Source: Flavobacterium gelatinilyticum
GTDB lineage: Bacteria > Bacteroidota > Bacteroidia > Flavobacteriales > Flavobacteriaceae
Length of the DNA: 64,000 nt
Reading direction: 5' to 3'
Assembly (NCBI RefSeq): GCF_027111295.1
Contig: NZ_CP114287.1
Location: 3,224,001-3,288,000, forward strand
The notes under the pieces were generated by a model, which worked only from the letters and a program-made list of their open reading frames with translations, did no database searches and was not told the origin of the DNA. Made by a program: the position numbers and the translations under genes. Shown here one piece after another: positions 1 through 64,000 of the stretch (position 1 is its first letter; each line of letters begins with the position of its first letter).

Positions 1-185
1 TTTGTCCAATGCTGTTTTCCGGTCGGAGTCCATTCGTCGTCATTTGTACTGGGGTCATTGATGGTATCAAAAAGATTTTCGAAATTATAGAATGCCGCGG
101 TATGGATTTTATACTTTTTGGACTGAGCAGTTAAAGATGAAACCGAAAAAAGAGAAAGAAAATAAATTTTGATAATAGTACGCAT
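1..185 (-). CDS. Endonuclease/exonuclease/phosphatase family protein, 3' part cut off by window edge
   Basis: Only the first 61 or so codons are inside the window, reading leftwards from an ATG at 185. The translation begins with a signal-peptide-like stretch (MRTIIKIYFLSLFSVSS, then LTAQ) and continues with FYNFENLFDTIND, close to the FYNxENLFDT motif that opens many secreted endonuclease/exonuclease/phosphatase (DNase I-like fold) proteins of Bacteroidetes. The Asn and Glu of this motif belong to the metal-binding active site in that family. The rest, including the catalytic His, is outside the window, so activity cannot be judged. Substrate unknown. Confidence 0.7.
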   Translation of the reverse strand, partial: MRTIIKIYFLSLFSVSSLTAQSKKYKIHTAAFYNFENLFDTINDPSTNDDEWTPTGKQHWT

Positions 186-264
186 AGATCATTGGCATTA
201 AAAAAAGACGCAATTTAAACAAATAATAATTTGTAAGAAATTTATACTTTTTATTTTAAAACTA

Positions 265-272
265 TATCTTTG
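265..272 (+). promoter_or_regulatory. Possible -7 element upstream of the serine hydrolase gene
   Basis: TATCTTTG matches the Bacteroidetes -7 consensus TAnnTTTG, 51 bases before the ATG at 324. No TTG -33 element at the usual 19-21 base distance was found, so this is a weak call. Confidence 0.35.
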
Positions 273-323
273 ATACTCTCTAAAAGTCATGTACCTTTCC
301 GTCAAAATCTGATATCTTCATAA

Positions 324-1397
324 ATGAAAAAAATCCTTGTTTTCGTCTTTTTTCTTAGCTTCTTTTCTTCCTTTTATGCACAAAACAGCACATTCGCAGA
401 GAACATCCGGATTCAGTATAAAATTCCGGAACTCGTTTATGCTGTAGTTTCTTCAGATTCTATATTCGAAATGGAAACTTTGGGATATCAGCGGTACAAT
501 TCCTCTTTTAAGGCAAAAATAAATGACAAATTTCGTTTAGGTTCTTTAACCAAAACGGTTACAAGTTATATTGCTGCAATATTAGTTAAAGAAGGAAAAA
601 TCAAATGGGACACGGGATTCTTTGATTTATATCCGGAACTAAAAGCAAAAAGCAATCCTAAAATTTATAATTTCACTTTACAAGACCTTATAACTTTTAG
701 AGCCCATATTCCGACATGGTCGTATGGAAACGAAACTCCAGTCCAAAAAGAAATTAAAGGAAACGATCAGCAGCAACGATATGAATTTATGGCGTGGTTT
801 TTAAAACAAAACTTCACTATCTCTGAAAAACAAGATGTTTACTGGTCAAATCCAAGTTATGTTGCTGCCGGATTAATGCTCGAAAAAGCAACGGGTAAAA
901 GCTATGAAACACTGGTAAAAGAGTTGGGCATGAGCTTAAACATTGATTTTGGTTTTGGACAGCCGAATTTAATGGATGAAAACGAGCCCTGGGGACATGA
1001 TGAAAATTTAAAACCTGAAAAACCTGCTCTAAATTACAAACTAAACTGGCTTTCATCTGCAGGAAATATCAATTGCAGCCTGCCTGATTATTGCAAATTT
1101 GCACAGATGCATCTGCAGGGTTTACTGGGGAAATCCAAAATGTTTACGGCCGAAGAATTTGCTTTGATGCATAACGGTTTACCTGAATTTTCATTTGGAT
1201 GGTATCCTGAAACGGATATGAAAACCGGCTTAAACTATTCTTTTCACTACGGAAATCCCGGAACATTTTTAACCAAAGTGTATCTTTGTAAAACAATCAA
1301 TAAAGCTTTCGTCATTTTTGCCAATGTACAGTCTGAGGAAGCTGACAAAGGACTAATGCTTCTTCTGGAGAAATTAAAGAAACAATATGGCGGCTGA
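324..1397 (+). CDS. Secreted serine hydrolase, beta-lactamase/penicillin-binding fold
   Basis: 357 residues with an N-terminal signal peptide ending near FYAQ. The SxxK nucleophile motif is visible as S74-L-T-K77. The second motif, usually YxN, appears as W174-S-N in the context VYWSNPSYVAAG, so the catalytic Tyr position seems to hold Trp, with Tyr173 next to it. A C-terminal HYGNPG segment is where the HxG/GxG motif normally sits. The family covers esterases, D-Ala peptidases and many uncharacterised hydrolases; substrate cannot be told. The unusual second motif may mean altered or lost chemistry. It is followed closely by an LD-carboxypeptidase gene in the same direction, which would fit a cell-wall theme, but this is inference. 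Confidence 0.8.
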   Translation: MKKILVFVFFLSFFSSFYAQNSTFAENIRIQYKIPELVYAVVSSDSIFEMETLGYQRYNSSFKAKINDKFRLGSLTKTVTSYIAAILVKEGKIKWDTGFFDLYPELKAKSNPKIYNFTLQDLITFRAHIPTWSYGNETPVQKEIKGNDQQQRYEFMAWFLKQNFTISEKQDVYWSNPSYVAAGLMLEKATGKSYETLVKELGMSLNIDFGFGQPNLMDENEPWGHDENLKPEKPALNYKLNWLSSAGNINCSLPDYCKFAQMHLQGLLGKSKMFTAEEFALMHNGLPEFSFGWYPETDMKTGLNYSFHYGNPGTFLTKVYLCKTINKAFVIFANVQSEEADKGLMLLLEKLKKQYGG

Positions 1398-1447
1398 TTC
1401 TATTTTAAACCTAAAAAATAATTCATAATTTTAAGTAAAAGAACACT

Positions 1448-2449
1448 ATGAACTTAAATATTCAGGACATAAAGAAACGTTTTACCTTTTGTAAACTCGT
1501 ATTTTTTACTTTTGCTTTACAATCATTCAACTGTCAATCTCAACAAATCATGATAACACCGCCTTATTTACAAAAAGGAGATACTGTAGCCCTGGTAGCG
1601 ACAGCCAGAAAAAACATCGACGACAATTTAAAACCTACAATAGATTTGCTTAAAAGCTGGGGAATTGAGGCTGTAATTGGAAGTTCAATTGGTTTGGATT
1701 ACCATCAATTGGCCGGAACCGACGAACAGCGCGCCGCCGATTTTCAAAAGCAGTTAGACAATCCCAATATTAAAGCCATCTGGTGTGTCCGTGGTGGTTA
1801 TGGAACCGTTAGAATGCTGGATCTTTTAGATTTTACCAAATTCAAACAACATCCAAAATGGGTTATTGGTTTTAGTGATGTTACGGTTCTGCACAATCAT
1901 TTAAATACAATGGGATATAAATCTATTCATGGTGTAATGCCGGTTACGATACCGCGTGCAACTCCTGCGGCGATAAGTACCATGAAATCAAGTTTATTTG
2001 GCGAACCACTTTCTTACTCTGTTCCTCCTCATGCTATGAACCGCTTTGGTCAGGGAACAGGCAAATTAGTTGGAGGAAACCTTTCTATATTATACAGTTT
2101 ATTAGGATCGCCATCTGCAATTGACTGTAAGGATAAAATTTTATTTATCGAAGATTTAGATGAATACCTGTATCATATTGACCGTATGATGATGAATTTA
2201 CGTCGAAACGGCTGTATCGAAAACCTAAAAGGTATTATGATTGGCGGTATGACCAAAATGAAAGACAATGAAATTCCGTGGGGAAAAAATGCTCTTGAAA
2301 TCATTGATGATGTTACCAAAAAATACAATATTCCCGTAATTTTTAATTTTCCTGCCGGTCATATCCAGGACAATAGAGCTTTAATTATGGGAAGTACTAT
2401 TTCAATAGATGTAAACGCATCAGGAAGCACGGTTACTTTTCAGAAATAA
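1448..2449 (+). CDS. LD-carboxypeptidase, peptidase family S66
   Basis: 333 residues. Family S66 (LdcA/MccF) cleaves an L-D bond, typically releasing the terminal D-Ala from murein tetrapeptides during peptidoglycan recycling. The signature GFSDVT carries the nucleophile Ser, IEDLDE carries the catalytic Glu and PAGHIQDN the catalytic His, all in the expected order, and the length fits. An N-terminal hydrophobic stretch followed by FNCQSQ could be a signal or lipoprotein peptide; many LdcA proteins are cytoplasmic, so an exported form would be a variation. A second Met just before the conserved TPPYLQKGD segment could instead be a cytoplasmic start. Only 50 bases separate it from the serine hydrolase gene upstream. 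Confidence 0.9.
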   Translation: MNLNIQDIKKRFTFCKLVFFTFALQSFNCQSQQIMITPPYLQKGDTVALVATARKNIDDNLKPTIDLLKSWGIEAVIGSSIGLDYHQLAGTDEQRAADFQKQLDNPNIKAIWCVRGGYGTVRMLDLLDFTKFKQHPKWVIGFSDVTVLHNHLNTMGYKSIHGVMPVTIPRATPAAISTMKSSLFGEPLSYSVPPHAMNRFGQGTGKLVGGNLSILYSLLGSPSAIDCKDKILFIEDLDEYLYHIDRMMMNLRRNGCIENLKGIMIGGMTKMKDNEIPWGKNALEIIDDVTKKYNIPVIFNFPAGHIQDNRALIMGSTISIDVNASGSTVTFQK

Positions 2450-2500
2450 TACACAAGAATCCTTTTAAGGAAATCTAAAAAATACCACATAAAAATTCAC

Positions 2501-2553
2501 GCGAAAGACGCGAAGCTGCAAAGCATTTAAACTTTGTGACTTCGCGTCTTTGC
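2501..2553. repeat. Intergenic inverted repeat rich in GCGAAG and CAAAG units
   Basis: The left arm gcgaaagacgcgaagctgca and the right arm (ctttg, tga, cttcgcgtctttgc) are reverse complements with a few mismatches around an 8-10 base loop. It lies between the S66 peptidase and the YraN gene. The composition resembles the cgcaaag repeat at 41643. It can fold into a hairpin but lacks a clear U tract, so it reads as a REP-like element rather than a terminator. Confidence 0.6.
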
Positions 2554-2614
2554 ATGCAATAAACCAATAAAACTCAAAGATTCAGCAAAACCTGAAACCT
2601 AAAACAAAAATAGA

Positions 2615-2986
2615 ATGGCCCAACACAATGAACTAGGAAAAAAAGGAGAAGAACTTGCTGTAGAACATCTGCAGCAAAACGGATATGAAATTCTGGATCG
2701 CAACTGGGAGTATCAAAAAGCAGAAATTGATATTATTGCGAAAAAAGAAAATATCCTGGCGGTTGTAGAAGTAAAGACAAGATCTAGTTTGGATTTTGGT
2801 TCTCCGCAGGATTTTGTGAAACAAAAAAAAATCCGTCTGCTCATAAAAGCAGTAAATGCCTACATAAACGATAGGGAAAAGGATTTTGAAGACGATTTAG
2901 AAATTCGTTTTGACATAATTGCCATCCATAAAACCGAGGAAATACTTGCTATTGAACATCTTACTGATGCTTTTTATCACTTTTAA
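2615..2986 (+). CDS. YraN family protein (UPF0102), endonuclease-like fold
   Basis: 123 residues, the usual size. The N-terminal GKKGEELAVEHLQQNGYEIL, the central EIDIIAK and VVEVKTRSS segments give the E...D...ExK pattern of the restriction-endonuclease-like fold (roughly residues 10-65). The family is nearly universal in bacteria; its role is still unclear, with proposed links to DNA uptake or repair by its Holliday-junction-resolvase-like fold. No partner gene next to it clarifies the function here. Confidence 0.9.
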   Translation: MAQHNELGKKGEELAVEHLQQNGYEILDRNWEYQKAEIDIIAKKENILAVVEVKTRSSLDFGSPQDFVKQKKIRLLIKAVNAYINDREKDFEDDLEIRFDIIAIHKTEEILAIEHLTDAFYHF

Positions 2987-3007
2987 CATATTTTTTTATT
3001 GTTATAA

Positions 3008-3038
3008 TTGTAACAATTTGTTTTTATATTTATATTTG
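3008..3038 (+). promoter_or_regulatory. Bacteroidetes-type promoter for the ACT-like gene
   Basis: A -33 TTG at 3008-3010 and a -7 TATATTTG at 3031-3038 are separated by 20 bases, which fits the Bacteroidetes primary sigma factor consensus (TTG, 19-21 bases, TAnnTTTG). The ATG follows at 3107, leaving a leader of about 60 bases. Confidence 0.6.
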
Positions 3039-3106
3039 CAAAGATTTATAACATCAAATTAACTAAACCAACCCAATTAAGTTACAAAAAAAAAGAAAAA
3101 AAAATT

Positions 3107-3763
3107 ATGAAAACTGTTTCTTCCATCGTCGAGAATTACATCAAAACAAAACCATTTCTTTTAAACGCGTTATCGCTTGGAATTATCAATTTAACTTCTC
3201 TTTCACGGAACATTATGACCGAACTGGAAAGTGAGTTTGGTAAAGAAGTGAAACAAGGTGCTGTCGTAATGTCTCTAAAAAGATTAACAGAAGAACTGGA
3301 TTTTAAATTAAACCATAAAATCAATAAAGTAATCAAAAACATTGGCGAGATTACCGTTAGATCTGAGCTTACCGATTACACATTTGCCGCTTCGGAAACC
3401 GTTTTAAATAAACAGGCCGATTTAATTTCTGATATCAATGCTTTATCTGATATTTTTTATACCTCATCACGTGGTGTAAATGAGACCAATATCGTAGTCA
3501 GCAGCAGTGTGAACCATTTAGTTGAAAAACACTTTATGAGAGAAAAACTAATTCAGAAATTAGATAATCTTGCTTCAATTACCGTTAAATTACCAAAAGA
3601 AAATATTGTCGTTCCGGGTATTTATTATTTCATTTTCCAACGTTTGGCATGGGAAGGAATTATCATCAATGAGGTAATTTCGACTTCAAATGAATTTACG
3701 ATTTTAGTTGGAGAAGATCAGGTTGATGTTGCTTTTAAAGTGATTAAAGACCTGAAAAACTAA
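3107..3763 (+). CDS. Conserved flavobacterial protein, possible C-terminal ACT-like domain
   Basis: 218 residues, no signal peptide and no membrane segment. I do not recognise a characterised function. The C-terminal third (VPGIYYFIFQRLAWEGI, NEVISTSNEFTILVGEDQ, DVAFKVIKDL) has the pattern of an ACT domain as found at the C-terminus of aspartate kinases: a helix over residues that choose the state, then a strand with a vague TILV core and a closing helix. The N-terminal part, with a run of residues about silencing or repression style helices (GAVVMSLKRLTEEL), contains no kinase motif, so it is not an aspartate kinase in itself. It has its own promoter and a terminator, so it is a single-gene unit. 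Confidence 0.6.
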   Translation: MKTVSSIVENYIKTKPFLLNALSLGIINLTSLSRNIMTELESEFGKEVKQGAVVMSLKRLTEELDFKLNHKINKVIKNIGEITVRSELTDYTFAASETVLNKQADLISDINALSDIFYTSSRGVNETNIVVSSSVNHLVEKHFMREKLIQKLDNLASITVKLPKENIVVPGIYYFIFQRLAWEGIIINEVISTSNEFTILVGEDQVDVAFKVIKDLKN

Positions 3764-3807
3764 TTAAAATAAATCTAAATTTTTAGATCTTATTAATATT
3801 CAATTTC

Positions 3808-3850
3808 GAAAATCCTTTTGTCTTTTTTTAGAAAGATGAAAGGATTTTTT
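3808..3850 (+). terminator. Terminator after the ACT-like gene
   Basis: Arms aatccttttgtcttt and aaagatgaaaggatt pair with two mismatches around a short loop and run into a T tract. It lies 45 bases after the stop codon. Confidence 0.7.
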
Positions 3851-4160
3851 GTTTTCAGAATCGTTTCAAAATACTTGAATTGAAATTTTCATCAATAGGA
3901 ATATTCTCAAAAACACAGACCTAAAATAGTTAATTTTAAAATTTCATCCAAAAAACCACCAACTTCATAAAATGCATTCTTCCTGCGTGTTTACTGAGAT
4001 TTTACGTAAAATTAACTTCAAAAAACACAAATAAGTTTTTTTTAGCATTTTTTTATGAGAATAATATTTTTATATATTTGTTAACCTCTCAAGGCATTAG
4101 AGTATCGATTTTTGATAGTATCGCAATATAATTAGATTAAAATAGAAACTAATTAACTTA
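3851..4160. other. AT-rich intergenic stretch before the glucan locus
   Basis: About 310 bases without a convincing ORF. The only signal is a TATATTTG at 4073-4080 that matches the -7 consensus and lies 81 bases before the sigma factor start; a TTG at the proper distance is absent. The rest is AT-rich sequence. Confidence 0.5.
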
Positions 4161-4724
4161 ATGTTGGAAGCCAAAGACTATAGCGGCAAATTATTGGTCA
4201 GCGAATTAAAAAATGGCAGCGAAAAAGCATTTCGTTCCCTTTTTGATTTGTATTATCAGGATATTTATGGTTATAGTATAAGCTTATTAAAATCGAAAGA
4301 AGCAGCCGAAGAAAATGTTCAGGATGTTTTTATGAAGGTATGGCAGCACCGCGAAAACCTCAACACTGAACAATCTTTTAAAGCTTATATTTTTACTATT
4401 GCCCGAAATCAGGCTTTTAATTTATTAAACAAAGCAGCAAATGATCTTGAGCTAAAGGAAGCTGTTTTTTATGAAAGCCAGAAATCGCATGAGTACGGAG
4501 ATTATTCCATTCGCGAGGAAGACTGTAAAAAACTGCGGAAAGGAGCCATGAAACAATTACCGCCAAAGCGGAAACAAATATTTAAAATGTCACGAAAGAA
4601 AGGCATGAGTTACGAAGAAATAAGTCAGGAACTCGGCATCTCTATAAATACTGTCAGGAACCAAATGAGCAAAGCATTAGAATCGATGCGGGTCTTTTTT
4701 CAGGTTCATGATGAAATTATCTAA
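4161..4724 (+). CDS. ECF-type RNA polymerase sigma factor of the glucan locus
   Basis: 187 residues with region 2 (residues about 20-90, SEKAFRSLFDLYYQDIYGY and VQDVFMKVWQHRENL) and region 4 (about 125-175, LPPKRKQIFKMSRKKGMSYEEI then LGISINTVRNQMSKAL, the helix-turn-helix). This is the Bacteroidetes ECF group that pairs with FecR-like anti-sigma factors in polysaccharide utilization loci. It is followed by a FecR gene and then susC, the classic order. It is expected to be released when SusC binds substrate and to direct RNA polymerase to the downstream operon. A terminator hairpin separates it from fecR. Confidence 0.93.
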   Translation: MLEAKDYSGKLLVSELKNGSEKAFRSLFDLYYQDIYGYSISLLKSKEAAEENVQDVFMKVWQHRENLNTEQSFKAYIFTIARNQAFNLLNKAANDLELKEAVFYESQKSHEYGDYSIREEDCKKLRKGAMKQLPPKRKQIFKMSRKKGMSYEEISQELGISINTVRNQMSKALESMRVFFQVHDEII

Positions 4725-4748
4725 CCAAAACCACATGTTAACCAATTA

Positions 4749-4779
4749 AATCACTCTTTTTTAAGAGTGATTTTTTTTT
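4749..4779 (+). terminator. Intrinsic terminator between the sigma and anti-sigma genes
   Basis: A perfect 10-bp stem, aatcactctt and aagagtgatt, with a 4-base loop and a run of 9 T. It ends 25 to 55 bases after the sigma factor stop. Confidence 0.85.
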
Positions 4780-4993
4780 ATAATCATTTCCCTTAAATCT
4801 GTTTAATCTGCGTAAAAAAACAGTTTAAACAGCTTTTTCTTCAAAAAGAAACCTTTTCAATTAACTACAAATCAATTAGTTAAACGATTATTTCTATTTA
4901 TAAATGTTAAAATTTGAAAATTTATAACGTTTGAATAGTACTCAAATCCTTTTCAACTGTATTATATCAAAAACCCATTCAAAACAATTCGTA

Positions 4994-6190
4994 ATGAATT
5001 CAAATCCGGAAATAAAAAGTCTTTTACAAAAGTTTGTTCTAAACCAGTGCACGCCCGAAGAAACAAACGAAGTAATTGTTTATTATAAAAAAAACCAGCT
5101 TACAGATGATTTCCCGACTGTAGAAGATATTCAAAATCTTTTGGAGGAAATGCCTAAAATGGAAAAGCAGAAAGCCGATGACATTTTCATGAACATCTTA
5201 AGCGCATCAAAAGAAGAAGAATCTTCAACAGAATCTGTAATTGAAATGCCTGAACGAAGATTAAATTACAAAAAATACATTTCGATTGCCGCTTCTATAA
5301 TTGTTTTATTGGGAATTGGCTTTTTCTACAAACAAAACATGACCAGCACAGCTGTTGCTGCTGAACAAAAATTTGACTTTAAAAGCACCGACATTGTACT
5401 GCAGTTAGAAAACGGAGAAACTCAGGTTATTTCTGAGCATAATTCCTCTCAGGTAAAAGATGCAAAAGGAAATGTAATTGGAAACCAGAACGGAGACAAA
5501 CTGGTTTATGAAAACAGTTCAGATCCTGAAAAACTGGTTTACAATACGATTAAAATTCCGTACGGAAAAAAATTCCGTCTTCAGTTATCAGACGGAACCT
5601 TTGTTCACTTAAACTCAGGAACGACTTTAAAATACCCTGTAAAATTTATTGCCGGCGAAAACAGACAGGTTTTTCTTGACGGAGAAGCATTTTTTGATGT
5701 GGCCAAAGACAAAAAACATCCTTTTATAGTAAATGCCGACGACTTAAATGTTCGTGTTTTAGGAACGCATTTCAACGTTTCAAGCTATCCTGAAGACGCT
5801 TTAACCGATGTTGTTCTGGTGGAAGGTTCTGTTGGGATGTACGAATCAAATCAGGAGTTTGATGCTGCAAAAAACACCATTTTAAAACCGGGATTTAAAG
5901 GAAGCTTTAATAAAGAAAATGCTAAAATTTCCACAAAAGCGGTTATTACAGAGATCTACACCTCCTGGATTGACGGCGGTTTGACGTTTAGAAATATGAC
6001 TTTCAAAAACATTATTACCAAGCTCGAAAGGCGTTATAATGTTACAATTGTAAACAAAAATGAGAAACTGGCCAATGAAAAATTCAATGCCAGCTTTAAA
6101 GAAGAATCTATAGAAAATGTCATGAGTTATTTTAACGACATCCACGGCATTAATTACACGATAAAAAACAATCAAATACTAATTAAATAA
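4994..6190 (+). CDS. FecR-family anti-sigma factor
   Basis: 398 residues from the ATG at 4994. A TTG-initiated extension to 4931 is possible but adds a stretch without family similarity, so I prefer the ATG. Residues about 1-85 form the cytoplasmic anti-sigma part, a single membrane segment (YISIAASIIVLLGIGFF) follows near residue 95, and the periplasmic FecR domain holds IPYGKKFRLQLSDGTFVHLNSGT and GEAFFDVAKDKKHPF. The C-terminal 70 residues (LTFRNMTFKNIITKLERRYN on) match the DUF4974/STN-like domain common in these proteins. It is expected to hold the upstream sigma factor at the membrane and release it after contact with the STN domain of the downstream SusC. Confidence 0.93.
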   Translation: MNSNPEIKSLLQKFVLNQCTPEETNEVIVYYKKNQLTDDFPTVEDIQNLLEEMPKMEKQKADDIFMNILSASKEEESSTESVIEMPERRLNYKKYISIAASIIVLLGIGFFYKQNMTSTAVAAEQKFDFKSTDIVLQLENGETQVISEHNSSQVKDAKGNVIGNQNGDKLVYENSSDPEKLVYNTIKIPYGKKFRLQLSDGTFVHLNSGTTLKYPVKFIAGENRQVFLDGEAFFDVAKDKKHPFIVNADDLNVRVLGTHFNVSSYPEDALTDVVLVEGSVGMYESNQEFDAAKNTILKPGFKGSFNKENAKISTKAVITEIYTSWIDGGLTFRNMTFKNIITKLERRYNVTIVNKNEKLANEKFNASFKEESIENVMSYFNDIHGINYTIKNNQILIK

Positions 6191-6240
6191 CCACTAAAAC
6201 CAACAAAATTTATGAGGAGATAACATTACGGGAATAAAAA

Positions 6241-6271
6241 AATCGGAAAGAGCTGCGAACAATTTCCGATT
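6241..6271 (+). promoter_or_regulatory. Hairpin in the fecR-susC gap
   Basis: aatcggaaa and tttccgatt form a perfect 9-bp stem with a 13-base loop. No U tract follows, so it is not a simple terminator. It lies 50 bases before the susC start, where it could shape mRNA stability or susC translation, or, as DNA, be part of an operator. Confidence 0.5.
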
Positions 6272-6320
6272 AACTAAGTGATTGAATATAACGAATTAAC
6301 TACAATCAATTAACAAAATT

Positions 6321-9300
6321 ATGAAAAAAAAATCTAAGAATAATGGGTTTCTGTACTCATTGTTCCAAAATGACCTAAAATTGAAACTAACTACTCTACT
6401 TCTTTTGGTCGCCATGTTTAATATTCGAGGGAATACCTATGCCCAAAAAACAAAAGTTACTCTTGAACTAAACAATTCAACAATCGAAAAGGTTATTGAG
6501 ACCATTGAACAAAAAACCGACTTCAGGTTTATTTACAAATTGAACGATATCGACTTAGACCGAACGGTTTCAATATCTGTAAAAGACCAGTCTATATATG
6601 TTGTTTTAGACAAACTTTTTAAGGGAACTCCAACCGAATTTAAAATTCGAGACACTCAAATCATACTTAAAAAACCGGAACTTAAAACACAGATAATCGA
6701 ATATCAAAAACAAACTGTTTCAGGTGTTATTACAGACGAGAACGGACTCCCGCTTCCCGGAGCTTCTGTTCTGGAAGAAGGAACAAAAAACGGAATGGTA
6801 ACTGATTTTGACGGAAAATACAAACTTACTGTCGAAAGCAGCCAGTCGGTTATTATTGTGTCTTTTGTGGGATACAAAGAAAAAAAAGTAACCGCAAACC
6901 AAAACGTAATCAATATCCAGATGTTTCCGGATGCTACAGACTTACAGGAAATTGTGGTTGTAGGTTACGGTACAACAGCAAAAAGAGATGTTACAGGCGC
7001 TGTTTCTTCAATCTCTTCAAAAGATATGAATCAGGGTGCCATCGTAAATCCGCTGCAATTAATTTCAGGAAAAGCAGCCGGTGTTAATATTACCCAGACA
7101 GGCAGTGAACCGGGTTCAGTACCAAGTGTTCGTATCCGCGGTATTTCTTCTTTAATTGGAGGAAGCGATCCGTTGGTGGTTGTTGACGGAATTCAGGGAA
7201 ATATGGATTTATTAAATCAGGTGCCACCAAGCGAAATTGAAACTTTTGACATCCTGAAAGATGCATCGGCAACCGCAATTTACGGTTCACGTGGTGCGCC
7301 GGGTGTCATTATCGTGACTACTAAAAAAAACAAAGCCGGAAGAACTACAATGGAATATATTGGTTCGACAGCTTTAGATTTTATTCCGAAGAAATTAGAC
7401 ATGCTGAGTGCAGATGAATGGTGGACAGCGGCTAAAAGTGTCGGCGTTCCGGCATCGGCAAACCATGGTTCAGATACGGATTGGTACGGACTTTTAACCC
7501 GTACAGGAATCACACAGACACATACATTATCTTTTGGAGGCGGAACAGATAAATTCAATTACAGAGCGTCGTTAACCGCTATTATGCAGGATGGAGTTGT
7601 AATTAATTCAAGCAGCCAAAAATATATTGGCCGTATTCAGGCAACGCAATTGGCTTTTGATGACAAACTGAAACTGACTTTTAATCTGAATACCGGAGTA
7701 AACAATACAACAAACAGTATTCAAAGTATCGGAACGGCTGCTTTTACATCAAACTTAATTACAAATGCGTATTTGATGCGGCCTACAGATCCTGTTTACA
7801 ATACTGACGGAACGTATTTTTCAGATCCAAATGTATTTCAATACTTAAATCCGTATGCCGCTGCTCAGACTACGACAAGTGAAGATCAAAACGATAATTT
7901 ATTCGGAAGTTTAAAAGCCGATCTTGATCTCGCAAAAGGTTTAACAGCAAACTGGTTTGGAAGCTGGAGAAAAACAAACACAACCAGAGGTTATTTTCAG
8001 CCCGTAGAATCAACCGCGGCGTATGCCATTGACCAGAGAGGATTTGCGAATATCAAAAACGAAAGACAAAATGAAAAACTGACCAACTTCAGTCTAAACT
8101 ACAAAAGAACATTCGGCATTCACAATATAAACATACTGGGTTTATACGAATGGCAGAATCAGACCTATCAGGGAAATTATGCGCAGGCAAGAGGTTTTAT
8201 GAATGATAAGACGACTTACAATGCGCTTCAGTTGGGCGATTTGTCTAAAGTGCGTCCGGGCGATATAGAATCGTATAAAAACGACCGTTCATTAGTGTCT
8301 TTTTTAGGAAGAGTAAATTATTCTTTACTGGACCGTTATTTACTTACAGCCAGTATCCGACGCGATGGTTCTTCTGTTTTTGGAGTTAATAATAAATGGG
8401 GAGATTTCCCGTCAGCTTCTGCTGCCTGGCAGATTAACAAAGAATCTTTCATGCAAAACCAAACCTTGTTTGATGAGTTAAAACTTCGTGCAGGATATGG
8501 GGTAACCGGTAACCAGCAGGGACTTCTGCCACATCAGTCAATCTCATTGGTTGGCAATTCAGGTATTGTATATTTTGGAGGCCAGCCTATTACAAACTAC
8601 AGCGTCAAACAAAATGCCAACGCCGATTTGAAATGGGAAACTAAAAAACAAACCAACTTAGGTCTTGATTTCGCTCTTTTAAATAACAGATTAAGAGGAA
8701 CTGTAGATGTTTACACCTCAACAACAGAAAATTTATTGTTTAATTATGTAGTACCGCAGCCGCCATTCCCTCACAAGGATATCAGAGCAAATGTGGGAAG
8801 TATTTCAAACAAAGGTCTTGAAATTTCTCTTGCCTATGATCTAATCAAAACAGAGAACAGCACGCTTACTTTGGCAGGAAACGTTTCTTTTATGAAAAAC
8901 GAGGTGCTTAATTTAAGTGGCAGCATAAACGGAATTCCTTTAAATACAGATTACGTAGGCTGGGGAGCTGAAAACTCATATTTAGTAAAAGGAAAACCTG
9001 TTGGAGCATTTTACATTCTGGAACATACCGGAAAAAATGGAAACAATGTCGAAACCGTTCTGGATCGCAATGGCGATGGCGTAATCGATCAGGGAACCAG
9101 AAGTGCAGACCGTTATTATGCAGGTTCGGCTTTACCAACGTATACATTTTCATTTAACCCAACGTACCGATACAAAAACTTCGATGCATCGATGCTGCTA
9201 AGAGGTTCAGGAGGAAATAAAATTTACAATGGTTTACGTTCTAATTTAAGCCGAATGGAAAACATTGGTAAATCGAATATTCTGGCAAGTGCCGTAGAAC

Positions 9301-9584
9301 AGGGAATATACACTTCGCCTTATGGTTCTGATTTATGGCTGGAAGATGGTTCATTTATCCGTTTAGACAATCTTACTGCCGGATACAGTTTCCGTTTTAC
9401 AGATAAATATATTGATTCTATCAGACTTTCACTTACAGGAAACAACCTATTCCTGATAACCGATTACACAGGTATGGACCCTGAATTGAACGTAAGCGGC
9501 AGCGGCGAAAGCTTTGGTGGCGATAAAGGAATTTATCCTCGTACCAGAAGTGTCGCGTTTGGTTTGACTGTAAAATTTAAATAG
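6321..9584 (+). CDS. susC: SusC/RagA-type TonB-dependent outer membrane transporter with STN signalling domain
   Basis: 1087 residues. After a long signal sequence (ending near TYAQ, about residue 42) comes an STN domain (about 48-118, STIEKVIETIEQKTDFRFIY), then a carboxypeptidase-like regulatory domain (about 129-205, VSGVITDENGLPLPGASV and VSFVGYKEKKV), the plug with the SusC signature (EIVVVGYGTT, SGKAAGVNI, PLVVVDGI, ILKDASATAIYGSRGA) and a beta barrel to the C-terminus. It imports oligosaccharides together with SusD. The STN domain is the part that signals to FecR, so this SusC is both transporter and sensor. It ends 9 bases before susD. The substrate, probably malto-oligosaccharides, is inferred from the GH13 and GH97 genes. 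Confidence 0.97.
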   Translation: MKKKSKNNGFLYSLFQNDLKLKLTTLLLLVAMFNIRGNTYAQKTKVTLELNNSTIEKVIETIEQKTDFRFIYKLNDIDLDRTVSISVKDQSIYVVLDKLFKGTPTEFKIRDTQIILKKPELKTQIIEYQKQTVSGVITDENGLPLPGASVLEEGTKNGMVTDFDGKYKLTVESSQSVIIVSFVGYKEKKVTANQNVINIQMFPDATDLQEIVVVGYGTTAKRDVTGAVSSISSKDMNQGAIVNPLQLISGKAAGVNITQTGSEPGSVPSVRIRGISSLIGGSDPLVVVDGIQGNMDLLNQVPPSEIETFDILKDASATAIYGSRGAPGVIIVTTKKNKAGRTTMEYIGSTALDFIPKKLDMLSADEWWTAAKSVGVPASANHGSDTDWYGLLTRTGITQTHTLSFGGGTDKFNYRASLTAIMQDGVVINSSSQKYIGRIQATQLAFDDKLKLTFNLNTGVNNTTNSIQSIGTAAFTSNLITNAYLMRPTDPVYNTDGTYFSDPNVFQYLNPYAAAQTTTSEDQNDNLFGSLKADLDLAKGLTANWFGSWRKTNTTRGYFQPVESTAAYAIDQRGFANIKNERQNEKLTNFSLNYKRTFGIHNINILGLYEWQNQTYQGNYAQARGFMNDKTTYNALQLGDLSKVRPGDIESYKNDRSLVSFLGRVNYSLLDRYLLTASIRRDGSSVFGVNNKWGDFPSASAAWQINKESFMQNQTLFDELKLRAGYGVTGNQQGLLPHQSISLVGNSGIVYFGGQPITNYSVKQNANADLKWETKKQTNLGLDFALLNNRLRGTVDVYTSTTENLLFNYVVPQPPFPHKDIRANVGSISNKGLEISLAYDLIKTENSTLTLAGNVSFMKNEVLNLSGSINGIPLNTDYVGWGAENSYLVKGKPVGAFYILEHTGKNGNNVETVLDRNGDGVIDQGTRSADRYYAGSALPTYTFSFNPTYRYKNFDASMLLRGSGGNKIYNGLRSNLSRMENIGKSNILASAVEQGIYTSPYGSDLWLEDGSFIRLDNLTAGYSFRFTDKYIDSIRLSLTGNNLFLITDYTGMDPELNVSGSGESFGGDKGIYPRTRSVAFGLTVKFK

Positions 9585-9593
9585 TAAAAGAAG

Positions 9594-11111
9594 ATGAAAA
9601 TTAAAAATATAATATTAGCAGGAAGCGTTTGTTTCCTGACACTTTTCGGCTGTACAGATATTGATGAAAATGTATACGACAAATATCCGGCAGATGAATT
9701 TTACGGAACTCCGGAAGGAGCAGATATTGCGCTTGCCAATGTATACGCACAGATTCCGGGAGAATTTACAAGAGAAGATGCGCCTGGTGTAGGATACGCC
9801 GGAGCAGATAACGGCTGGTACGATATGAATTGCATGTCTTCTGACGAACAGGTTATTCCGCATAGAAATACCGGTGACTGGCAGCAGGATTTTGCCCGTT
9901 TGCACAAACACGAATGGCTGCCAACAGATGCCATTATCAATAATACCTGGAACTGGTTATACAAAGCCGTTTTCAATGCCAATTTAGCGGTTAGTTTATT
10001 AGAAAAATCAGAAGCTGATACTTCCAAAATTGCCGAAGCCAAAGTATTACGAGCTTTCTTCTACTATTTATTGATTGATGATTACGGTGATGTTCCTTTC
10101 TTTACAGACAATAATACTACTGTTGACAAAATACCACAGGCCGGCCGTAAGGAGATTTTCGATTTTATTGTAAAAGAATTAAACGATAATATTGAACTTT
10201 TATCAGGTACAAAAGGCGGTAATTACTACGGAAGATTCAATAAATGGGCTGGTTACACTTTATTGGCAAAAGTATACTTAAATGCTCAGGTATATACCGG
10301 AACGCCAAAATGGAACGAATGTTTAGAAGCTTGTAACAAAGTAGGCGACGGCGGATTCAAATTGCATTCCGGTGAAGCAGATCCTCTAAATCCGCTTGGA
10401 AGTAAATATTATGAATTATTTGGCGATGTGCTTCCGGACGACGAAACTATTCTGCCTATCTACGCTACACTTGATATTGTATCACGTAACGTATATGCCG
10501 TTCGCAGTTTATACGGTCTTCATGCCCAAAACTTATTTGGCTTCAGCGGCTGGAACGGTACAATTGTTCCTAAAGATTTTTACTTAAAATACGCTGCAAA
10601 CGACATCCGCAGAAATCAGTTTTTAGTGGGCGAACAGCCAGGAGGATTCAATTATACGCTTAATGTTTCATCATTAGACAATCCCGGAGCGGGTCCTCAG
10701 GAAGGAGTTCGTAACGTGAAATTCTATCCAGCAGCGCCAAGAACAGGAGGCGGTGCATCTAACGATTTCCCAATTTTTAGATATGCCGATGTTCTTTTAA
10801 TGATTGCCGAATGTCATGCTCGTTTAGGAAATGCCGGTGCTGCAAAACCTTTTATCGACCAGATCAGACAGCGCGCCGGATTAGATGCTTTAGACCACGA
10901 TCCTACTCTTGAAGACATTTACAACGAAAGAGGATTCGAATTGAACTGGGAAGGACACAGAAGACAAGACATGATTCGTTTTGATAAATTCTTATTGGCA
11001 AACGAATTCAGACCTGCTTCTCCTGCTTTTAGAAAATTGTTCCCTATTCCAACTTCAGCTTTAAATGCCAATTTAAGTCTAAAACAAAACGAAGGATATC
11101 CTGGACGCTAA
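9594..11111 (+). CDS. susD: SusD-type starch-binding outer membrane lipoprotein
   Basis: 505 residues with a lipoprotein signal (LTLFGC, Cys20). The N-terminal region (DKYPADEFYGTPEGADIALANVY) and the TPR-like helices (AKVLRAFFYYLLIDDYGDVPFF), then the C-terminal FPIFRYADVLLMIAECHARLG and NERGFELNWEGHRRQDMIRF, are typical of the SusD/RagB family. It caps the SusC barrel like a lid and binds the glycan. It overlaps no gene and follows susC by 9 bases, so both are surely co-transcribed. Confidence 0.96.
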   Translation: MKIKNIILAGSVCFLTLFGCTDIDENVYDKYPADEFYGTPEGADIALANVYAQIPGEFTREDAPGVGYAGADNGWYDMNCMSSDEQVIPHRNTGDWQQDFARLHKHEWLPTDAIINNTWNWLYKAVFNANLAVSLLEKSEADTSKIAEAKVLRAFFYYLLIDDYGDVPFFTDNNTTVDKIPQAGRKEIFDFIVKELNDNIELLSGTKGGNYYGRFNKWAGYTLLAKVYLNAQVYTGTPKWNECLEACNKVGDGGFKLHSGEADPLNPLGSKYYELFGDVLPDDETILPIYATLDIVSRNVYAVRSLYGLHAQNLFGFSGWNGTIVPKDFYLKYAANDIRRNQFLVGEQPGGFNYTLNVSSLDNPGAGPQEGVRNVKFYPAAPRTGGGASNDFPIFRYADVLLMIAECHARLGNAGAAKPFIDQIRQRAGLDALDHDPTLEDIYNERGFELNWEGHRRQDMIRFDKFLLANEFRPASPAFRKLFPIPTSALNANLSLKQNEGYPGR

Positions 11112-11123
11112 AACGAAACTATC

Positions 11124-12206
11124 ATGAAAAAATATATAAATAAATTACTTTTATTAGGCGGTTTGCTTTTTATGGGTGCATCCTGCGAAAGCGGTGCCGA
11201 ATTAACGACATTGGCTTCTGTTAATTTTCCTTCCCAAATTACTGTTTCATCAAACACACTGGTTCTAAATGAAGATACAGCCGAAGATCAGATTTTACTC
11301 GTTTCATGGCCTTCTGTTTCTTTTCCAATTGAAGCTTCGGTTACGTATGCACTTCAGTTTGATGTCGTGGCAGACACAACAGGCAGCACAGCCTGGCAGA
11401 AAGCCAAAAGAGTTGAAGTTGGAACAGATGTTCTGAGCAAAACTTTAATTGGCAGAGATTTAAATAAAATAGCAACTGACTTAGGGCTTCAAATTGACAA
11501 AGAAGGAAAACTGGTCGTTCGTGTAGAAGCCGCTATGGATCATAAAATCTATTCAAAATCGGTTACGATAAACATTACACCTTACGAAAAAAGCGTAGTT
11601 TTTGGCGAAATTTATATGCCGGGAAGTTATCAGGGAGAATGGAATGTTGAAACCGCTGCTGCACTAACCGCGATTCAAAAAGGTGTTTATCAGGGCTACA
11701 TGACTGTTCCTGCCGGAGCAGGACTTGAGTTCAAATTGAATAACGAAAGAAACTGGGCGCAGTTTTACGGCGCAGGCAGTGCAAACGGCGACATCAAAAA
11801 CGGAAGTACTAAAGATTTTCTTCTTCCGGGCGCAGGTTCGTACCAGATCAAAGCCAATTTAAACACCTCAAAATGGACTGCAACACCGTATTCATGGGGA
11901 ATCGTGGGCGATGCAACTGCCGGAAGCTGGGATAACAGCACGCCAATGAATTACGATCATCAAACCAAAACGTGGAAAATTACTGTGAATCTTGTTCCCG
12001 GAAATGTGAAGTTCAGACTTAACAACAGCTGGACAATAAACTACGGGCCAAAAAACACGACAGACGGATTGGTTTATCTGGATGATCAGGGTTCTCATTA
12101 TGTTGGCGAAGGCGGTACTTATGAAATCACACTGCAAATAAATGATGTTGATCCCGCAAGTTCAGGATATCCTGCAACGGCTGTTTATACGGTAACCAAA
12201 AAATAG
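11124..12206 (+). CDS. SusE/SusF-like outer membrane starch-binding lipoprotein
   Basis: 360 residues, lipoprotein signal ending at Cys21 (FMGASC). Residues about 30-150 look like the immunoglobulin-like SusE N-terminal domain (LVSWPSVSFPIEASVTYALQ), followed by two beta-sandwich starch-binding modules: about 155-250 (MPGSYQGEWN, FKLNNERNWAQFYG) and about 254-345 (WGIVGDATAGSWDNSTPM, FRLNNSWTINYG). The paired W and FRLNN/FKLNN motifs recur in each module. These domains bind alpha-glucan on the cell surface and increase capture efficiency. It starts 12 bases after susD. Confidence 0.92.
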   Translation: MKKYINKLLLLGGLLFMGASCESGAELTTLASVNFPSQITVSSNTLVLNEDTAEDQILLVSWPSVSFPIEASVTYALQFDVVADTTGSTAWQKAKRVEVGTDVLSKTLIGRDLNKIATDLGLQIDKEGKLVVRVEAAMDHKIYSKSVTINITPYEKSVVFGEIYMPGSYQGEWNVETAAALTAIQKGVYQGYMTVPAGAGLEFKLNNERNWAQFYGAGSANGDIKNGSTKDFLLPGAGSYQIKANLNTSKWTATPYSWGIVGDATAGSWDNSTPMNYDHQTKTWKITVNLVPGNVKFRLNNSWTINYGPKNTTDGLVYLDDQGSHYVGEGGTYEITLQINDVDPASSGYPATAVYTVTKK

Positions 12207-12237
12207 ATAAAAATTAAGTTTAGTTTGGTTTGAGTTT

Positions 12238-12265
12238 ACCTGTCTTTTTACTTCGAAAGGCAGGT
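12238..12265 (+). promoter_or_regulatory. Intra-operon hairpin between susE-like and amylase genes
   Basis: acctgtcttt and aaaggcaggt pair with one G-T over an 8-base loop. No good T tract follows, so it may be a weak attenuator or an mRNA-stabilising 3' end that separates binding-protein expression from enzyme expression. Confidence 0.5.
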
Positions 12266-12296
12266 TACTTCTCAACCATTTAAAAATATAAAAATT

Positions 12297-13682
12297 ATGA
12301 AATTTAATATCAAAATCATTTACGCATTCGTATTTGCCTTAGCATTTGTTTCCTGCAGCTCTTCGGATGACGATACAAGCAAGGAACCGGTTTCGCCATA
12401 CACGCAATATGGTGCTTCATTTGAAAAAATGCCAAAGAAAGAAGATGCCATAATCTATCAGGTAAACATTCGTGCTTTTAGTCAGGCCGGAACATTAAAA
12501 GGCGTTCAGGACCGACTTTCTCAAATTCAGGAATTGGGTGCAAATGTCATTTACTTAATGCCCGTTTTTCCTGTTGGAAAAGAAAGAGCAACCGGAGAGC
12601 TGGGATCTCCTTACGCTGTAAAAGATTACAAAGCCGTAAATCCCGATTTTGGAACCTTACAAGACCTTCAGACTTTAGTCGAAGAAGCTCACAAGAAAAA
12701 TATGGCCGTTATTCTGGACTGGGTTGCTAACCACACTGCTTGGGACAACGCCTGGATTACACAGCATCCTGACTGGTATCAAAAAGATGCAGACGGTAAA
12801 ATTATAATTCCGCCGGGAACCAATTATAATGATGTGGCACAGTTAAACTTCGAAAATACCGAAATGAAAGACGCCATGATCGACGCTATGTCTTACTGGG
12901 TTTACAATGCCAATATAGACGGTTTCAGATGCGATTATGCTGATTTTGTTCCGAATAATTTCTGGACAGATGCCATAACAAAACTTCGAAAAATCAAAAA
13001 GAACCAGAATATCTTAATGCTGGCCGAAGGTTCAAAATTTAACCACTTTGCATCGGGCTTTGATTATACTTTTGGTTTCAATTTCTTTTCTACGATAGAG
13101 AAGCTTTTCAAAGAAAACAAACCAGCCACTACTATTCAGGATTCGAATGCAACAGAATATGCAAACATTTACAATCCGGCAGACAGAGTAGTTCGATACA
13201 CCACCAATCACGACGTGAACTTCAGCGACGGAACGCCGCTGGAACTTTTTGGAGGTAAAAAAGGCTCTATGGCTATGTTTGTTGTTGCTGCATATTTAAA
13301 ATCGGTTCCGATGATTTACAACGGACAGGAAATTGGGTTCGACAAAAGACTAAACTATTTCGCCAGAACACCAATTGACTGGTCAACGGCCGATACTGAA
13401 ATGCTGAGCGAATACAAAAAAATCATCGCTTTCAGAAACACCAGTAAAGCCATTAAAACAGGAGAATTTACAGGTTACAGCAGTGACGCCGTTAGTGCGT
13501 TTACGATGGTAAAAGACGGTGAAAAAGTTTTTGTGCTTTCTAACCTTACCAATTCGACTGTAAAACAACTTATTCCGGCGACATTAAAAGGAAACTGGAA
13601 AGATGCTTTCAGCGGAGCGGCAGTAGTGGTTGGTGCCGATATAACCCTTGAGCCTTTTCAGTACATTATATTAAAAAATTAA
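12297..13682 (+). CDS. Surface alpha-amylase family GH13 lipoprotein
   Basis: 461 residues; lipoprotein signal with Cys20 (LAFVSC) followed by an acidic stretch SSSDDD, a pattern associated with surface export of lipoproteins in Bacteroidetes. The GH13 motifs are intact: DWVANH (141-146), nucleophile D213 in GFRCDYADF, acid/base E244 in MLAEGS, and D306 in TTNHDVNF. It hydrolyses alpha-1,4 links of starch or related glucans; the compact size and lack of extra carbohydrate-binding modules fit a partner of SusD/SusE that carry the binding. Exact specificity (starch, pullulan, maltodextrin) cannot be read from sequence. Confidence 0.95.
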   Translation: MKFNIKIIYAFVFALAFVSCSSSDDDTSKEPVSPYTQYGASFEKMPKKEDAIIYQVNIRAFSQAGTLKGVQDRLSQIQELGANVIYLMPVFPVGKERATGELGSPYAVKDYKAVNPDFGTLQDLQTLVEEAHKKNMAVILDWVANHTAWDNAWITQHPDWYQKDADGKIIIPPGTNYNDVAQLNFENTEMKDAMIDAMSYWVYNANIDGFRCDYADFVPNNFWTDAITKLRKIKKNQNILMLAEGSKFNHFASGFDYTFGFNFFSTIEKLFKENKPATTIQDSNATEYANIYNPADRVVRYTTNHDVNFSDGTPLELFGGKKGSMAMFVVAAYLKSVPMIYNGQEIGFDKRLNYFARTPIDWSTADTEMLSEYKKIIAFRNTSKAIKTGEFTGYSSDAVSAFTMVKDGEKVFVLSNLTNSTVKQLIPATLKGNWKDAFSGAAVVVGADITLEPFQYIILKN

Positions 13683-13708
13683 TATTCCCATGCAGCTTTA
13701 AAGCTTAA

Positions 13709-15907
<2,199 letters not shown>

Positions 15908-15930
15908 AATTTAGTTGTTTAACTAAGTAG

Positions 15931-15968
15931 AAATGGCGCAGGAAAATTTCTTGCGCCATTTTTTATTT
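15931..15968 (+). terminator. Terminator closing the glucan utilization operon
   Basis: aaatggcgca and tgcgccattt form a GC-rich stem with an 11-base internal loop, followed by a long T-rich tract. It ends about 65 bases from the mfd stop on the other strand. Confidence 0.85.
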
Positions 15969-16007
15969 TTTTTTCATCACAAACTATTTAAAGAATCTGC
16001 CTAAAAT

Positions 16008-16026
16008 AAATTCGTGAATTCGCGGC
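16008..16026. repeat. Copy of the aattcgtgaattcgcggc repeat family
   Basis: aaattcgtgaattcgcggc is nearly identical (17-18 of 19 bases) to both arms of the inverted repeat at 57329-57377 and resembles the sequence at 20062-20080. It lies just after the mfd stop. It is a scattered intergenic element of this genome. Confidence 0.6.
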
Positions 16027-16034
16027 TGTTATTT

Positions 16035-19000
16035 TTACTCCTCAAACAATTCCATCAACTCCAGCGCTCGTTTTATTGACTTCACATTTTCAAAAGTCAA
16101 TAACAAACGTAATCCGTTTACGGTTTGTTTTTCTTTCATTTTACAAAGCGTACTTTGTTTTTGAACGAAGTTTAAAACTTTTCTAAACTTAGCAGATTGA
16201 TAATAATCAGACTGTTGATCCGAAACAAAATAACCAATCATTTTACCTTGTTTCAAGACTAATTTCTCGATTCCGACTCTTGTTGCAATCCATTTAATGC
16301 GGATGCTGTTTAATAAAGCAACAGCAGGTTTTGGCAATGGCCCGAAACGGTCAATTAGTTTTTTCTCAAATTCCTGCAAACCGGCTTCGTCTTTTATTGC
16401 GCCCAATTCGTTGTATAAAACCAAACGTTCAGAAACGTTATTGATATATTCATCCGGGAATAATAATTCGAAATCAGCATCGATTTGAATGTCTTTTACG
16501 TATTCTTTCGTGTCGATATCATTTTCTTCCGGATATAAATCTTTGAATTCATTTTCCTTCAATTCTTCAATTGCCTCGTTCATGATTTTTTGGTAGGTAT
16601 CAAAACCAATTTCGTTAATGAAACCGCTTTGTTCGCCGCCTAATAAATCTCCTGCACCGCGAATCTCCAAATCTTTCATCGCAATATTAAAACCGCTTCC
16701 CAATTCGCTGAATTGCTCCAAAGCCTGAATACGTTTTCTGGCATCTTCGGTCATTGATGAATACGGCGGACAGATGAAATAACAGAATGCTTTCTTGTTG
16801 CTTCGCCCTACTCGACCACGCATTTGATGCAAATCTGATAATCCGAAATTATTGGCGTTATTGATAAAAATCGTGTTGGCATTTGGAACGTCCAATCCAC
16901 TTTCGATAATCGTTGTGGCAACCAAAACATCAAAATCTCCGTTCATGAAACCTAACATCAATTCTTCGAGTTTTGCGCCGTCCATTTGCCCGTGACCAAT
17001 TCCGACTCTTGCATTTGGAACCAATCGCTGAATCATTCCTGCCACTTCTTTTATATTTTCGATTCGGTTGTTGATAAAGAAAACCTGTCCGTTTCGTTGA
17101 ATTTCATACGAAATCGCATCTCGGATAATTTCTTCATTAAAACCAACCACATTCGTTTCAATCGGATAACGATTTGGCGGAGGCGTCGTAATTACCGATA
17201 AATCTCGAGCCGCCATTAATGAAAACTGCAACGTTCTTGGAATTGGTGTTGCTGTTAACGTCAGCGTGTCAACATTTGCAGCAATAGTTTTCAATTTATC
17301 TTTTACGTTTACTCCAAACTTTTGTTCCTCATCGACAATCAATAAACCTAAGTCTTTAAAAACTACATTTTTGTTTACCAATTGATGCGTTCCAATTACA
17401 ATATCCAGTTTTCCTTCGGCTAAATCTTTTAACGTTTGTGTTTTTTGTTTTGCCGTTCTAAATCTATTTAAATACCCAATTGAAACCGGCATATCTTTTA
17501 AACGTTCCGAAAAAGTTCTATAATGCTGATACGCCAAAATCGTTGTTGGAACCAAAACCGCAACTTGTTTACTGTTGTCAACCGCTTTAAAAGCAGCACG
17601 AATCGCAACCTCAGTTTTTCCGAAACCAACATCACCACAAACCAAACGATCCATTGGACGATCGCTTTCCATATCGGCTTTTACTTCTGCCGTTGATTTC
17701 ATTTGGTCTGGCGTATCTTCGTAAATAAACGAACTTTCTAATTCGTTTTGAAGATAACTGTCCGGCGCAAACTGAAAACCTTTTTCCAAACGACGTTTTG
17801 CATACAATTGAATCAAATTGAACGCAATATGTTTTACCCTCGCTTTGGTTTTCTGTTTTAAAACTTTCCAAGCGTTCGATCCAAGTTTATAAATTTTCGG
17901 CGGAGTTCCGTCTTTTCCGTTGTATTTTGAGATTTTGTGAAGCGAGTGAATGCTCACGTACACAATATCATTGTCGGCATAAACCAATTTTATGGCTTCC
18001 TGAGTTTTGCCTTCAACCTGAATTTTCTGCAATCCGCCAAACTTCCCGATTCCGTGATCAATATGTGTTACATAATCACCTACGGAAAGTGCAGTTAATT
18101 CTTTTAAAGTGATATTCTGCTTTTTCGAATATCCGTTTTTGATGTTGAATTTATGATAACGTTCAAAAATCTGATGATCGGTATAAGCCGTTATTTGATT
18201 TTCTTCATCAATAAATCCCTGATACAGAGGCAACACAATGGTATTATATTGCTTTCTGATATTTTCTGAATTCGCTTCGTCTAAGCTTTCAAAAATATCA
18301 TGAAAACGTTTTGCCTGTGTTTCATTCGAACAAAACAGATAATTGATATATCCGTTAAAATGATTTTCACTCAAATTATTAAGCAATAAATCAAATTGTT
18401 TATTGAATGATGGTTGAGGCTGAATATGAAATTCGAATTTTTTAGTGGTTTTATAAACGGGTCTTGAAGCCAATTCTACAACTGAAAAGTCCAAAGATCT
18501 TTTTATAAACGAAGCCTGATTTAAGAACAATTGTTCCGGCGCCGCGTGTTTTATTTCTTTCGAAAGTTTCTCAAAAGCTTCTTCTGCTCTTGCAAATTGT
18601 TTGTCCAACTGACTAAAAAGTCCTTCGGTATTTTGAATGAAAAGAACTGTTTTTTCGGCAATATAATCTAAAAAGCTTTCGCGGTTTTCCTGAAAAAGTT
18701 TGTTTTCAACATTCGGGATAATCGTGATTTTTTTATGGGTTTCTACCGATAATTGCGTTTCAACATCAAAAGTTCTAATGCTGTCTACTTCATTTCCGAA
18801 AAACTCAATTCTGTATGGATGATCATTTGAAAATGAGAATACATCGACAATTCCTCCGCGGACTGAAAATTCTCCAGGTTCTGTAATGAAATCTACTCTT
18901 TTGAATTCGTATTCAAATAAAACTTCGTTGATAAAATCAATTGAAATTTTATCGTTTAAAGCGACTTTCAAAGTGTTTTTATCGAGTTCTCTTCTCGTAA

Positions 19001-19400
19001 CTACTTTCTCAAAAAGTGCCTCCGGATACGTAACAATTACGGCTGGTTTTTTTCTTGAATTAATTCGGTTTAAAACCTCAGCGCGAAGCAAAACATTCGC
19101 ATTATCGGTTTCATCAATCTGGTACGGACGACGAAATGAAGCGGGATAAAACAATACGTCCTGCTCGCCAATCATCTGCTCCAGATCGTTCAGATAATAT
19201 GCAGCTTCTTCTTTATTGTCTAAAACAATTAAAAAAGGCAATTCGGTTTTTCTGAAAACGGAACGTATAATAAATGAAACAGCAGATCCTAATAATCCGC
19301 TGATGTTCATTTTTACTTGATTTCCTTCCAGTAAAGCCGAAGCAATCTGCTGTGCTTTAGGCAGATTATCGTATGTTGTATATAAGGCGTTTTTACTCAA
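16035..19400 (-). CDS. mfd: Transcription-repair coupling factor Mfd
   Basis: 1121 residues, full length. N-terminal UvrB-homology modules, the RNA polymerase interacting CarD-like domain (ALSVGDYVTHIDHGIGKFGG), then the RecG-like ATPase with Walker A GDVGFGKTEVA and Walker B/DEEQ (LLIVDEEQKFGV), the motif TATPIPRTLQ and the C-terminal TRCF domain. It removes stalled RNA polymerase at lesions and recruits UvrA. The best start is a TTG at 19400 that overlaps the last codons and the stop of the upstream lipoprotein gene (TTGAGTAA), which suggests translational coupling; the first in-frame ATG would remove 30 residues. Confidence 0.97.
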   Translation of the reverse strand: MSKNALYTTYDNLPKAQQIASALLEGNQVKMNISGLLGSAVSFIIRSVFRKTELPFLIVLDNKEEAAYYLNDLEQMIGEQDVLFYPASFRRPYQIDETDNANVLLRAEVLNRINSRKKPAVIVTYPEALFEKVVTRRELDKNTLKVALNDKISIDFINEVLFEYEFKRVDFITEPGEFSVRGGIVDVFSFSNDHPYRIEFFGNEVDSIRTFDVETQLSVETHKKITIIPNVENKLFQENRESFLDYIAEKTVLFIQNTEGLFSQLDKQFARAEEAFEKLSKEIKHAAPEQLFLNQASFIKRSLDFSVVELASRPVYKTTKKFEFHIQPQPSFNKQFDLLLNNLSENHFNGYINYLFCSNETQAKRFHDIFESLDEANSENIRKQYNTIVLPLYQGFIDEENQITAYTDHQIFERYHKFNIKNGYSKKQNITLKELTALSVGDYVTHIDHGIGKFGGLQKIQVEGKTQEAIKLVYADNDIVYVSIHSLHKISKYNGKDGTPPKIYKLGSNAWKVLKQKTKARVKHIAFNLIQLYAKRRLEKGFQFAPDSYLQNELESSFIYEDTPDQMKSTAEVKADMESDRPMDRLVCGDVGFGKTEVAIRAAFKAVDNSKQVAVLVPTTILAYQHYRTFSERLKDMPVSIGYLNRFRTAKQKTQTLKDLAEGKLDIVIGTHQLVNKNVVFKDLGLLIVDEEQKFGVNVKDKLKTIAANVDTLTLTATPIPRTLQFSLMAARDLSVITTPPPNRYPIETNVVGFNEEIIRDAISYEIQRNGQVFFINNRIENIKEVAGMIQRLVPNARVGIGHGQMDGAKLEELMLGFMNGDFDVLVATTIIESGLDVPNANTIFINNANNFGLSDLHQMRGRVGRSNKKAFCYFICPPYSSMTEDARKRIQALEQFSELGSGFNIAMKDLEIRGAGDLLGGEQSGFINEIGFDTYQKIMNEAIEELKENEFKDLYPEENDIDTKEYVKDIQIDADFELLFPDEYINNVSERLVLYNELGAIKDEAGLQEFEKKLIDRFGPLPKPAVALLNSIRIKWIATRVGIEKLVLKQGKMIGYFVSDQQSDYYQSAKFRKVLNFVQKQSTLCKMKEKQTVNGLRLLLTFENVKSIKRALELMELFEE

Positions 19401-20001
19401 CTTTTGGTATATTTGGATCTAATGGCGGCGTAGAATTCGGAATTGCACGCGTTGTATCTAACATTTTTAAGAAATCAGCTTCTCCTTCTTCTTTTGGAAT
19501 TTTAGCTTTCTCAACAATTTTGTCCATTTGTCTTTCTAATGAAACCAGTTCTTTGTTGATTTCGCCAATTAAAAAAGCCACTTTATCATCCGGAATCTGG
19601 CTTAAATGAATAAACAAATCCATCATTTTGATTTTGGTAATCAAAATAGCGATTCGGCTTTTTATTTGCGGCTGATTAAACTGCTCCGGAATATTATTAT
19701 TTAAAGCGGTTGCTTTTTTGGCAATCGCTGCAGATTTTTTTTGAAAAGCTCCAATTGTTTTCCTTGGCTTATCGCCTATTTCCTTCAAAAAATCACGCCA
19801 TTCTGTCCATGATCTGGCGTTACTTTCAGAAACTTCATTAATAGGTTCATCGATAAAGATCCAGGCTTTATTGATGTTATTAAAAATCTTTTCTTTCTTT
19901 TTGGCTTCTTTTGCATTTTCGGCAAGACGTCTTTCGTTCTCATTCTGACACGATTGAAAAGCAAAAACCAAAAGCAGAAACAGGATTATTCTGTATTTCA
20001 T
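19393..20001 (-). CDS. Lipoprotein of unknown function upstream of mfd
   Basis: 202 residues. The signal (FAFQSC, Cys18) marks a lipoprotein. The mature part is almost all helical and charged: ENERRLAENAKEAKKKEKIF, KIKMMDLFIHLSQIPDDKVAF, INKELVSLERQMDKIVEKAK, with coiled-coil character and a proline-rich end. No known domain recognised. It overlaps the mfd start by 8 bases, so the two are co-transcribed, but a functional link with DNA repair is not evident. Confidence 0.8.
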   Translation of the reverse strand: MKYRIILFLLLVFAFQSCQNENERRLAENAKEAKKKEKIFNNINKAWIFIDEPINEVSESNARSWTEWRDFLKEIGDKPRKTIGAFQKKSAAIAKKATALNNNIPEQFNQPQIKSRIAILITKIKMMDLFIHLSQIPDDKVAFLIGEINKELVSLERQMDKIVEKAKIPKEEGEADFLKMLDTTRAIPNSTPPLDPNIPKVE

Positions 20002-20020
20002 TTCTTAAAATGTTAGGGCA

Positions 20021-20028
20021 CAAAGTTA
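20021..20028 (-). promoter_or_regulatory. Possible -7 element for the lipoprotein-mfd unit
   Basis: On the minus strand TAACTTTG fits TAnnTTTG, 20 bases before the lipoprotein ATG. No TTG at the standard distance was found. Confidence 0.4.
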
Positions 20029-20061
20029 CGAAGTAAATTTACAATTACGAATTGGGATTTT

Positions 20062-20080
20062 AGCCACGAATTCACGAATT
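20062..20080. repeat. Diverged copy of the cacgaattcacgaatt repeat
   Basis: agccacgaattcacgaatt is related to the elements at 16008 and 57329. The surrounding 20029-20260 is AT-rich with no supported gene. Confidence 0.5.
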
Positions 20081-20268
20081 TTTCTTTTCTAAAATCTCTA
20101 TCCGTAAAGCTTTTTAGTTTACTGCTTCTATGCGAATTTGATAATCTGCAGGCTGGTTTTAACTGATTACTGAATCGACCTCCAAAGAGAATAATATAAA
20201 AAACAATCTTTATCATTATTAATTTTATAATTTAATGTTTGAAAAAACCAAGATATTTGCGAAAACGT

Positions 20269-20276
20269 TATATTTG
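20269..20276 (+). promoter_or_regulatory. -7 element for the threonine dehydrogenase gene
   Basis: TATATTTG matches the Bacteroidetes -7 consensus and ends 19 bases before the ATG at 20296, which also argues against the longer TTG-initiated reading frame beginning at 20239. The -33 element is not obvious. Confidence 0.5.
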
Positions 20277-20295
20277 TAGCTCTAAAAAAACACAA

Positions 20296-21234
20296 ATGAA
20301 TCCTAAAATACTAATAATTGGCGCCTGCGGTCAAATTGGAACTGAGCTGACCCAAAAACTGCGTAAATTATACGGAACCGAAAATGTAATCGCTTCTGAT
20401 ATTCGTAAATTAAATACTGATGTTGTTAATTCAGGCCCTTTTGAAGTTGTAAATGCTCTGGATTTTAACCAAATTGAACACCTGGTTGAAGTGCATAAAA
20501 TTACAGATGTTTATTTGATGGCGGCACTTTTATCTGCAACTGCAGAAAAGAATCCTGCTTTTGCCTGGGATTTGAATATGAATTCGCTTTTTCACGTTTT
20601 GAATCTGGCTAAAGCCAAAAAAATCCAAAAGATTTTCTGGCCTTCGAGTATTGCCGTTTTTGGACCAACTACTCCAAAAGAAAACACACCGCAATACACG
20701 ATTATGGAGCCTTCGACAGTTTACGGAATCAGCAAGCAATCAGGAGAAAGATGGTGTGAGTACTACCATAATATTTACGGTGTTGATGTACGCAGTATTC
20801 GTTATCCGGGTTTAATTAGCTGGTCGACTCCTCCGGGCGGCGGTACAACAGATTATGCCGTTGATATTTTCTATAAGGCTATTGCCGATAAAAAATACGA
20901 ATGCTTTTTATCATCTGAAACCAAAATGCCAATGATGTATATGGATGATGCGATTGATGCTACAATCAACATCATGAAAGCTCCGGCTGAAGAAATCAAA
21001 ATTCATTCGTCATACAACCTCGCTGCAATGAGTTTTACGCCGACAGAAATTGCTGCTGAAATTAAAAAACATATTCCGGAATTTGAGATTACGTATAATC
21101 CTGATTTCCGTCAGAAAATCGCAGACAGCTGGCCGGCGAGTATTGATGACAGTTCTGCCAGAGAAGACTGGGGATGGAATCATAAATTTGATCTGGAATC
21201 TATGACAAAAGATATGATCGAACATTTGAGTTAA
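20296..21234 (+). CDS. L-threonine 3-dehydrogenase, epimerase-like short-chain type
   Basis: 312 residues from the ATG at 20296; the -7 element lies between this and any upstream start. NAD-binding motif G9ACGQIG15, then an SDR active site with S117/S118 in FWPSSIAVFG and Y143xxxK147 in TVYGISK. The overall sequence (PTTPKENTPQYTIMEPSTVY, YPGLISWSTPPGGGTTDYAV) is that of the UDP-galactose-4-epimerase-like threonine dehydrogenases known from Flavobacterium frigidimaris and Cupriavidus. It oxidises L-threonine to 2-amino-3-ketobutyrate with NAD+. No 2-amino-3-ketobutyrate CoA ligase is next to it. Confidence 0.92.
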   Translation: MNPKILIIGACGQIGTELTQKLRKLYGTENVIASDIRKLNTDVVNSGPFEVVNALDFNQIEHLVEVHKITDVYLMAALLSATAEKNPAFAWDLNMNSLFHVLNLAKAKKIQKIFWPSSIAVFGPTTPKENTPQYTIMEPSTVYGISKQSGERWCEYYHNIYGVDVRSIRYPGLISWSTPPGGGTTDYAVDIFYKAIADKKYECFLSSETKMPMMYMDDAIDATINIMKAPAEEIKIHSSYNLAAMSFTPTEIAAEIKKHIPEFEITYNPDFRQKIADSWPASIDDSSAREDWGWNHKFDLESMTKDMIEHLS

Positions 21235-21251
21235 AACTCATTAAAATAAAA

Positions 21252-21280
21252 AAATACCGAAGCCTTAACTTCGGTATTTT
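21252..21280. terminator. Bidirectional terminator between convergent genes
   Basis: aaataccgaag and cttcggtattt form a perfect stem with a 6-base loop, with an A run before and a T run after, so it can stop transcription from both the threonine dehydrogenase gene and the convergent VIT/vWA gene. Confidence 0.85.
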
Positions 21281-21293
21281 TTTTTTGCTTTTT

Positions 21294-24089
21294 CTAAAAC
21301 TCAAATTCTCCAATCAGAATTTTACTGTCGTTTTCACGTTTATTTTCTTTCTGACTTTGGAAAACAGCAATTTTACGTTCTTGCCTTCCATCAGAATAAT
21401 GAAGATAAACTTCGGCCATTATTGTTGTTGGACCAGAAAGCAGATTCTGTCTCTCTCCAAAAAAATTGGTTTTAATTTTATATTTACCCTTTATGGCTTT
21501 TTTTAGTAAAAACTGCTCAGGACCAAATCCCTGAGTAAAATCATTACTTAATCTTCCTCCAATTTCTGTAGATTTATGAGAATAAGAACAATCTTCCCCT
21601 CTCGGATCTGTAACCCAAAGGTCTATATCTGTATTGTCTTTATTCCAGTTAATTACAACTCGAATGTCTACCGGTAAATCTGCTTTTAGGCGATCATCTA
21701 TTTTACTTGCATCTGCATTTTTATTTTGGCTTAGGATATTATTAATTTCCATAATCAAAATTTCCTCTATACCGTTGTCTCTTATTGAAATTTCATCGGT
21801 ATATTCTTGGTAAAGCATAGATTTATAAACATCAAGAGCCTCTTGAGGTTTTTTATTATCAACCAAAGCTAATGCATAATCTCTGTGGCTTTGAGCATCA
21901 AAAGGTCTCCATTCCAGTATTTTTTGAGTAATCCATAATTCTTTTTCATAATTACCTCTTTGTTTTAGCAGATAAGATATTGTTTTGTATAACTCTTCAT
22001 TTTCCAGATCCAGCTCTGCTAATGTACTTAAGACTTTTAAAGAAAGTACTTTATCTCCTTTTCTGAACAGCAATTTAGAAACGTCAAAATAATACGTTAC
22101 TTGCTTTTCATATTTAGAACGGTTTTCAAGATATTTTTGATAGATTAATTCAGAAGAGTTTAAGTTCTGAAAATCTTTCATATACTCTTCTTTGCTTTCC
22201 ACCTCTACCAAAGTTATTTTACCTTTAGGTTTTATTAATTCAGATGCATTGTAAATAGCATTGTCTTCTTCTTGTACTTGATCTTTATTTTGTCCTAATG
22301 ACTGATTAGAAATCTTAGGGTATTGCTTTTTTTCTGCAGGTTTGAACTCACTATTCCACCAGGTTACCAGTTCACGGGTTACATCAAAAGATTTAGATAA
22401 AAGATTTTTTCTTCTTTCTAAAATTTCTTTTTTGTTTCTTGAAACGATTTTATTGTATTCAGACAATAATTCCTGAGGCGGTGTAATTCTATAACGCACA
22501 TAATCATTCACGTCATCCAATACAATAAGACTGGTATTTTTACTCACGACTCCAAACTGTTCACTCAGGTTCATGATTTCATCACGGTTTTGAGTTGAAT
22601 TAAGTTCAAGGTCATTGATTTTTCTTTGTGCCCAAAATTGTGCAATTGGCCAATTATCTACTTGCACAGCAGTACCGAAATCTACAGGAACTTCATAGGT
22701 TTTATTTCCTACTGAAAAAAGCGCGGTTAGTTTACCCAAATTTGGAGATGAAATTCCAAATATATTAACAGGTTCATTTACTACAGTTCCAACATTTGGA
22801 AACAGCTCTTGAATAGCCGCATTTTCTTTAAATCCTAAAAATTTAACAGGCTGTTTACTGTATGCTTTTAGTGCAGACTGCGTGTCTAATTCGTTAAGAT
22901 TGATAAAATTCCCTCCCGATTGTGATGCCAAAAGTTTTAAAAGGTTAAAATCAGAAGTAGGTGTGCTTACGATACTGTTTACAGGTTTTTTGAATTTTAA
23001 TGTCAAATCACCAAAATTTGAAATTCCATCAGAAAATAAAAGATATTCTTCAATTTCTGAAATCTCTTTTAGTGCACCAAAATCGGTTCCACCATCATAT
23101 TTTAAGTCAACAATTCTATTTTTTAATGCGTTCCAGTTTCCACCAGAAACAGTAAATTCTTCTGTTTTTTCCAGAATATTATTTAAAAGAACAAAAGATA
23201 CCGAAACATCTTTGTTACTCAAAAAATAGGCATTAAGAAAGTCAAATTCTTTTTGATGGTTTCTCTTCGATCCGCTAAATGAGTTATCCCAAATAATTGC
23301 AATCTTGCGAGATTTTAATTTTTCCTTCGCAGGAAAGTCTGTCGAAACACTCGCTGCAAAATAAAATTGATTCTCAGAAGTCTTCTGCAGCAAAACATTT
23401 GAAGACTGATTAGGTTTAGGTATCGCTATTTTAAGATTTTCATTTGGTGTGAAATTTTCTTTGCTAATCTCAGCCACCCATTGATTTCCTTTTTTCTCAA
23501 AAGCAAAACTTCCATCTGGATTTTCAGTAATTTTTGGAGTTACAAGACTTTCATTAATTAGTACTTTAAGGTTAAATTTCGGAATACGGGCAGTTTCATT
23601 AGCAAAAGTCAAAAGATACTGATAGTCAGAAGCAAAGACTTTTAGTTCTTGATGATACGTAATTTTAATAGTTCTACTGCCTTGAGCCGGGATTGGATAA
23701 ATTCTTGTTCGGAAATTATTTCCCTCTACTTTTTCAATAATCCCCGGATCTATATTTCTTTTTTCAACACTTTCAAATACTTCTTTAGCTCGTTCTTTAG
23801 GAACAGGGACTGCATCTCTTAATTTCCCGTTGATATCTAATGCATAACCGCTTACACTTACTCCTTCTGGTAACGGAATGGTAAGTTTTCCTTCTAAAAT
23901 TCTACTGCTCGGATTATAAAATGTATAAGTAGCTGTTGTTGTGGCAAGATTTCCCAAAATCCTGGTCTCAATTTTTGCTTCCTGTAGAACGACTGGATGT
24001 TTTTTTAGATTTTCTACATCCAGATTTGGAATCTGAGAAAAAACTGCGCTATAAAACACTAATGCACAGATAGTAAAAATTTTATTCAT
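21294..24089 (-). CDS. Secreted VIT / von Willebrand A / TPR / DUF2135 protein
   Basis: 931 residues with a signal peptide (AVFSQ, residue 19). A VIT domain fills about 30-150 (TYTFYNPSSRILEGKLTIPL, VPKERAKEVFESVEKRNIDP, FRTRIYPIPAQGSRTIKITY). A vWA domain follows with a MIDAS DxSxS at D268-N-S-F-S272, Thr335 in DGGTDF and D354 in LFSDG. Residues about 650-790 look like TPR helices (QKYLENRSKYEKQ, ALALVDNKKPQEALDVYKSM). The C-terminal 100 residues (VVINWNKDNTDIDLWVTDPR, GPEQFLLKKAIKGKYKI) match DUF2135. VIT/vWA proteins usually bind other proteins through the MIDAS metal. The gene sits head-to-tail, 66 bases after the trypsin-like protease gene, so the two are probably one operon. Function unknown. 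Confidence 0.9.
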   Translation of the reverse strand: MNKIFTICALVFYSAVFSQIPNLDVENLKKHPVVLQEAKIETRILGNLATTTATYTFYNPSSRILEGKLTIPLPEGVSVSGYALDINGKLRDAVPVPKERAKEVFESVEKRNIDPGIIEKVEGNNFRTRIYPIPAQGSRTIKITYHQELKVFASDYQYLLTFANETARIPKFNLKVLINESLVTPKITENPDGSFAFEKKGNQWVAEISKENFTPNENLKIAIPKPNQSSNVLLQKTSENQFYFAASVSTDFPAKEKLKSRKIAIIWDNSFSGSKRNHQKEFDFLNAYFLSNKDVSVSFVLLNNILEKTEEFTVSGGNWNALKNRIVDLKYDGGTDFGALKEISEIEEYLLFSDGISNFGDLTLKFKKPVNSIVSTPTSDFNLLKLLASQSGGNFINLNELDTQSALKAYSKQPVKFLGFKENAAIQELFPNVGTVVNEPVNIFGISSPNLGKLTALFSVGNKTYEVPVDFGTAVQVDNWPIAQFWAQRKINDLELNSTQNRDEIMNLSEQFGVVSKNTSLIVLDDVNDYVRYRITPPQELLSEYNKIVSRNKKEILERRKNLLSKSFDVTRELVTWWNSEFKPAEKKQYPKISNQSLGQNKDQVQEEDNAIYNASELIKPKGKITLVEVESKEEYMKDFQNLNSSELIYQKYLENRSKYEKQVTYYFDVSKLLFRKGDKVLSLKVLSTLAELDLENEELYKTISYLLKQRGNYEKELWITQKILEWRPFDAQSHRDYALALVDNKKPQEALDVYKSMLYQEYTDEISIRDNGIEEILIMEINNILSQNKNADASKIDDRLKADLPVDIRVVINWNKDNTDIDLWVTDPRGEDCSYSHKSTEIGGRLSNDFTQGFGPEQFLLKKAIKGKYKIKTNFFGERQNLLSGPTTIMAEVYLHYSDGRQERKIAVFQSQKENKRENDSKILIGEFEF

Positions 24090-24155
24090 ATTAAAAAAAT
24101 GGTTTCTTATTTAATTACAAAAGAGAAAAGGCAATAAATTTTTAAGTGATTTTAA

Positions 24156-25301
24156 TTAGAAACTGCGAATGTGCTTAGCAACAATTCCAAAATTAATACC
24201 CTGTACTTCATCTACTCCACTGAAATTGACTGCGATTAACTGGCCACACTCATTAAATACCGGTGCACCGCTGGCACCATGTGTAGAAGTAATACTGTAT
24301 TGAATTTTATTTCCGTCTGATTCTTTACTTATTTTACCATCATAAAGCTGCACTTTTAGTCCTGAATTTGTCTTTGCCAAATCCATTCCTAAAGGATAAC
24401 CAACCATTATGGCTTTTTGTCCAGGATTCAAAGACGTGTCATCATCAACTGTATTGTCAAGATTAACAATATTTGTAACACTTTGTGGAGTAGTATGATC
24501 AATAAGCCTCACAGTACCTAAATCAATATTGGTATCTTCTGAAATTTTTTCGATCTCGCAATTAAGCCATTCATCGTCCGAATCATGCAGTGCTACCGCA
24601 ATATCTACAGTTTTTATATATACCTCAATATCGTCTTTCGATACATATTCTTTAACTGGAATTGCTGCTGCAATATCTGTTGATACATTGGCTGTATCTT
24701 CTTCTACATCATTTGAACTAACGAATTCTTCACCTGCTGACTCTTCACTTCTTTCTTCTCCTTCTCCTTCACCTTCATAATCTCCTTCACCTTCATCATA
24801 AGCAGATGCAACTTGCCAGTTTCTTTCGATAAAACTTTGATATTCATCTTCTGAAGTATCTGTAGTAAGAATTGAAGCAATTTTTAATCTTAAATTTCTA
24901 ATAGTAGCATTTACTTTTTCCTGATCTTCATTTGATGAGTTCCATGGTTGTAAAACATGGCTGTTGGTCAATATTTTTCCATCTCTATCTATAAAAAAGC
25001 CTGTTCCAAAAACCGTTTCTTCTTTTGCATCTTGATTATTAAGCTTAATTTCTTTTCCTTTAATTTTTGCAAAATAACCATAGCTGTGTTTTATCAGTAC
25101 AACTGCGTCTTTGTATTCGTCGTAAATTTTTGTATCCGAACCTAAACAAACAGAAGGAGGCGGCGTTGTAAAGTATTTAAAGCCAAAAAAAGCTGCCGTT
25201 GAAAGAATGACTGCAATAAAGACGATAATTTTGTAAGGTTTTCTTTTTTTACTGCTAATATCTTCCAAATCATTATTTGGTCCAATTTTTCTAATTTTCA
25301 T
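24156..25301 (-). CDS. Membrane-anchored trypsin-like serine protease
   Basis: 381 residues. A basic N-terminus is followed by one membrane segment (about 24-42, IIVFIAVILSTAAFFGF), so the protease domain is likely periplasmic. Catalytic triad in order: H115 in ILTNSHVL, D260 in NIDLGTVRL, S344 in GASGAPVF, with the oxyanion motif intact. Between His and Asp there is a long insert, with a very acidic segment at about 168-201 (DEGEGDYEGEGEGEERSEES). The acidic insert is unusual for DegP/HtrA types and there is no PDZ domain. The neighbour is the VIT/vWA gene. Substrate unknown; regulated cleavage of a surface or periplasmic partner is a guess. Confidence 0.9.
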   Translation of the reverse strand: MKIRKIGPNNDLEDISSKKRKPYKIIVFIAVILSTAAFFGFKYFTTPPPSVCLGSDTKIYDEYKDAVVLIKHSYGYFAKIKGKEIKLNNQDAKEETVFGTGFFIDRDGKILTNSHVLQPWNSSNEDQEKVNATIRNLRLKIASILTTDTSEDEYQSFIERNWQVASAYDEGEGDYEGEGEGEERSEESAGEEFVSSNDVEEDTANVSTDIAAAIPVKEYVSKDDIEVYIKTVDIAVALHDSDDEWLNCEIEKISEDTNIDLGTVRLIDHTTPQSVTNIVNLDNTVDDDTSLNPGQKAIMVGYPLGMDLAKTNSGLKVQLYDGKISKESDGNKIQYSITSTHGASGAPVFNECGQLIAVNFSGVDEVQGINFGIVAKHIRSF

Positions 25302-25606
25302 TTTTAAATAGGTGGGTTTTATTAATTTGTTTTTAGATTGTCAAGTCGCAAAATTATTATTATCTGCTTTTTTTTGACGGGGCAAGGTAGTAATTTAATT
25401 GTTAAATTTTAACAGTAAAACAACCTGTTTATTTGAATTTTATTTCCCGTACTACAATCCATATAACTAATTATTAATAGAGCAAATATATTAATCTTTT
25501 AAAACAAAACATACTATTTAACTTACAAAAAAATATTCGCTGAACAAAAAAATCCAAAGACAGAAACTATCTTTGGATTTTATATCAGGATAAAAAATAT
25601 CTTTTT
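25302..25606. other. AT-rich divergent-type gap with promoter signal
   Basis: 305 bases without a gene. A minus-strand TAATTTTG at 25349-25356 matches TAnnTTTG and may serve the trypsin-like gene that starts at 25301. The right part holds the terminator of the M1 peptidase gene. Otherwise low-complexity AT sequence. Confidence 0.4.
25550..25580 (-). terminator. Terminator of the M1 peptidase gene
   Basis: aaatccaaaga and tctttggattt form a perfect 11-bp stem with a 9-base loop, followed on the minus strand by a T run. It lies 27 bases past the stop codon at 25607. Confidence 0.85.
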
Positions 25607-27484
25607 TTACTTCACTTCAAAAACATTGTTTGTTTGCTTTACATCAGCCATTAATCCGCTTGGATCTATAGTGATTTTTTTGATTGACGTTTTGTTCTTG
25701 TCAATTGTAAAACTATAGTTTTGCTGTGCCCAGGCCCAATCTTCAAGAACTGTTCTCTTTTCGTTTGCGTTTGGGTTTGGTTTAATGAAATTCATCATTC
25801 GTAACGGAATGTAGAATGTTTCTGAAGTTCCATCAGTATAATCTACTTTTAAATCGATTGGCATTGGCATTCTTCCAATTCTTTCTAAAGTAACTGTTGT
25901 TTTTCCTGCATTATCTGCAACATCTTTGATTCCGTAATCGATCGTATTTGTTGTTTGTGTCCAATCAGTTAAGTACCAATCTAATTCTGCACCAGAAACT
26001 CTTTCTGCTGTTCTTTTAATGTCGTTTGGAGTTGGATGTTTGAATTTGAAATCATTATAATATCTTTTCAAAGCAGCATCAACATTTTCTTTTCCAATTA
26101 CATATTCTAACTGCGAAAGGAAAATACTTCCTTTAATATAAGACGAAATACTGTACGGACGGTTTTCATCGTAACGATCGCCGTGTGTAGTCTGCGGTTG
26201 TTCTTTACCTGAATTTACTAAGCTGTAATACGCTTTGTAATTTCCTGCAAAAGGATTTGCTTCTTTTTTTTCTTTTAACTCATTTAAAGCACTGTCTTCG
26301 ATGTAGGTTGTAAAACCTTCGTCCATCCAAGGATGTTTCGATTCGTTTGAAGCCAGAATATGCTGAAACCATGAGTGTCCTAATTCGTGGGTTGCCGTTC
26401 CTAAAATTCCTTCAAGAGTTCCGTTACCCAGCATTAAAGTACACATTGCATACTCCATACCGCCGTCGCCTCCCTGAATAAATGAATATTGTTTGTACGG
26501 ATACTGCCCAACTCTGTGGTTATAGTAATCCATTACTTTTACCATTAACGGTTCTAACTGTTTCCAGTTGGCAGTCGTTTTTGGATTGTTTTTGTAAAAG
26601 AAATGCAAATCGACATCGTTTGGTCCTTTTACAATATCATGCGTGTACTCTTTGTCTGCAGCCCATGTAAAATCGTGAACATTTGGTGCGATAAAGTGCC
26701 ATGTAAGTGTTTTTGCTTTTTTAGGATACGTAACTGTTACACCTTCATCCTGATAGCCGTGGCCAATTGAATTTTTATCCTGAAGATATCCTGAACCTCC
26801 AATGGTATAGTCTTTATCGATTGTAATTTTTACATCAAAATTTCCCCATACACCGTGAAATTCTCTTGCTATATACGGATCTGCGTGCCATCCTTCGAAA
26901 TCAAATTCGGCTAATTTTGGGTACCATTGCGACATCGAAAGTTCTACGCCTTCGCTGTTGTTTCTTCCTGAACGGCGAACCTGTACCGGAACCTGACCGT
27001 CAAAATCTAATGTAAAAGTCGTTTTTGAATTTGGCAGTATTGGTTTTGCCAAAGTAACTTCTAAGATCGTTCCCGAAACTCTTGTTTGGGCTGCGGCACC
27101 ATCTTGCTTGAAATTCGTAATCTTTAAGAATCCAATCTCGTTTGGTTTCAAAGATTCAATGCGGCTTTGTTTTACTTCTTTTCCATCTGGAGTTTTTACT
27201 TTACTAACCATTCTTGCGTCCGGATCTTTAATAAAGTGAAGACGTGCATCCATCTCGCTTCCCGGCTGAAAAGCATTTGGAAACAAATGATAGAAAACTT
27301 TTCTCAAAGTGTCAGGAGAATTATTAGTATAAACCAGTTCTTGTTTTCCTTTATACTGATAGTTTTTTACATCCATCGAAACCTCCATTTTATAATCGGC
27401 GTGCTGCTGCCAATACGGGGCGTTTTGTGCAAAAGCTGAGTTTAAACCAAAGCTTAGGAAAGAAAGTAAAATAATTTTTCGCAT
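25607..27484 (-). CDS. Secreted M1 family zinc metallopeptidase
   Basis: 625 residues with a signal peptide (LNSAFAQ). Zinc site H366-E-L-G-H370 with E389 in WMDEG as the third ligand, and the substrate-recognition motif GGMEYA (341-346) in place of GAMEN. This matches the M1 aminopeptidase family; many Bacteroidetes members are periplasmic or secreted and lack the C-terminal ARM domain, as here. It follows the S8 protease gene by 63 bases, but a hairpin in the gap suggests partial uncoupling. Likely role in extracellular peptide digestion. Confidence 0.93.
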   Translation of the reverse strand: MRKIILLSFLSFGLNSAFAQNAPYWQQHADYKMEVSMDVKNYQYKGKQELVYTNNSPDTLRKVFYHLFPNAFQPGSEMDARLHFIKDPDARMVSKVKTPDGKEVKQSRIESLKPNEIGFLKITNFKQDGAAAQTRVSGTILEVTLAKPILPNSKTTFTLDFDGQVPVQVRRSGRNNSEGVELSMSQWYPKLAEFDFEGWHADPYIAREFHGVWGNFDVKITIDKDYTIGGSGYLQDKNSIGHGYQDEGVTVTYPKKAKTLTWHFIAPNVHDFTWAADKEYTHDIVKGPNDVDLHFFYKNNPKTTANWKQLEPLMVKVMDYYNHRVGQYPYKQYSFIQGGDGGMEYAMCTLMLGNGTLEGILGTATHELGHSWFQHILASNESKHPWMDEGFTTYIEDSALNELKEKKEANPFAGNYKAYYSLVNSGKEQPQTTHGDRYDENRPYSISSYIKGSIFLSQLEYVIGKENVDAALKRYYNDFKFKHPTPNDIKRTAERVSGAELDWYLTDWTQTTNTIDYGIKDVADNAGKTTVTLERIGRMPMPIDLKVDYTDGTSETFYIPLRMMNFIKPNPNANEKRTVLEDWAWAQQNYSFTIDKNKTSIKKITIDPSGLMADVKQTNNVFEVK

Positions 27485-27500
27485 GTTTATATGTAATAGA

Positions 27501-27526
27501 AATGGAAGGGCGCGAACCCTTCCATT
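27501..27526 (-). terminator. Hairpin between S8 and M1 protease genes
   Basis: aatggaaggg and cccttccatt are a perfect 10-bp stem with a 6-base loop. The T tract after it on the minus strand is weak (TTCTATTAC), so it may be partial termination or an mRNA end. Confidence 0.6.
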
Positions 27527-27547
27527 AGATTAATAGTGTATTTATGT

Positions 27548-29182
27548 TTATTTTTTAGACATCTTTTCTGCCATTAATAAAGCATTGTAAGCGTTTACCA
27601 TCTTCGCTGTTTTTGATGATTCAGCAGAAGAAACTGCCACAGGTTTTTCATCCGGATTTGGGTTTTCACCCAAAACAACCTTTGCAGGAAGTGCCACTCC
27701 AGAGTCCATTAAAATCTTTTTAACCTGGGCGGCTTTTAATTTTGGATAGTACGAACGGATCAATACTGCAACACCTGCCGCATTTGGAGATGCCATTGAA
27801 GTTCCCTGTAAATATTTGTATTTATTGTTTGGAACTGTTGCATAGATTTCTTCTCCAGGAGCAAAAACGTCTACGTTAATTTTTCCAAAGTTTGAAAATC
27901 CTGCTACCACTGTTTCTCCGTACTCTTTATTGATAGCACCAATTGTGATTACATTATCAGCAAATTCTTTTACGTTATCTTTTGAATCGTTTGGATAGTT
28001 GATGTTTTTAGTTTCATCGATGTTGTAACCGTCGTTACCTGCTGCGTGAACGATTAAAACGTCTTTTTTAGCGGCATATTTAATGGCATCATAAACCCAC
28101 TCTTTTTGAGGAGAGAAGCTTTTTCCAAAACTTCCGTTGATTACTTTTGCTCCATTATCAACTGCGTAGCGAATAGCAAGTGCAATATCTTTGTCATATT
28201 CATCTCCATCCGGAACGGCTCTTACAGTAAGAATCTCAACATTGTTTGCTACACCGTCTCCACCTAGATTATTACCACGAACCTGTGCAATAATTCCGGC
28301 AACGTGAGTTCCGTGAAGTGCTTTTTCTTTATCCGGACCAAATACTACGTTATTTCCGTAATTGGTATTTTTAATATCATTAGGATTATCTCCTACGATT
28401 TTTCTTCCGTCAAATTCTTTGTTTAAGTTGTAATTCAATTGGTCATAAACCTGTTCTCTGTATTCTTCAAAATCAGCTTCAGGGTCAAATGTTGGACCTG
28501 CATTTCCAAATATCTGCGTCATGATATTTTTACTCTGCAAGACTTTTGAATCTGTTGATGTAATTGTACTTAAATCTTCTAATTTATAAGTTGTTTTATT
28601 CAACTGTTTTTTAATAGTAGCGTGTACATCAAGTAAAAAATCGACTTGTTGTTTATCTTTTAATGCTTTTTCGTATTTCTCATTATATTGCTCTAGTGCA
28701 GCCTTATATTGTGCAGAACCGTCATCACCTTTTTTAACAATACGGGTCATTTCAAGATTTTCGCGAACAGCATCTCCAAGGAAATTCCATCCGTTCACAT
28801 CATCAATATATCCGTTTTTATCATCGTCAATTCCGTTTCCAGGAATTTCTTTAGGATTAGTCCAGATCATTCCTTTTAGATCTTCGTGTTCGATATCAAC
28901 ACCAGAATCTACAATTCCTACAATAACTTTCTGGCCAGTTTTTCCCTGAAGTAATTCGGCATATGCTTTATCAACGCTCATTCCCGGAATTGAGTCTTTT
29001 ATTAAGTCAAGATGACTCCATCTTTTTAATTCGTTTTCGCTTAGAGGCGCTTTTTTTACCACTGCTGCCGGCGCTGTAATAAAGTTTTTAGCTGTTGAAA
29101 CTTGTGCCTGTACAGTTGCACTGCAGCCTGCTAAAACAAGTAATGCAAAAGCAGATAATTTAAGAGGTTTTATAGGACTCAT
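27548..29182 (-). CDS. Subtilisin-like serine protease, peptidase family S8
   Basis: 544 residues. N-terminal signal with a lipobox-like VLAGC (Cys20). Catalytic D92 (GIVDSGVDIEHEDL), H290 (LHGTHVAGI), oxyanion N383 (HAAGNDG) and S462 (GTSMASPNAAG) are all present. About 200 residues separate Asp from His, where subtilisins usually have 30-40; this insert (about 110-285) is charged and helical and partly contains EF-hand-like or acidic loops (GIDDDKNGYIDDVN). The family uses such inserts for calcium binding or autoregulation. Same direction as the downstream M1 gene, consistent with a proteolytic pair. Confidence 0.93.
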   Translation of the reverse strand: MSPIKPLKLSAFALLVLAGCSATVQAQVSTAKNFITAPAAVVKKAPLSENELKRWSHLDLIKDSIPGMSVDKAYAELLQGKTGQKVIVGIVDSGVDIEHEDLKGMIWTNPKEIPGNGIDDDKNGYIDDVNGWNFLGDAVRENLEMTRIVKKGDDGSAQYKAALEQYNEKYEKALKDKQQVDFLLDVHATIKKQLNKTTYKLEDLSTITSTDSKVLQSKNIMTQIFGNAGPTFDPEADFEEYREQVYDQLNYNLNKEFDGRKIVGDNPNDIKNTNYGNNVVFGPDKEKALHGTHVAGIIAQVRGNNLGGDGVANNVEILTVRAVPDGDEYDKDIALAIRYAVDNGAKVINGSFGKSFSPQKEWVYDAIKYAAKKDVLIVHAAGNDGYNIDETKNINYPNDSKDNVKEFADNVITIGAINKEYGETVVAGFSNFGKINVDVFAPGEEIYATVPNNKYKYLQGTSMASPNAAGVAVLIRSYYPKLKAAQVKKILMDSGVALPAKVVLGENPNPDEKPVAVSSAESSKTAKMVNAYNALLMAEKMSKK

Positions 29183-29673
29183 GTATCTATATTATAAGTA
29201 TAAGTTAAAAGATGGGTCTAAATTATGCTTTTTTGTTACAAAAAGCTAACTGTTAACAATGTGTTATGAAATTAAGATTAAAATTTCATTAAAAACAAGA
29301 GATTTACATATAATTTTATTAGTCAAAATCTTCTTTTTTAATGAAGAAAAAGTATGATTTTCTGTAAAACTTACAAAAGAAAAATATATAAGTTTTTTAA
29401 TACGCGTTTTTGCAAAAAAATAGAATTGAAAATTGTATCATTGTTATGCCTAAACCAAATTTGTAAACCAGCCTATGAAACTAAAACTACTTTTACTGTT
29501 GTCCTTAACAGTGTCCAATTGCTGCCTATTGGTACCATTATCACTCTAGCTTTTTCTATATTTTACTCACTGCACAGGTATTTATTTTAAAGACTTGCTT
29601 TGCTTTGTTATGCCAAAATATTTCCGATAAAGTTTATTCACTTGTACACTCTATTATAAATTTAAATACGCCT
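29183..29673. other. Intergenic region before the LRR genes
   Basis: 490 bases without an intact gene except the short remnant at 29475. It is AT-rich. I see no clear -7/-33 pair. The region may carry the promoter of the first LRR gene. Confidence 0.4.
29475..29549 (+). pseudogene. 24-codon remnant of an LRR gene signal peptide
   Basis: ATG followed by MKLKLLLLLSLTVSNCC and a stop after 24 codons. The sequence around the start (cctatgaaa, ctaaaactacttttactg) closely resembles the start of the LRR gene 200 bases downstream (cctatgaaaacaaaactact), and the encoded peptide is the same kind of poly-Leu signal. It looks like the left-over 5' end of another gene copy, or a short peptide gene. Too short to be sure. 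Confidence 0.5.
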
Positions 29674-31374
29674 ATGAAAACAAAACTACTTTTACTGCTT
29701 TTATTAGCAAATTTTTCTATTTATGCACAAACTAATCTAGTCCCAAACGGGGGATTTGAAAACTGGACCGGCGGTACGCCTGACAACTGGAACGTTTCGA
29801 ATACTGTTACTTTAAGCTCAGATGCTGCATCCGGACAGTACAGTGCCAAATTATCTTTTACAACAGTATCTGCAAAGATTATTGCCCAGGTGCCAATGAA
29901 AGCCGGGATTACCTATACTGTAAAATACAAGTACAAGTATCTTAGCAGTAATTACAGCAGCCTGCATCCTATCTCGCTAATAATTTCTAAAGATGGAAGT
30001 GCAACAAGTACATCACGCAGTACTTTTGCATCCAACAATTCATGGACCCCGAAAGAAACAACTTTTACTCCGGACATGGATCTTTCGTATGATCTGTCAA
30101 TTTCTATATTTAGTTTTGACAGTGAGACTTTTGATATTTTAATTGATGACGTTCAGGTTTATACCGATGCTGTTACTGAAGAATATACCCAAATTCCTGA
30201 TCTCGCTTTTGAAAACAAATTAATCGCTCTTGGAATTGACTCAGGTGCACCGGACGGACAAGTATTAACATCTAAAGTTGCTGCTTTAACCCAATTAGAT
30301 CTTGAAAACAGTAACATCTCTGATTTAACAGGTATACAAGCATTTGTATCATTGGATAATTTGTATTTAAGAAAAAATAATCTAACTACGATTGATCTTT
30401 CTAAAAACCCAAAACTAACTTATTTGAATGTTGGTTCTAATAAATTGTCCAGTTTGAATTTGAGTGATAATCCGCTCCTGGAAAGTGTTGACTGCCAAAG
30501 AAACAATTTAACCAGTATCGACATTTCGCATAACCCTAAGCTAACCTATTTTAACTGCATGGTTAATCAAATATCTGGTTTAGACGTTTCTGCAAATACA
30601 TTGCTGGAGGATTTGGCTGTTAGTTCTAACCAGCTGACTTCTTTAAATATTGACAAAAATCTTTCTTTAAAGACTTTAAATTGCGGCAATAATCAAATAA
30701 CGAGTTTAAATATATCCAAAAATACTGCCCTGACCTCTTTGGCTTGTCATTACAATAAAATTACCAGCTTAAATGTTTCGAATAATACTTTATTAGAAGA
30801 ATTGATGTGTCATTTTAACGAATTAACAAGTTTAGATGTATCAAACAATCCGGAACTATACATGCTGGACTGCCTTAATAATAAAATCACAAGCCTGGAT
30901 GTTTCTGCAAACCCTAAGATTATAGAAGTAGCCTGCGAAAACAACAGTTTGACTTACTTAAATTTAAAGAATGGAAACAACGTTAATTTCGATCTCTTCT
31001 TCTCTAATTTCGTAAACAATCCGGATCTTAAATGTATTCTGGTTGATGATGCGGCTTATTCAGATCAAAATTGGGCCGATAAAAAGGACGCCGGCGCTGT
31101 ATATGCTGCAAGTTGTACTTTAGGTGTGAACGAATCTGTTCTCAGCCAAGCTGTATTATATCCAAATCCAGTTAAAGATGTTATAAATATTCAGAATGTA
31201 AACTTAGAGAAGGCTGCTGTTTATAATGTTTTAGGACAACTAATAAAATCATTTACTTTAAATTCTACAAATACAGACAATACAATTAATTTATCTGGTT
31301 TGCCTAAAGGAGTTTACTACATTTACTTAATTAACGGAGATGCAGCTTCGGCGAAAAAAGTAGTTATAGAATAA
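29674..31374 (+). CDS. Leucine-rich-repeat surface protein with T9SS C-terminal signal, one LRR block
   Basis: 566 residues from the ATG at 29674; 23 upstream codons in frame lack a signal pattern. Signal peptide MKTKLLLLLLLANFSIYAQ, then a carbohydrate-binding-like domain (about 20-165, NLVPNGGFENWTGGTPDNW), then a block opening with IPDLAFENKLIALGIDSGAP and about ten LRRs of the form LxxLDxSxNPxLxxLxCxxNxLT. The C-terminal 75 residues (AVLYPNPVKDVINIQN, VYNVLGQLIKSF, GLPKGVYYIYL, AKKVVIE) are a type IX secretion sorting domain, so the protein is exported and fixed at the cell surface. Possible roles are adhesion or binding. Confidence 0.92.
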   Translation: MKTKLLLLLLLANFSIYAQTNLVPNGGFENWTGGTPDNWNVSNTVTLSSDAASGQYSAKLSFTTVSAKIIAQVPMKAGITYTVKYKYKYLSSNYSSLHPISLIISKDGSATSTSRSTFASNNSWTPKETTFTPDMDLSYDLSISIFSFDSETFDILIDDVQVYTDAVTEEYTQIPDLAFENKLIALGIDSGAPDGQVLTSKVAALTQLDLENSNISDLTGIQAFVSLDNLYLRKNNLTTIDLSKNPKLTYLNVGSNKLSSLNLSDNPLLESVDCQRNNLTSIDISHNPKLTYFNCMVNQISGLDVSANTLLEDLAVSSNQLTSLNIDKNLSLKTLNCGNNQITSLNISKNTALTSLACHYNKITSLNVSNNTLLEELMCHFNELTSLDVSNNPELYMLDCLNNKITSLDVSANPKIIEVACENNSLTYLNLKNGNNVNFDLFFSNFVNNPDLKCILVDDAAYSDQNWADKKDAGAVYAASCTLGVNESVLSQAVLYPNPVKDVINIQNVNLEKAAVYNVLGQLIKSFTLNSTNTDNTINLSGLPKGVYYIYLINGDAASAKKVVIE

Positions 31375-31393
31375 TCCCATTTATTTAAATTAA

Positions 31394-31427
31394 AAATCCG
31401 ATTTTCAATGAAATGAAAATGGGATTT
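31394..31427 (+). terminator. Terminator of the first LRR gene
   Basis: aaatccgattttca and tgaaaatgggattt pair over a short loop and run into a T tract. The same design follows the second LRR gene. Confidence 0.75.
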
Positions 31428-31556
31428 TTTTATTTATTAAAGCTCAATTTATATCATACTTTTTTCTAGCTAAATAAATTCATGCTTTACGGTTTCCCGT
31501 AAGGAATATCCTTTTAAATTCTTTATACTTGCCCGGTCTAATTCCAAACCTTTTCT

Positions 31557-34500
31557 ATGAAAACACAACTACTCTTATTGCTTTTATTAGCTAATTTTTC
31601 GATTTATGCACAGACCAATTTAGTACCAAATGGGGAATTTGAAAAGTGGACAAGCTCCACAGTATTGTCTGATTGGACAACTCAAAACAATGTTACACAA
31701 AACAACACAGAGTATTGGGAAGGATTTAATAGCGTAAAATTATCTTTTACAAACAGTGCTTCGATTCCAAAAATCACAACACAAGTTCCTTTAAAAGCTG
31801 GAATTACTTATGTTGTTAAATTCAAATACAAATATTTAAGCAGCAATTATAACAGTTCTCATCCAATTGTCTTAAACATTAGTAAAAACGGAAGTTCTAC
31901 AACACTTTCTAATAGTATTTTTGCTAAAGATAATAACTGGACAACAGTTGAAACTACTTTTATACCAGATCAAAATTTATCTTATGATTTAAGCATTTCT
32001 TTAAATACTCTTGATAACATCGGATTTAACGCAAATATCGATCATTTACAGGTTTATGCTAAAGGAACAGAGCAATATACCCTTATTCCAGATTTGAGTT
32101 TTGAAAAAAACTTGATAGCTCTTGGTATCGACTCAGGTACAACAGACGGAAAAGTTTTGACATCTAGTATTTCTACACTAACTTCTTTGAATATAACTGG
32201 AAATGGTAATGGCGTAGGTCTTATTAAGGATTTGACTGGAATTCAAGATTTCAGGGCATTAACATTACTAATTTGTCAAGGTCAACAATTGACGACTTTA
32301 AATCTAACTACAAATACCGCTTTAGTTATTTTAAATTGCCAGAACAACTTATTGACAAGTTTGGATATTTCTAAAAATCCCGCTTTAACTACTATTATTT
32401 GTAACAATAATAGCCTAACCAATCTTGATATTTCTGAAAAATTAGGCTTAAACAATTTACAATGTGGATCTAATAAATTAACAAGTCTTGATATTTCAAA
32501 AAACACTGCGTTAATCACTTTAAAGTGTGAAAAAAACCTACTAACAAGTCTTGATATTACAAAACACATTGCTTTAGTCACTTTAGATTGTTCGGGAAAT
32601 TTACTAACAAGTCTGGATGCTTCAAAAAATATAGCTTTGACATCTTTATATTGTCAAGACAACTCTCTAACCAGTGTAAATATAAAAAATGGAAACAATA
32701 AGGCTTTTTACTGGAATTTTATTCATCATTTAAGCTTTTATGGGAATAAAGATTTGAAATGTATCACCGTAGATGATCCGGTCTATTCAAGTAAAAATTG
32801 GGCGGGAAACAGAGAATATGAGTCTACATTTGCTTTAGCTTGTGATGGGCAGTACACCGCTATCCCCGATCCAAATTTTGAACAACATATTATAGATCTA
32901 GGGCTAGATTCAGGCAAGCTTGATGGAAAAGTACTAACAGCAAACATTTCTACCGTAAAGACTCTGTCTGTATTTTCCAGAAATATCTCAGATCTGACAG
33001 GAATTGAGGATTTTACTGCATTAACTTCCTTATCTTGTAATAGTAATAAGTTGTCTTCGTTAGATATTTCAAAAAATATTGCTTTAACAGAATTACGTTG
33101 CTCAAATAATCCTCAATTAAGTTTTCTGGATGTTTCTAACAATGTTAATTTAAATTATCTATATTGTGATAATTTAAACCTAAAAACTTTAAACCTAAAA
33201 AATAATTTGAAGCTTATTGAACTCAATTGCAGCAACAATTATTTGACCTCTTTAGAAATTCCTCATAATCGTGATTTTACTTATCTCGATTGTTCTTTTA
33301 ATCGATTATCAAATCTGGATGTTTCTAAAAATTTTAAACTCAATTATCTTGATTGTTCATATAATAAAATAATTGGTCTTGATCTTTCAGAAAATTATTT
33401 ATTAACTACTCTTAGATGTAGCAAAAACAATCTATTTAACCTGAATTTGAGAAGTGGAAACAACGTAATAATGAAGATCCACAACCTTGGTAGCAATCCT
33501 AATTTAAAATGCATCAGCGTCGACAAGGAAACTGTCAATAACTCTCTTTGGGAGACTTCTAAAGATCCAAAAGCTTCTTACTATAATGGAGTTTGTTCTG
33601 AAAATATTCCTTATACTCTTATCCCTGATCCTTCTTTTGAAGAAAAATTAATAGCATTAGGAATTGATACCGATGGTAAGAATGGAAAAGTACTAACTGC
33701 TAATATCTGTAATGTCGAAACCTTAGATGTTGCTTCTAGCAATATTTCGAGTTTAAAAGGAATCGAAGATTTTACATCTTTAACTTACTTGGATTGCGGT
33801 TCAAATAAAATTAACTCACCAGATTTTTCAGAAAATATCCTTTTAACTACTTTATATTACTCAAAGAATTCTGCAAAAACTTTAAATCTGTCTAAGAATG
33901 AATTCTTAACTTTTTTAGATTGCAGCACAAATGAATTAACCCGCCTTGATCTTTCTACAAATAGAGCTTTGACATATTTAAATTTGAGTAAAAATTCTTT
34001 TGCCAGTCTTGATGTTACCCGCCATACCGCTTTGACAACTTTAAACTGTGCAGATAATAAATTAACAATCCTTGATATAACAAAAAACCTTTCTTTAAGT
34101 GCTTTTTATTGCAATGATAATTTATTAGAAACAATAGATATTTCTAAAAACACTGCCGTATCTAAACTTAACTGCCAGAATAACAAATTGATAAGTTTGA
34201 ATTTAAAAAACGGAAATAATACAAATTTTGATCTGACTGATTCCAATTTTACAAATAATCCCCTACTTACTTGTATTAACGTAGATGATGAAAATTATTC
34301 AAATAAAAATTGGTCGGATAAAAAAGATGTAACTGCAAATTTTAATAACGCCTGTAATACAGCCTATACTTTAATTCCAGATATTAACTTTGAAAAGAAG
34401 TTAATTGCTTTAAATATTGATTATGGCGTTCCAGACGGAAGAGTTTATACCGTTAAAATTTCTTCTATAACTAACATAAATTTAAGTAATGCCTCTATTT

Positions 34501-35309
34501 CTAATCTAACAGGAATTCAGGATTTTATCGCATTGAATAGTTTAAATTGCGAATCGAATCAATTAACAACGATAGATCTCTCTAAAAACTCAGCGCTGGT
34601 AGATGTGGATCTTGACGACAATAAAATAACAAACATAAATACCACAAATAATATCAATTTAGAAAATTTAAAAATCTCCAATAATGAATTAGAATCCATT
34701 AATGTTTCTAATAATAGTAACTTGAAGCAACTATTTTGTATGTCTAATAAATTAACTACTCTTGATGTTTCAAAAAATAAAAAACTAAAGGATTTACGTT
34801 GTGCATCAAATCAATTAACAAACCTGGACCTTTCAGCAAATCCTCTTTGGACAATCAATTGTTCTAGAAATAATCTTTCGACATTAAATTTAAAAAATGG
34901 ATCAAACAGATATATCTCAATTGATATGATTAATCTTAGCTTAACAGAAAACCCACTGTTAAAGTGCATTCAGGTAGATGATGCCGATTATTCGACTAAA
35001 AATTGGGCAGAAAGAAAAGATCCTGGAGCATCTTTTTCTACGAATTGTGCTTCTTTAGGCCTTGAAGATTCTGTTTTTGCACACGCTGCGATTTATCCAA
35101 ACCCAACAAAAGGAGAATTAAGTATTCAAAATGTAAACTTAGAAAAAGCAGATGTTTACAATGTTTTAGGACAGCTTGTTAAATCATTTACTTTAAATTC
35201 ATCAAATACTGATAATACCATTAGTTTAAATGGATTACCAAAAGGTGTTTATTTTGTCTATCTGATTAATCAGGATGCTGCTACAGCTAAAAAAGTAATT
35301 GTAGAATAA
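31557..35309 (+). CDS. Large leucine-rich-repeat surface protein with T9SS C-terminal signal, four LRR blocks
   Basis: 1250 residues. Same signal peptide and binding-like domain as its upstream paralog, then four blocks, each opened by a header of the form YTxIPDxxFExxLIALGID and closed by a CIxVDDxxYSxKNW element: block starts near residues 177 (YTLIPDLSFEK), 434 (YTAIPDPNFEQ), 685 (YTLIPDPSFEE) and 940 (YTLIPDINFEK). The upstream protein has one such block. The C-terminal sorting domain (AAIYPNPTKGELSIQN to AKKVIVE) is almost the same as in the paralog. Block amplification lengthens the solenoid; ligand unknown. Confidence 0.92.
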   Translation: MKTQLLLLLLLANFSIYAQTNLVPNGEFEKWTSSTVLSDWTTQNNVTQNNTEYWEGFNSVKLSFTNSASIPKITTQVPLKAGITYVVKFKYKYLSSNYNSSHPIVLNISKNGSSTTLSNSIFAKDNNWTTVETTFIPDQNLSYDLSISLNTLDNIGFNANIDHLQVYAKGTEQYTLIPDLSFEKNLIALGIDSGTTDGKVLTSSISTLTSLNITGNGNGVGLIKDLTGIQDFRALTLLICQGQQLTTLNLTTNTALVILNCQNNLLTSLDISKNPALTTIICNNNSLTNLDISEKLGLNNLQCGSNKLTSLDISKNTALITLKCEKNLLTSLDITKHIALVTLDCSGNLLTSLDASKNIALTSLYCQDNSLTSVNIKNGNNKAFYWNFIHHLSFYGNKDLKCITVDDPVYSSKNWAGNREYESTFALACDGQYTAIPDPNFEQHIIDLGLDSGKLDGKVLTANISTVKTLSVFSRNISDLTGIEDFTALTSLSCNSNKLSSLDISKNIALTELRCSNNPQLSFLDVSNNVNLNYLYCDNLNLKTLNLKNNLKLIELNCSNNYLTSLEIPHNRDFTYLDCSFNRLSNLDVSKNFKLNYLDCSYNKIIGLDLSENYLLTTLRCSKNNLFNLNLRSGNNVIMKIHNLGSNPNLKCISVDKETVNNSLWETSKDPKASYYNGVCSENIPYTLIPDPSFEEKLIALGIDTDGKNGKVLTANICNVETLDVASSNISSLKGIEDFTSLTYLDCGSNKINSPDFSENILLTTLYYSKNSAKTLNLSKNEFLTFLDCSTNELTRLDLSTNRALTYLNLSKNSFASLDVTRHTALTTLNCADNKLTILDITKNLSLSAFYCNDNLLETIDISKNTAVSKLNCQNNKLISLNLKNGNNTNFDLTDSNFTNNPLLTCINVDDENYSNKNWSDKKDVTANFNNACNTAYTLIPDINFEKKLIALNIDYGVPDGRVYTVKISSITNINLSNASISNLTGIQDFIALNSLNCESNQLTTIDLSKNSALVDVDLDDNKITNINTTNNINLENLKISNNELESINVSNNSNLKQLFCMSNKLTTLDVSKNKKLKDLRCASNQLTNLDLSANPLWTINCSRNNLSTLNLKNGSNRYISIDMINLSLTENPLLKCIQVDDADYSTKNWAERKDPGASFSTNCASLGLEDSVFAHAAIYPNPTKGELSIQNVNLEKADVYNVLGQLVKSFTLNSSNTDNTISLNGLPKGVYFVYLINQDAATAKKVIVE

Positions 35310-35331
35310 TCCAATCATTATATAAATTCAA

Positions 35332-35365
35332 AAATCCCATTTTCAACTTCATGAAAATGGGATTT
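35332..35365. terminator. Bidirectional terminator after the second LRR gene
   Basis: aaatcccattttca and tgaaaatgggattt are a perfect 14-bp stem with a 6-base loop and T/A runs on both sides. It serves the LRR gene and the convergent metallo-hydrolase gene. Confidence 0.85.
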
Positions 35366-35386
35366 TTTATGTCCTAACTTTTCTTT

Positions 35387-36244
35387 TTAAAAAATATCTT
35401 CGCAGCTAAAAACATCTTTCAGCCTCACACCTTTTTCGGTATGCTCAACCGTTATAATTTGATTGTGGGCATCGTGTTCCAGAAATAAATAATAGTTATT
35501 ATCTGCCGCTGTATTTAAAAACTTCGCTTTTTCATCAAGGGTTAAAAGCGGCCTTGTATCATATCCCATTACATACGGAAGCGGAATATGCCCGACTGTA
35601 GGCAATATATCCGCACAGAAAACTATCGTTTTATCTTTATACTGAATATGCGGAATCATTTGTTTTTCAGTATGCCCGTCGGCATAGAAAATTCCGAAAC
35701 CTAATTCTTTTGAAAAACCAAAATCACCTTCAGTTCTTTCGATAAAATTCAGCTGTCCGCTTTCCTGCATCGGAATAATATTTTCGGTCAAAAACGAAGC
35801 TTTTTCACGTGGGTTTGGTTTTACTGCCCATTCCCAGTGATTTTCGTTGGTCCAGAATTTTGCATTTTTAAAAGCCGGTTCATAAAATGTTTTATCAGAA
35901 TTCCACTGAATACTGCCACCGCAATGATCAAAATGAAGATGCGTCATAAAAACATCTGTAATATCATCACGATTAAAACCATATTTTGCCAGTGACTTAT
36001 CTATAGAATGCGATCCCCAAAGCGAATAATATCCAAAAAACTTATCCGACTGTTTATCGCCCATTCCGGTATCAATTAAAATAAGACGATTTCCATCTTC
36101 AATAAGCAGACAGCGCGCTGCAAGATCAATTAAATTGTCAGCATCCGCCGGATTTGTTTTGTTCCAGATTGTTTTTGGCACCACACCAAACATAGCGCCG
36201 CCGTCTAATTTAAAATTCCCGGATTCTATAGGGTAAAGTTTCAT
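35387..36244 (-). CDS. MBL-fold metallo-hydrolase
   Basis: 285 residues from the ATG at 36244; a longer frame to 36328 adds 28 residues without family similarity. The metal-binding motif THLHFDHCGG gives HxHxDH, and downstream H residues follow in YADGHTEKQ and LEHDAHN. The family includes lactonases and many uncharacterised hydrolases; the layout (MKLYPIESGNFKLDGGAMFGVVPKTIW) is typical of N-acyl-homoserine-lactonase-like enzymes of Bacteroidetes. Substrate unknown. A -7-like TAGCTTTG at 36268-36275 (minus strand) is a possible promoter. Confidence 0.85.
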   Translation of the reverse strand: MKLYPIESGNFKLDGGAMFGVVPKTIWNKTNPADADNLIDLAARCLLIEDGNRLILIDTGMGDKQSDKFFGYYSLWGSHSIDKSLAKYGFNRDDITDVFMTHLHFDHCGGSIQWNSDKTFYEPAFKNAKFWTNENHWEWAVKPNPREKASFLTENIIPMQESGQLNFIERTEGDFGFSKELGFGIFYADGHTEKQMIPHIQYKDKTIVFCADILPTVGHIPLPYVMGYDTRPLLTLDEKAKFLNTAADNNYYLFLEHDAHNQIITVEHTEKGVRLKDVFSCEDIF

Positions 36245-36616
36245 GATATTTGAATTTCTAATAATAACAAAGCTAGCAAAAACCATTTCTCTTTTGCTAA
36301 AATTTCTGTGTAAACTATAATTATACAAGAAAAAACAAAATTAAGAATAGTGCATCAGACAAAAACTTTTAGCTTAAAACCTCTAATTTATTGTAAAATT
36401 AAAGCGGTTAAAATGAGTATTATTTAACAAAAATAACTTCTGTCTATTTTAACATTTGTTATAATAATGTGAACCGTTATGGAAAAAGGTTTTTAAGTCG
36501 TATCTTTGCAGACAATTTCATTTCAACATTGACAGACAGCACTTTAAAATATAATAATTTGATTACTTTTTAATAAATATTAAAGGAATGTTGAAAAAGA
36601 TAAATACCATAAAAAA
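36245..36616. other. Divergent promoter region between metallo-hydrolase and suf genes
   Basis: 372 bases, AT-rich. It holds a minus-strand TAGCTTTG at 36268-36275 for the hydrolase and a plus-strand TATCTTTG at 36501-36508 for sufA. No ORF supported. No IscR-like box was recognised. Confidence 0.45.
36501..36508 (+). promoter_or_regulatory. -7 element of the suf operon
   Basis: TATCTTTG matches TAnnTTTG, 109 bases before the sufA ATG, leaving a long leader. A -33 TTG at 19-21 bases is not visible, so the site may need an activator or be weak. Confidence 0.45.
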
Positions 36617-36946
36617 ATGATAAAAGTTTCTGATACAGCCAAAAAGAAAATCATCGACCTAATGACTGATGATGGTTTTGACGCCGCAAGCGACTACGTG
36701 AGAGTAGGCGTAAAAAGCGGTGGATGCTCTGGTTTGTCTTATGATTTAAAATTTGACAAAACCAAAGGAGATGACGATAAAATCTTCGTAGATAACGACA
36801 TCCAAATTGCAGTTGAAAAAAAATCATTCCTGTATTTAGCCGGAACAATTTTAGAATTCTCAGGCGGATTAAACGGAAAAGGATTTGTTTTCAATAATCC
36901 TAACGCAAGCAGAACTTGCGGATGTGGAGAATCATTTTCTTTATAG
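36617..36946 (+). CDS. sufA: Iron-sulfur cluster assembly accessory protein SufA/IscA
   Basis: 109 residues, usual length. The three conserved cysteines are C37 (SGGCSG), C101 and C103 (CGCG). A-type carriers bind Fe-S clusters or iron and pass them to target proteins. It is the first gene of the suf cluster; the sufB start is 90 bases downstream, with a palindromic repeat in the gap. Confidence 0.95.
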   Translation: MIKVSDTAKKKIIDLMTDDGFDAASDYVRVGVKSGGCSGLSYDLKFDKTKGDDDKIFVDNDIQIAVEKKSFLYLAGTILEFSGGLNGKGFVFNNPNASRTCGCGESFSL

Positions 36947-36956
36947 TCAAAAGCCG

Positions 36957-37015
36957 AAAGTCATAAAGTCTAAAAGACTGCTTAGTGACTTTACAACTTT
37001 GGACTTTACAACTTT
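36957..37015. repeat. aaagtc repeat element in the sufA-sufB gap
   Basis: Several copies of aaagtc and gactttacaacttt face each other (for example aaagtcataaagtc on the left and gactttacaacttt twice on the right), giving an imperfect palindrome. It is an intergenic repeat of unknown role within a transcribed operon. Confidence 0.6.
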
Positions 37016-37035
37016 AAGACAACATTAAAAATATA

Positions 37036-38484
37036 ATGAGCAAATACACCGAAGACGATTTAAAAATCGAACTGGAAACTAAAGAATATGAGTACGGATT
37101 TTATACCAATATAGAATCTGAAACTTTCCCTATTGGCTTAAACGAAGAGATTGTAAGAGCTATTTCGCTTAAAAAAGAAGAACCTGAATGGATGACCGAA
37201 TGGCGTATCGAGGCTTTCCGTGCATGGAAAGAAATGATCGAGCCAGAATGGGCAAACGTAAATTACGAAAAACCAGACTTTCAGGCAATTTCTTATTATT
37301 CAGCTCCAAAAGCAGTAGATCCTAATAAAACTTTGGATGATGTTGATCCGGAATTATTAGAGATGTACAAAAAGTTAGGAATCTCTGTAGACGAACAGAA
37401 AAAAATGAACAATATCGCAATGGATATCGTTGTCGATTCTGTTTCTGTTGCTACAACTTTCAAGAAAACTTTGGCAGAAAAAGGAATTATTTTCTGTCCG
37501 ATTTCTGAGGCAATTAAAGAACATCCAGAATTAGTAAAAAAATATTTAGGTACAGTTGTTCCACAAAAAGATAACTTCTATGCGGCGCTGAACTCAGCTG
37601 TTTTCTCTGACGGAAGTTTCTGTTATATTCCAAAAGGCGTAAAATGTCCGATGGAACTTTCAACTTATTTCAGAATCAACCAGGCGGGAACTGGGCAATT
37701 CGAAAGAACTTTGGTTATTGCTGATGAAGGAAGCTACGTTTCTTACCTTGAAGGATGTACAGCACCAAGCCGTGACGAAAACCAACTACACGCTGCTGTG
37801 GTTGAATTAATCGCTTTGGATGATGCTGAAATTAAATATTCTACAGTTCAAAACTGGTTCCCAGGAAATAAAGAAGGAAAAGGCGGGGTTTACAACTTCG
37901 TAACCAAAAGAGGTTTATGCGAAACCAACGCTAAAATTTCATGGACACAGGTTGAAACAGGTTCCGCTGTAACTTGGAAATATCCTTCTTGTGTATTAAA
38001 AGGTGACAATTCAGTAGGAGAATTTTATTCTATTGCTGTTACAAATAATTTCCAACAAGCGGATACTGGAACAAAAATGATTCATTTAGGAAAAAACACT
38101 AAATCGACTATTATTTCTAAAGGTATTTCGGCTGGAAAATCACAAAATAGCTACCGTGGTTTAGTGCAAATTTCGCCAAGAGCTGAGAATGCAAGAAACT
38201 TTTCTCAATGTGATTCTCTTTTGATGGGTAACAATTGTGGTGCGCATACTTTCCCTTATATCGAAAGTAAGAATCCATCTGCAAAAATCGAGCACGAAGC
38301 AACTACAAGTAAAATTGGAGAAGATCAGGTTTTCTATTGCAACCAAAGAGGTATTCCGACAGAAAAAGCGATTGCCTTAATTGTAAACGGTTTCAGTAAA
38401 GATGTATTGAACAAACTTCCGATGGAATTTGCTGTTGAAGCTCAAAAATTATTAGAGATTTCTTTAGAAGGTTCTGTAGGATAA
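37036..38484 (+). CDS. sufB: Fe-S cluster scaffold protein SufB
   Basis: 482 residues. SufB family features: beta-helix core with [54 protein letters not shown] and GRGTEF-like C-terminal [15 protein letters not shown]. With SufC and SufD it forms the scaffold on which clusters are made. The gene continues without gap into the next gene (start 38492). Confidence 0.97.
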
Positions 38485-38491
38485 TTTGAAG

Positions 38492-38980
38492 ATGGAAAAT
38501 AAAAAAGTCATCATTTTAGGTTCTTCCAGAAAAAACGGAAACACAACAAAAATTGTGGATGAAATTTCGAAAGAACACGACATAGATGTAATTAATTTAA
38601 GTGATTATACTATATCCTATTATGATTACGAAAGCAAAAATATAGGCGATGATTTTTTGCCTCTAATAAGAGGAATTATCGAAAAGTACGACACTTTAAT
38701 TTTTGCAACGCCCATTTATTGGTATAATATGAGCGGAATTATGAAGGTCTTTTTTGACAGGATTTCAGATTTAATCCGAATTGAAAAAGAAACCGGACGA
38801 AAACTAAGAGGAAAGAAAATTGGAGTGATTACAAATTCACACGACAATGAAATCGAAGAGAGTTTTTACATTCCGTTTCAAAAAACAGCCGATTATTTAG
38901 GCATGGAATATTTAGGACACGCACATTACAATGCAAATATCCTAAACCAAACAACAAAAATAGAATTGACATTTATATAA
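38492..38980 (+). CDS. NAD(P)H-dependent FMN reductase-like flavodoxin-fold protein
   Basis: 162 residues from the ATG at 38492, 8 bases after the sufB stop. Flavodoxin-like fold with the FMN phosphate loop GSSRKNGNTTKI near the N-terminus and TPIYWYNMSGIMKVFFDR, the typical PxYxxxxxGxxKxFxDR motif of NAD(P)H-dependent oxidoreductases. It splits sufB from sufC. A flavin reductase could provide electrons for Fe-S biogenesis or reduce persulfide, but the link is only by position. Confidence 0.85.
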   Translation: MENKKVIILGSSRKNGNTTKIVDEISKEHDIDVINLSDYTISYYDYESKNIGDDFLPLIRGIIEKYDTLIFATPIYWYNMSGIMKVFFDRISDLIRIEKETGRKLRGKKIGVITNSHDNEIEESFYIPFQKTADYLGMEYLGHAHYNANILNQTTKIELTFI

Positions 38981-38991
38981 AATAAAAAACA

Positions 38992-39738
38992 ATGTTATCA
39001 ATAAAAAACCTTCACGCCGCGATTGGTGATAAAGAAATCCTTAAGGGAATTAATATAGAAGTTAAAGCTGGAGAAGTTCACGCGATAATGGGACCAAACG
39101 GTTCTGGAAAAAGTACACTTTCTGCTGTTATTGCAGGAAACGAAAACTACGAAGTTACAGACGGAGAGGTAATTCTTGACGGAGAAGATCTTGCTGATCT
39201 TGCTCCTGAAGAAAGAGCACATAAAGGTGTTTTCCTTTCTTTTCAATATCCGGTAGAAATTCCTGGAGTTAGCGTAACTAACTTTATGAAAACGGCTATC
39301 AACGAAACTCGTAAAGCAAACGGACAGGAAGAAATGCCTGCAAACGAAATGCTAAAGGTGATTCGTGAGAAATCTGAATTATTAGAAATCGACCGTAAAT
39401 TTTTATCTCGTTCTTTAAATGAAGGTTTTTCTGGAGGAGAGAAAAAAAGAAACGAGATTTTTCAAATGGCAATGTTAGAGCCAAAATTGGCCATCCTTGA
39501 CGAAACCGATTCTGGTCTTGATATCGACGCATTAAGAATTGTAGCAAATGGTGTAAACAAATTGAAAAGCGACAAAAACGCAATCATTGTTATCACACAC
39601 TACCAACGTTTGTTAGATTATATCGTTCCGGACTTCGTTCACGTTCTTTACAACGGAAGAATCGTAAAATCTGGCGGAAAAGAATTGGCTTACGAATTAG
39701 AAGAAAAAGGATACGACTGGATTAAAGCAGAGAACTAA
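38992..39738 (+). CDS. sufC: Fe-S cluster assembly ATPase SufC
   Basis: 248 residues. ABC ATPase with Walker A GPNGSGKST, signature NEGFSGGEKKRNE and Walker B LAILDETDSGLD. It powers the SufBCD scaffold. It starts 11 bases after the reductase gene. Confidence 0.97.
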   Translation: MLSIKNLHAAIGDKEILKGINIEVKAGEVHAIMGPNGSGKSTLSAVIAGNENYEVTDGEVILDGEDLADLAPEERAHKGVFLSFQYPVEIPGVSVTNFMKTAINETRKANGQEEMPANEMLKVIREKSELLEIDRKFLSRSLNEGFSGGEKKRNEIFQMAMLEPKLAILDETDSGLDIDALRIVANGVNKLKSDKNAIIVITHYQRLLDYIVPDFVHVLYNGRIVKSGGKELAYELEEKGYDWIKAEN

Positions 39739-39744
39739 ATTTTT

Positions 39745-39779
39745 GTTTCAGGTTTCATGTTTTTTTTAGTTTCAAGTTA
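39745..39779. repeat. gtttcaggtttca repeat after sufC
   Basis: gtttcaggtttca followed by agtttcaagttac. The same words return, mainly as the reverse complement (cctgaaac, gaaacttgaaacctgaaact), after the four-helix-bundle gene, and again at 46432. Confidence 0.6.
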
Positions 39780-39819
39780 CAAACTATATTTGTAATTTTT
39801 AACTTACATAAAATTTGAA

Positions 39820-40215
39820 ATGGCAACAATTACGAGGTTTGAAGATTTAGAAATCTGGAAAGAGGCAAGACGATTAGCAAAAGAAATACATTTTATTTCG
39901 GTTGAAACAGAGTTAAGATCCGATCTCAGATTTAAAAATCAAATAAAAAGTTCTTCGGGTTCAGTGATGGATAACATTGCAGAAGGTTTTGAAAGAGATG
40001 GAAATTTAGAATTTCGACAATTTTTATCAATTGCAAAAGGTTCAGCCGGAGAAACAAGATCTCAATTATATCGAGTTTTTGATTTTGAATATATTTCAGA
40101 AGAAAAATTCGAAGCTTTAAAAAAGGATTATGAAAATTTAAGTGGTAAAATAAAAAACTTTATCACTTATCTAAATAAAAAAGATTTCAAAGGAAATAAG
40201 TTTCAAAAAACCTGA
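39820..40215 (+). CDS. Four helix bundle protein (23S rRNA intervening-sequence protein family)
   Basis: 131 residues, mostly amphipathic helices. The sequence [17 protein letters not shown] and [20 protein letters not shown], then [16 protein letters not shown], is the hallmark of the S23/IVP-type four-helix bundle family, known from intervening sequences in 23S rRNA genes and scattered in Bacteroidetes genomes. Function unknown, RNA binding suspected. Here it interrupts the suf operon between sufC and sufD and is framed by gtttcagg-type repeats, which suggests that it arrived with them. Confidence 0.92.
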
Positions 40216-40292
40216 AACATTAACCTGAAACAAAAAAGGATCCAAAGGAAATCAAGTTCCAACAAGCAAACGTGAAACTTGAAACCTGAAAC
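40211..40292. repeat. cctgaaac repeats after the four-helix-bundle gene
   Basis: cctgaaac occurs twice at 40211-40231, then gaaacttgaaacctgaaact at 40273-40292. These are inverted relative to the gtttcagg copy before the gene, so the gene lies between inverted repeats of the same family. Confidence 0.6.
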
Positions 40293-40315
40293 TCCGAAGG
40301 AAACAAACAACAGAA

Positions 40316-41632
40316 ATGGATTTAAAAGAAAAATTAGTATCGTCTTTTATGGCTTTTGAAGAGCGTGTTGATGTGCATTCAGATTTGCATGACATCCGTA
40401 CAAATGCTATAAAAAACTTCGAAAATAAAGGTTTCCCAACCAAAAAGGAAGAAGCTTGGAAATACACATCGCTAAATGCCATCTTAAAAAATGATTTTAC
40501 GGTTTTTCCAAAACAGGAAAATGCAATCGAATTCAATCAGGTAAAAAAATACTTTTTACACGAAATAGACACTTATAAATTAGTTTTTATTGATGGTGTT
40601 TTCAGTTCGCATTTGTCTTCTACAACGCACGACGGAATCGATGTTTGTTTGATGTCATCGGCATTGACCAAACCAAAATATAAAATGATTATTGATACAT
40701 ACTTTAATCAAATTGCAAGTAAAGATGACAGCTTGACTTCATTGAATACTGCTTTTGCAATGGAAGGTGCTTTTATCAATATTCCAAAGAAAAAAGTAGC
40801 TGATAAACCAATTGAGGTAATGTTTTTTTCAACCGGTTCAGAATCTGCTTTAATGGTTCAGCCGAGAAATTTGATTATTGTGGGCGAAAATTCACATGTT
40901 CAAATTATCGAGCGTCACCAAAGTTTGAATGAAAATCCGGTTTTAACAAATTCTGTTACAGAGATTTTCGCTCAAAAACGTGCCATTGTTGATTATTACA
41001 AAATTCAAAACGACAACAGCGAAGCGAATTTAGTTGACAATACTTACGTTTCTCAACAACAAGAAAGCCACGCTTCTGTTCATACTTTCTCATTTGGAGG
41101 AAATTTAACTCGTAACAACTTAAACTTTTACCATTTCGGAGAAAGATTGACAAGTACGTTGAACGGAATTTCTATCTTGAATGACAAACAACACGTTGAT
41201 CATTATACTTTGGTAAACCATGCGCAACCAAACTGCGAAAGTTTCCAAGATTATAAAGGAATTTTCTCTGATCGTTCGACAGGCGTTTTCAACGGAAAAG
41301 TTCTGGTTGAGAAAGAAGCCCAGAAAACAAATGCTTTCCAAAAAAGCAACAACATTTTATTGAGTGACAAAGCTACAATCAACGCAAAACCACAATTGGA
41401 AATTTTTGCTGATGACGTAAAATGTTCTCACGGATGTACGGTTGGACAGCTTGATGAAACAGCAATGTTCTACATGCAATCTCGTGGAATCCCGAAAAAA
41501 GAAGCTAAAGCTTTATTGATGTACGCATTCTCAAATGCCGTTATCGAAAGTATTAAAATACCAGAATTAAAACAAAGAATTACTAAAATCATTGCCATGA
41601 AATTAGGCGTTAATTTAGGATTTGATTTGTAA
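40316..41632 (+). CDS. sufD: Fe-S cluster scaffold protein SufD
   Basis: 438 residues. The SufD signature is clear: KKEEAWKYTSL at the N-terminus, HVDHYTLVNHAQPNCESFQDYKG (His-rich core), KCSHGCTVGQLDETAMFYMQSRGI and AFSNAVIESIK at the C-terminus. It pairs with SufB. It starts 24 bases after the repeat that follows the four-helix-bundle gene. Confidence 0.96.
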   Translation: MDLKEKLVSSFMAFEERVDVHSDLHDIRTNAIKNFENKGFPTKKEEAWKYTSLNAILKNDFTVFPKQENAIEFNQVKKYFLHEIDTYKLVFIDGVFSSHLSSTTHDGIDVCLMSSALTKPKYKMIIDTYFNQIASKDDSLTSLNTAFAMEGAFINIPKKKVADKPIEVMFFSTGSESALMVQPRNLIIVGENSHVQIIERHQSLNENPVLTNSVTEIFAQKRAIVDYYKIQNDNSEANLVDNTYVSQQQESHASVHTFSFGGNLTRNNLNFYHFGERLTSTLNGISILNDKQHVDHYTLVNHAQPNCESFQDYKGIFSDRSTGVFNGKVLVEKEAQKTNAFQKSNNILLSDKATINAKPQLEIFADDVKCSHGCTVGQLDETAMFYMQSRGIPKKEAKALLMYAFSNAVIESIKIPELKQRITKIIAMKLGVNLGFDL

Positions 41633-41642
41633 TTTTTCTTAA

Positions 41643-41713
41643 CCGCAAAGAGCGCAAAGGTTTACGCAAGGTTCGCAAAGTTTTTATTTAAGCTTTGCGA
41701 ACTTTGCGTTTTT
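41643..41713. repeat. cgcaaag repeat element after sufD
   Basis: The words cgcaaag and ctttgcg recur at least six times in about 70 bases and form a palindrome around tttttatttaagc. Related in base words to the element at 2501. Just after the sufD stop, so it may act as the operon's transcript end. Confidence 0.65.
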
Positions 41714-41724
41714 ACTTAATTCCT

Positions 41725-41800
41725 CCTGCGAGGTTTTCAAAACCTCGTAGGTATTTTATTTTCTATTTGACACCTACAAGGTTTTGAAAACCTTGCAGGA
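41725..41800. repeat. Pair of inverted palindromes, cctgcgaggttttcaaaacc type
   Basis: Two 28-30 base units, each nearly palindromic (gaggttttcaaaacctc and aaggttttgaaaacctt), lie inverted to one another around an AT spacer. Unit 2 read in reverse complement matches unit 1 with only a few changes. It lies between the sufD end and the inverted serine hydrolase gene. Confidence 0.7.
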
Positions 41801-41813
41801 GCTGAAATCTAAA

Positions 41814-43163
41814 TTACTTATTAACAGAAGCAATAACCTCTTTCAAAAATCCATTAAAATCAAATCCAGGTTCCTCTTCTCTTACTCCCATTCTCACAAT
41901 CACCATATCTTTTGATGGAATAATCGCTACCATCTGACCTTGGTAACCACTACAATAAAACATATCACGAGGAACATCCGGGAATTTTCCGCCTGCGTTT
42001 AACCAAAATTGTGCGCCATATTTCCCTTCAGAAGTATTGGTTGGCGTTGCCGTGTATTTTACCCAACTTTCGTCAAGGATTTGTTCGCCGTTCCAGTTTC
42101 CTTTATGAAGATATAATAATCCGAATTTTGACCAGTCGCGCGGTGTTGCCCATCCGTAAGATGAGCCAACGAAAGTTCCGCTCATATCTTGTTCTACAAT
42201 CATCGAGTTCATTCCGATTTTGTCGATTATGGCGCTGTACCAAAAATCAAGATATTCTTGTTGTGTTTTAAATTGTCTTCTTAAAATCAGCGACAATAAA
42301 TTGGTTGTTCCGGAAGAATAATTCCAATGTGTATTCGGTTTGAATTGTGCTGGTTTATCCAATTGTACTTTCCCCATATCTTCGGCCTGAAAAAGCATTT
42401 TTGTAGCATCGCAGATCGTGCTGTAATTCTCTTCCCATTCTAAACCGGAATTCATATGAAGCAAATCGTTTAGCGTAATATTTTTACGTTCGTCATTTTT
42501 CCATTCTGCAACCGGAGCAGGTTTGTAAATGTCAATTTTTCCTTGTTTTGCCAAAACGCCAAAAGCCGAACTTGTGATACTTTTTGTCATCGACCAACCC
42601 AGAATTTTACTGTCTTTATTGAATCCTGTATCGTATTTTTCAGCTACTAAATGATCTTTATACAAAACTACAACGGCGCGAGTTCTTTTAATTCTTCCTC
42701 CGGTTTTATCAAAAGCATTTTCTACTGCTTTTTTCAATTTTGAATAATCAACATTCGAAAATGCCGAATCTTTTGGTTCATTATTTCCGTATGGAAAAGG
42801 TAGATTATTTTCTAATTTGGTTCTTTTCGGAAGAAGATAGGGTTTTGAAACATCAAAATCATCATTAATCAAAGTTGCTCCTAATCCTTCGCGGTAAATG
42901 GCTTTTCTTTTTTTCAATCCATAAACCGAAGAAATTGCAAACTTTCCCGAATCATCAATTGAATTTTCAGCCAAATCAATCATATCGATATCATTGTCTG
43001 TTTTTTGAATTAAATCAAGCGGACGATTATCTATAAAATGTCCAGAAGCGACACTTTTGGCCGAGAAACCAGAAATCAAATCCAACTTCGGATAAGTTGT
43101 AAATCCGAAATATAAAAAAGCAAGAACCACTACAAGCAAAAGTACTTTGAGAAATTTTTTCAT
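41814..43163 (-). CDS. Serine hydrolase, beta-lactamase/esterase family
   Basis: 449 residues, with an N-terminal membrane/signal segment (FLKVLLLVVVLAFLYFGF). The SxxK motif is in GWSMTKSITSS, YSS in HWNYSSGTTNL, and GYQGQ near the C-terminus (YCSGYQGQMVAI). This pattern is like 6-aminohexanoate-dimer hydrolase/EstB-type enzymes. It is transcribed against the suf genes and separates sufD from sufS, so the suf cluster is split into two transcription units. Substrate unknown; no obvious relation to Fe-S assembly. Confidence 0.88.
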   Translation of the reverse strand: MKKFLKVLLLVVVLAFLYFGFTTYPKLDLISGFSAKSVASGHFIDNRPLDLIQKTDNDIDMIDLAENSIDDSGKFAISSVYGLKKRKAIYREGLGATLINDDFDVSKPYLLPKRTKLENNLPFPYGNNEPKDSAFSNVDYSKLKKAVENAFDKTGGRIKRTRAVVVLYKDHLVAEKYDTGFNKDSKILGWSMTKSITSSAFGVLAKQGKIDIYKPAPVAEWKNDERKNITLNDLLHMNSGLEWEENYSTICDATKMLFQAEDMGKVQLDKPAQFKPNTHWNYSSGTTNLLSLILRRQFKTQQEYLDFWYSAIIDKIGMNSMIVEQDMSGTFVGSSYGWATPRDWSKFGLLYLHKGNWNGEQILDESWVKYTATPTNTSEGKYGAQFWLNAGGKFPDVPRDMFYCSGYQGQMVAIIPSKDMVIVRMGVREEEPGFDFNGFLKEVIASVNK

Positions 43164-43349
43164 GATGATTTAAGTTATTTTACTGCAATATAAATAATTT
43201 ATGGTCACGAATTTAGAACTCAAAATATAATTCTGATTCGGATAATTCAGAAAACCGAATCGATTTTTACAAAATCAGCATTTCAGCTTTACACAATGGC
43301 ATCATAAAAGGAAATTATAGAATTGCTGTATAAACAAATTTAGTTTTAG

Positions 43350-43357
43350 TACTTTTG
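43350..43357 (+). promoter_or_regulatory. -7 element for the sufS unit
   Basis: TACTTTTG matches TAnnTTTG and ends 25 bases before the sufS ATG. This is consistent with the need for a second promoter after the inverted hydrolase gene. No clear TTG -33. Confidence 0.5.
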
Positions 43358-43382
43358 TAAATAGATTTTTTCTAAATAAGAC

Positions 43383-44597
43383 ATGCTAGATATTCAAAAA
43401 ATAAGAGCTGATTTCCCGATACTTTCTCAAACTGTAAACGGAAAGCCATTAGTATATTTCGACAACGGAGCTACTTCGCAAAAACCACAAGTTGTAATTG
43501 ATGCTGAAGTAAAATATTATCAAGAAATCAATGCCAACATTCACCGTGGCGTTCACACTTTAAGCCAGTTAGCGACTGATGCTTACGAGGTTGCTCGTGG
43601 AAAAGTAAAAGACCACATCAATGCAAAACATGCTCACGAAGTGCTTTTCACTTCAGGAACTACGCACGGAATTAACTTAGTTGCAAACGGATTCGCTTCG
43701 ATTTTAAAATCTGGAGATGAAGTCGTTGTTTCTTCTTTGGAACATCACAGTAACATTGTGCCTTGGCAGATGTTGTGCGAGAAAACAGGAGCGATTTTAA
43801 AAGTTATTCCGATTGATCAAAATGGAGAATTGATCATTGAAGAATTTGACAAATTGCTTTCAGATAAAACGAAAATTGTTACTGTAAATCATATTTCGAA
43901 CGCATTGGGAATTATTAACCCAATTAAATATATTATTGATAAAGCGCACGCTGTTGGCTCTGCTGTTTTAATTGACGGTGCGCAGGCTGTTCCGCATTTA
44001 AAACCAGACGTTCAGGAATTAGATTGCGATTTTTATGCTTTTTCTGGTCATAAAATGTGCGGTCCAACGGGAACTGGAATTCTTTATGGAAAAGAAGAAT
44101 GGCTGAACAAACTTCCTCCTTATCAAGGCGGGGGCGAGATGATTAAAGAAGTGACTTTCGAAAAAACAACTTATGCCGATCTTCCGCATAAATTTGAAGC
44201 CGGGACTCCAAATATCGCTGGCGGAATCGTATTAGGAACTGCAATTGATTATTTAAACGAAGTTGGTTTTGATAATATTCAAGCATACGAACACGAACTT
44301 TTAGAACACGCTACAAAACGTTTATCTGAAATTGAAGGTATTAGAATCTACGGAACTGGAAAAAATAAAGCTTCTGTAGTTTCGTTTAATATTGATGGAA
44401 TCCATCCGTATGATGTTGGTTCTATTATCGATAAGTTGGGAATTGCGGTTAGAACCGGACATCATTGTGCGCAGCCAATCATGAATTTCTTCTGTATTCC
44501 GGGAACGATTCGTGCTTCTTTTTCTTTCTATAATACTAAAGAAGAAATTGACCAAATGGTTGATGCTGTTAAGAAAGCTCAAACAATGCTAAGCTAA
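43383..44597 (+). CDS. sufS: Cysteine desulfurase SufS
   Basis: 404 residues. PLP-binding Lys in AFSGHKMCGPTGTG, catalytic Cys in RTGHHCAQPIM, N-terminal YFDNGATSQKPQVV. This is a group II cysteine desulfurase; it takes sulfur from cysteine and gives it to SufE. It is followed 11 bases later by a lipoprotein gene and then by sufE. Confidence 0.97.
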   Translation: MLDIQKIRADFPILSQTVNGKPLVYFDNGATSQKPQVVIDAEVKYYQEINANIHRGVHTLSQLATDAYEVARGKVKDHINAKHAHEVLFTSGTTHGINLVANGFASILKSGDEVVVSSLEHHSNIVPWQMLCEKTGAILKVIPIDQNGELIIEEFDKLLSDKTKIVTVNHISNALGIINPIKYIIDKAHAVGSAVLIDGAQAVPHLKPDVQELDCDFYAFSGHKMCGPTGTGILYGKEEWLNKLPPYQGGGEMIKEVTFEKTTYADLPHKFEAGTPNIAGGIVLGTAIDYLNEVGFDNIQAYEHELLEHATKRLSEIEGIRIYGTGKNKASVVSFNIDGIHPYDVGSIIDKLGIAVRTGHHCAQPIMNFFCIPGTIRASFSFYNTKEEIDQMVDAVKKAQTMLS

Positions 44598-44608
44598 AAT
44601 CTATTTTT

Positions 44609-45034
44609 ATGAGAATATTATCTTTATTGCTTTTAACAGTATTTATTACTGCTGGTTGCTGCAGTCAAAAAAATGTAGATATGAAATCAACTCAAATTGA
44701 ATATTCTGCACTTTCAAGGGGGTACTATAAAATGATAATCGTTCAAAATAAAACGGTTTCTGTTACTAAAGAACGTAACGCGCAAGCTGTTGAAAGCAAT
44801 ATCACTGATGCCAAATGGAATAAAATTGTTTCTGCATTTTCAAAAGTGAATTTGGAAAGTCTTTCTGATTTAAAAGCACCAACTGACAAACGCACTTATG
44901 ATGGGGCAGCAATAGGAAATTTAAAAATAGTAAAAGATGGAAAAACCTACGAAACTCCAGGTTTCGACAATGGTTTTCCTCCAAAAGAAATCGAGGAACT
45001 AGTAAATTTATTAGTTGATTTTTCTAAAGAATAA
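44609..45034 (+). CDS. Small lipoprotein of unknown function between sufS and sufE
   Basis: 141 residues, lipoprotein signal ending at FITAGC (Cys17) followed by C18. Mature part: EYSALSRGYYKMIIVQNKTV, TDKRTYDGAAIGNLKIVKDG, ETPGFDNGFPPKEIEELV, likely a small beta-rich domain. No characterised family recognised. It is tightly placed (11 bases after sufS, 2 bases before sufE), so it is co-expressed. An envelope lipoprotein inside a cytoplasmic Fe-S operon is curious. Confidence 0.85.
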   Translation: MRILSLLLLTVFITAGCCSQKNVDMKSTQIEYSALSRGYYKMIIVQNKTVSVTKERNAQAVESNITDAKWNKIVSAFSKVNLESLSDLKAPTDKRTYDGAAIGNLKIVKDGKTYETPGFDNGFPPKEIEELVNLLVDFSKE

Positions 45035-45036
45035 TT

Positions 45037-45462
45037 ATGACGATAAAAGAAATACAAGACGAAATAATAGACGAATTTTCAATGTTTGATGACTGGATGC
45101 AGCGCTATGAATACATCATCGAACTTGGAAAAAGTCTTCCTTTAATTAAAGAGGAATACAAAACCGACGAGAATTTAATCAAAGGCTGTCAGTCTAAAGT
45201 TTGGCTGCAAGGTGAACAACAAGATGATAAAATTGTTTTTACGGCAGACAGCGATGCCATTTTGACAAAAGGAATAATCGCTATTTTAATTCGTGCATTC
45301 TCTAATCAAAAAGCAAAAGATATTCTCGAAGCAGATACCGATTTTATTGACGAAATCGGATTAAAAGAACATTTATCTGCAACACGCGCCAACGGTTTGG
45401 TTTCGATGGTAAAAAATATCAAAATGTATGCTTTGGCTTTTGATGCAAAAAACAAAAATTAA
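45037..45462 (+). CDS. sufE: Sulfur acceptor protein SufE
   Basis: 141 residues, normal size. The sulfur-accepting Cys is C51 in LIKGCQSKVW. SufE receives persulfide from SufS and hands it to SufB. It starts 2 bases after the lipoprotein gene. Confidence 0.96.
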   Translation: MTIKEIQDEIIDEFSMFDDWMQRYEYIIELGKSLPLIKEEYKTDENLIKGCQSKVWLQGEQQDDKIVFTADSDAILTKGIIAILIRAFSNQKAKDILEADTDFIDEIGLKEHLSATRANGLVSMVKNIKMYALAFDAKNKN

Positions 45463-45470
45463 AGAAAATT

Positions 45471-45538
45471 AAACCATATAAGGCATATAAGAAAGTTTAA
45501 GTTTTGCTTTAAATGAACTTATATGACTTATATCGTTA
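45471..45538. repeat. Palindromic repeat copy A, left of the GxxExxY gene
   Basis: Begins aaaccatata and ends tatatcgtta; inside lies ttaagttttgctttaaatga, which is identical in copy B. The unit is itself an imperfect palindrome: accatataaggcatataag on the left pairs with cttatatgacttatat on the right. It lies in the sufE-GxxExxY gap. Confidence 0.75.
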
Positions 45539-45597
45539 GAAAAAATTAAAGTAGGTTTTATCTTTCTTTTTTATTTGTATCATTGCTAAAAAAAGTA

Positions 45598-46008
45598 ATG
45601 ATTACAAAGAAATATTTGACTGATTTAATTTATCAGGTAAACGGAGCGGCGATTGAAGTTCATAGAAAAATTGGAGCAGGACTTTTAGAAAGCATTTATC
45701 ATCAGTGTATGATTAAAGAACTTTCTTTAAGAGGAATTAATTTTCAATCAGAATTAAAAATTCCTATTGAATATAAAGGTTTAAAATTGGAATCAGATTT
45801 AAGATGTGATCTATTTATTGAAAATTGCTTAGTTCTAGAATTAAAAGCAGTTGATCAAATTATTCCAATTCATGTCGCCAAACTAATGTCTTATATGAAA
45901 CTTCTAGAATCTCCAATCGGACTAATGATAAATTTTAATGTAACAAATATTTATCACGAAGGTCAAAAAACATATGTCAACGATTTATATCGCTGGTTAG
46001 AAGAATAA
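45598..46008 (+). CDS. GxxExxY protein
   Basis: 136 residues from the ATG at 45598 (a TTG at 45583 would add five residues). The family name motif is present as GAGLLESIY, with the conserved N-terminus VNGAAIEVHRKIG and the C-terminal ELKAVDQIIPIHVAKLMSYMKLL, which resembles a PD-(D/E)xK nuclease core with E in LELKA. GxxExxY proteins are found scattered and multi-copy in bacterial genomes, without known function. This copy stands between two repeats (45471 and 46022) in the suf cluster, so it is probably an insertion. Confidence 0.9.
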   Translation: MITKKYLTDLIYQVNGAAIEVHRKIGAGLLESIYHQCMIKELSLRGINFQSELKIPIEYKGLKLESDLRCDLFIENCLVLELKAVDQIIPIHVAKLMSYMKLLESPIGLMINFNVTNIYHEGQKTYVNDLYRWLEE

Positions 46009-46021
46009 AAATAAATTTATT

Positions 46022-46088
46022 AAACCATATAGTAATATTAAGAAAATTTAAGTTTTGCTTTAAATGAACTTACATGACTTATATGGTA
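46022..46088. repeat. Palindromic repeat copy B, right of the GxxExxY gene
   Basis: Same orientation as copy A, with over 25 identical bases in the core and matching ends (aaaccatata, then cttacatgacttatatgg). The frame of the next gene stays open through part of the repeat. Confidence 0.75.
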
Positions 46089-46102
46089 AAAAAAACAAAA
46101 AA

Positions 46103-46426
46103 ATGGAACAAGAAATAGACACAAACGAATTAGGAGAATCAATCGTAAGAGTTTTAAAAGGCATTTACGATCCTGAGATTCCTGTAGATATTTATGAATT
46201 AGGATTAATCTACGACGTAATGGTAAACACAGATTACGAAGTAAAAATCTTAATGACACTTACTTCTCCAAACTGTCCGGTTGCCGAAAGTTTACCAAGA
46301 GAAGTTGAAGAGAAAGTAAAAACAATCGAAAACATCAAAGATGTTGATGTTGAAATTACTTTTGATCCGCCTTGGAGCAAAGATTTAATGAGCGAAGAAG
46401 CGAAATTAGAATTAGGAATGCTTTAA
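46103..46426 (+). CDS. DUF59/MIP18-family Fe-S assembly protein (SufT-like)
   Basis: 107 residues from the ATG at 46103. The DUF59 signature GIYDPEIPVDIYELGLIYDV and the conserved Cys in LTSPNCPVAESLP are visible, then FDPPWSKDLMSEEAKLELG. Proteins of this family (SufT, PaaD-like) help maturation of Fe-S proteins. An ATG at 46064 inside repeat B is in frame and would add 13 residues (MNLHDLYGKKNKK), but I prefer the family-consistent start. Confidence 0.92.
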   Translation: MEQEIDTNELGESIVRVLKGIYDPEIPVDIYELGLIYDVMVNTDYEVKILMTLTSPNCPVAESLPREVEEKVKTIENIKDVDVEITFDPPWSKDLMSEEAKLELGML

Positions 46427-46431
46427 TATTT

Positions 46432-46493
46432 GTTTCAGGTTTAAAGTTTCAAGTTAAAAGTTAAGCAACTTGAAACCTGAAACTTTAAACTTG
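46432..46493. repeat. gtttcagg/cctgaaac inverted repeat
   Basis: gtttcaggtttaaagtttca on the left faces aacttgaaacctgaaact on the right around a short AT spacer. Same family as the elements around the four-helix-bundle gene at 39745 and 40211, 6 kb away, showing that this family is repeated within the locus. Confidence 0.7.
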
Positions 46494-46508
46494 CAACCAA
46501 CTTTTCAC

Positions 46509-47018
46509 ATGGAAGAAATCATCAATAAAGTTGCCAATAGTGCCTTAGAAGTTTTTGATTTGGAGGATTATTATCCAAAAGGAATACGTATTCAGATTGA
46601 CATTTCGCAATGGCTTTTGGAAGGATTTTTACTAAAAGAAAAAGACTTTAGAGAACATCTTAAAAATCACGATTGGTCGCAATATCAGAATCAGTATGTG
46701 GCTGTACATTGCAGTACAGATGCCATTATACCTGCGTGGGCACTAATCTTGGTCAGCGTTCATTTAGCTCCTTTTGCTAAAAAAATAGTTAACGGAACAA
46801 TTGAAGATTTAGACGCAAGTCTTTATGAAGAAATTTTAAGCAAAATCGATTATTCTGTTTACAAAAGTAAACCGGTAATTGTAAAAGGCTGTTCAAGAAA
46901 ACCAGTTCCTATGCGTGCTTACATTTTGGCAACAAACTATTTACAGCCGTTTGCCCGAAGCATCATGTATGGCGAAGCCTGTTCTGCGGTTCCTTTATAT
47001 AAAGAATCTAAGAAATAA
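46509..47018 (+). CDS. DUF2480 family protein
   Basis: 169 residues from the ATG at 46509; a TTG-initiated frame from 46470 would start inside the repeat. Conserved in Bacteroidetes suf neighbourhoods. Motifs FDLEDYYPKGIRIQIDISQW, DWSQYQNQYVAVHCSTDAII and KPVIVKGCSRKPVPMRAY. The Cys residues in the last two motifs could bind metal or clusters, but this is a guess. Confidence 0.88.
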   Translation: MEEIINKVANSALEVFDLEDYYPKGIRIQIDISQWLLEGFLLKEKDFREHLKNHDWSQYQNQYVAVHCSTDAIIPAWALILVSVHLAPFAKKIVNGTIEDLDASLYEEILSKIDYSVYKSKPVIVKGCSRKPVPMRAYILATNYLQPFARSIMYGEACSAVPLYKESKK

Positions 47019-47065
47019 CCTGCACTTAGAAGCAATTTATCCCTTACTTTTCCGTTGGTTTTTAG

Positions 47066-47073
47066 TATATTTG
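47066..47073 (+). promoter_or_regulatory. -7 element upstream of the DUF3078 gene
   Basis: TATATTTG fits the -7 consensus, 23 bases before the ATG at 47097. No TTG at 19-21 bases. Confidence 0.4.
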
Positions 47074-47096
47074 AAAATACACTTAAATTAAAAACC

Positions 47097-48029
47097 ATGA
47101 GAAAGCTGGCGTTTTTACTATGCATCGTGGCGAACTTTACTTTTGTTCAGGCACAAAATTCAGAAAAACAGTTAATTCAGAATACCGAAAAAGCGGTTAA
47201 AAAAATAAACGATACTATTGAAGGGGAAGGCTGGAAAAGCAAAGGGAATTTTTCCCTGCTGCTCAATCAATCTAGTTTTAACAACTGGATTGCCGGTGGA
47301 GAAGATAGTTTTTCTGGAACTTTAGGAATCAATTACGATCTTAATTACAAAAAGGATGATTTAACCTGGGACAACAAAGTTTTGGCTTCCTATGGTTTAC
47401 TGCAAACTAAAAATGCTGATTTTGAAAAAAAGACAGATGACCGTTTCGAACTTAACTCAATTGTGGGAAAAAGAGCCTTCGGAGAATGGTATTACTCTTA
47501 TTTCTTAAACTTCAGGACACAATTTACCACAGGTTATATCTATGGTCAGGATGCAAACGGAAAAGAAATCAGGACAGAAAATACCAAGTTTTTATCTCCG
47601 GGTTATTTAACAACTGGTCCCGGAATTTACTGGACAAAAGATGACAACCTAAAAGTAAACTTTGCACCGCTAACCTCAAAATTTACATTTGTAGACAGTG
47701 CTTATACTTCTGGAATTGATTATGTAGATGGTACTTATTTTGGTGTAGATGCCAACAAAAGCATACGTTACGAACTTGGTTTTTATGCTTCAGTTTATTA
47801 CAAACTCGCAATTATGACCAATGTGACAGCGGAGAATACCTTAAATCTTTATTCAAATTATCTTGAAGATCCACAAAACGTCGACATGGATTATTCTTTG
47901 AACATCATCATGAAAGTAAACAAATATCTATCTGCCAACTTCTCATTTCAGGCAATATATGACGATAATGCATTCCGAGGATTTCAAACCAGACAAGTAT
48001 TTGGTTTAGGAGTAAATTTCGGCTTTTAA
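47097..48029 (+). CDS. DUF3078 domain-containing outer membrane-type protein
   Basis: 310 residues from the ATG at 47097, with a signal peptide (LCIVANFTFVQAQ). The pattern of alternating strands (FSLLLNQSSFNNWIAGGEDS, YDLNYKKDDLTWDNKVLASY, YSYFLNFRTQFTTGY) and the C-terminal aromatic FGLGVNFGF point to a beta barrel in the outer membrane. This domain is common in Bacteroidetes. Function unknown. Its own -7 element suggests separate transcription from suf. Confidence 0.87.
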   Translation: MRKLAFLLCIVANFTFVQAQNSEKQLIQNTEKAVKKINDTIEGEGWKSKGNFSLLLNQSSFNNWIAGGEDSFSGTLGINYDLNYKKDDLTWDNKVLASYGLLQTKNADFEKKTDDRFELNSIVGKRAFGEWYYSYFLNFRTQFTTGYIYGQDANGKEIRTENTKFLSPGYLTTGPGIYWTKDDNLKVNFAPLTSKFTFVDSAYTSGIDYVDGTYFGVDANKSIRYELGFYASVYYKLAIMTNVTAENTLNLYSNYLEDPQNVDMDYSLNIIMKVNKYLSANFSFQAIYDDNAFRGFQTRQVFGLGVNFGF

Positions 48030-48035
48030 ATAAAA

Positions 48036-48065
48036 AAACGGCTTTTGAATTATCAAAAGCCGTTT
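48036..48065. terminator. Bidirectional terminator between DUF3078 gene and hflX
   Basis: aaacggcttttga and tcaaaagccgttt form a perfect 13-bp stem over a 4-base loop, with A/T runs on both sides. Confidence 0.85.
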
Positions 48066-48070
48066 CTATT

Positions 48071-49300
48071 TTATTCTTCTTCCTTTTCAATTGCATCCTT
48101 ATAATCAGGATAAAGGAATTTATTGTACGGGAATCTGGTTATATGAATTTGGCGTACTGCCTCGTACACCATTTCTCTAAACTCCTCGAAATTTTCTTTT
48201 TGGGTTGCCGAAATAAACAAAGCTTTATCCTGTCCAACATTACTCATCCAGGTTTGTTTCCACTCGTCAAGTGTGTAATGTTTTCTTGTTTTTTCGGTAA
48301 TTAAATCATCTTCATCAATAGTCAAATGTCGGTAAGCATCGATTTTATTAAAAACCATAATCGTTGGCTTATCATTACTTTTAATTTCAAGCAAAGTCTG
48401 ATTTACAGATTCAATATGATCTTCAAAATCCGGATGCGAAATATCTACAACATGCAACAATAAATCGGCTTCACGAACCTCATCTAATGTACTTTTAAAC
48501 GAATCAACCAATTGTGTAGGCAGTTTTCGAATAAATCCAACTGTATCAGAAAGTAAAAACGGAAGATTTTTAATAACCACTTTTCGAACCGTTGTATCTA
48601 ATGTTGCAAACAATTTATTCTCAACAAATACATCGCTTTTTCCGATAGCATTCATCAGTGTCGATTTTCCAACATTGGTATAACCCACCAAAGCCACTCG
48701 AACCATAGCGCCGCGATTGCTTCGCTGAATGCTCATTTGTTTATCGATCGTTTTGATTTTTTCTTTCAACAACGAAATTCGGTCACGAACAATACGTCTA
48801 TCCGTCTCAATTTCAGTTTCTCCGGGACCACGCATACCAATACCTCCTTTTTGACGTTCAAGGTGTGTCCATAAACCAGAAAGTCTTGGTAATAAATATT
48901 GGCATTGTGCTAATTCTACCTGAGTTCTTGCATACGAAGTTTCAGCTCTTTGCGCAAAAATATCCAAAATCAAATTGGTTCTGTCGAGGATTTTGCAATC
49001 TATAATTCTTGAAATATTTTTTTGTTGAGATGGTGTTAATTCATCATCGAAAATAACCGTAGAAATACCATTTTCTTTAACAAAAAGGTTGATTTCGTCA
49101 ATTTTTCCTGTACCCACAAAAGTCTTCGGATTTGGGCGCTCCATTTTTTGCGAAAAACGTTTAATAACCTGACCGCCTGCGGTAAAAGTCAAAAACTCTA
49201 ATTCGTCTAAATATTCGTTAAGTTTTTCCTCACTTTGGTTTTGAGTTACGATACCAACAATGGCCGTTTTCTCAAAATTTATAACTTCTTTCTCTAGCAT
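48071..49300 (-). CDS. hflX: Ribosome-associated GTPase HflX
   Basis: 409 residues. N-terminal HflX domain (TFVGTGKIDEI, FDDELTPSQQKNI), the glycine-rich GGIGMRGPGETEIETDRR, then the G domain with GYTNVGKST (G1), DTVGFIRKLP (G3) and NKID (G4). It splits stalled ribosomes under stress. A good promoter lies upstream. Confidence 0.96.
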   Translation of the reverse strand: MLEKEVINFEKTAIVGIVTQNQSEEKLNEYLDELEFLTFTAGGQVIKRFSQKMERPNPKTFVGTGKIDEINLFVKENGISTVIFDDELTPSQQKNISRIIDCKILDRTNLILDIFAQRAETSYARTQVELAQCQYLLPRLSGLWTHLERQKGGIGMRGPGETEIETDRRIVRDRISLLKEKIKTIDKQMSIQRSNRGAMVRVALVGYTNVGKSTLMNAIGKSDVFVENKLFATLDTTVRKVVIKNLPFLLSDTVGFIRKLPTQLVDSFKSTLDEVREADLLLHVVDISHPDFEDHIESVNQTLLEIKSNDKPTIMVFNKIDAYRHLTIDEDDLITEKTRKHYTLDEWKQTWMSNVGQDKALFISATQKENFEEFREMVYEAVRQIHITRFPYNKFLYPDYKDAIEKEEE

Positions 49301-49316
49301 ATCTTAAAATAAGCTG

Positions 49317-49346
49317 CAAATTTAATCATTTGTAAACTACTTACAA
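49317..49346 (-). promoter_or_regulatory. Bacteroidetes-type promoter of hflX
   Basis: On the minus strand: -33 TTG (complement at 49344-49346), 19-base spacer, -7 TAAATTTG (49317-49324). It lies 17 bases before the ATG and matches the consensus well. Confidence 0.7.
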
Positions 49347-49383
49347 TTATAGAATTTCAATTTTACATTCTAATTAAAAAAAT

Positions 49384-49428
49384 AAACCATTTATAAATCA
49401 GCTAATAAACTCGATTTATAAATGGTTT
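49384..49428 (-). terminator. Terminator of the 49451 gene
   Basis: aaaccatttataaatc and gatttataaatggttt form a perfect 16-bp stem over a 13-base loop, followed on the minus strand by a T-rich tract. Confidence 0.75.
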
Positions 49429-49450
49429 AGAAAAATTATCTGGAAACTAA

Positions 49451-50308
49451 TTATTCGTAAATAAAAGTTTTCTCTGTTTTTACAATTCCGTTTTCTTCGA
49501 TCTGAGAACAAGAAATAGGGAAATTCAGCTTGTTGTATTTATACTTTCTGCTTACCGCAACTAGTGCTGTAGATGACGGACTGAAATTCATTTCGTTATT
49601 GTATGAAATAGATTCGAAAGCAAATTCGTCTTCATGGTACGAAATCATTGGAACAATTACTTTGTAATTATCTCCAAAAAGTCCCTGAACAATTAATTGA
49701 TCAACAGATTTTTTATCATCATAAGTGTATGACTTAGAGATTTTATCTCCAACCAGCCCTTTGTGTCTCGATACATTATCGTTTACATAAACATATTCGA
49801 TTTTCCCAATGATTTGTTTATTTCTGTCACGAGAAGTACGTCTTACAATAGTTCCGTTTTCAACAATATATTCGATATCCTCTAGCAGATTCTGATGGTT
49901 GGTACTCTTTTTAGTCGTTACTTTTACCCTTGCTCCTTCGTATACAAAAGCAACTGTTTTAGTAATATAATTAGGTCCTTCCTGATATTTTTTTACAAAT
50001 TTGGTAATGTTATTATCGGCATTATAAGTGTAGTTTACTACCTCTTTCCAGTCACTGCCCACTTTATCTTTAACGGTCATATCGAGTAATCCGTTTTTGT
50101 TGTAAAAGAAGTGCTGCACCACATCTGAAGTTGTTATGGTTTCGACTTTACCATCTTTAAAAACGAACGTTTTATTAACAATTTCACCGTCTTTAGAGTT
50201 CTGATAATTTGTTTTTACAATATTGATCTGCTTTAGTCTAACATTGTCCTGACCGTGCATCAAGAATGGAAACACCATCATTATGATGGCAATAAAGTAG
50301 GTTTTCAT
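49451..50308 (-). CDS. Secreted protein of unknown function with YD-like repeats
   Basis: 285 residues from the ATG at 50308 with a signal peptide (FPFLMHGQ). A longer frame to 50380 lacks a signal. The body contains tandem Y-containing strands of the form FxYNKNGLLDMTVK, YTYNADNNITKFVK, YVYVNDNVSRH, YTYDDKKSVDQL, KYNKLNFPIS. This resembles YD/RHS-type repeats, but short and without a toxin. No function suggested by its neighbours. Confidence 0.75.
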   Translation of the reverse strand: MKTYFIAIIMMVFPFLMHGQDNVRLKQINIVKTNYQNSKDGEIVNKTFVFKDGKVETITTSDVVQHFFYNKNGLLDMTVKDKVGSDWKEVVNYTYNADNNITKFVKKYQEGPNYITKTVAFVYEGARVKVTTKKSTNHQNLLEDIEYIVENGTIVRRTSRDRNKQIIGKIEYVYVNDNVSRHKGLVGDKISKSYTYDDKKSVDQLIVQGLFGDNYKVIVPMISYHEDEFAFESISYNNEMNFSPSSTALVAVSRKYKYNKLNFPISCSQIEENGIVKTEKTFIYE

Positions 50309-50446
50309 GCTGTTTTTGTATTTTAATTTGGGATCGCCAAAATACAAAATTCTATTAAATTTTAAGGTTTTAAAGTTCAAAAACCGCTAACTTTTAAACA
50401 AAACACTAAAAACCAGCCCTTTAATTCCATTATTACTAATCATCAT

Positions 50447-51784
50447 TTATTTCTCTCCAAATATCTTAATATCATCAACCATAAAAGCACCGTTTAGTGT
50501 TTTGTCTTTTCCTGATCCTACATATCTAAAACCGATATTAATTTTTCCTGAAAACTCAGATAAATTGATACCGCCGGAACTCATAAATTCGCGGGTTGGC
50601 GAGGAAAGTGTTGGAACTTTTGCTTCTAATTTTGTCCATTTAGCTTTCGTGACATTTCCTTCAAAATTGGATGAAATATAGACTTCTAAAGTATTTAACG
50701 GAGAATCTATTTTTAAATCATGCTGTGCGCTTCTAAAAGAAAGAACCGCATTTTTGTAGTTTGTCAAATCAATTTTAGGAGAAACGAGCCATGCAATATT
50801 TTCGGCTGCCGTTGTGCTTGTGGTATTAAATTCTGCATACCCATTTCCGGCGTATACCATACTTTTCCAGAGTTTTGATGCTTTCTCAACGATATTACTC
50901 CAGCCAGGCAGAGCAAAATTGACATTGTGTTTAACCGATTGAAAATCTTCGGCAAAAAATGGAACATTTCTTTTTCCGTTCATCACAACATCGCTTTCAA
51001 AACGAACCATTAATTGATAATCTGTACCGTATTTCGTTAAAATTCCTTTTACTTTTCCGCTTCCTTCCGGAACAAAATGATCGGCGAATTTGGCATAACT
51101 GCTGGTCCTGAAAATAATCTGATTTCCGGTTTTATCTCTTAAATTCCAATTGGTAGAACCTCCCACATTATTGGACTCTTCAAAATAATGACGCCCAATA
51201 GCCGCTTCGGTAAATTCGACATCGTTTAATTCTATTAAAGTGTTTAATTTACTATCATTTAAAGCCTCATTAATAGAAAGTGATTCAACTAACTCATTTT
51301 CACTTATAGTTGTACAGGACGCATTCAAAACGTTCTTAAAATCATTCTGCGAAACCCGTCCAATTGTAGGGTCTCCGGCGTTATTGACATATAAACTTCC
51401 AATCCGGAGTCCGCCAAAATATAAATCTGTAAACTGGTTTTTGAGTTTTACGTATACTTTATTTCCAATTCTGTAATCGATATAAGTATTCGAAACGTCA
51501 ATGGGCACACTAAAACCAATTGCCGGAGAATTTTCGGAAGCTTTTGTTTGAAATGAAATCGTCTTAAAAAAATTACCATCTTCATCGCTCGAAACAACAT
51601 AAGCTTCTATAATATCATCATATGAATACTGTTTTGCTGTTGTTTCAGAAAGTTCATGCACTTTTTCGACTGTTTTATTTACATGTAAATCAGGCTGTGT
51701 ACAGGTTAATTTTGGTGTTTCAACTTCGGAACTGCAGCCAAAGTGAAGTAATACTAATGCGAAAAATGAAATGTTTTTTTTCAT
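50447..51784 (-). CDS. DUF5689 domain lipoprotein
   Basis: 445 residues, lipoprotein signal LLHFGC (Cys17). Residues about 40-260 form the DUF5689 domain (YDDIIEAYVVSSDEDGNFFKTISFQ, YRIGNKVYVKLKNQFTDL), and the C-terminal part, from NVNFALPGWSN, resembles the choice-of-anchor J type jelly roll (AVLSFRSAQHDL, FMVDDIKIFGE). It starts 17 bases after the TonB receptor gene, so the two form an operon. Probably a surface-exposed cell-envelope protein working with the receptor; ligand unknown. Confidence 0.85.
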   Translation of the reverse strand: MKKNISFFALVLLHFGCSSEVETPKLTCTQPDLHVNKTVEKVHELSETTAKQYSYDDIIEAYVVSSDEDGNFFKTISFQTKASENSPAIGFSVPIDVSNTYIDYRIGNKVYVKLKNQFTDLYFGGLRIGSLYVNNAGDPTIGRVSQNDFKNVLNASCTTISENELVESLSINEALNDSKLNTLIELNDVEFTEAAIGRHYFEESNNVGGSTNWNLRDKTGNQIIFRTSSYAKFADHFVPEGSGKVKGILTKYGTDYQLMVRFESDVVMNGKRNVPFFAEDFQSVKHNVNFALPGWSNIVEKASKLWKSMVYAGNGYAEFNTTSTTAAENIAWLVSPKIDLTNYKNAVLSFRSAQHDLKIDSPLNTLEVYISSNFEGNVTKAKWTKLEAKVPTLSSPTREFMSSGGINLSEFSGKINIGFRYVGSGKDKTLNGAFMVDDIKIFGEK

Positions 51785-51801
51785 AACAGATAAATTTTCG
51801 G

Positions 51802-54621
51802 TTATAAACCGATTGTGAGATTTAAAAAGTAAGTTCGTCCGTAACCGTAATAGTATTTGGGTCCAAATGACGGCGTGCCGCTTGAAACATCCTGATTTAG
51901 TGCTCTAAAATTGGCATTTCTGGCCTGCTCAAAACCGCCGGTTTTATACACTGCATCCAGAACGTTATTGATACTGGCAAAAAAGCCAATATACTTTTGA
52001 CCAACTCGCCACGATTTCCCGCCGCTGATGTTTAAAAGTGCTGCAGGATTAAATTTTTCCTGCTTAAGCAATTCATTTCCTCTTTCTGATGTGGCTTCGG
52101 GGTACGGAAAGCTATTTGCGGGATTTATATAAAACTGAGAAGTTCTGGAAATAGGAGAAATATCGATATAATTATCAGCAAGATAATTAATGTTTGCTCC
52201 CAGCCACCAAAACTTAGGATCCCGATATTCTAATCCCAGGGAATAGGCCTGCTGTGGTGTTCCGGCTTGTTTATAGTTTTTAAGTAGTGCTGTGCCAAAG
52301 TTAAAAATAGTTTTAGTGTTGTCTTTTGCCGCATTGGCATCGTTCGTAATGACAACATTTGGATTACTGCTGTAAACGTAATTTCCGTATGCTGCAGATA
52401 AAGTAGTTTTTAATGTTGATGAAAGCTGATACTCAAAACTTAATTCTGCTCCGGTATTTTTCTTGTCCAAATTTGTTAAAGTCTGACTTACAAAAGCATC
52501 TGTTGCATCGTAACCCGCTCCATTATCAAAAATTCCTTCGGCATAGAAAAAAGAGGTTTTCGAACTGTTTTTTATTGAAGCATAATAAGCCGTCAGACGA
52601 AGTTTAAGTTTAGGCGAACGATAAACATAATTCGCCTCTGCGCTGCTTATATTTTCGCTGCCGATTCTGTCAACAACAGAATTATTTAAACGTGAATTCG
52701 AAAATGTATTTTTGAGTGAAGGCGCTCTCGTAAGATGTGCTGCATTGAAAAACAATCCCTGCCTTCCGGAAATTTTATACATAAAACCACCTTTGAAACC
52801 GAAATTTTCGAAGTTTACTTTTTCGCTTTTCCCTAAAGAATTTGCTGCATAAATGCCGTTCTGATACAGTCCTTCTCTTTGGTAAGCGGCGGTTGAAAAA
52901 GACTGAGCCAGATAAAATTCGGTTTTATTATAACTGAATTTAAATTGTGTGAAAGCATCTACCGTATTCGATAAGAAGTTATAATTGTAACCATAAAGAT
53001 CACCTGCTTTTACCTCACGGTTTGGATTCTGTAAATCCGATTGTGCCAAATCACCTTTGTAGAATGCATCAATATCCAGAAAATAGCTGCCTCCCAAGAG
53101 ATCTGTAAGCTTTTGAAAATTATGCGATTTTAAATTCTTATATGAAATTCCGCCGTCAAAAGACAAATTTGAACTGATTTGCGTATTTAAAACTGAATTA
53201 ACCGCAAAAGTTTTATCATCTGTCCTGTCTTCGTACACAACATAATGACTCTGCGCAGGCTCGTAACCATTTGGTCCAGTTTTCTGATTAGCCTGATACA
53301 TAGCTTTCCAGTCGATTTGCGGATTTGCCAAAAAATTGATTTTGTTTTTGTCTGCATTTTCATAATCCGGAGTAAAATCACCAGAAAATTCACCTTTGTC
53401 TTTTGCATAAAGCGAACTGAAATAACTTGGCATTTTGCGGTAATAAACAGGATCAGGACTATCGGCATTTTGATAATCGATATTGCTGTTACCCACTTTG
53501 CCAAACTGATACATAACACCCGAATTCAGATTCGTTTTTTCATCAATTTTCAAATAATGATTGAGCATCAATACCGGTTCTTCGACATTTTTCGCTCGTG
53601 CATTTCTTTTTTTACCGTTCTGAAATCCCCAGTACGAATTGTATTTTTCTCCCATTAAACTCGTTACTTCTGCCGTATTAGGTGAATTTTTCCCTCGGGA
53701 ACTGGGTGTGTAAAATGCCGTAAAATTGAGTGCATTTTTATGGTTTAATTTCTTTTCTACACTCATAAAAAAAGAATCTGCATTGAAGTTTGTTCCGTCA
53801 AAATAACCATCATCTGCCCATCTTTTCCCGGCCGAAACAACATAAGCCCAGCCGGAAGCATTCATCCCCGAAGCGTATGATCCAATCGCGCGCCAGATAT
53901 ACGTTGTATTACTTCCTGAAAAAGTGAGCTGCGTACCTTTTCTGTATAATGATGCTCTGGTAAATATTTGCTGTGTTCCTAAAATGCCGCCAAATGTGTA
54001 ATTAGAAAAAGCGGTTCCAACAGAAAATTCCTGATTGCGAAGTACGTTGTTCAAACCGCCCCAATTGCTCCATTGCGGCCGGCCGTCGTAGGTTTTATTC
54101 ATGGTCATGCCGTTAAGCATCATGGTTCCGTTTTCGCTGTCCAGACCGCGGACTCTAAAGCGGGCCTGCCCCCAATTGAATGCTGCCGCCTGCATAAAAG
54201 CATCTTTGGATGACTGCAATAAACCGGATGTCATTTCAGAAGAGCTGTTATCTTCAGAAAAATCACTATCCAGTAAAGTGATTAAAGCTGCTGGAATTTC
54301 ATCTGAAAATGCATCTTCTAACTGTAATACTCCAAGATTTACAATCTGCCCGGGATTGGATTGTATTTTTAGAAATAAGTCTTTATATCCCTGATTTCGA
54401 ATTAAAAGTAATTGTTCTTCTTTTGCAGAAGAGTACAATTCGAATTTCCCTTTTTTGGAAGTTAATGCTGTAAGCGAAGAATTCTGAATGCTCACCAGAA
54501 CATTCTCAAGCGGATTTTGCGTTTTGGAATCAATTACAATTCCGGTAAAAGTGGTCTTCTCTTGTGAAGAAGCAAAACTAAAAGACAATAAAACAAAAAA
54601 GATCAGGTACTTTTTTTCCAT
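51802..54621 (-). CDS. TonB-dependent receptor with N-terminal carboxypeptidase-like domain
   Basis: 939 residues with a signal peptide (FASSQ, about residue 20). An N-terminal carboxypeptidase-like regulatory domain (about 22-105, GIVIDSKTQNPLENVLVSIQ), plug, then the beta barrel ending in YFLNLTIGL. It is not SusC: the VVVGYGT signature is missing. Substrate unknown. Its partner is the DUF5689 lipoprotein just downstream. The N-terminal domain also contains SFSFASSQEKTTF at the signal boundary. Confidence 0.92.
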   Translation of the reverse strand: MEKKYLIFFVLLSFSFASSQEKTTFTGIVIDSKTQNPLENVLVSIQNSSLTALTSKKGKFELYSSAKEEQLLLIRNQGYKDLFLKIQSNPGQIVNLGVLQLEDAFSDEIPAALITLLDSDFSEDNSSSEMTSGLLQSSKDAFMQAAAFNWGQARFRVRGLDSENGTMMLNGMTMNKTYDGRPQWSNWGGLNNVLRNQEFSVGTAFSNYTFGGILGTQQIFTRASLYRKGTQLTFSGSNTTYIWRAIGSYASGMNASGWAYVVSAGKRWADDGYFDGTNFNADSFFMSVEKKLNHKNALNFTAFYTPSSRGKNSPNTAEVTSLMGEKYNSYWGFQNGKKRNARAKNVEEPVLMLNHYLKIDEKTNLNSGVMYQFGKVGNSNIDYQNADSPDPVYYRKMPSYFSSLYAKDKGEFSGDFTPDYENADKNKINFLANPQIDWKAMYQANQKTGPNGYEPAQSHYVVYEDRTDDKTFAVNSVLNTQISSNLSFDGGISYKNLKSHNFQKLTDLLGGSYFLDIDAFYKGDLAQSDLQNPNREVKAGDLYGYNYNFLSNTVDAFTQFKFSYNKTEFYLAQSFSTAAYQREGLYQNGIYAANSLGKSEKVNFENFGFKGGFMYKISGRQGLFFNAAHLTRAPSLKNTFSNSRLNNSVVDRIGSENISSAEANYVYRSPKLKLRLTAYYASIKNSSKTSFFYAEGIFDNGAGYDATDAFVSQTLTNLDKKNTGAELSFEYQLSSTLKTTLSAAYGNYVYSSNPNVVITNDANAAKDNTKTIFNFGTALLKNYKQAGTPQQAYSLGLEYRDPKFWWLGANINYLADNYIDISPISRTSQFYINPANSFPYPEATSERGNELLKQEKFNPAALLNISGGKSWRVGQKYIGFFASINNVLDAVYKTGGFEQARNANFRALNQDVSSGTPSFGPKYYYGYGRTYFLNLTIGL

Positions 54622-54736
54622 TCAATAATTCCAATTTATTTTTAAAATAGTTTAGGATAATAATCCTTATTCAAAAGATAAAATTGGTTTTTGGAAAATT
54701 GCTTTGTCCTATTGATGATACAAACGACGTAAAGTT

Positions 54737-54768
54737 CAAATATATATAAAATAATTAATCCGAAACAA
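54737..54768 (-). promoter_or_regulatory. Promoter of the TonB receptor operon
   Basis: On the minus strand: -33 TTG (complement at 54766-54768), 21-base spacer, -7 TATATTTG (54737-54744). It lies about 115 bases before the ATG at 54621 and overlaps the palindrome at 54753. Confidence 0.6.
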
Positions 54769-54796
54769 ATTCTTACAAATTTATTTCGGATTAATT
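54753..54796. promoter_or_regulatory. Palindrome overlapping the TonB receptor promoter
   Basis: aattaatccgaaa and tttcggattaatt are a perfect 13-bp inverted repeat with an 18-base gap. It covers the -33 element of the receptor promoter, where a repressor could bind. It also lies 49 bases after the MFS stop and may act as the terminator of that gene. Confidence 0.5.
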
Positions 54797-54844
54797 TGAA
54801 TTTTTATTAAAAATATTGGATAAAATCGATTTTAAACGATCCCG

Positions 54845-56065
54845 TTAAGCGGTTGTTCTAATTTTGGAAACCATAAAGGCAATCAGAACGCCAAAAATCC
54901 CGATAAAAGCAAAAGAAAACTGAAGTCCAAAGTTTTGTGCAATGTGTCCAATTACAGGAGGTCCCATTAAAAAGCCCAAGAAACTAACACTTGAAACTAT
55001 CGTTAAAGCTTCTCCCGGCGGCACTGTCGGATTTTTTCCAGCCATACTGTAAACTGTTGGAACAATCGTGGCAACACCCAAACCTACAGCCATAAAAGCA
55101 ATCGTGCACGGAATGATATACGGAAGAAAAACTGCGGTAAACAATCCGGCAGAAATCATAACTCCGCTGATCTGCATAACACGCTCACGTCCAAATTTAT
55201 TGATTAATCCGTCTCCAAGGAATCTTCCTCCGGCCATCATAATCATAAAAGAGGTATATCCTAAAACCACCAAAGGTCCCGGTGCCTGAACAATATCTTT
55301 AAAGTAAACACCGCTCCAGTCAAACATTACGCCCTCACTGGCCATACTGCAAAAACCAATTACACCCAGCCAAAGCAAAGCACTGTCCGGTTTGGTAAAT
55401 AGTTTCTTCTTTTCGGCATTTTTATGTTTGATTTTTTCTTTGGCTTTAACTAAAAACTGAAAATTGAAAGCCACCATTAATAAAACGATCCCTCCTACAA
55501 TCAAAAAGTGATGCAAAGGCGATAAATCTAATGCCAGCATTCCTAAACCTACTAAAGCCCCGGTAAATCCGGCAAAACTCCACATACCGTGAAAAGATGA
55601 CATGATTGTTTTTTTGAATAAAACTTCGGTATAAACTCCTTGCGTATTTACGGCGATATTGGCTAAGTTTCCAAATAATCCAAACAAAAACAAACCTAAT
55701 GACAATTGCAGACCTGTGGTTGCCAGTCCTAAATTAGCAAGACATAACACATACATTATTAAAGAGAAAATTAAAATGCGGTGGCTTCCAAATTTGGTTA
55801 CCATTTTACCCGAAAACGGCATTACGATCAATTGTCCCATTGGCAGGGCAAAAAGTATCGAGCCCAAATCGCCTTCGGTTAAATGAAGGGCAGTTTTGAT
55901 ATCCGGGATTCGGCTTGCCCAGGTGGCAAAACTCAGTCCCATTCCGAAATAAAACATTCCCACAGCAAAACGAATTCGTTTTAAATACGACGCTTTGGCT
56001 TCCCTAAAAACCTTTTTGATTTTTCCTTTTGTCTGAAAAAGCTGTAATGGATTGAAATTTATCAA
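54845..56065 (-). CDS. Major facilitator superfamily transporter, YbjJ-like
   Basis: 406 residues with 12 predicted membrane segments. Motifs FATWASRIPDIKTALHLTEGDLG and PFSGKMVTKFGSHRILIFSLIM match the YbjJ group of MFS transporters of unknown substrate. The best start is a TTG at 56065: there is no ATG before Met37, where the first membrane segment has already begun, so the N-terminus is uncertain. Upstream on the same strand comes a Gfo/Idh/MocA gene with its own terminator. Confidence 0.88.
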   Translation of the reverse strand: MINFNPLQLFQTKGKIKKVFREAKASYLKRIRFAVGMFYFGMGLSFATWASRIPDIKTALHLTEGDLGSILFALPMGQLIVMPFSGKMVTKFGSHRILIFSLIMYVLCLANLGLATTGLQLSLGLFLFGLFGNLANIAVNTQGVYTEVLFKKTIMSSFHGMWSFAGFTGALVGLGMLALDLSPLHHFLIVGGIVLLMVAFNFQFLVKAKEKIKHKNAEKKKLFTKPDSALLWLGVIGFCSMASEGVMFDWSGVYFKDIVQAPGPLVVLGYTSFMIMMAGGRFLGDGLINKFGRERVMQISGVMISAGLFTAVFLPYIIPCTIAFMAVGLGVATIVPTVYSMAGKNPTVPPGEALTIVSSVSFLGFLMGPPVIGHIAQNFGLQFSFAFIGIFGVLIAFMVSKIRTTA

Positions 56066-56227
56066 AATTGATGCATTTATGAATTATGTTATAAAATTAC
56101 AAAAAAGCAGGATATGTACTTAAAAGTACAAATTGTTCGCTTATTTACAACGTTATTGTTTATAAATTACCAGGTTATCCTGTAAGCAAACACGGACTCG
56201 ACTTTCCTGATCTGAATGCATAAAAAA

Positions 56228-56247
56228 AGACGCACTGATGTGCGTCT
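56228..56247 (-). terminator. Terminator of the Gfo/Idh/MocA gene
   Basis: agacgcac and gtgcgtct form a perfect GC-rich 8-bp stem with a 4-base loop, followed on the minus strand by seven T. It lies 25 bases past the stop at 56272. Confidence 0.8.
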
Positions 56248-56271
56248 CTACAATAATTTTATCTTTTTATT

Positions 56272-57312
56272 TTATAAATCGATCACTTTTCGCTGCGTAG
56301 TACTGGCAATAGCAGCTTCGATTACCTGCATTACTTTTACCCCGTCTTCGGCAGTAACAGGTTCTGTTACATCGCTTGTTATAGAGTTAAAAACGCCGTC
56401 AAAAAACGAGAAATAATTTCCTTTTAAGGTTTCGATTTTTTCACGAACCGGTTTTCCGTCAATTTCTGTATGAAGAATTCCCTGAAGGTTTTCCGGTTCT
56501 GTTCCCCACGATTCCAGATTCGGTTTTTCACCCTCTTTTAATTTGTCTTCCTGAACATCCCCTCTCGGTTTTAAGAAAGAACCTTTTTTACCATGAATTG
56601 TATAGGCAGGATTGGCTTCCCGAACAAAAAATCCGGCTTTTAAACGTACCCTGAAATTTTCGTAAATCAACAATAAATCGATCCAATCATCTACCAGCGA
56701 ATTTTCTCTTGTGATTCTAATGTCTCCAAAAACAGATTTTGGAGAACCAAACAAACAAATCGCCTGATCTATTAAATGCGGCCCTAAATCTTTCAGGATT
56801 CCGGCTCCGTCATTTGCGGTTTCTTTATGAGCTTTCGGACTCAGCAGCGGGTTATATCTGTCAAAATGAAATTCAGCTTCTACCAAATCTCCCAAAACAC
56901 CGTCTTCAATTACTTTTTGAATCGTTTTAAAATCGCTGTCCCATCTTCTGTTCTGAAAAACGGCCAGTTTTACCCCCTTTTCTTTAGCAATTTCGTTTAG
57001 TTCTTTGGCTTCTGCTGCGGTTGTGGTAAAAGCTTTTTCGACAACGGCATGTTTTCCTGCCAAAAGTACTTTCTTCGCATATTCGTAATGTGTACCGACA
57101 GGGGTATTGACTATTACGAGATCAACATCGTCTGCCAATACATCTTCGATTGAAGCGTAACTTTTGACATCCGGATAGTCCAGCTGAATTAGTTTTTTAG
57201 TTCTTTCCCACGATCCCAGTAATTCAAATCCGGGATGAATGTCCAAAAATGGCGCGTGAAAAACCTTTCCCGACATTCCGTATGATAATAGTGCTGTTTT
57301 TATTTGCTGCAT
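56272..57312 (-). CDS. Gfo/Idh/MocA family oxidoreductase
   Basis: 346 residues. NAD(P)-binding Rossmann fold N-terminal part (LLSYGMSGKVFHAPFL, YASIEDVLADDVDLVIVNTP) and the EKAFTTT motif with the conserved EKP-like Lys, then DRYNPLLSPKAHKE and DLGPHLIDQAICLFG, the C-terminal substrate-binding part. These enzymes oxidise or reduce sugars or derivatives. Substrate not clear. Confidence 0.93.
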   Translation of the reverse strand: MQQIKTALLSYGMSGKVFHAPFLDIHPGFELLGSWERTKKLIQLDYPDVKSYASIEDVLADDVDLVIVNTPVGTHYEYAKKVLLAGKHAVVEKAFTTTAAEAKELNEIAKEKGVKLAVFQNRRWDSDFKTIQKVIEDGVLGDLVEAEFHFDRYNPLLSPKAHKETANDGAGILKDLGPHLIDQAICLFGSPKSVFGDIRITRENSLVDDWIDLLLIYENFRVRLKAGFFVREANPAYTIHGKKGSFLKPRGDVQEDKLKEGEKPNLESWGTEPENLQGILHTEIDGKPVREKIETLKGNYFSFFDGVFNSITSDVTEPVTAEDGVKVMQVIEAAIASTTQRKVIDL

Positions 57313-57328
57313 TTTGGTTGTTTTTTCC

Positions 57329-57377
57329 GCCGCAAATTCACGAATTTATTGATTGTAAAAATTCATGAATTTGCGGC
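57329..57377. repeat. Inverted repeat of the cgcaaattcacgaattt family
   Basis: gccgcaaattcacgaattt and aaattcatgaatttgcggc face each other over an 11-base spacer (18 of 19 complementary). Same family as 16008 and 20062. It lies after the OYE gene, so it can also act as a terminator, with a T run on the minus strand. Confidence 0.7.
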
Positions 57378-57386
57378 TAATAAAAT

Positions 57387-58457
57387 TTATAACTTAGCTC
57401 TTTCGTACTGTTTTGGCCACTGAATATCGTCGTTTAATTCTTTGGCGAAATCCAGAGGCAGGTTCGGGTTTCTTAATGATTCTCTGGCGAATAAAATTAA
57501 ATCTCCCTGATTTTTCTTTAGGATTTCCTCGGCTTGTTCTACTTCGGTTATTAAACCTACGGCCCCTGTTGCAATATTAGCTTCTTTTTTTACTTTTTCT
57601 GCAAAAGGAACCTGATATCCCGGTCCAAGTGTGATTTTTTGATGCGATACCAATCCGCCTGACGAAACATCAATTAAATCTACTCCTTTTTCTTTTAATA
57701 TTTTCGAAAGCTGTACAGATTCTTCTGGATTCCAGCCGCCTTCTGCCCAGTCCGTAGCCGAAATCCTAACGAATAACGGTAAATCCGAAGGCCATTCGGT
57801 CTGTACGGCTTCTACAATTTCTAATGTAAAACGAATTCTATTTTCGAAACTGCCGCCGTATTCATCGGTTCTCACGTTTGTTAAAGGCGATAAAAACTGA
57901 TGCAGTAAATAACCATGTGCTGCGTGGACTTCCAAAACCTGAAAACCGGCTTCTACCACTCTTTTTGTGGCAGATTTAAAATCAGAAATTACTTTTTGGA
58001 TTCCGTTTTTATCCAAAGCTTCCGGCAGAAAAGGTTCGTTATCGTGATACGGAATCGCACTTGGCGCAACAGTCTGCCATCCGCCCTGAGCGATATCTAA
58101 CTTTTTATTTCCCAGCCACGGAGCCGAAACACTTGCTTTTCGTCCGGCATGTGCCAGCTGGATTCCCGGAATTGCATTTTGTGAAACAATAAAAGCGTTG
58201 ATTTGTTTTAGTTTTTCGATATGTTCGTCTTTCCAGATTCCTAAATCCGAAGGTGAAATTCTGGCTTCGGGAGAAACTGCCGTCGCTTCCTGAATAATCA
58301 GTCCGGCTCCTCCAGAGGCACGGCTTCCTAAATGAACCAGATGCCAGTCGTTTGCAAATCCGTCCTCGGCAGAATACTGGCACATAGGCGAAATAACGAT
58401 TCTATTTTTTAAAGTGATGTTTTTTAAGGATAAAGGAGAAAATAATTGTGAAGCCAT
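57387..58457 (-). CDS. Old yellow enzyme-family NADH:flavin oxidoreductase, NamA/YqjM type
   Basis: 356 residues. Motifs LKNITLKNRIVISPMCQYSA, HLGSRASGGAGLI, QLAHAGRK, HAAHGYLLHQFLSPLTNVRTDEYGGS, and RESLRNPNLP define the FMN-binding TIM barrel of the YqjM group. The Cys in SPMCQYS is the redox-tuning Cys of this group. It reduces electrophilic alkenes or quinones with NAD(P)H. Single gene unit. Confidence 0.95.
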   Translation of the reverse strand: MASQLFSPLSLKNITLKNRIVISPMCQYSAEDGFANDWHLVHLGSRASGGAGLIIQEATAVSPEARISPSDLGIWKDEHIEKLKQINAFIVSQNAIPGIQLAHAGRKASVSAPWLGNKKLDIAQGGWQTVAPSAIPYHDNEPFLPEALDKNGIQKVISDFKSATKRVVEAGFQVLEVHAAHGYLLHQFLSPLTNVRTDEYGGSFENRIRFTLEIVEAVQTEWPSDLPLFVRISATDWAEGGWNPEESVQLSKILKEKGVDLIDVSSGGLVSHQKITLGPGYQVPFAEKVKKEANIATGAVGLITEVEQAEEILKKNQGDLILFARESLRNPNLPLDFAKELNDDIQWPKQYERAKL

Positions 58458-58620
58458 AATTGTAACTTTTAATGATTTTAGGATACTTATTGAAACTGTA
58501 CCCTTTTAAAAAGTAAAGTTACAGCATCTGAATAAAAGGAGAAATTGAAATGTTTATTAATTAACAAACATTTAAAACCTTAAGTATTATCTTGCGGTCT
58601 TAAATTAAATAAGAAAACGT

Positions 58621-58628
58621 TACTTTTG
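58621..58628 (+). promoter_or_regulatory. -7 element for rseP
   Basis: TACTTTTG matches TAnnTTTG, 28 bases before the rseP ATG. A TTG lies 26 bases upstream, too far to be a standard pair. Confidence 0.4.
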
Positions 58629-58656
58629 TGCGTTAAATACGAACTAAAAATACAAA

Positions 58657-60000
58657 ATGGATATAGTTATCAAACTCTCTCAATTTCTATTGAGTTTATC
58701 TTTACTTATTATTCTTCACGAATTAGGACACTTTATTCCTGCCAAATTATTTAAAACAAGAGTCGAAAAATTTTACCTGTTTTTTGATGTTAAATATGCC
58801 CTGCTAAAAAAGAAAATCGGCGAAACTGAATATGGAATTGGATGGTTACCGCTTGGAGGTTATGTAAAAATCTCAGGTATGATCGACGAAAGTATGGACA
58901 AAGAGCAAATGGCAGAGCCGCCAAAGCCTTGGGAGTTTCGTACTAAACCGGCTTGGCAGCGTTTAATTATTATGCTTGGCGGTGTTACCGTAAACTTTAT
59001 CCTTGCTTTTATTATATATATAGGAATGGCGTTTGCTTACGGAGATACGTATGTAGCCAATTCTGATTTGAAAGATGGTGTATTTATAGAAAATCCTGCA
59101 ATGCTTAAAGCAGGTTTTAGAACCGGAGACAAAATTATATCTATCGACGATAAAAAAGTTGAGAATTTCGATAATGACATGAACATGAACGTGATCATGG
59201 CGAAACATGTTTTAATTGAAAGAGATGGAAAACAGCAGACTATTACCATGCCTGGTGATTTTGTAGATCAGTTATCGAAATACGAAAAAGGTTTATTAAT
59301 TGGAATAAGAATGCCTTTTGTTGTGGGTAAAGTAGCCGAAGAATCTGAAAATACTTCTTTAAAACCAAAAGATTTGATTGTAAACCTTAATGGTCAAAAA
59401 ATTAAATATTTTGATGAAGCAAAAGTTATCTTAGACGCTAACAAAGGAAAAACAATTTCTGCTGTAGTGCTTCGTGATTTAAAAGAAACTCCTCTAACAG
59501 TAAAGGTTTCTAAGGAAGGAAAACTGGGTATTGCAGTTGGCGGTCTTGGTATTGAATCCTTAGAAAAACTAGGTTACTATAAAGTAAGTACAAAAGAATA
59601 TAGTTTCTTTGAATCTATTCCGGTTGGAATTGAAAAAGGAAAAGATCAATTGGTAGGTTACGGAAAACAATTGAAAATGATTTTTAACCCGGAAACCAAA
59701 GCTTACAAACAAGTAGGTGGTTTTGCTGCGATTTACAACATTTTTCCAAGTTCTTGGAGCTGGGAAACATTCTGGTCAATCACTGCTTTATTGTCAATTA
59801 TGCTTGGTGTTATGAATTTATTGCCAATTCCGGCTCTTGACGGCGGACATGTTATGTTTTTATTGTATGAAATGATCAGCGGTAAAAAACCAAGCGATAA
59901 ATTCCTTGAAAATGCCCAAATGGTTGGTTTCGTATTACTTATAACACTGCTTTTGTTTGCTAACGGAAACGATATTTATAAGGCAATCGTAGGCAGGTAA
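58657..60000 (+). CDS. rseP: RIP zinc metalloprotease RseP
   Basis: 447 residues, site-2 protease family. The zinc motif H21-E-L-G-H25 is in the first membrane segment, and NLLPIPALDGGHVMF provides the LDG motif in the third. PDZ-like parts lie between (about 115-330, NPAMLKAGFRTGDKIISID). It cleaves anti-sigma factors in the membrane; in this genus it may act on FecR-like anti-sigma factors such as the one at 4994, but this is only an idea. A tRNA pair lies directly downstream. Confidence 0.95.
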   Translation: MDIVIKLSQFLLSLSLLIILHELGHFIPAKLFKTRVEKFYLFFDVKYALLKKKIGETEYGIGWLPLGGYVKISGMIDESMDKEQMAEPPKPWEFRTKPAWQRLIIMLGGVTVNFILAFIIYIGMAFAYGDTYVANSDLKDGVFIENPAMLKAGFRTGDKIISIDDKKVENFDNDMNMNVIMAKHVLIERDGKQQTITMPGDFVDQLSKYEKGLLIGIRMPFVVGKVAEESENTSLKPKDLIVNLNGQKIKYFDEAKVILDANKGKTISAVVLRDLKETPLTVKVSKEGKLGIAVGGLGIESLEKLGYYKVSTKEYSFFESIPVGIEKGKDQLVGYGKQLKMIFNPETKAYKQVGGFAAIYNIFPSSWSWETFWSITALLSIMLGVMNLLPIPALDGGHVMFLLYEMISGKKPSDKFLENAQMVGFVLLITLLLFANGNDIYKAIVGR

Positions 60001-60029
60001 AAAAAATTAAAAAAAGAGTGAAAATGTTT

Positions 60030-60058
60030 TTGAGAAACTAAAAATAGTTTTATATTTG
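60030..60058 (+). promoter_or_regulatory. Promoter of the tRNA-Asn genes
   Basis: TTG at 60030-60032, 18-base spacer, TATATTTG at 60051-60058. It ends 24 bases before the first tRNA. Good match to the Bacteroidetes consensus. Confidence 0.65.
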
Positions 60059-60082
60059 CACTCGCTAAAAAGAGCAACAACT

Positions 60083-60156
60083 TCCTCCTTAGCTCAGTTG
60101 GTTAGAGCATCTGACTGTTAATCAGAGGGTCCTTGGTTCGAGCCCAAGAGGGGGAG
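60083..60156 (+). tRNA. tRNA-Asn (GTT), first copy
   Basis: 74 nucleotides. Acceptor TCCTCCT pairs with AGGGGGA, D-stem GCTC/GAGC, anticodon stem TCTGA/TCAGA around CTGTTAA (anticodon GTT), T-stem CTTGG/CCAAG with TTCGAGC loop, discriminator G. Identical to the second copy. Confidence 0.95.
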
Positions 60157-60194
60157 CAACTTTTTTTAGCAAACATATTTACCTTTAAGGTGAT

Positions 60195-60268
60195 TCCTCC
60201 TTAGCTCAGTTGGTTAGAGCATCTGACTGTTAATCAGAGGGTCCTTGGTTCGAGCCCAAGAGGGGGAG
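60195..60268 (+). tRNA. tRNA-Asn (GTT), second copy
   Basis: Same 74 nucleotides as the first copy, 38 bases downstream. Both are read from the promoter at 60030 and end at the terminator at 60276. Confidence 0.95.
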
Positions 60269-60275
60269 CTTAATA

Positions 60276-60310
60276 AATACCACTTACAGATGTAAGTGGT
60301 ATTTTTTTTT
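60276..60310 (+). terminator. Terminator of the tRNA-Asn pair
   Basis: aataccacttaca and tgtaagtggtatt are a perfect 13-bp stem with a 2-base loop, followed by a T tract. Confidence 0.88.
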
Positions 60311-60317
60311 GATACGA

Positions 60318-60427
60318 ATCTGACTGCTAATCAGAGCCCCGAAAGCTTTCGGGGTTGATCCTACCAATAGCTATTAGGACAAGAGGAGTTTACTAAATAC
60401 CACTTATAATTATTCTTAGTGTTTTTT
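60318..60427 (+). pseudogene. tRNA-Asn-like 3' fragment with decayed terminator, left of the GIY-YIG gene
   Basis: The start (atctgactgctaatcagag) equals the anticodon arm of tRNA-Asn with one change in the loop. Instead of the T arm it carries two hairpins: ccccgaaagctttcgggg and a weaker one around caatagctattagg, then aagaggag like the tRNA 3' end. After it comes a decayed copy of the terminator (aataccactt, then agtgttttttt). Without acceptor and D arm it cannot be a working tRNA. Confidence 0.7.
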
Positions 60428-60450
60428 TGCCCTTTATTTATTCTATCATC

Positions 60451-60732
60451 ATGCATTTTGTTTACATTCTCTATTCCTCCAAATTGAATCGATTTTATAT
60501 TGGATTTACATCTAATTTTGATACTCGAATGGAGTTTCATAAAAATGCAGAATCACATAAATTCACAGCAAATGCAGAAGATTGGGAATTATTTCTCAAA
60601 ATAGAATGCGGAAGTAAATCACAAGGTCTTAATATTGAAAAACATATTAAGAAAATGAAAAGCAAAATCTATATTGAAAATTTAATTAAGTATCCAGATA
60701 TTATTCTTAGACTTAAAGAGAAATATAAATAA
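60451..60732 (+). CDS. GIY-YIG nuclease family protein (UPF0213-like)
   Basis: 93 residues from the ATG at 60451; a TTG at 60427 would add 8. GIY-YIG core visible as FVYILYSS and FYIGFTSN, with Arg in DTRMEFH, and downstream Glu in SQGLNIEKHIKKMKS. Small single-domain members are frequent in Bacteroidetes and are not well understood. This copy stands between two tRNA-Asn-like fragments, which suggests a tRNA-linked insertion or duplication. Nuclease activity not shown. Confidence 0.88.
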   Translation: MHFVYILYSSKLNRFYIGFTSNFDTRMEFHKNAESHKFTANAEDWELFLKIECGSKSQGLNIEKHIKKMKSKIYIENLIKYPDIILRLKEKYK

Positions 60733-60736
60733 AACC

Positions 60737-60803
60737 GTTAATCAGAGCCCCGAAAGCTTTCGGGGTTGGTTCTCCCGATAGCCATCGGGACAAGAGGGGG
60801 AGC
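60737..60803 (+). pseudogene. tRNA-Asn-like 3' fragment, right of the GIY-YIG gene
   Basis: gttaatcagag, then the same ccccgaaagctttcgggg hairpin as in the left fragment, a second palindrome tcccgatagccatcggga, and a 3' end caagagggggagctt which is identical to the 3' end of the true tRNA-Asn genes. Direct repeat of the fragment at 60318. Confidence 0.75.
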
Positions 60804-60807
60804 TTAA

Positions 60808-60840
60808 AAAAAAGACGATCAAAATGATCGTCTTTTTTTT
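60808..60840 (+). terminator. Terminator after the right tRNA fragment
   Basis: aaagacgatca and tgatcgtcttt form a perfect 11-bp stem over a 3-base loop with a long T run. Probably also ends the GIY-YIG transcript. Confidence 0.85.
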
Positions 60841-60849
60841 GCCTTTTTT

Positions 60850-60879
60850 GTCATTTCGACTGGAAGGAGAAATCACACT
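60850..60879. repeat. tcatttcgac...ggagaaatcacac type intergenic element
   Basis: gtcatttcgactggaaggag followed by aaatcacac resembles a widespread intergenic element of Flavobacteriaceae, from memory of that group. Only one copy is in this window, so it cannot be confirmed here. The rest of 60880-61070 is AT-rich without a gene. Confidence 0.35.
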
Positions 60880-61074
60880 CGAAACTCCATAAAGAAACAC
60901 ACACTTTTTCTTCTTCTGCTTCTTCTTTAAAATCTTTTATGGTTATCTTTTTTATTTTAATTATCATCTGTGAGAAAAATTGTATTTTTGTTTCTGTTCC
61001 AAAAATAAAAAAATGTATCGCACAAATTCTATTTTGTATTTTACTACACAAATACTTTTCTCCGAATTTTTAAA

Positions 61075-61082
61075 TATCTTTG
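61075..61082 (+). promoter_or_regulatory. -7 element immediately before the XRE gene
   Basis: TATCTTTG matches TAnnTTTG and ends only four bases before the ATG at 61087. If used, transcription would start at or near the start codon, giving a leaderless mRNA. A -33 TTG is not visible. Confidence 0.4.
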
Positions 61083-61086
61083 AATT

Positions 61087-61476
61087 ATGAGCACACTTAG
61101 CAGACCAAACCATATAGGACGAAAAATAAGCCGTATTCGTGAACTTCGTGACATGAAACAAGAAGCTTTGGCGCAGGCTTTAGGTATGAGCCAGCAGTCT
61201 ATTTCGATTATTGAAAACAGCGAAACTGTCGACGAAGAAAAACTTAAAGCAATTGCCGAAGTTTTAGGCGTTTCTGCTGAAGGAATTGAAAATTTCTCTG
61301 AAGAAGCGGTTTTAAACATTATTGGAAACACATTACAAGACGGAAGTGTTATTAATGGCAATGCATTTAATTGCAACTTTAATCCTCTTGACAAAGTTGT
61401 GGAACTTTATGAACGTTTGGTTCAGGCTGAGAAGGATAAGGTCGAGTATTTGGAGAAGTTGATGAAAGGGAAGTAG
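61087..61476 (+). CDS. XRE-family helix-turn-helix regulator
   Basis: 129 residues. HTH_3 domain at about 12-70 (RKISRIRELRDMKQEALAQA, LGMSQQSISIIENSE), then a linker and a C-terminal coiled coil (VVELYERLVQAEKDKVEYLEKLM) that likely mediates dimerisation. No partner toxin is nearby, so an antitoxin role has no support. It sits after the tRNA repeat region. Confidence 0.9.
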   Translation: MSTLSRPNHIGRKISRIRELRDMKQEALAQALGMSQQSISIIENSETVDEEKLKAIAEVLGVSAEGIENFSEEAVLNIIGNTLQDGSVINGNAFNCNFNPLDKVVELYERLVQAEKDKVEYLEKLMKGK

Positions 61477-61566
61477 AGTTTTTATTGATCAAACAATCAT
61501 TAAAGATTAGAAATCATTTAGTGCAAAAATTGCACACACAATATACTTGTTAAGTTAAAAAGCAAA

Positions 61567-61598
61567 AAAGCGCCGTAATCCCAAGATTACAGCGCTTT
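61567..61598. terminator. Bidirectional terminator between XRE and C1 peptidase genes
   Basis: aaagcgc-gtaatc and gattac-gcgcttt pair with one bulge over a 4-base loop, with A and T runs outside. Confidence 0.75.
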
Positions 61599-61626
61599 CT
61601 CTATTTAATAATAAACCTTTTAAAAA

Positions 61627-62823
61627 TTATACTCCTAATTTCTTAGCGATATCAGAAGGAATTCCGCCTTTGTTTACCAATAAGGCAGTTGTTTTATATT
61701 TTACGAAATTTTTGGTTACGAATAAGAAACCTTTGTAGTCATTTGTTTCTCCCCAAGAATTTTTTACGATATAATATTCTTTTCCGGTTTGATCTTTTGC
61801 AAGACCTATGATGTGCATTCCGTGGTCGTCTGTTGTTGTGTAGTTGTCAAATGCTTCCTGACGCATTTCCGGAGTAATTTCCGGCTCTGCTTTTGGTCCG
61901 TTGAACATATCTGCTTTTTCTTCGGCTGACATGTCATCAAATTTCTTTGTCGGCACGTATGCTACACCATTTTTCCAGCTGAAGCTTTTCTCACTTACGT
62001 CTGTTGCCCATGCTACAGTATATCCTTTTTTCAGTGCGTTGTCGATAACATCGGTCATATCGTTTACTTTTACATTGTAAACCTGGTCAAGAGACCAATT
62101 GTCCGGTACCATCATAGTTGTTTTTTGGTAGTACGGAGAAGTTGTAAACGACGACATTTCGATGTACTCATCCGGGTTAATCCCTACTACTTCTTTAGCA
62201 AAAGACTGAGGTGTATAGTTTTTTCCTTTATACGCGAAGTTTTCAGGCACTTTTCCTAAATATGAATCAATTACTGCTGTATAGGCTTTCTGCCAGTTTG
62301 GAGTCAATTGTCCGTTTGGATTTTTAACCACAGCAGCCAGAACACCTTCGATTAAAGCAGCCATTTCGGCAAATTTATTTTTATCTGTTCCGTAGTTTAA
62401 TCCTGTGTAGACTTCTCTAGGAACGGTTCCGTATTTTTTGTACATATTAATTACGTCGTGAAGCGCACCGCCATCGCCCAATGTAATAGCGCCGTGCATG
62501 CGTACATAATTTACGCCTTTATCTACATACACATTTCGGGCAGAAAATACCTGAGATAACTCAACAGGCTGTTTTCCTAAACGAATCATTTCTGACTCTA
62601 AAAATGAGTTTGAAGCATAACTCCAGCAAGTTCCGGATGAACCCTGGTTTTTAATAGAGGTGGTTCCTAAGTTAACTACTTCGGTGAATTTAAAAGCTTC
62701 TTTACTTTTATCACTCGCATTTAACTTTAATGAATTTACCAAAACGTCTTGTGCAAAACAGCTTCCGGCAGCAACAAAAAATGCTGAAGCGGCAAAAACT
62801 GATTTAATTGTATTTTTATACAT
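61627..62823 (-). CDS. Secreted C1 family cysteine peptidase (aminopeptidase C-like)
   Basis: 398 residues from the ATG at 62823 (a TTG would add two). Signal peptide ending AAGSCFAQ. Catalytic C66 in GSSGTCWSYAS, His in DDHGMHIIGLA and Asn in KNSWGE, as in bleomycin hydrolase/aminopeptidase C. The cytoplasmic family members are peptide-trimming enzymes; this one is exported. Convergent with the XRE gene. Confidence 0.92.
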   Translation of the reverse strand: MYKNTIKSVFAASAFFVAAGSCFAQDVLVNSLKLNASDKSKEAFKFTEVVNLGTTSIKNQGSSGTCWSYASNSFLESEMIRLGKQPVELSQVFSARNVYVDKGVNYVRMHGAITLGDGGALHDVINMYKKYGTVPREVYTGLNYGTDKNKFAEMAALIEGVLAAVVKNPNGQLTPNWQKAYTAVIDSYLGKVPENFAYKGKNYTPQSFAKEVVGINPDEYIEMSSFTTSPYYQKTTMMVPDNWSLDQVYNVKVNDMTDVIDNALKKGYTVAWATDVSEKSFSWKNGVAYVPTKKFDDMSAEEKADMFNGPKAEPEITPEMRQEAFDNYTTTDDHGMHIIGLAKDQTGKEYYIVKNSWGETNDYKGFLFVTKNFVKYKTTALLVNKGGIPSDIAKKLGV

Positions 62824-63047
62824 AATCAAAGGATTTAATAGTTGACTTATAAGTCGCTCTAATTTTATTTTTGTTACAAATCAATTAAATATTAGGTAAA
62901 AAAACTATTATTTTTCCGTTAATGTTTACACAATGTTTTTATTAAGCATCCAAAACTTACAAATTCTGTAAAACGAAGGATGTTTTTTAGAATCTCAATC
63001 TGCCTTGTTTTTATTATCCAAATAAATAGTAATTTGGTTCCTGTTAA

Positions 63048-63866
63048 ATGCCTCGCCAAAAACAGAAAATGTACGAACTGGAAAAAGAAAAATACCTGGG
63101 CAATACCACCAATGTGTTTAATACGCAGCAGGGAATTGCAGTGGTTGAAACCGAGTACCAAAACAAGGTTTACGAAGGCTGGCATTCGCACAATAATGCC
63201 CATATAACCCTTTTCCTGAAAGGCGGTACAACCGAAAAACGAAAGAACTACAGCGAAACACTGGGCGCCGGATCTTTACTGTTTTATCACAGCGATGAAC
63301 TGCACCTAAACCAGAACACACTTTTTCCATCCCGAAATATCAATATTGAAATTGAAGACAATCTTTTAAAAGAACTAAGGATTGATGAAGCTGCAATCGA
63401 AAAATCAGTTCAAAACAGTGCGCTTGCCAAGTTTTTGATTTTGAAAATATTTAAGGAAACACAGAGAGCCGATACTTTTTCTAACGATACAATTAAAATG
63501 CTGTTTTTGCAATTGTCAAACCCGGCTTCGCATTTGGAACGATTTGACAAGAGTCCGTTTTGGGTAAAAAGCATCAATGAGTTATTAAACGACTGTTGGA
63601 ATGAAAACCCGAATTTAAAAGATTTAGCGCAGGTTTTAAACCTGAATCCGGTGACGATTTCTAAACATTTTCCGAAGTATTTTGGCTGTACGCTGGGCGA
63701 ATATATGCGTCGTATCAAGATTAATCGTTCGCTTTCGATGATTCAGTCCACAGAATGCAATTTAACCGAAATTGGCCTCGAATGCGGTTTTGCGGATCAG
63801 AGTCATTTTACGAGAACTTTTAAAGATCAGACGGGATTTTTACCTAAACAGTTTCAGAAATTATAA
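63048..63866 (+). CDS. AraC-family transcriptional regulator
   Basis: 272 residues from the ATG at 63048; an in-frame ATG at 63069 is also possible. The N-terminal part is cupin-like (GWHSHNNAHITLFLKGG, GSLLFYHSDELH), and the C-terminal AraC-type double HTH is at about 170-270 (LKDLAQVLNLNPVTISKHFPKYFG, LTEIGLECGFADQSHFTRTFK). Its likely target is the gene starting at 63941, just downstream. Confidence 0.92.
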   Translation: MPRQKQKMYELEKEKYLGNTTNVFNTQQGIAVVETEYQNKVYEGWHSHNNAHITLFLKGGTTEKRKNYSETLGAGSLLFYHSDELHLNQNTLFPSRNINIEIEDNLLKELRIDEAAIEKSVQNSALAKFLILKIFKETQRADTFSNDTIKMLFLQLSNPASHLERFDKSPFWVKSINELLNDCWNENPNLKDLAQVLNLNPVTISKHFPKYFGCTLGEYMRRIKINRSLSMIQSTECNLTEIGLECGFADQSHFTRTFKDQTGFLPKQFQKL

Positions 63867-63940
63867 AGAAGGCAAATTTCATTCTATTTTTTTATTTGGG
63901 GGCGCTGTAGATTTGCTTCAAATTAAAACCAAATTTAAAA

Positions 63941-64000
63941 ATGGAAACACTTACCACAAAACAAAAAATATTCAATTCGCCTGTTACCACCATTATCCTT
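63941..64000 (+). CDS. Start of an unidentified gene, cut by the window edge
   Basis: An ATG at 63941 opens a frame that stays open for 20 codons to the end (METLTTKQKIFNSPVTTIIL). The hydrophobic end suggests a membrane protein, but too little is visible to name it. It follows the AraC gene by about 75 bases and may be under its control. Confidence 0.5.
   Translation, partial: METLTTKQKIFNSPVTTIIL

Follow-up and report, generated by a model that had tools for sequence, protein, structure and literature searches.

Three small genes between repeats

The window, a 64,000-nucleotide stretch of the Flavobacterium gelatinilyticum chromosome, contains three unrelated small genes, each standing between short noncoding repeats. 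A first-pass annotation had read them as one general class of mobile repeat-framed cassettes, comparable in logic to REP-associated transposase systems. Do the three genes share one design, and does this design extend beyond the locus? Profile searches (Pfam/NCBIfam) confirmed that all three open reading frames (ORFs) lie where the annotation had placed them and belong to the families it had named, with products of 131, 136, and 93 aa.

The first gene (39820..40215, + strand; 131 aa, PF05635/TIGR02436) encodes a four-helix-bundle protein of the S23p/IVP family, as judged by profile match, and has sufC and sufD on either side. Neither Pfam nor NCBIfam assigned a catalytic domain to IVP; the IVP structures 2gsc and 2rld contain five chains each. 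The left arm (39740..39785, + strand) reads GTTTCAG GTTTCAT ... GTTTCAA GTTACAA, and the right arm (40206..40293, - strand) is inverted, reading AACCTGAAAC ... GTGAAACTTGAAACCTGAAAC, with a lag-7 window of 0.68 in both. The "gtttcagg" repeats noticed at first do frame the gene, but their nature had to be corrected to an array of 7-nt period. Two inverted pairs link the arms, 39745-39762/40275-40292 with 94% identity and 39740-39754/40222-40236 with 100%. In the predicted RNA fold of the transcript the arms pair and the gene lies in the loop (z -4.2). By repeat comparison and fold, the arms are terminal inverted repeats forming a stem, as required of rRNA intervening sequences (IVSs).

The second gene, GxxExxY (45598..46008, + strand; 136 aa, PF13366/TIGR04256, PD-(D/E)XK superfamily), is flanked by sufE and a SUF_assoc/sufT gene. 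Repeat comparison revealed a palindromic repeat on its left (45468..45544, AAACCATATAAGGCATATAAG ... CTTATATGACTTATAT) and a copy of it on its right, in direct order (46019..46095). The 57-nt repeat at 45488 and 46039 is 91% identical between the copies, and the left copy is 79% palindromic in itself. Alignment of the 200-base flanks scored 29 inverted and 107 direct, and the outer copies do not pair in the predicted fold of this unit. The "atataag" framing was present, but the repeat seems to be a variant form of a class whose units recur every 8-10 nt.

Repeat framing is specific to each family

We aligned 200-base flanks of family members and of 294 control ORFs, taken from 20 stretches of 20 kb of the window's genome. 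In that genome, an inverted-flank score of at least 30 was obtained for 14/15 IVP and 4/5 GxxExxY genes (the exception being the window's own copy) and for 9/294 control ORFs. The enrichment over control genes that the first-pass annotation had expected was therefore found for IVP and GxxExxY, with all copies covered in this genome and samples elsewhere. Repeats are not equally frequent beside ordinary genes, though gene-less hairpins of the same kinds occur.

Besides the copies of the window's genome, the 233 IVP loci comprised three samples. Sixty-nine Bacteroidota loci (29 matches, about one best per genome, and 40 of the next 46 listed) under-represent weak family members. Sixty-nine further loci belonged to subfamily B (29 matches and 40 of the next 45, short or repeated ones being skipped), and 80 named loci, all of subfamily A, were the best 80 of 588 candidates sharing one peptide pattern. 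Start codons were set by rule. Removal of 21 loci, and of one more with too short a flank, left 211 non-redundant loci; the duplicates L092/L163 and L138/L151 count twice in the tallies of flanks by lag, of arm matches and unit numbers, and of subfamily cores, but not in this framing count.

Heptad arrays stood on both flanks of 106/211 IVP loci, as compared with 1/294 control ORFs and 0/32 GxxExxY loci (a set leaving out two truncated loci, L232 and L250), at cut-offs of 0.6 for lag-7 identity over 35 nt and of 30 for the alignment score, which were set after the first loci had been viewed. On either flank, the counts were 159/211, 37/294, and 3/32, respectively, the control ORFs coming from the window's genome only and most IVP loci from other genomes. 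For the latter, far windows in the same loci, mostly coding, served as controls: windows more than 300 nt away passed the heptad test in 3-4% of cases, and shuffled sequence in about 1%. Among control intergenic regions of the window's genome, 27/194 passed the single-window test; by eye, most of these looked like chance matches in A/T-rich sequence. No heptad was found at threshold in 52/211 IVP loci, and 27/211 had neither heptad nor inverted flanks.

Of 328 IVP flanks, 194 passed at lag 7, 34 at lag 8, and 3-10 at lags 4-6 and 9-12, and the intergenic DNA at IVP loci showed tandem 7-nt units with peaks at lags 7, 14, and 21. Among the 80 named loci, the best of 588 candidates, identity at these lags was.382,.358, and.351, against about.27. 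The named loci include cyanobacteria, proteobacteria, planctomycetes, chloroflexi, fibrobacteria, acidobacteria, clostridia, and an archaeal Methanophagales MAG. Inverted scores of at least 30 were obtained for only 29/69 Bacteroidota loci and 47/80 of these named loci. Arms of one IVP locus match each other (median 33.5) and arms of different loci do not (8.0); the left arm shares its heptad core with the complementary strand of the right arm, and arrays most often have 4 units.

A 7-nt period for GxxExxY was rejected, the lag-7 identity being.304 in the window's genome and.271 in the 32 loci. A spaced RCRNAG pair was found upstream in 14/32 GxxExxY loci, downstream on the other strand in 11/32, and on both sides in 8/32, as against 2/448 far windows. 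Collectively, these data reveal a framing specific to each gene family, which for IVP holds across phyla. Each of the three genes is indeed framed by repeats of its own kind; a single logic for all three did not emerge.

The heptad core follows the IVP subfamily

Within the heptad unit of IVP arms, a core is largely fixed and most of the rest is private to the locus. This core differs by subfamily, RG in one and AAT in the other. RG was constant in 56/79 subfamily-A and 25/104 subfamily-B windows, and A[AG]T in 15/79 and 67/104, respectively. After correction for composition, the core put 152/183 held-out windows, all from Bacteroidota, into the right subfamily, a link that rests on few protein clades, so that windows are not independent events. 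The heptad core is thus tied to the IVP subfamily. In-phase RG runs peaked at 5 upstream and, downstream, mainly at 2 with a second peak at 5.

Hairpins without a gene

Three repeat structures of the window contain no gene. At 46429..46500 lies a heptad hairpin of the GTTTCAG type (z -5.0). Two others were read by eye: a hairpin of the RCRNAG kind at 41639..41712 (TTAACCGCAAAGAGCGCAAAGG ... CTTTGCGAACTTTGCG) and a palindrome pair at 41722..41801 (CCTGCGAGGTTTTCAAAACCTCGTAGG) that resembles one flanking a Y1 transposase gene at another place in the chromosome. Y1-transposase genes lie between palindromes of their own in this genome (L419-L421, by eye, L421 being the clearest). The hairpins of the window match no known RNA family in Rfam at the gathering threshold.

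In 464 kb, we counted 7 further copies of the GTTTCAG word (shuffled words, 0-2) and 7 of the L012 word (shuffled, 0-3). Of the other 13 words, most did not clearly exceed shuffled ones, some of the 21-mers used being poor heptad picks. The idea of one repeat word common to copies genome-wide was dropped for most words tested. By eye, the left and right words differ in four gene-less sufC-sufD repeats (L053, L057, L060, and L065).

Elements are present or absent at the same site in relatives

Between sufC and sufD, 7 of 29 genomes carried IVP with repeats, 16 repeats alone, and 6 a gap of 1-3 nt. At syntenic sites of three sister species, IVP was present in 18/36 cases (12 sites other than sufC-sufD, with weak anchoring on the right side at L007 in the three species and at L009 in G015) and GxxExxY in 2/11 (4 sites). 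Sites without the gene held nothing, a gene-less hairpin, or a different hairpin, and at L005 in G008, 793 nt of something else occupied the place of the gene. The window's genome alone had GxxExxY at L016 and L018 among four genomes compared, and at L017 among three, G008 being left out there for a weak match. The comparison of relatives proposed by the first-pass annotation thus brought out strong differences in presence and absence at syntenic sites for both families. Such gain and loss between related species suggests tiny mobile elements, made of a protein and the repeat that it may read.

Close IVP paralogs were considered as a sign of recent copying. None turned up: among the 233 loci compared, of which only the window's genome (G000) has all its copies included, no pair within one genome exceeded 75% protein identity.

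The GIY-YIG gene is tied to tRNA genes

The third gene (60451..60732, + strand; 93 aa, PF01541) follows two intact tRNA-Asn genes on the same strand, at 60083..60157 (Rfam) and 60195..60269 (Rfam and repeat comparison), the latter with a terminator-like hairpin at 60272-60307. Alignment showed a decayed tRNA-Asn piece with inserted palindromes on each side of the gene, also on the + strand: 5' at 60312..60386, and 3' at 60723..60803, the latter followed by a terminator-like hairpin (60806-60840). The pieces 60312-60386 and 60723-60797 are 81% identical. Rfam at the gathering threshold gave only tRNA in the window, hence no group I intron around the gene. The tRNA-derived framing announced for this gene was found, but it is direct and not inverted.

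In the window's genome, a direct flank score of at least 40 was obtained for 7/7 small GIY-YIG copies versus 14/294 control ORFs; four of the seven copies form one tandem array, which alone yields direct repeats, and 8 of the 14 control ORFs likewise come from one tandem ORF array. The inverted-flank test was also passed by 5/7 copies. All seven have an intact tRNA gene within about 1.3 kb upstream: Met (the four in tandem), Val, Asp, and Asn. By alignment, the tRNA piece behind the gene corresponds to positions 5-76 of the tRNA for Val, 10-74 for Asp, 11-75 for the first Met, and 32-75 for Asn. Of 12 genomes with sufficient sequence at the rseP-tRNA-Asn site, 3 carried the gene or a remnant of it and 9 lacked it (the tRNA piece of G004 was read by eye).

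The one-class reading was abandoned, since the GIY-YIG gene is framed by direct copies of tRNA origin beside tRNA genes and does not fit with the other two. It is a different case, more like homing. For this gene only, and compatibly with other readings of the rest, we think it rather probable that a homing-like cassette enters tRNA genes. With the same confidence, the incoming tRNA sequence would restore the tRNA, leaving the old tRNA end, decayed, behind the gene, and repeated entry would produce tandem arrays. The upstream tRNA genes, the tRNA pieces 3' of the gene, and the presence/absence pattern all favor this account. It is weakened by the partial and decayed state of the tRNA copies, by the putative nature of the cleavage, by the shared array of four of the seven copies, and by the inserted palindromes, which it leaves unaccounted for. 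GIY-YIG homing near tRNA genes is known from phage T4, of the SegB type. The tie to tRNA genes is the same; the gene here is chromosomal and has duplicated, decayed tRNA pieces beside it.

What could the IVP and GxxExxY units be?

We lean towards a reading in which the IVP and GxxExxY genes are the protein-coding portions of small hairpin elements, one family of elements for each gene. Such an element would consist of arm, gene, and inverted arm, span roughly 450-600 bp, and lie in intergenic DNA, often within an operon. The arms would act in cis and be recognized by the protein or by its RNA-protein complex. In IVP arms, 7-nt units would follow one another, their core largely fixed within a subfamily (RG or AAT) and their remaining positions peculiar to each locus; GxxExxY arms would often be runs of RCRNAG units, one per 8-10 nt. 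Whole elements would be gained and lost at intergenic sites, and gene-less hairpins would be remnants of elements or their non-autonomous derivatives, much as REPs relate to RAYT genes. The 23S rRNA IVSs, with an IVP gene between inverted repeats, would be an IVP element placed in an rRNA gene. We infer that IVP and GxxExxY arms are bound by their proteins, and that the elements move with a mobilizing enzyme. Several observations sit uneasily with this reading: no close IVP paralogs turned up within one genome among the loci compared, part of the IVP loci have neither heptad nor inverted flanks, some control intergenic regions pass the heptad test, RCRNAG pairs frame only 8/32 GxxExxY loci on both sides, the window's GxxExxY unit does not fold with its outer copies paired, the left and right words differ in four gene-less sufC-sufD repeats, and words differ between copies, which is unlike simple transposition with conserved ends.

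A possibility, admittedly unlikely, is that the hairpin came first, tandem-repeat hairpins forming by slippage and template switching in replication and small genes inserting into the harmless loops. Orthologous sites with gene-less hairpins, some with other words, the locus-private nature of most words tested, and arms that match within a locus while words vary across loci would all be expected from this. Yet a blind process leaves unexplained why 7-nt arrays surround IVP but not GxxExxY, why the IVP core depends on the subfamily, and why the 7-nt period is identical in distant phyla. Still less probable, in our view, is an immobile RNA device, with the transcript hairpin kept for operon processing or attenuation (an RNase III site, or autoregulation by the bound protein) and species differences reflecting losses. 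Elements do often lie between operon genes, as at sufC-sufD and sufE-sufT, the window's IVP transcript folds with paired arms, and RNase III cuts rRNA IVSs (accessible text of PMC4990558). Such a device is hard to reconcile with unrelated hairpin classes or nothing at the same site in sister species, with the 1-3 nt gap in 6/29 genomes, and with GxxExxY genes confined to the window's genome at L016, L018, and L017.

Returning to the hairpin elements, a bolder inference concerns recognition. TRAP holds (G/U)AG repeats, one per subunit; a ring-shaped IVP pentamer might similarly hold a few core dinucleotides, one per subunit. The main downstream RG peak at 2 and the usual array length of 4 speak against five units. 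A joint reading, which we find tempting but doubtful, would see a large class, as yet without a name, of hairpin elements that propagate themselves in bacteria and archaea. In it, a ring-shaped four-helix-bundle protein would pick out its own element through a code of regular spacing: a core di- or trinucleotide every 7 nt with free spacers, four to six units per arm suiting a five-subunit ring. The intergenic heptamers known from cyanobacteria, Xanthomonas, and Beggiatoaceae would then belong to the arms of such elements, rRNA IVSs would be a special landing place, and GxxExxY nucleases a parallel with 8-10-nt units.

Comparison with known systems

Avd of diversity-generating retroelements forms a five-fold ring. 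PF05635 is akin to Avd in sequence and structure (PMC10053308, accessible text), and S23p/IVP is described as having no known function (PMC4990558, accessible text). Heptameric tandem repeats, for their part, include the STRR of cyanobacteria, GGGAATC of Xanthomonas, in which inverted pairs were noted, and TAACTGA of Beggiatoaceae and some Bacteroidetes, and were described without a clear cause (accessible parts of PMC4692102, PMC4679880). By our own reading, TAACTGA on the other strand is, in register, AGTTATC. The arrays here likewise are 7-nt tandem units in intergenic DNA, but they frame IVP genes, whereas the published ones are linked to no gene family in the accessible text. The literature searched, as far as accessible, links PF05635 genes to heptameric repeats only in the IVS case of PMC4990558. 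Our data connect IVP/S23p proteins and heptameric repeats across phyla.

That IVS case, in Coxiella, has GACAGAT heptamers (in register AGATGAC) just 5' of the S23p start codon, and rRNA IVSs in general share with our elements an S23p/IVP gene between terminal inverted repeats in a stem-loop (PMC4990558, accessible text). In CPR bacteria, too, IVP ORFs were reported within insertion sequences of 16S and 23S rRNA (PMC11270868, accessible text). Our elements differ in lying between protein genes, and the accessible IVS descriptions contain neither a general heptad framing nor a subfamily-linked core. That the elements might be parts of rRNA genes was rejected where Rfam was applied: it found no rRNA in the window, which gave two tRNAs only, or in the 80 named loci, the best of 588 candidates. 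If the hairpin-element reading is true, rRNA IVSs would be one case of a general element and no longer an rRNA curiosity, and the fast turnover of intergenic DNA in Bacteroidota would be explained in part.

RAYT/REP units, with one ORF between two inverted palindromic repeats and gene-less repeats elsewhere (PMC2817692, accessible text), have a similar layout, the inverted copies being found at 14/15 IVP and 4/5 GxxExxY genes and direct ones at GIY-YIG. The differences are that arms here are tandem short-unit arrays, with most of the words tested private to their locus, and that Pfam/NCBIfam gave PF05635, PF13366, and PF01541 plus TIGR models, and no Y1 HUH transposase (PF01797), among the three genes. 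The REP-transposase comparison of the first-pass annotation was therefore apt as to the inverted layout of IVP and GxxExxY, but did not extend to a Y1 gene or to GIY-YIG. Our best reading likens the layout of the IVP and GxxExxY elements to that of RAYT/REP units, with rRNA IVSs as a special case.

Repeats framing the three genes

In gene content the window resembles Flavobacterium. Its genome (G000) is a single contig (C1) of 5.83 Mb, with 15 matches to the four-helix-bundle family (IVP), 13 of them above the family cut-off, five to GxxExxY and 10 to GIY-YIG, three of the last within long open frames. In the window, with suf and rseP names (sufB, sufC, sufD, sufE, rseP) read from translations, the IVP gene (39820-40215) is flanked by sufC and sufD and the GxxExxY gene (45598-46008) by sufE and a SUF_assoc gene, while the GIY-YIG gene (60451-60732) is preceded by an rseP-like gene and by two tRNA-Asn genes of identical sequence. 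A PF03358 flavodoxin-fold FMN reductase gene (38486-38980) sits between sufB and sufC.

Reading the flanks, we noticed that nearly all IVP and GxxExxY copies of G000 lie inside an inverted repeat of locus-specific sequence. With 200-base flanks, an inverted alignment score of at least 30 was reached by 14/15 IVP and 4/5 GxxExxY loci versus 9/294 control ORFs of G000 (8/138 among controls whose gaps measured at least 40 on each side). For these two families, the enrichment over control genes that the first-pass annotation set as its test was found. High inverted scores were less frequent beyond G000: 29/69 Bacteroidota and 47/80 named IVP loci. In a non-redundant IVP set from which duplicates and proteins at least 80% identical had been removed, 124/211 loci reached 30. 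The small GIY-YIG copies gave a direct score of at least 40 in 7/7 cases, versus 14/294 control ORFs; eight of these 14 are members of one tandem ORF array, and four of the seven GIY-YIG copies likewise form one. The control array consists of 97-codon ORFs, mostly in 291-base steps (L040 1380-3999; G000:C1:2711380-2713999).

IVP arms are heptad arrays

IVP arms consist of degenerate 7-mers repeated in tandem. Identities at lags 7, 14 and 21 were.387,.359 and.339 in IVP flanks of G000 versus.309,.305 and.314 in its control intergenic DNA;.365,.343 and.329 versus about.28 at 69 further Bacteroidota loci; and.382,.358 and.351 versus about.27 at 80 named loci from many phyla (the best 80 of 588 candidates). 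The lag-7 peak was absent from the GxxExxY flanks of G000 (.304). When a 35-nt window with lag-7 identity of at least 0.6 was taken as a heptad, 194/328 pooled IVP flanks passed, against 34/328 at lag 8 and 3-10 at each of lags 4-6 and 9-12; the background was about 1% in shuffled flanks and 3-4% in windows of the same loci more than 300 nt away. Heptads were present on both sides of 106/211 non-redundant IVP loci and on at least one side of 159, versus 1 and 37 of the 294 control ORFs and 0 and 3 of 32 GxxExxY loci. A strict scan over 400 kb of G000 found three gene-less heptad hairpins, and none once the sequence had been shuffled. The single-window test was passed by 27/194 control intergenic regions, of which a few are further gene-less hairpins and most resemble chance A/T-rich sequence.

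Phase alignment of the heptad windows yielded a core, AGNNNNY (A.67, G.88), common to the left arm and the complement of the right arm, the remaining positions being mostly private to each locus. Partner arms were alike within a locus (median score 33.5, versus 8.0 between loci), the own partner ranking in the best 2% for 41 of the 56 loci that have an array on each side, and between-locus similarity dropped to background below about 60% protein identity. A second IVP subfamily (B), with an RSGTSIGAN motif (alignment A2), has the core AAT(T/G)NNR (A.85, A.79, T.83), the subfamily A core in Bacteroidota being mainly RG (G at.88, A at just.50). In a composition-corrected test within Bacteroidota that held out entire loci, the core pointed to the correct subfamily for 152/183 windows (64/79 for A and 88/104 for B; Fisher p 9e-20, the real weight of which is that of a few clades, because windows counted as independent share ancestry). 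By plain count, RG was constant in 56/79 A windows versus 25/104 B windows, and A[AG]T in 15/79 versus 67/104. Recognition by the protein would give such a pattern, that is, two cores for two related, co-occurring IVP proteins.

GxxExxY arms often carry other units

Among 32 GxxExxY loci (27 from other Bacteroidota and five from G000, two truncated loci being excluded), the inverted score reached 30 in 18 with 250-base flanks and in 17 with 200. RCRNAG units (CGCAAAG, CACAGAG, CACGAAG and similar) are frequent in the arms, most commonly spaced by 8-10 nt. A spaced pair occurred upstream on the top strand in 14/32 loci, downstream on the bottom strand in 11/32 and in both positions in 8/32. The opposite strands gave 1/32 and 4/32, distant windows 2/448, and IVP loci 2/164 and 6/164. 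RCRNAG framing is thus found in under half of GxxExxY loci. The window copy carries what looks like a variant, CATATAAG; in the predicted fold of its RNA the two outer repeat copies do not pair with each other.

Small GIY-YIG genes lie at tRNA genes

An intact tRNA gene was found within about 1.3 kb upstream of all seven small GIY-YIG copies (Met for the four in tandem, Val, Asp, Asn). Alignment of four cases (Asn, Val, Asp and the first Met) shows a decayed copy of much of the same tRNA behind the gene; behind the remaining tandem genes such copies were read from the sequence. Short palindromes (CCCCGAAAGCTTTCGGGG, CCCGATAGCCATCGGG and others) occupy arms of the decayed copies (window 60337-60354 and 60748-60782; loci L022, L023, L026). 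The tandem copies (L021, L022, L024, L025; G000:C1:4388173-4389482) follow one tRNA-Met and are separated by tRNA 3' pieces and terminators, as if that tRNA had been entered repeatedly.

At the rseP-tRNA-Asn site, the tRNA was in reach in 14 genomes, two of which had too little downstream sequence. Of the remaining 12, three hold the gene or a remnant (the window's own, G004 and G018) and nine neither; G008, which belongs to these nine, shows a palindrome-bearing tRNA remnant. The single class proposed earlier for all three genes does not hold: the GIY-YIG framing is direct, at a conserved RNA gene, and we regard it as homing-like.

Presence and absence at fixed sites

sufC was in reach in 29 genomes, the window's included, among 30 returned out of 59 with a match. 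Between sufC and sufD, seven have repeats with an IVP gene between them and 16 have gene-less repeats of 62-84 nt; in six the two suf genes are 1-3 nt apart. One gene-bearing (L066) and one gene-less (L073) locus fall slightly under the heptad threshold. The gene-less repeats mostly carry other words (the unit letters of a locus), and in 4/16 the left and right words are unlike.

Synteny located the counterparts of 12 further IVP sites and four GxxExxY sites of G000 in three sister species. The gene was present at 18/36 IVP and 2/11 GxxExxY sites (one site was not fetched from one species). Read by eye, some empty sites hold nothing (e.g., the L008 site in G008 and the L011 site in G006). Others hold a gene-less hairpin, either of the same class or of a different one (the L002, L010, L012 and L016 sites), or another palindrome in place of the gene unit (the L003 site in G015). 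Between sufE and sufT, 10 of 11 fetched relatives were readable: the GxxExxY gene is present in two, a remnant in one, and seven have none. The first-pass annotation called for a comparison between strains; between these relatives presence/absence differences do exist, and from them we infer mobility of the unit.

A TGTCATTTCGACGAAGGAGAAATCACAC-type palindrome occupies the position of the G000 gene unit at the L003 site in G015 (L381) and at the L017 site in G006 and G015 (L372, L392); at the L017 site of G015 it lies within heptad arms. We know of no partner gene for it.

A possible mode of action

TRAP binds its repeats one per subunit in a ring. An IVP ring might bind its arms in that manner, one core per subunit. 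The PDB structures 2gsc and 2rld contain five chains each, and Xanthomonas S23p is described as a toroid of five (PMC4990558). In-phase RG runs have a mode of five upstream and, downstream, a main peak at two and a second at five, versus one and two on the opposite strand; arrays most commonly have four units (medians 4.4 and 4.3). Because these numbers are mixed, the ring is proposed as a testable idea only. The predicted fold of the window IVP unit RNA pairs the arms and leaves the gene as their loop (z -4.2), and a gene-less heptad hairpin in the window also has a strong predicted fold (z -5.0).

Comparison with known systems

For the heptameric repeats of Xanthomonas, Nostoc and Beggiatoaceae, the parts of PMC4692102 and PMC4679880 covered name no gene-family partner, and no link to IVP genes was found in the literature covered, subscription papers and preprints being outside its scope.

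The analogy with REP-associated transposases held for layout, a gene between inverted repeats as RAYT genes lie between inverted REPs (PMC2817692), but none of the genes here is a Y1 transposase, and most of the words tested were not clearly multi-copy. G000 does have Y1 transposase genes framed by their own palindromes. One (L421, G000:C1:3534073-3534369) lies between CCTGCAAGGTTTTCAAAACCTTGTAGG copies, and a similar gene-less palindrome pair occurs at window 41722-41801; from these, G000 seems to possess a RAYT/REP-like set as well.

rRNA intervening sequences have the same gene and the same kind of inverted repeats. They differ in location: by Rfam, none of the loci examined (the window and the 80 named loci) lies in rRNA. 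The Coxiella element is reported to carry GACAGAT heptamers before the S23p start codon (PMC4990558), which, in register with the heptads described here, read AGATGAC.
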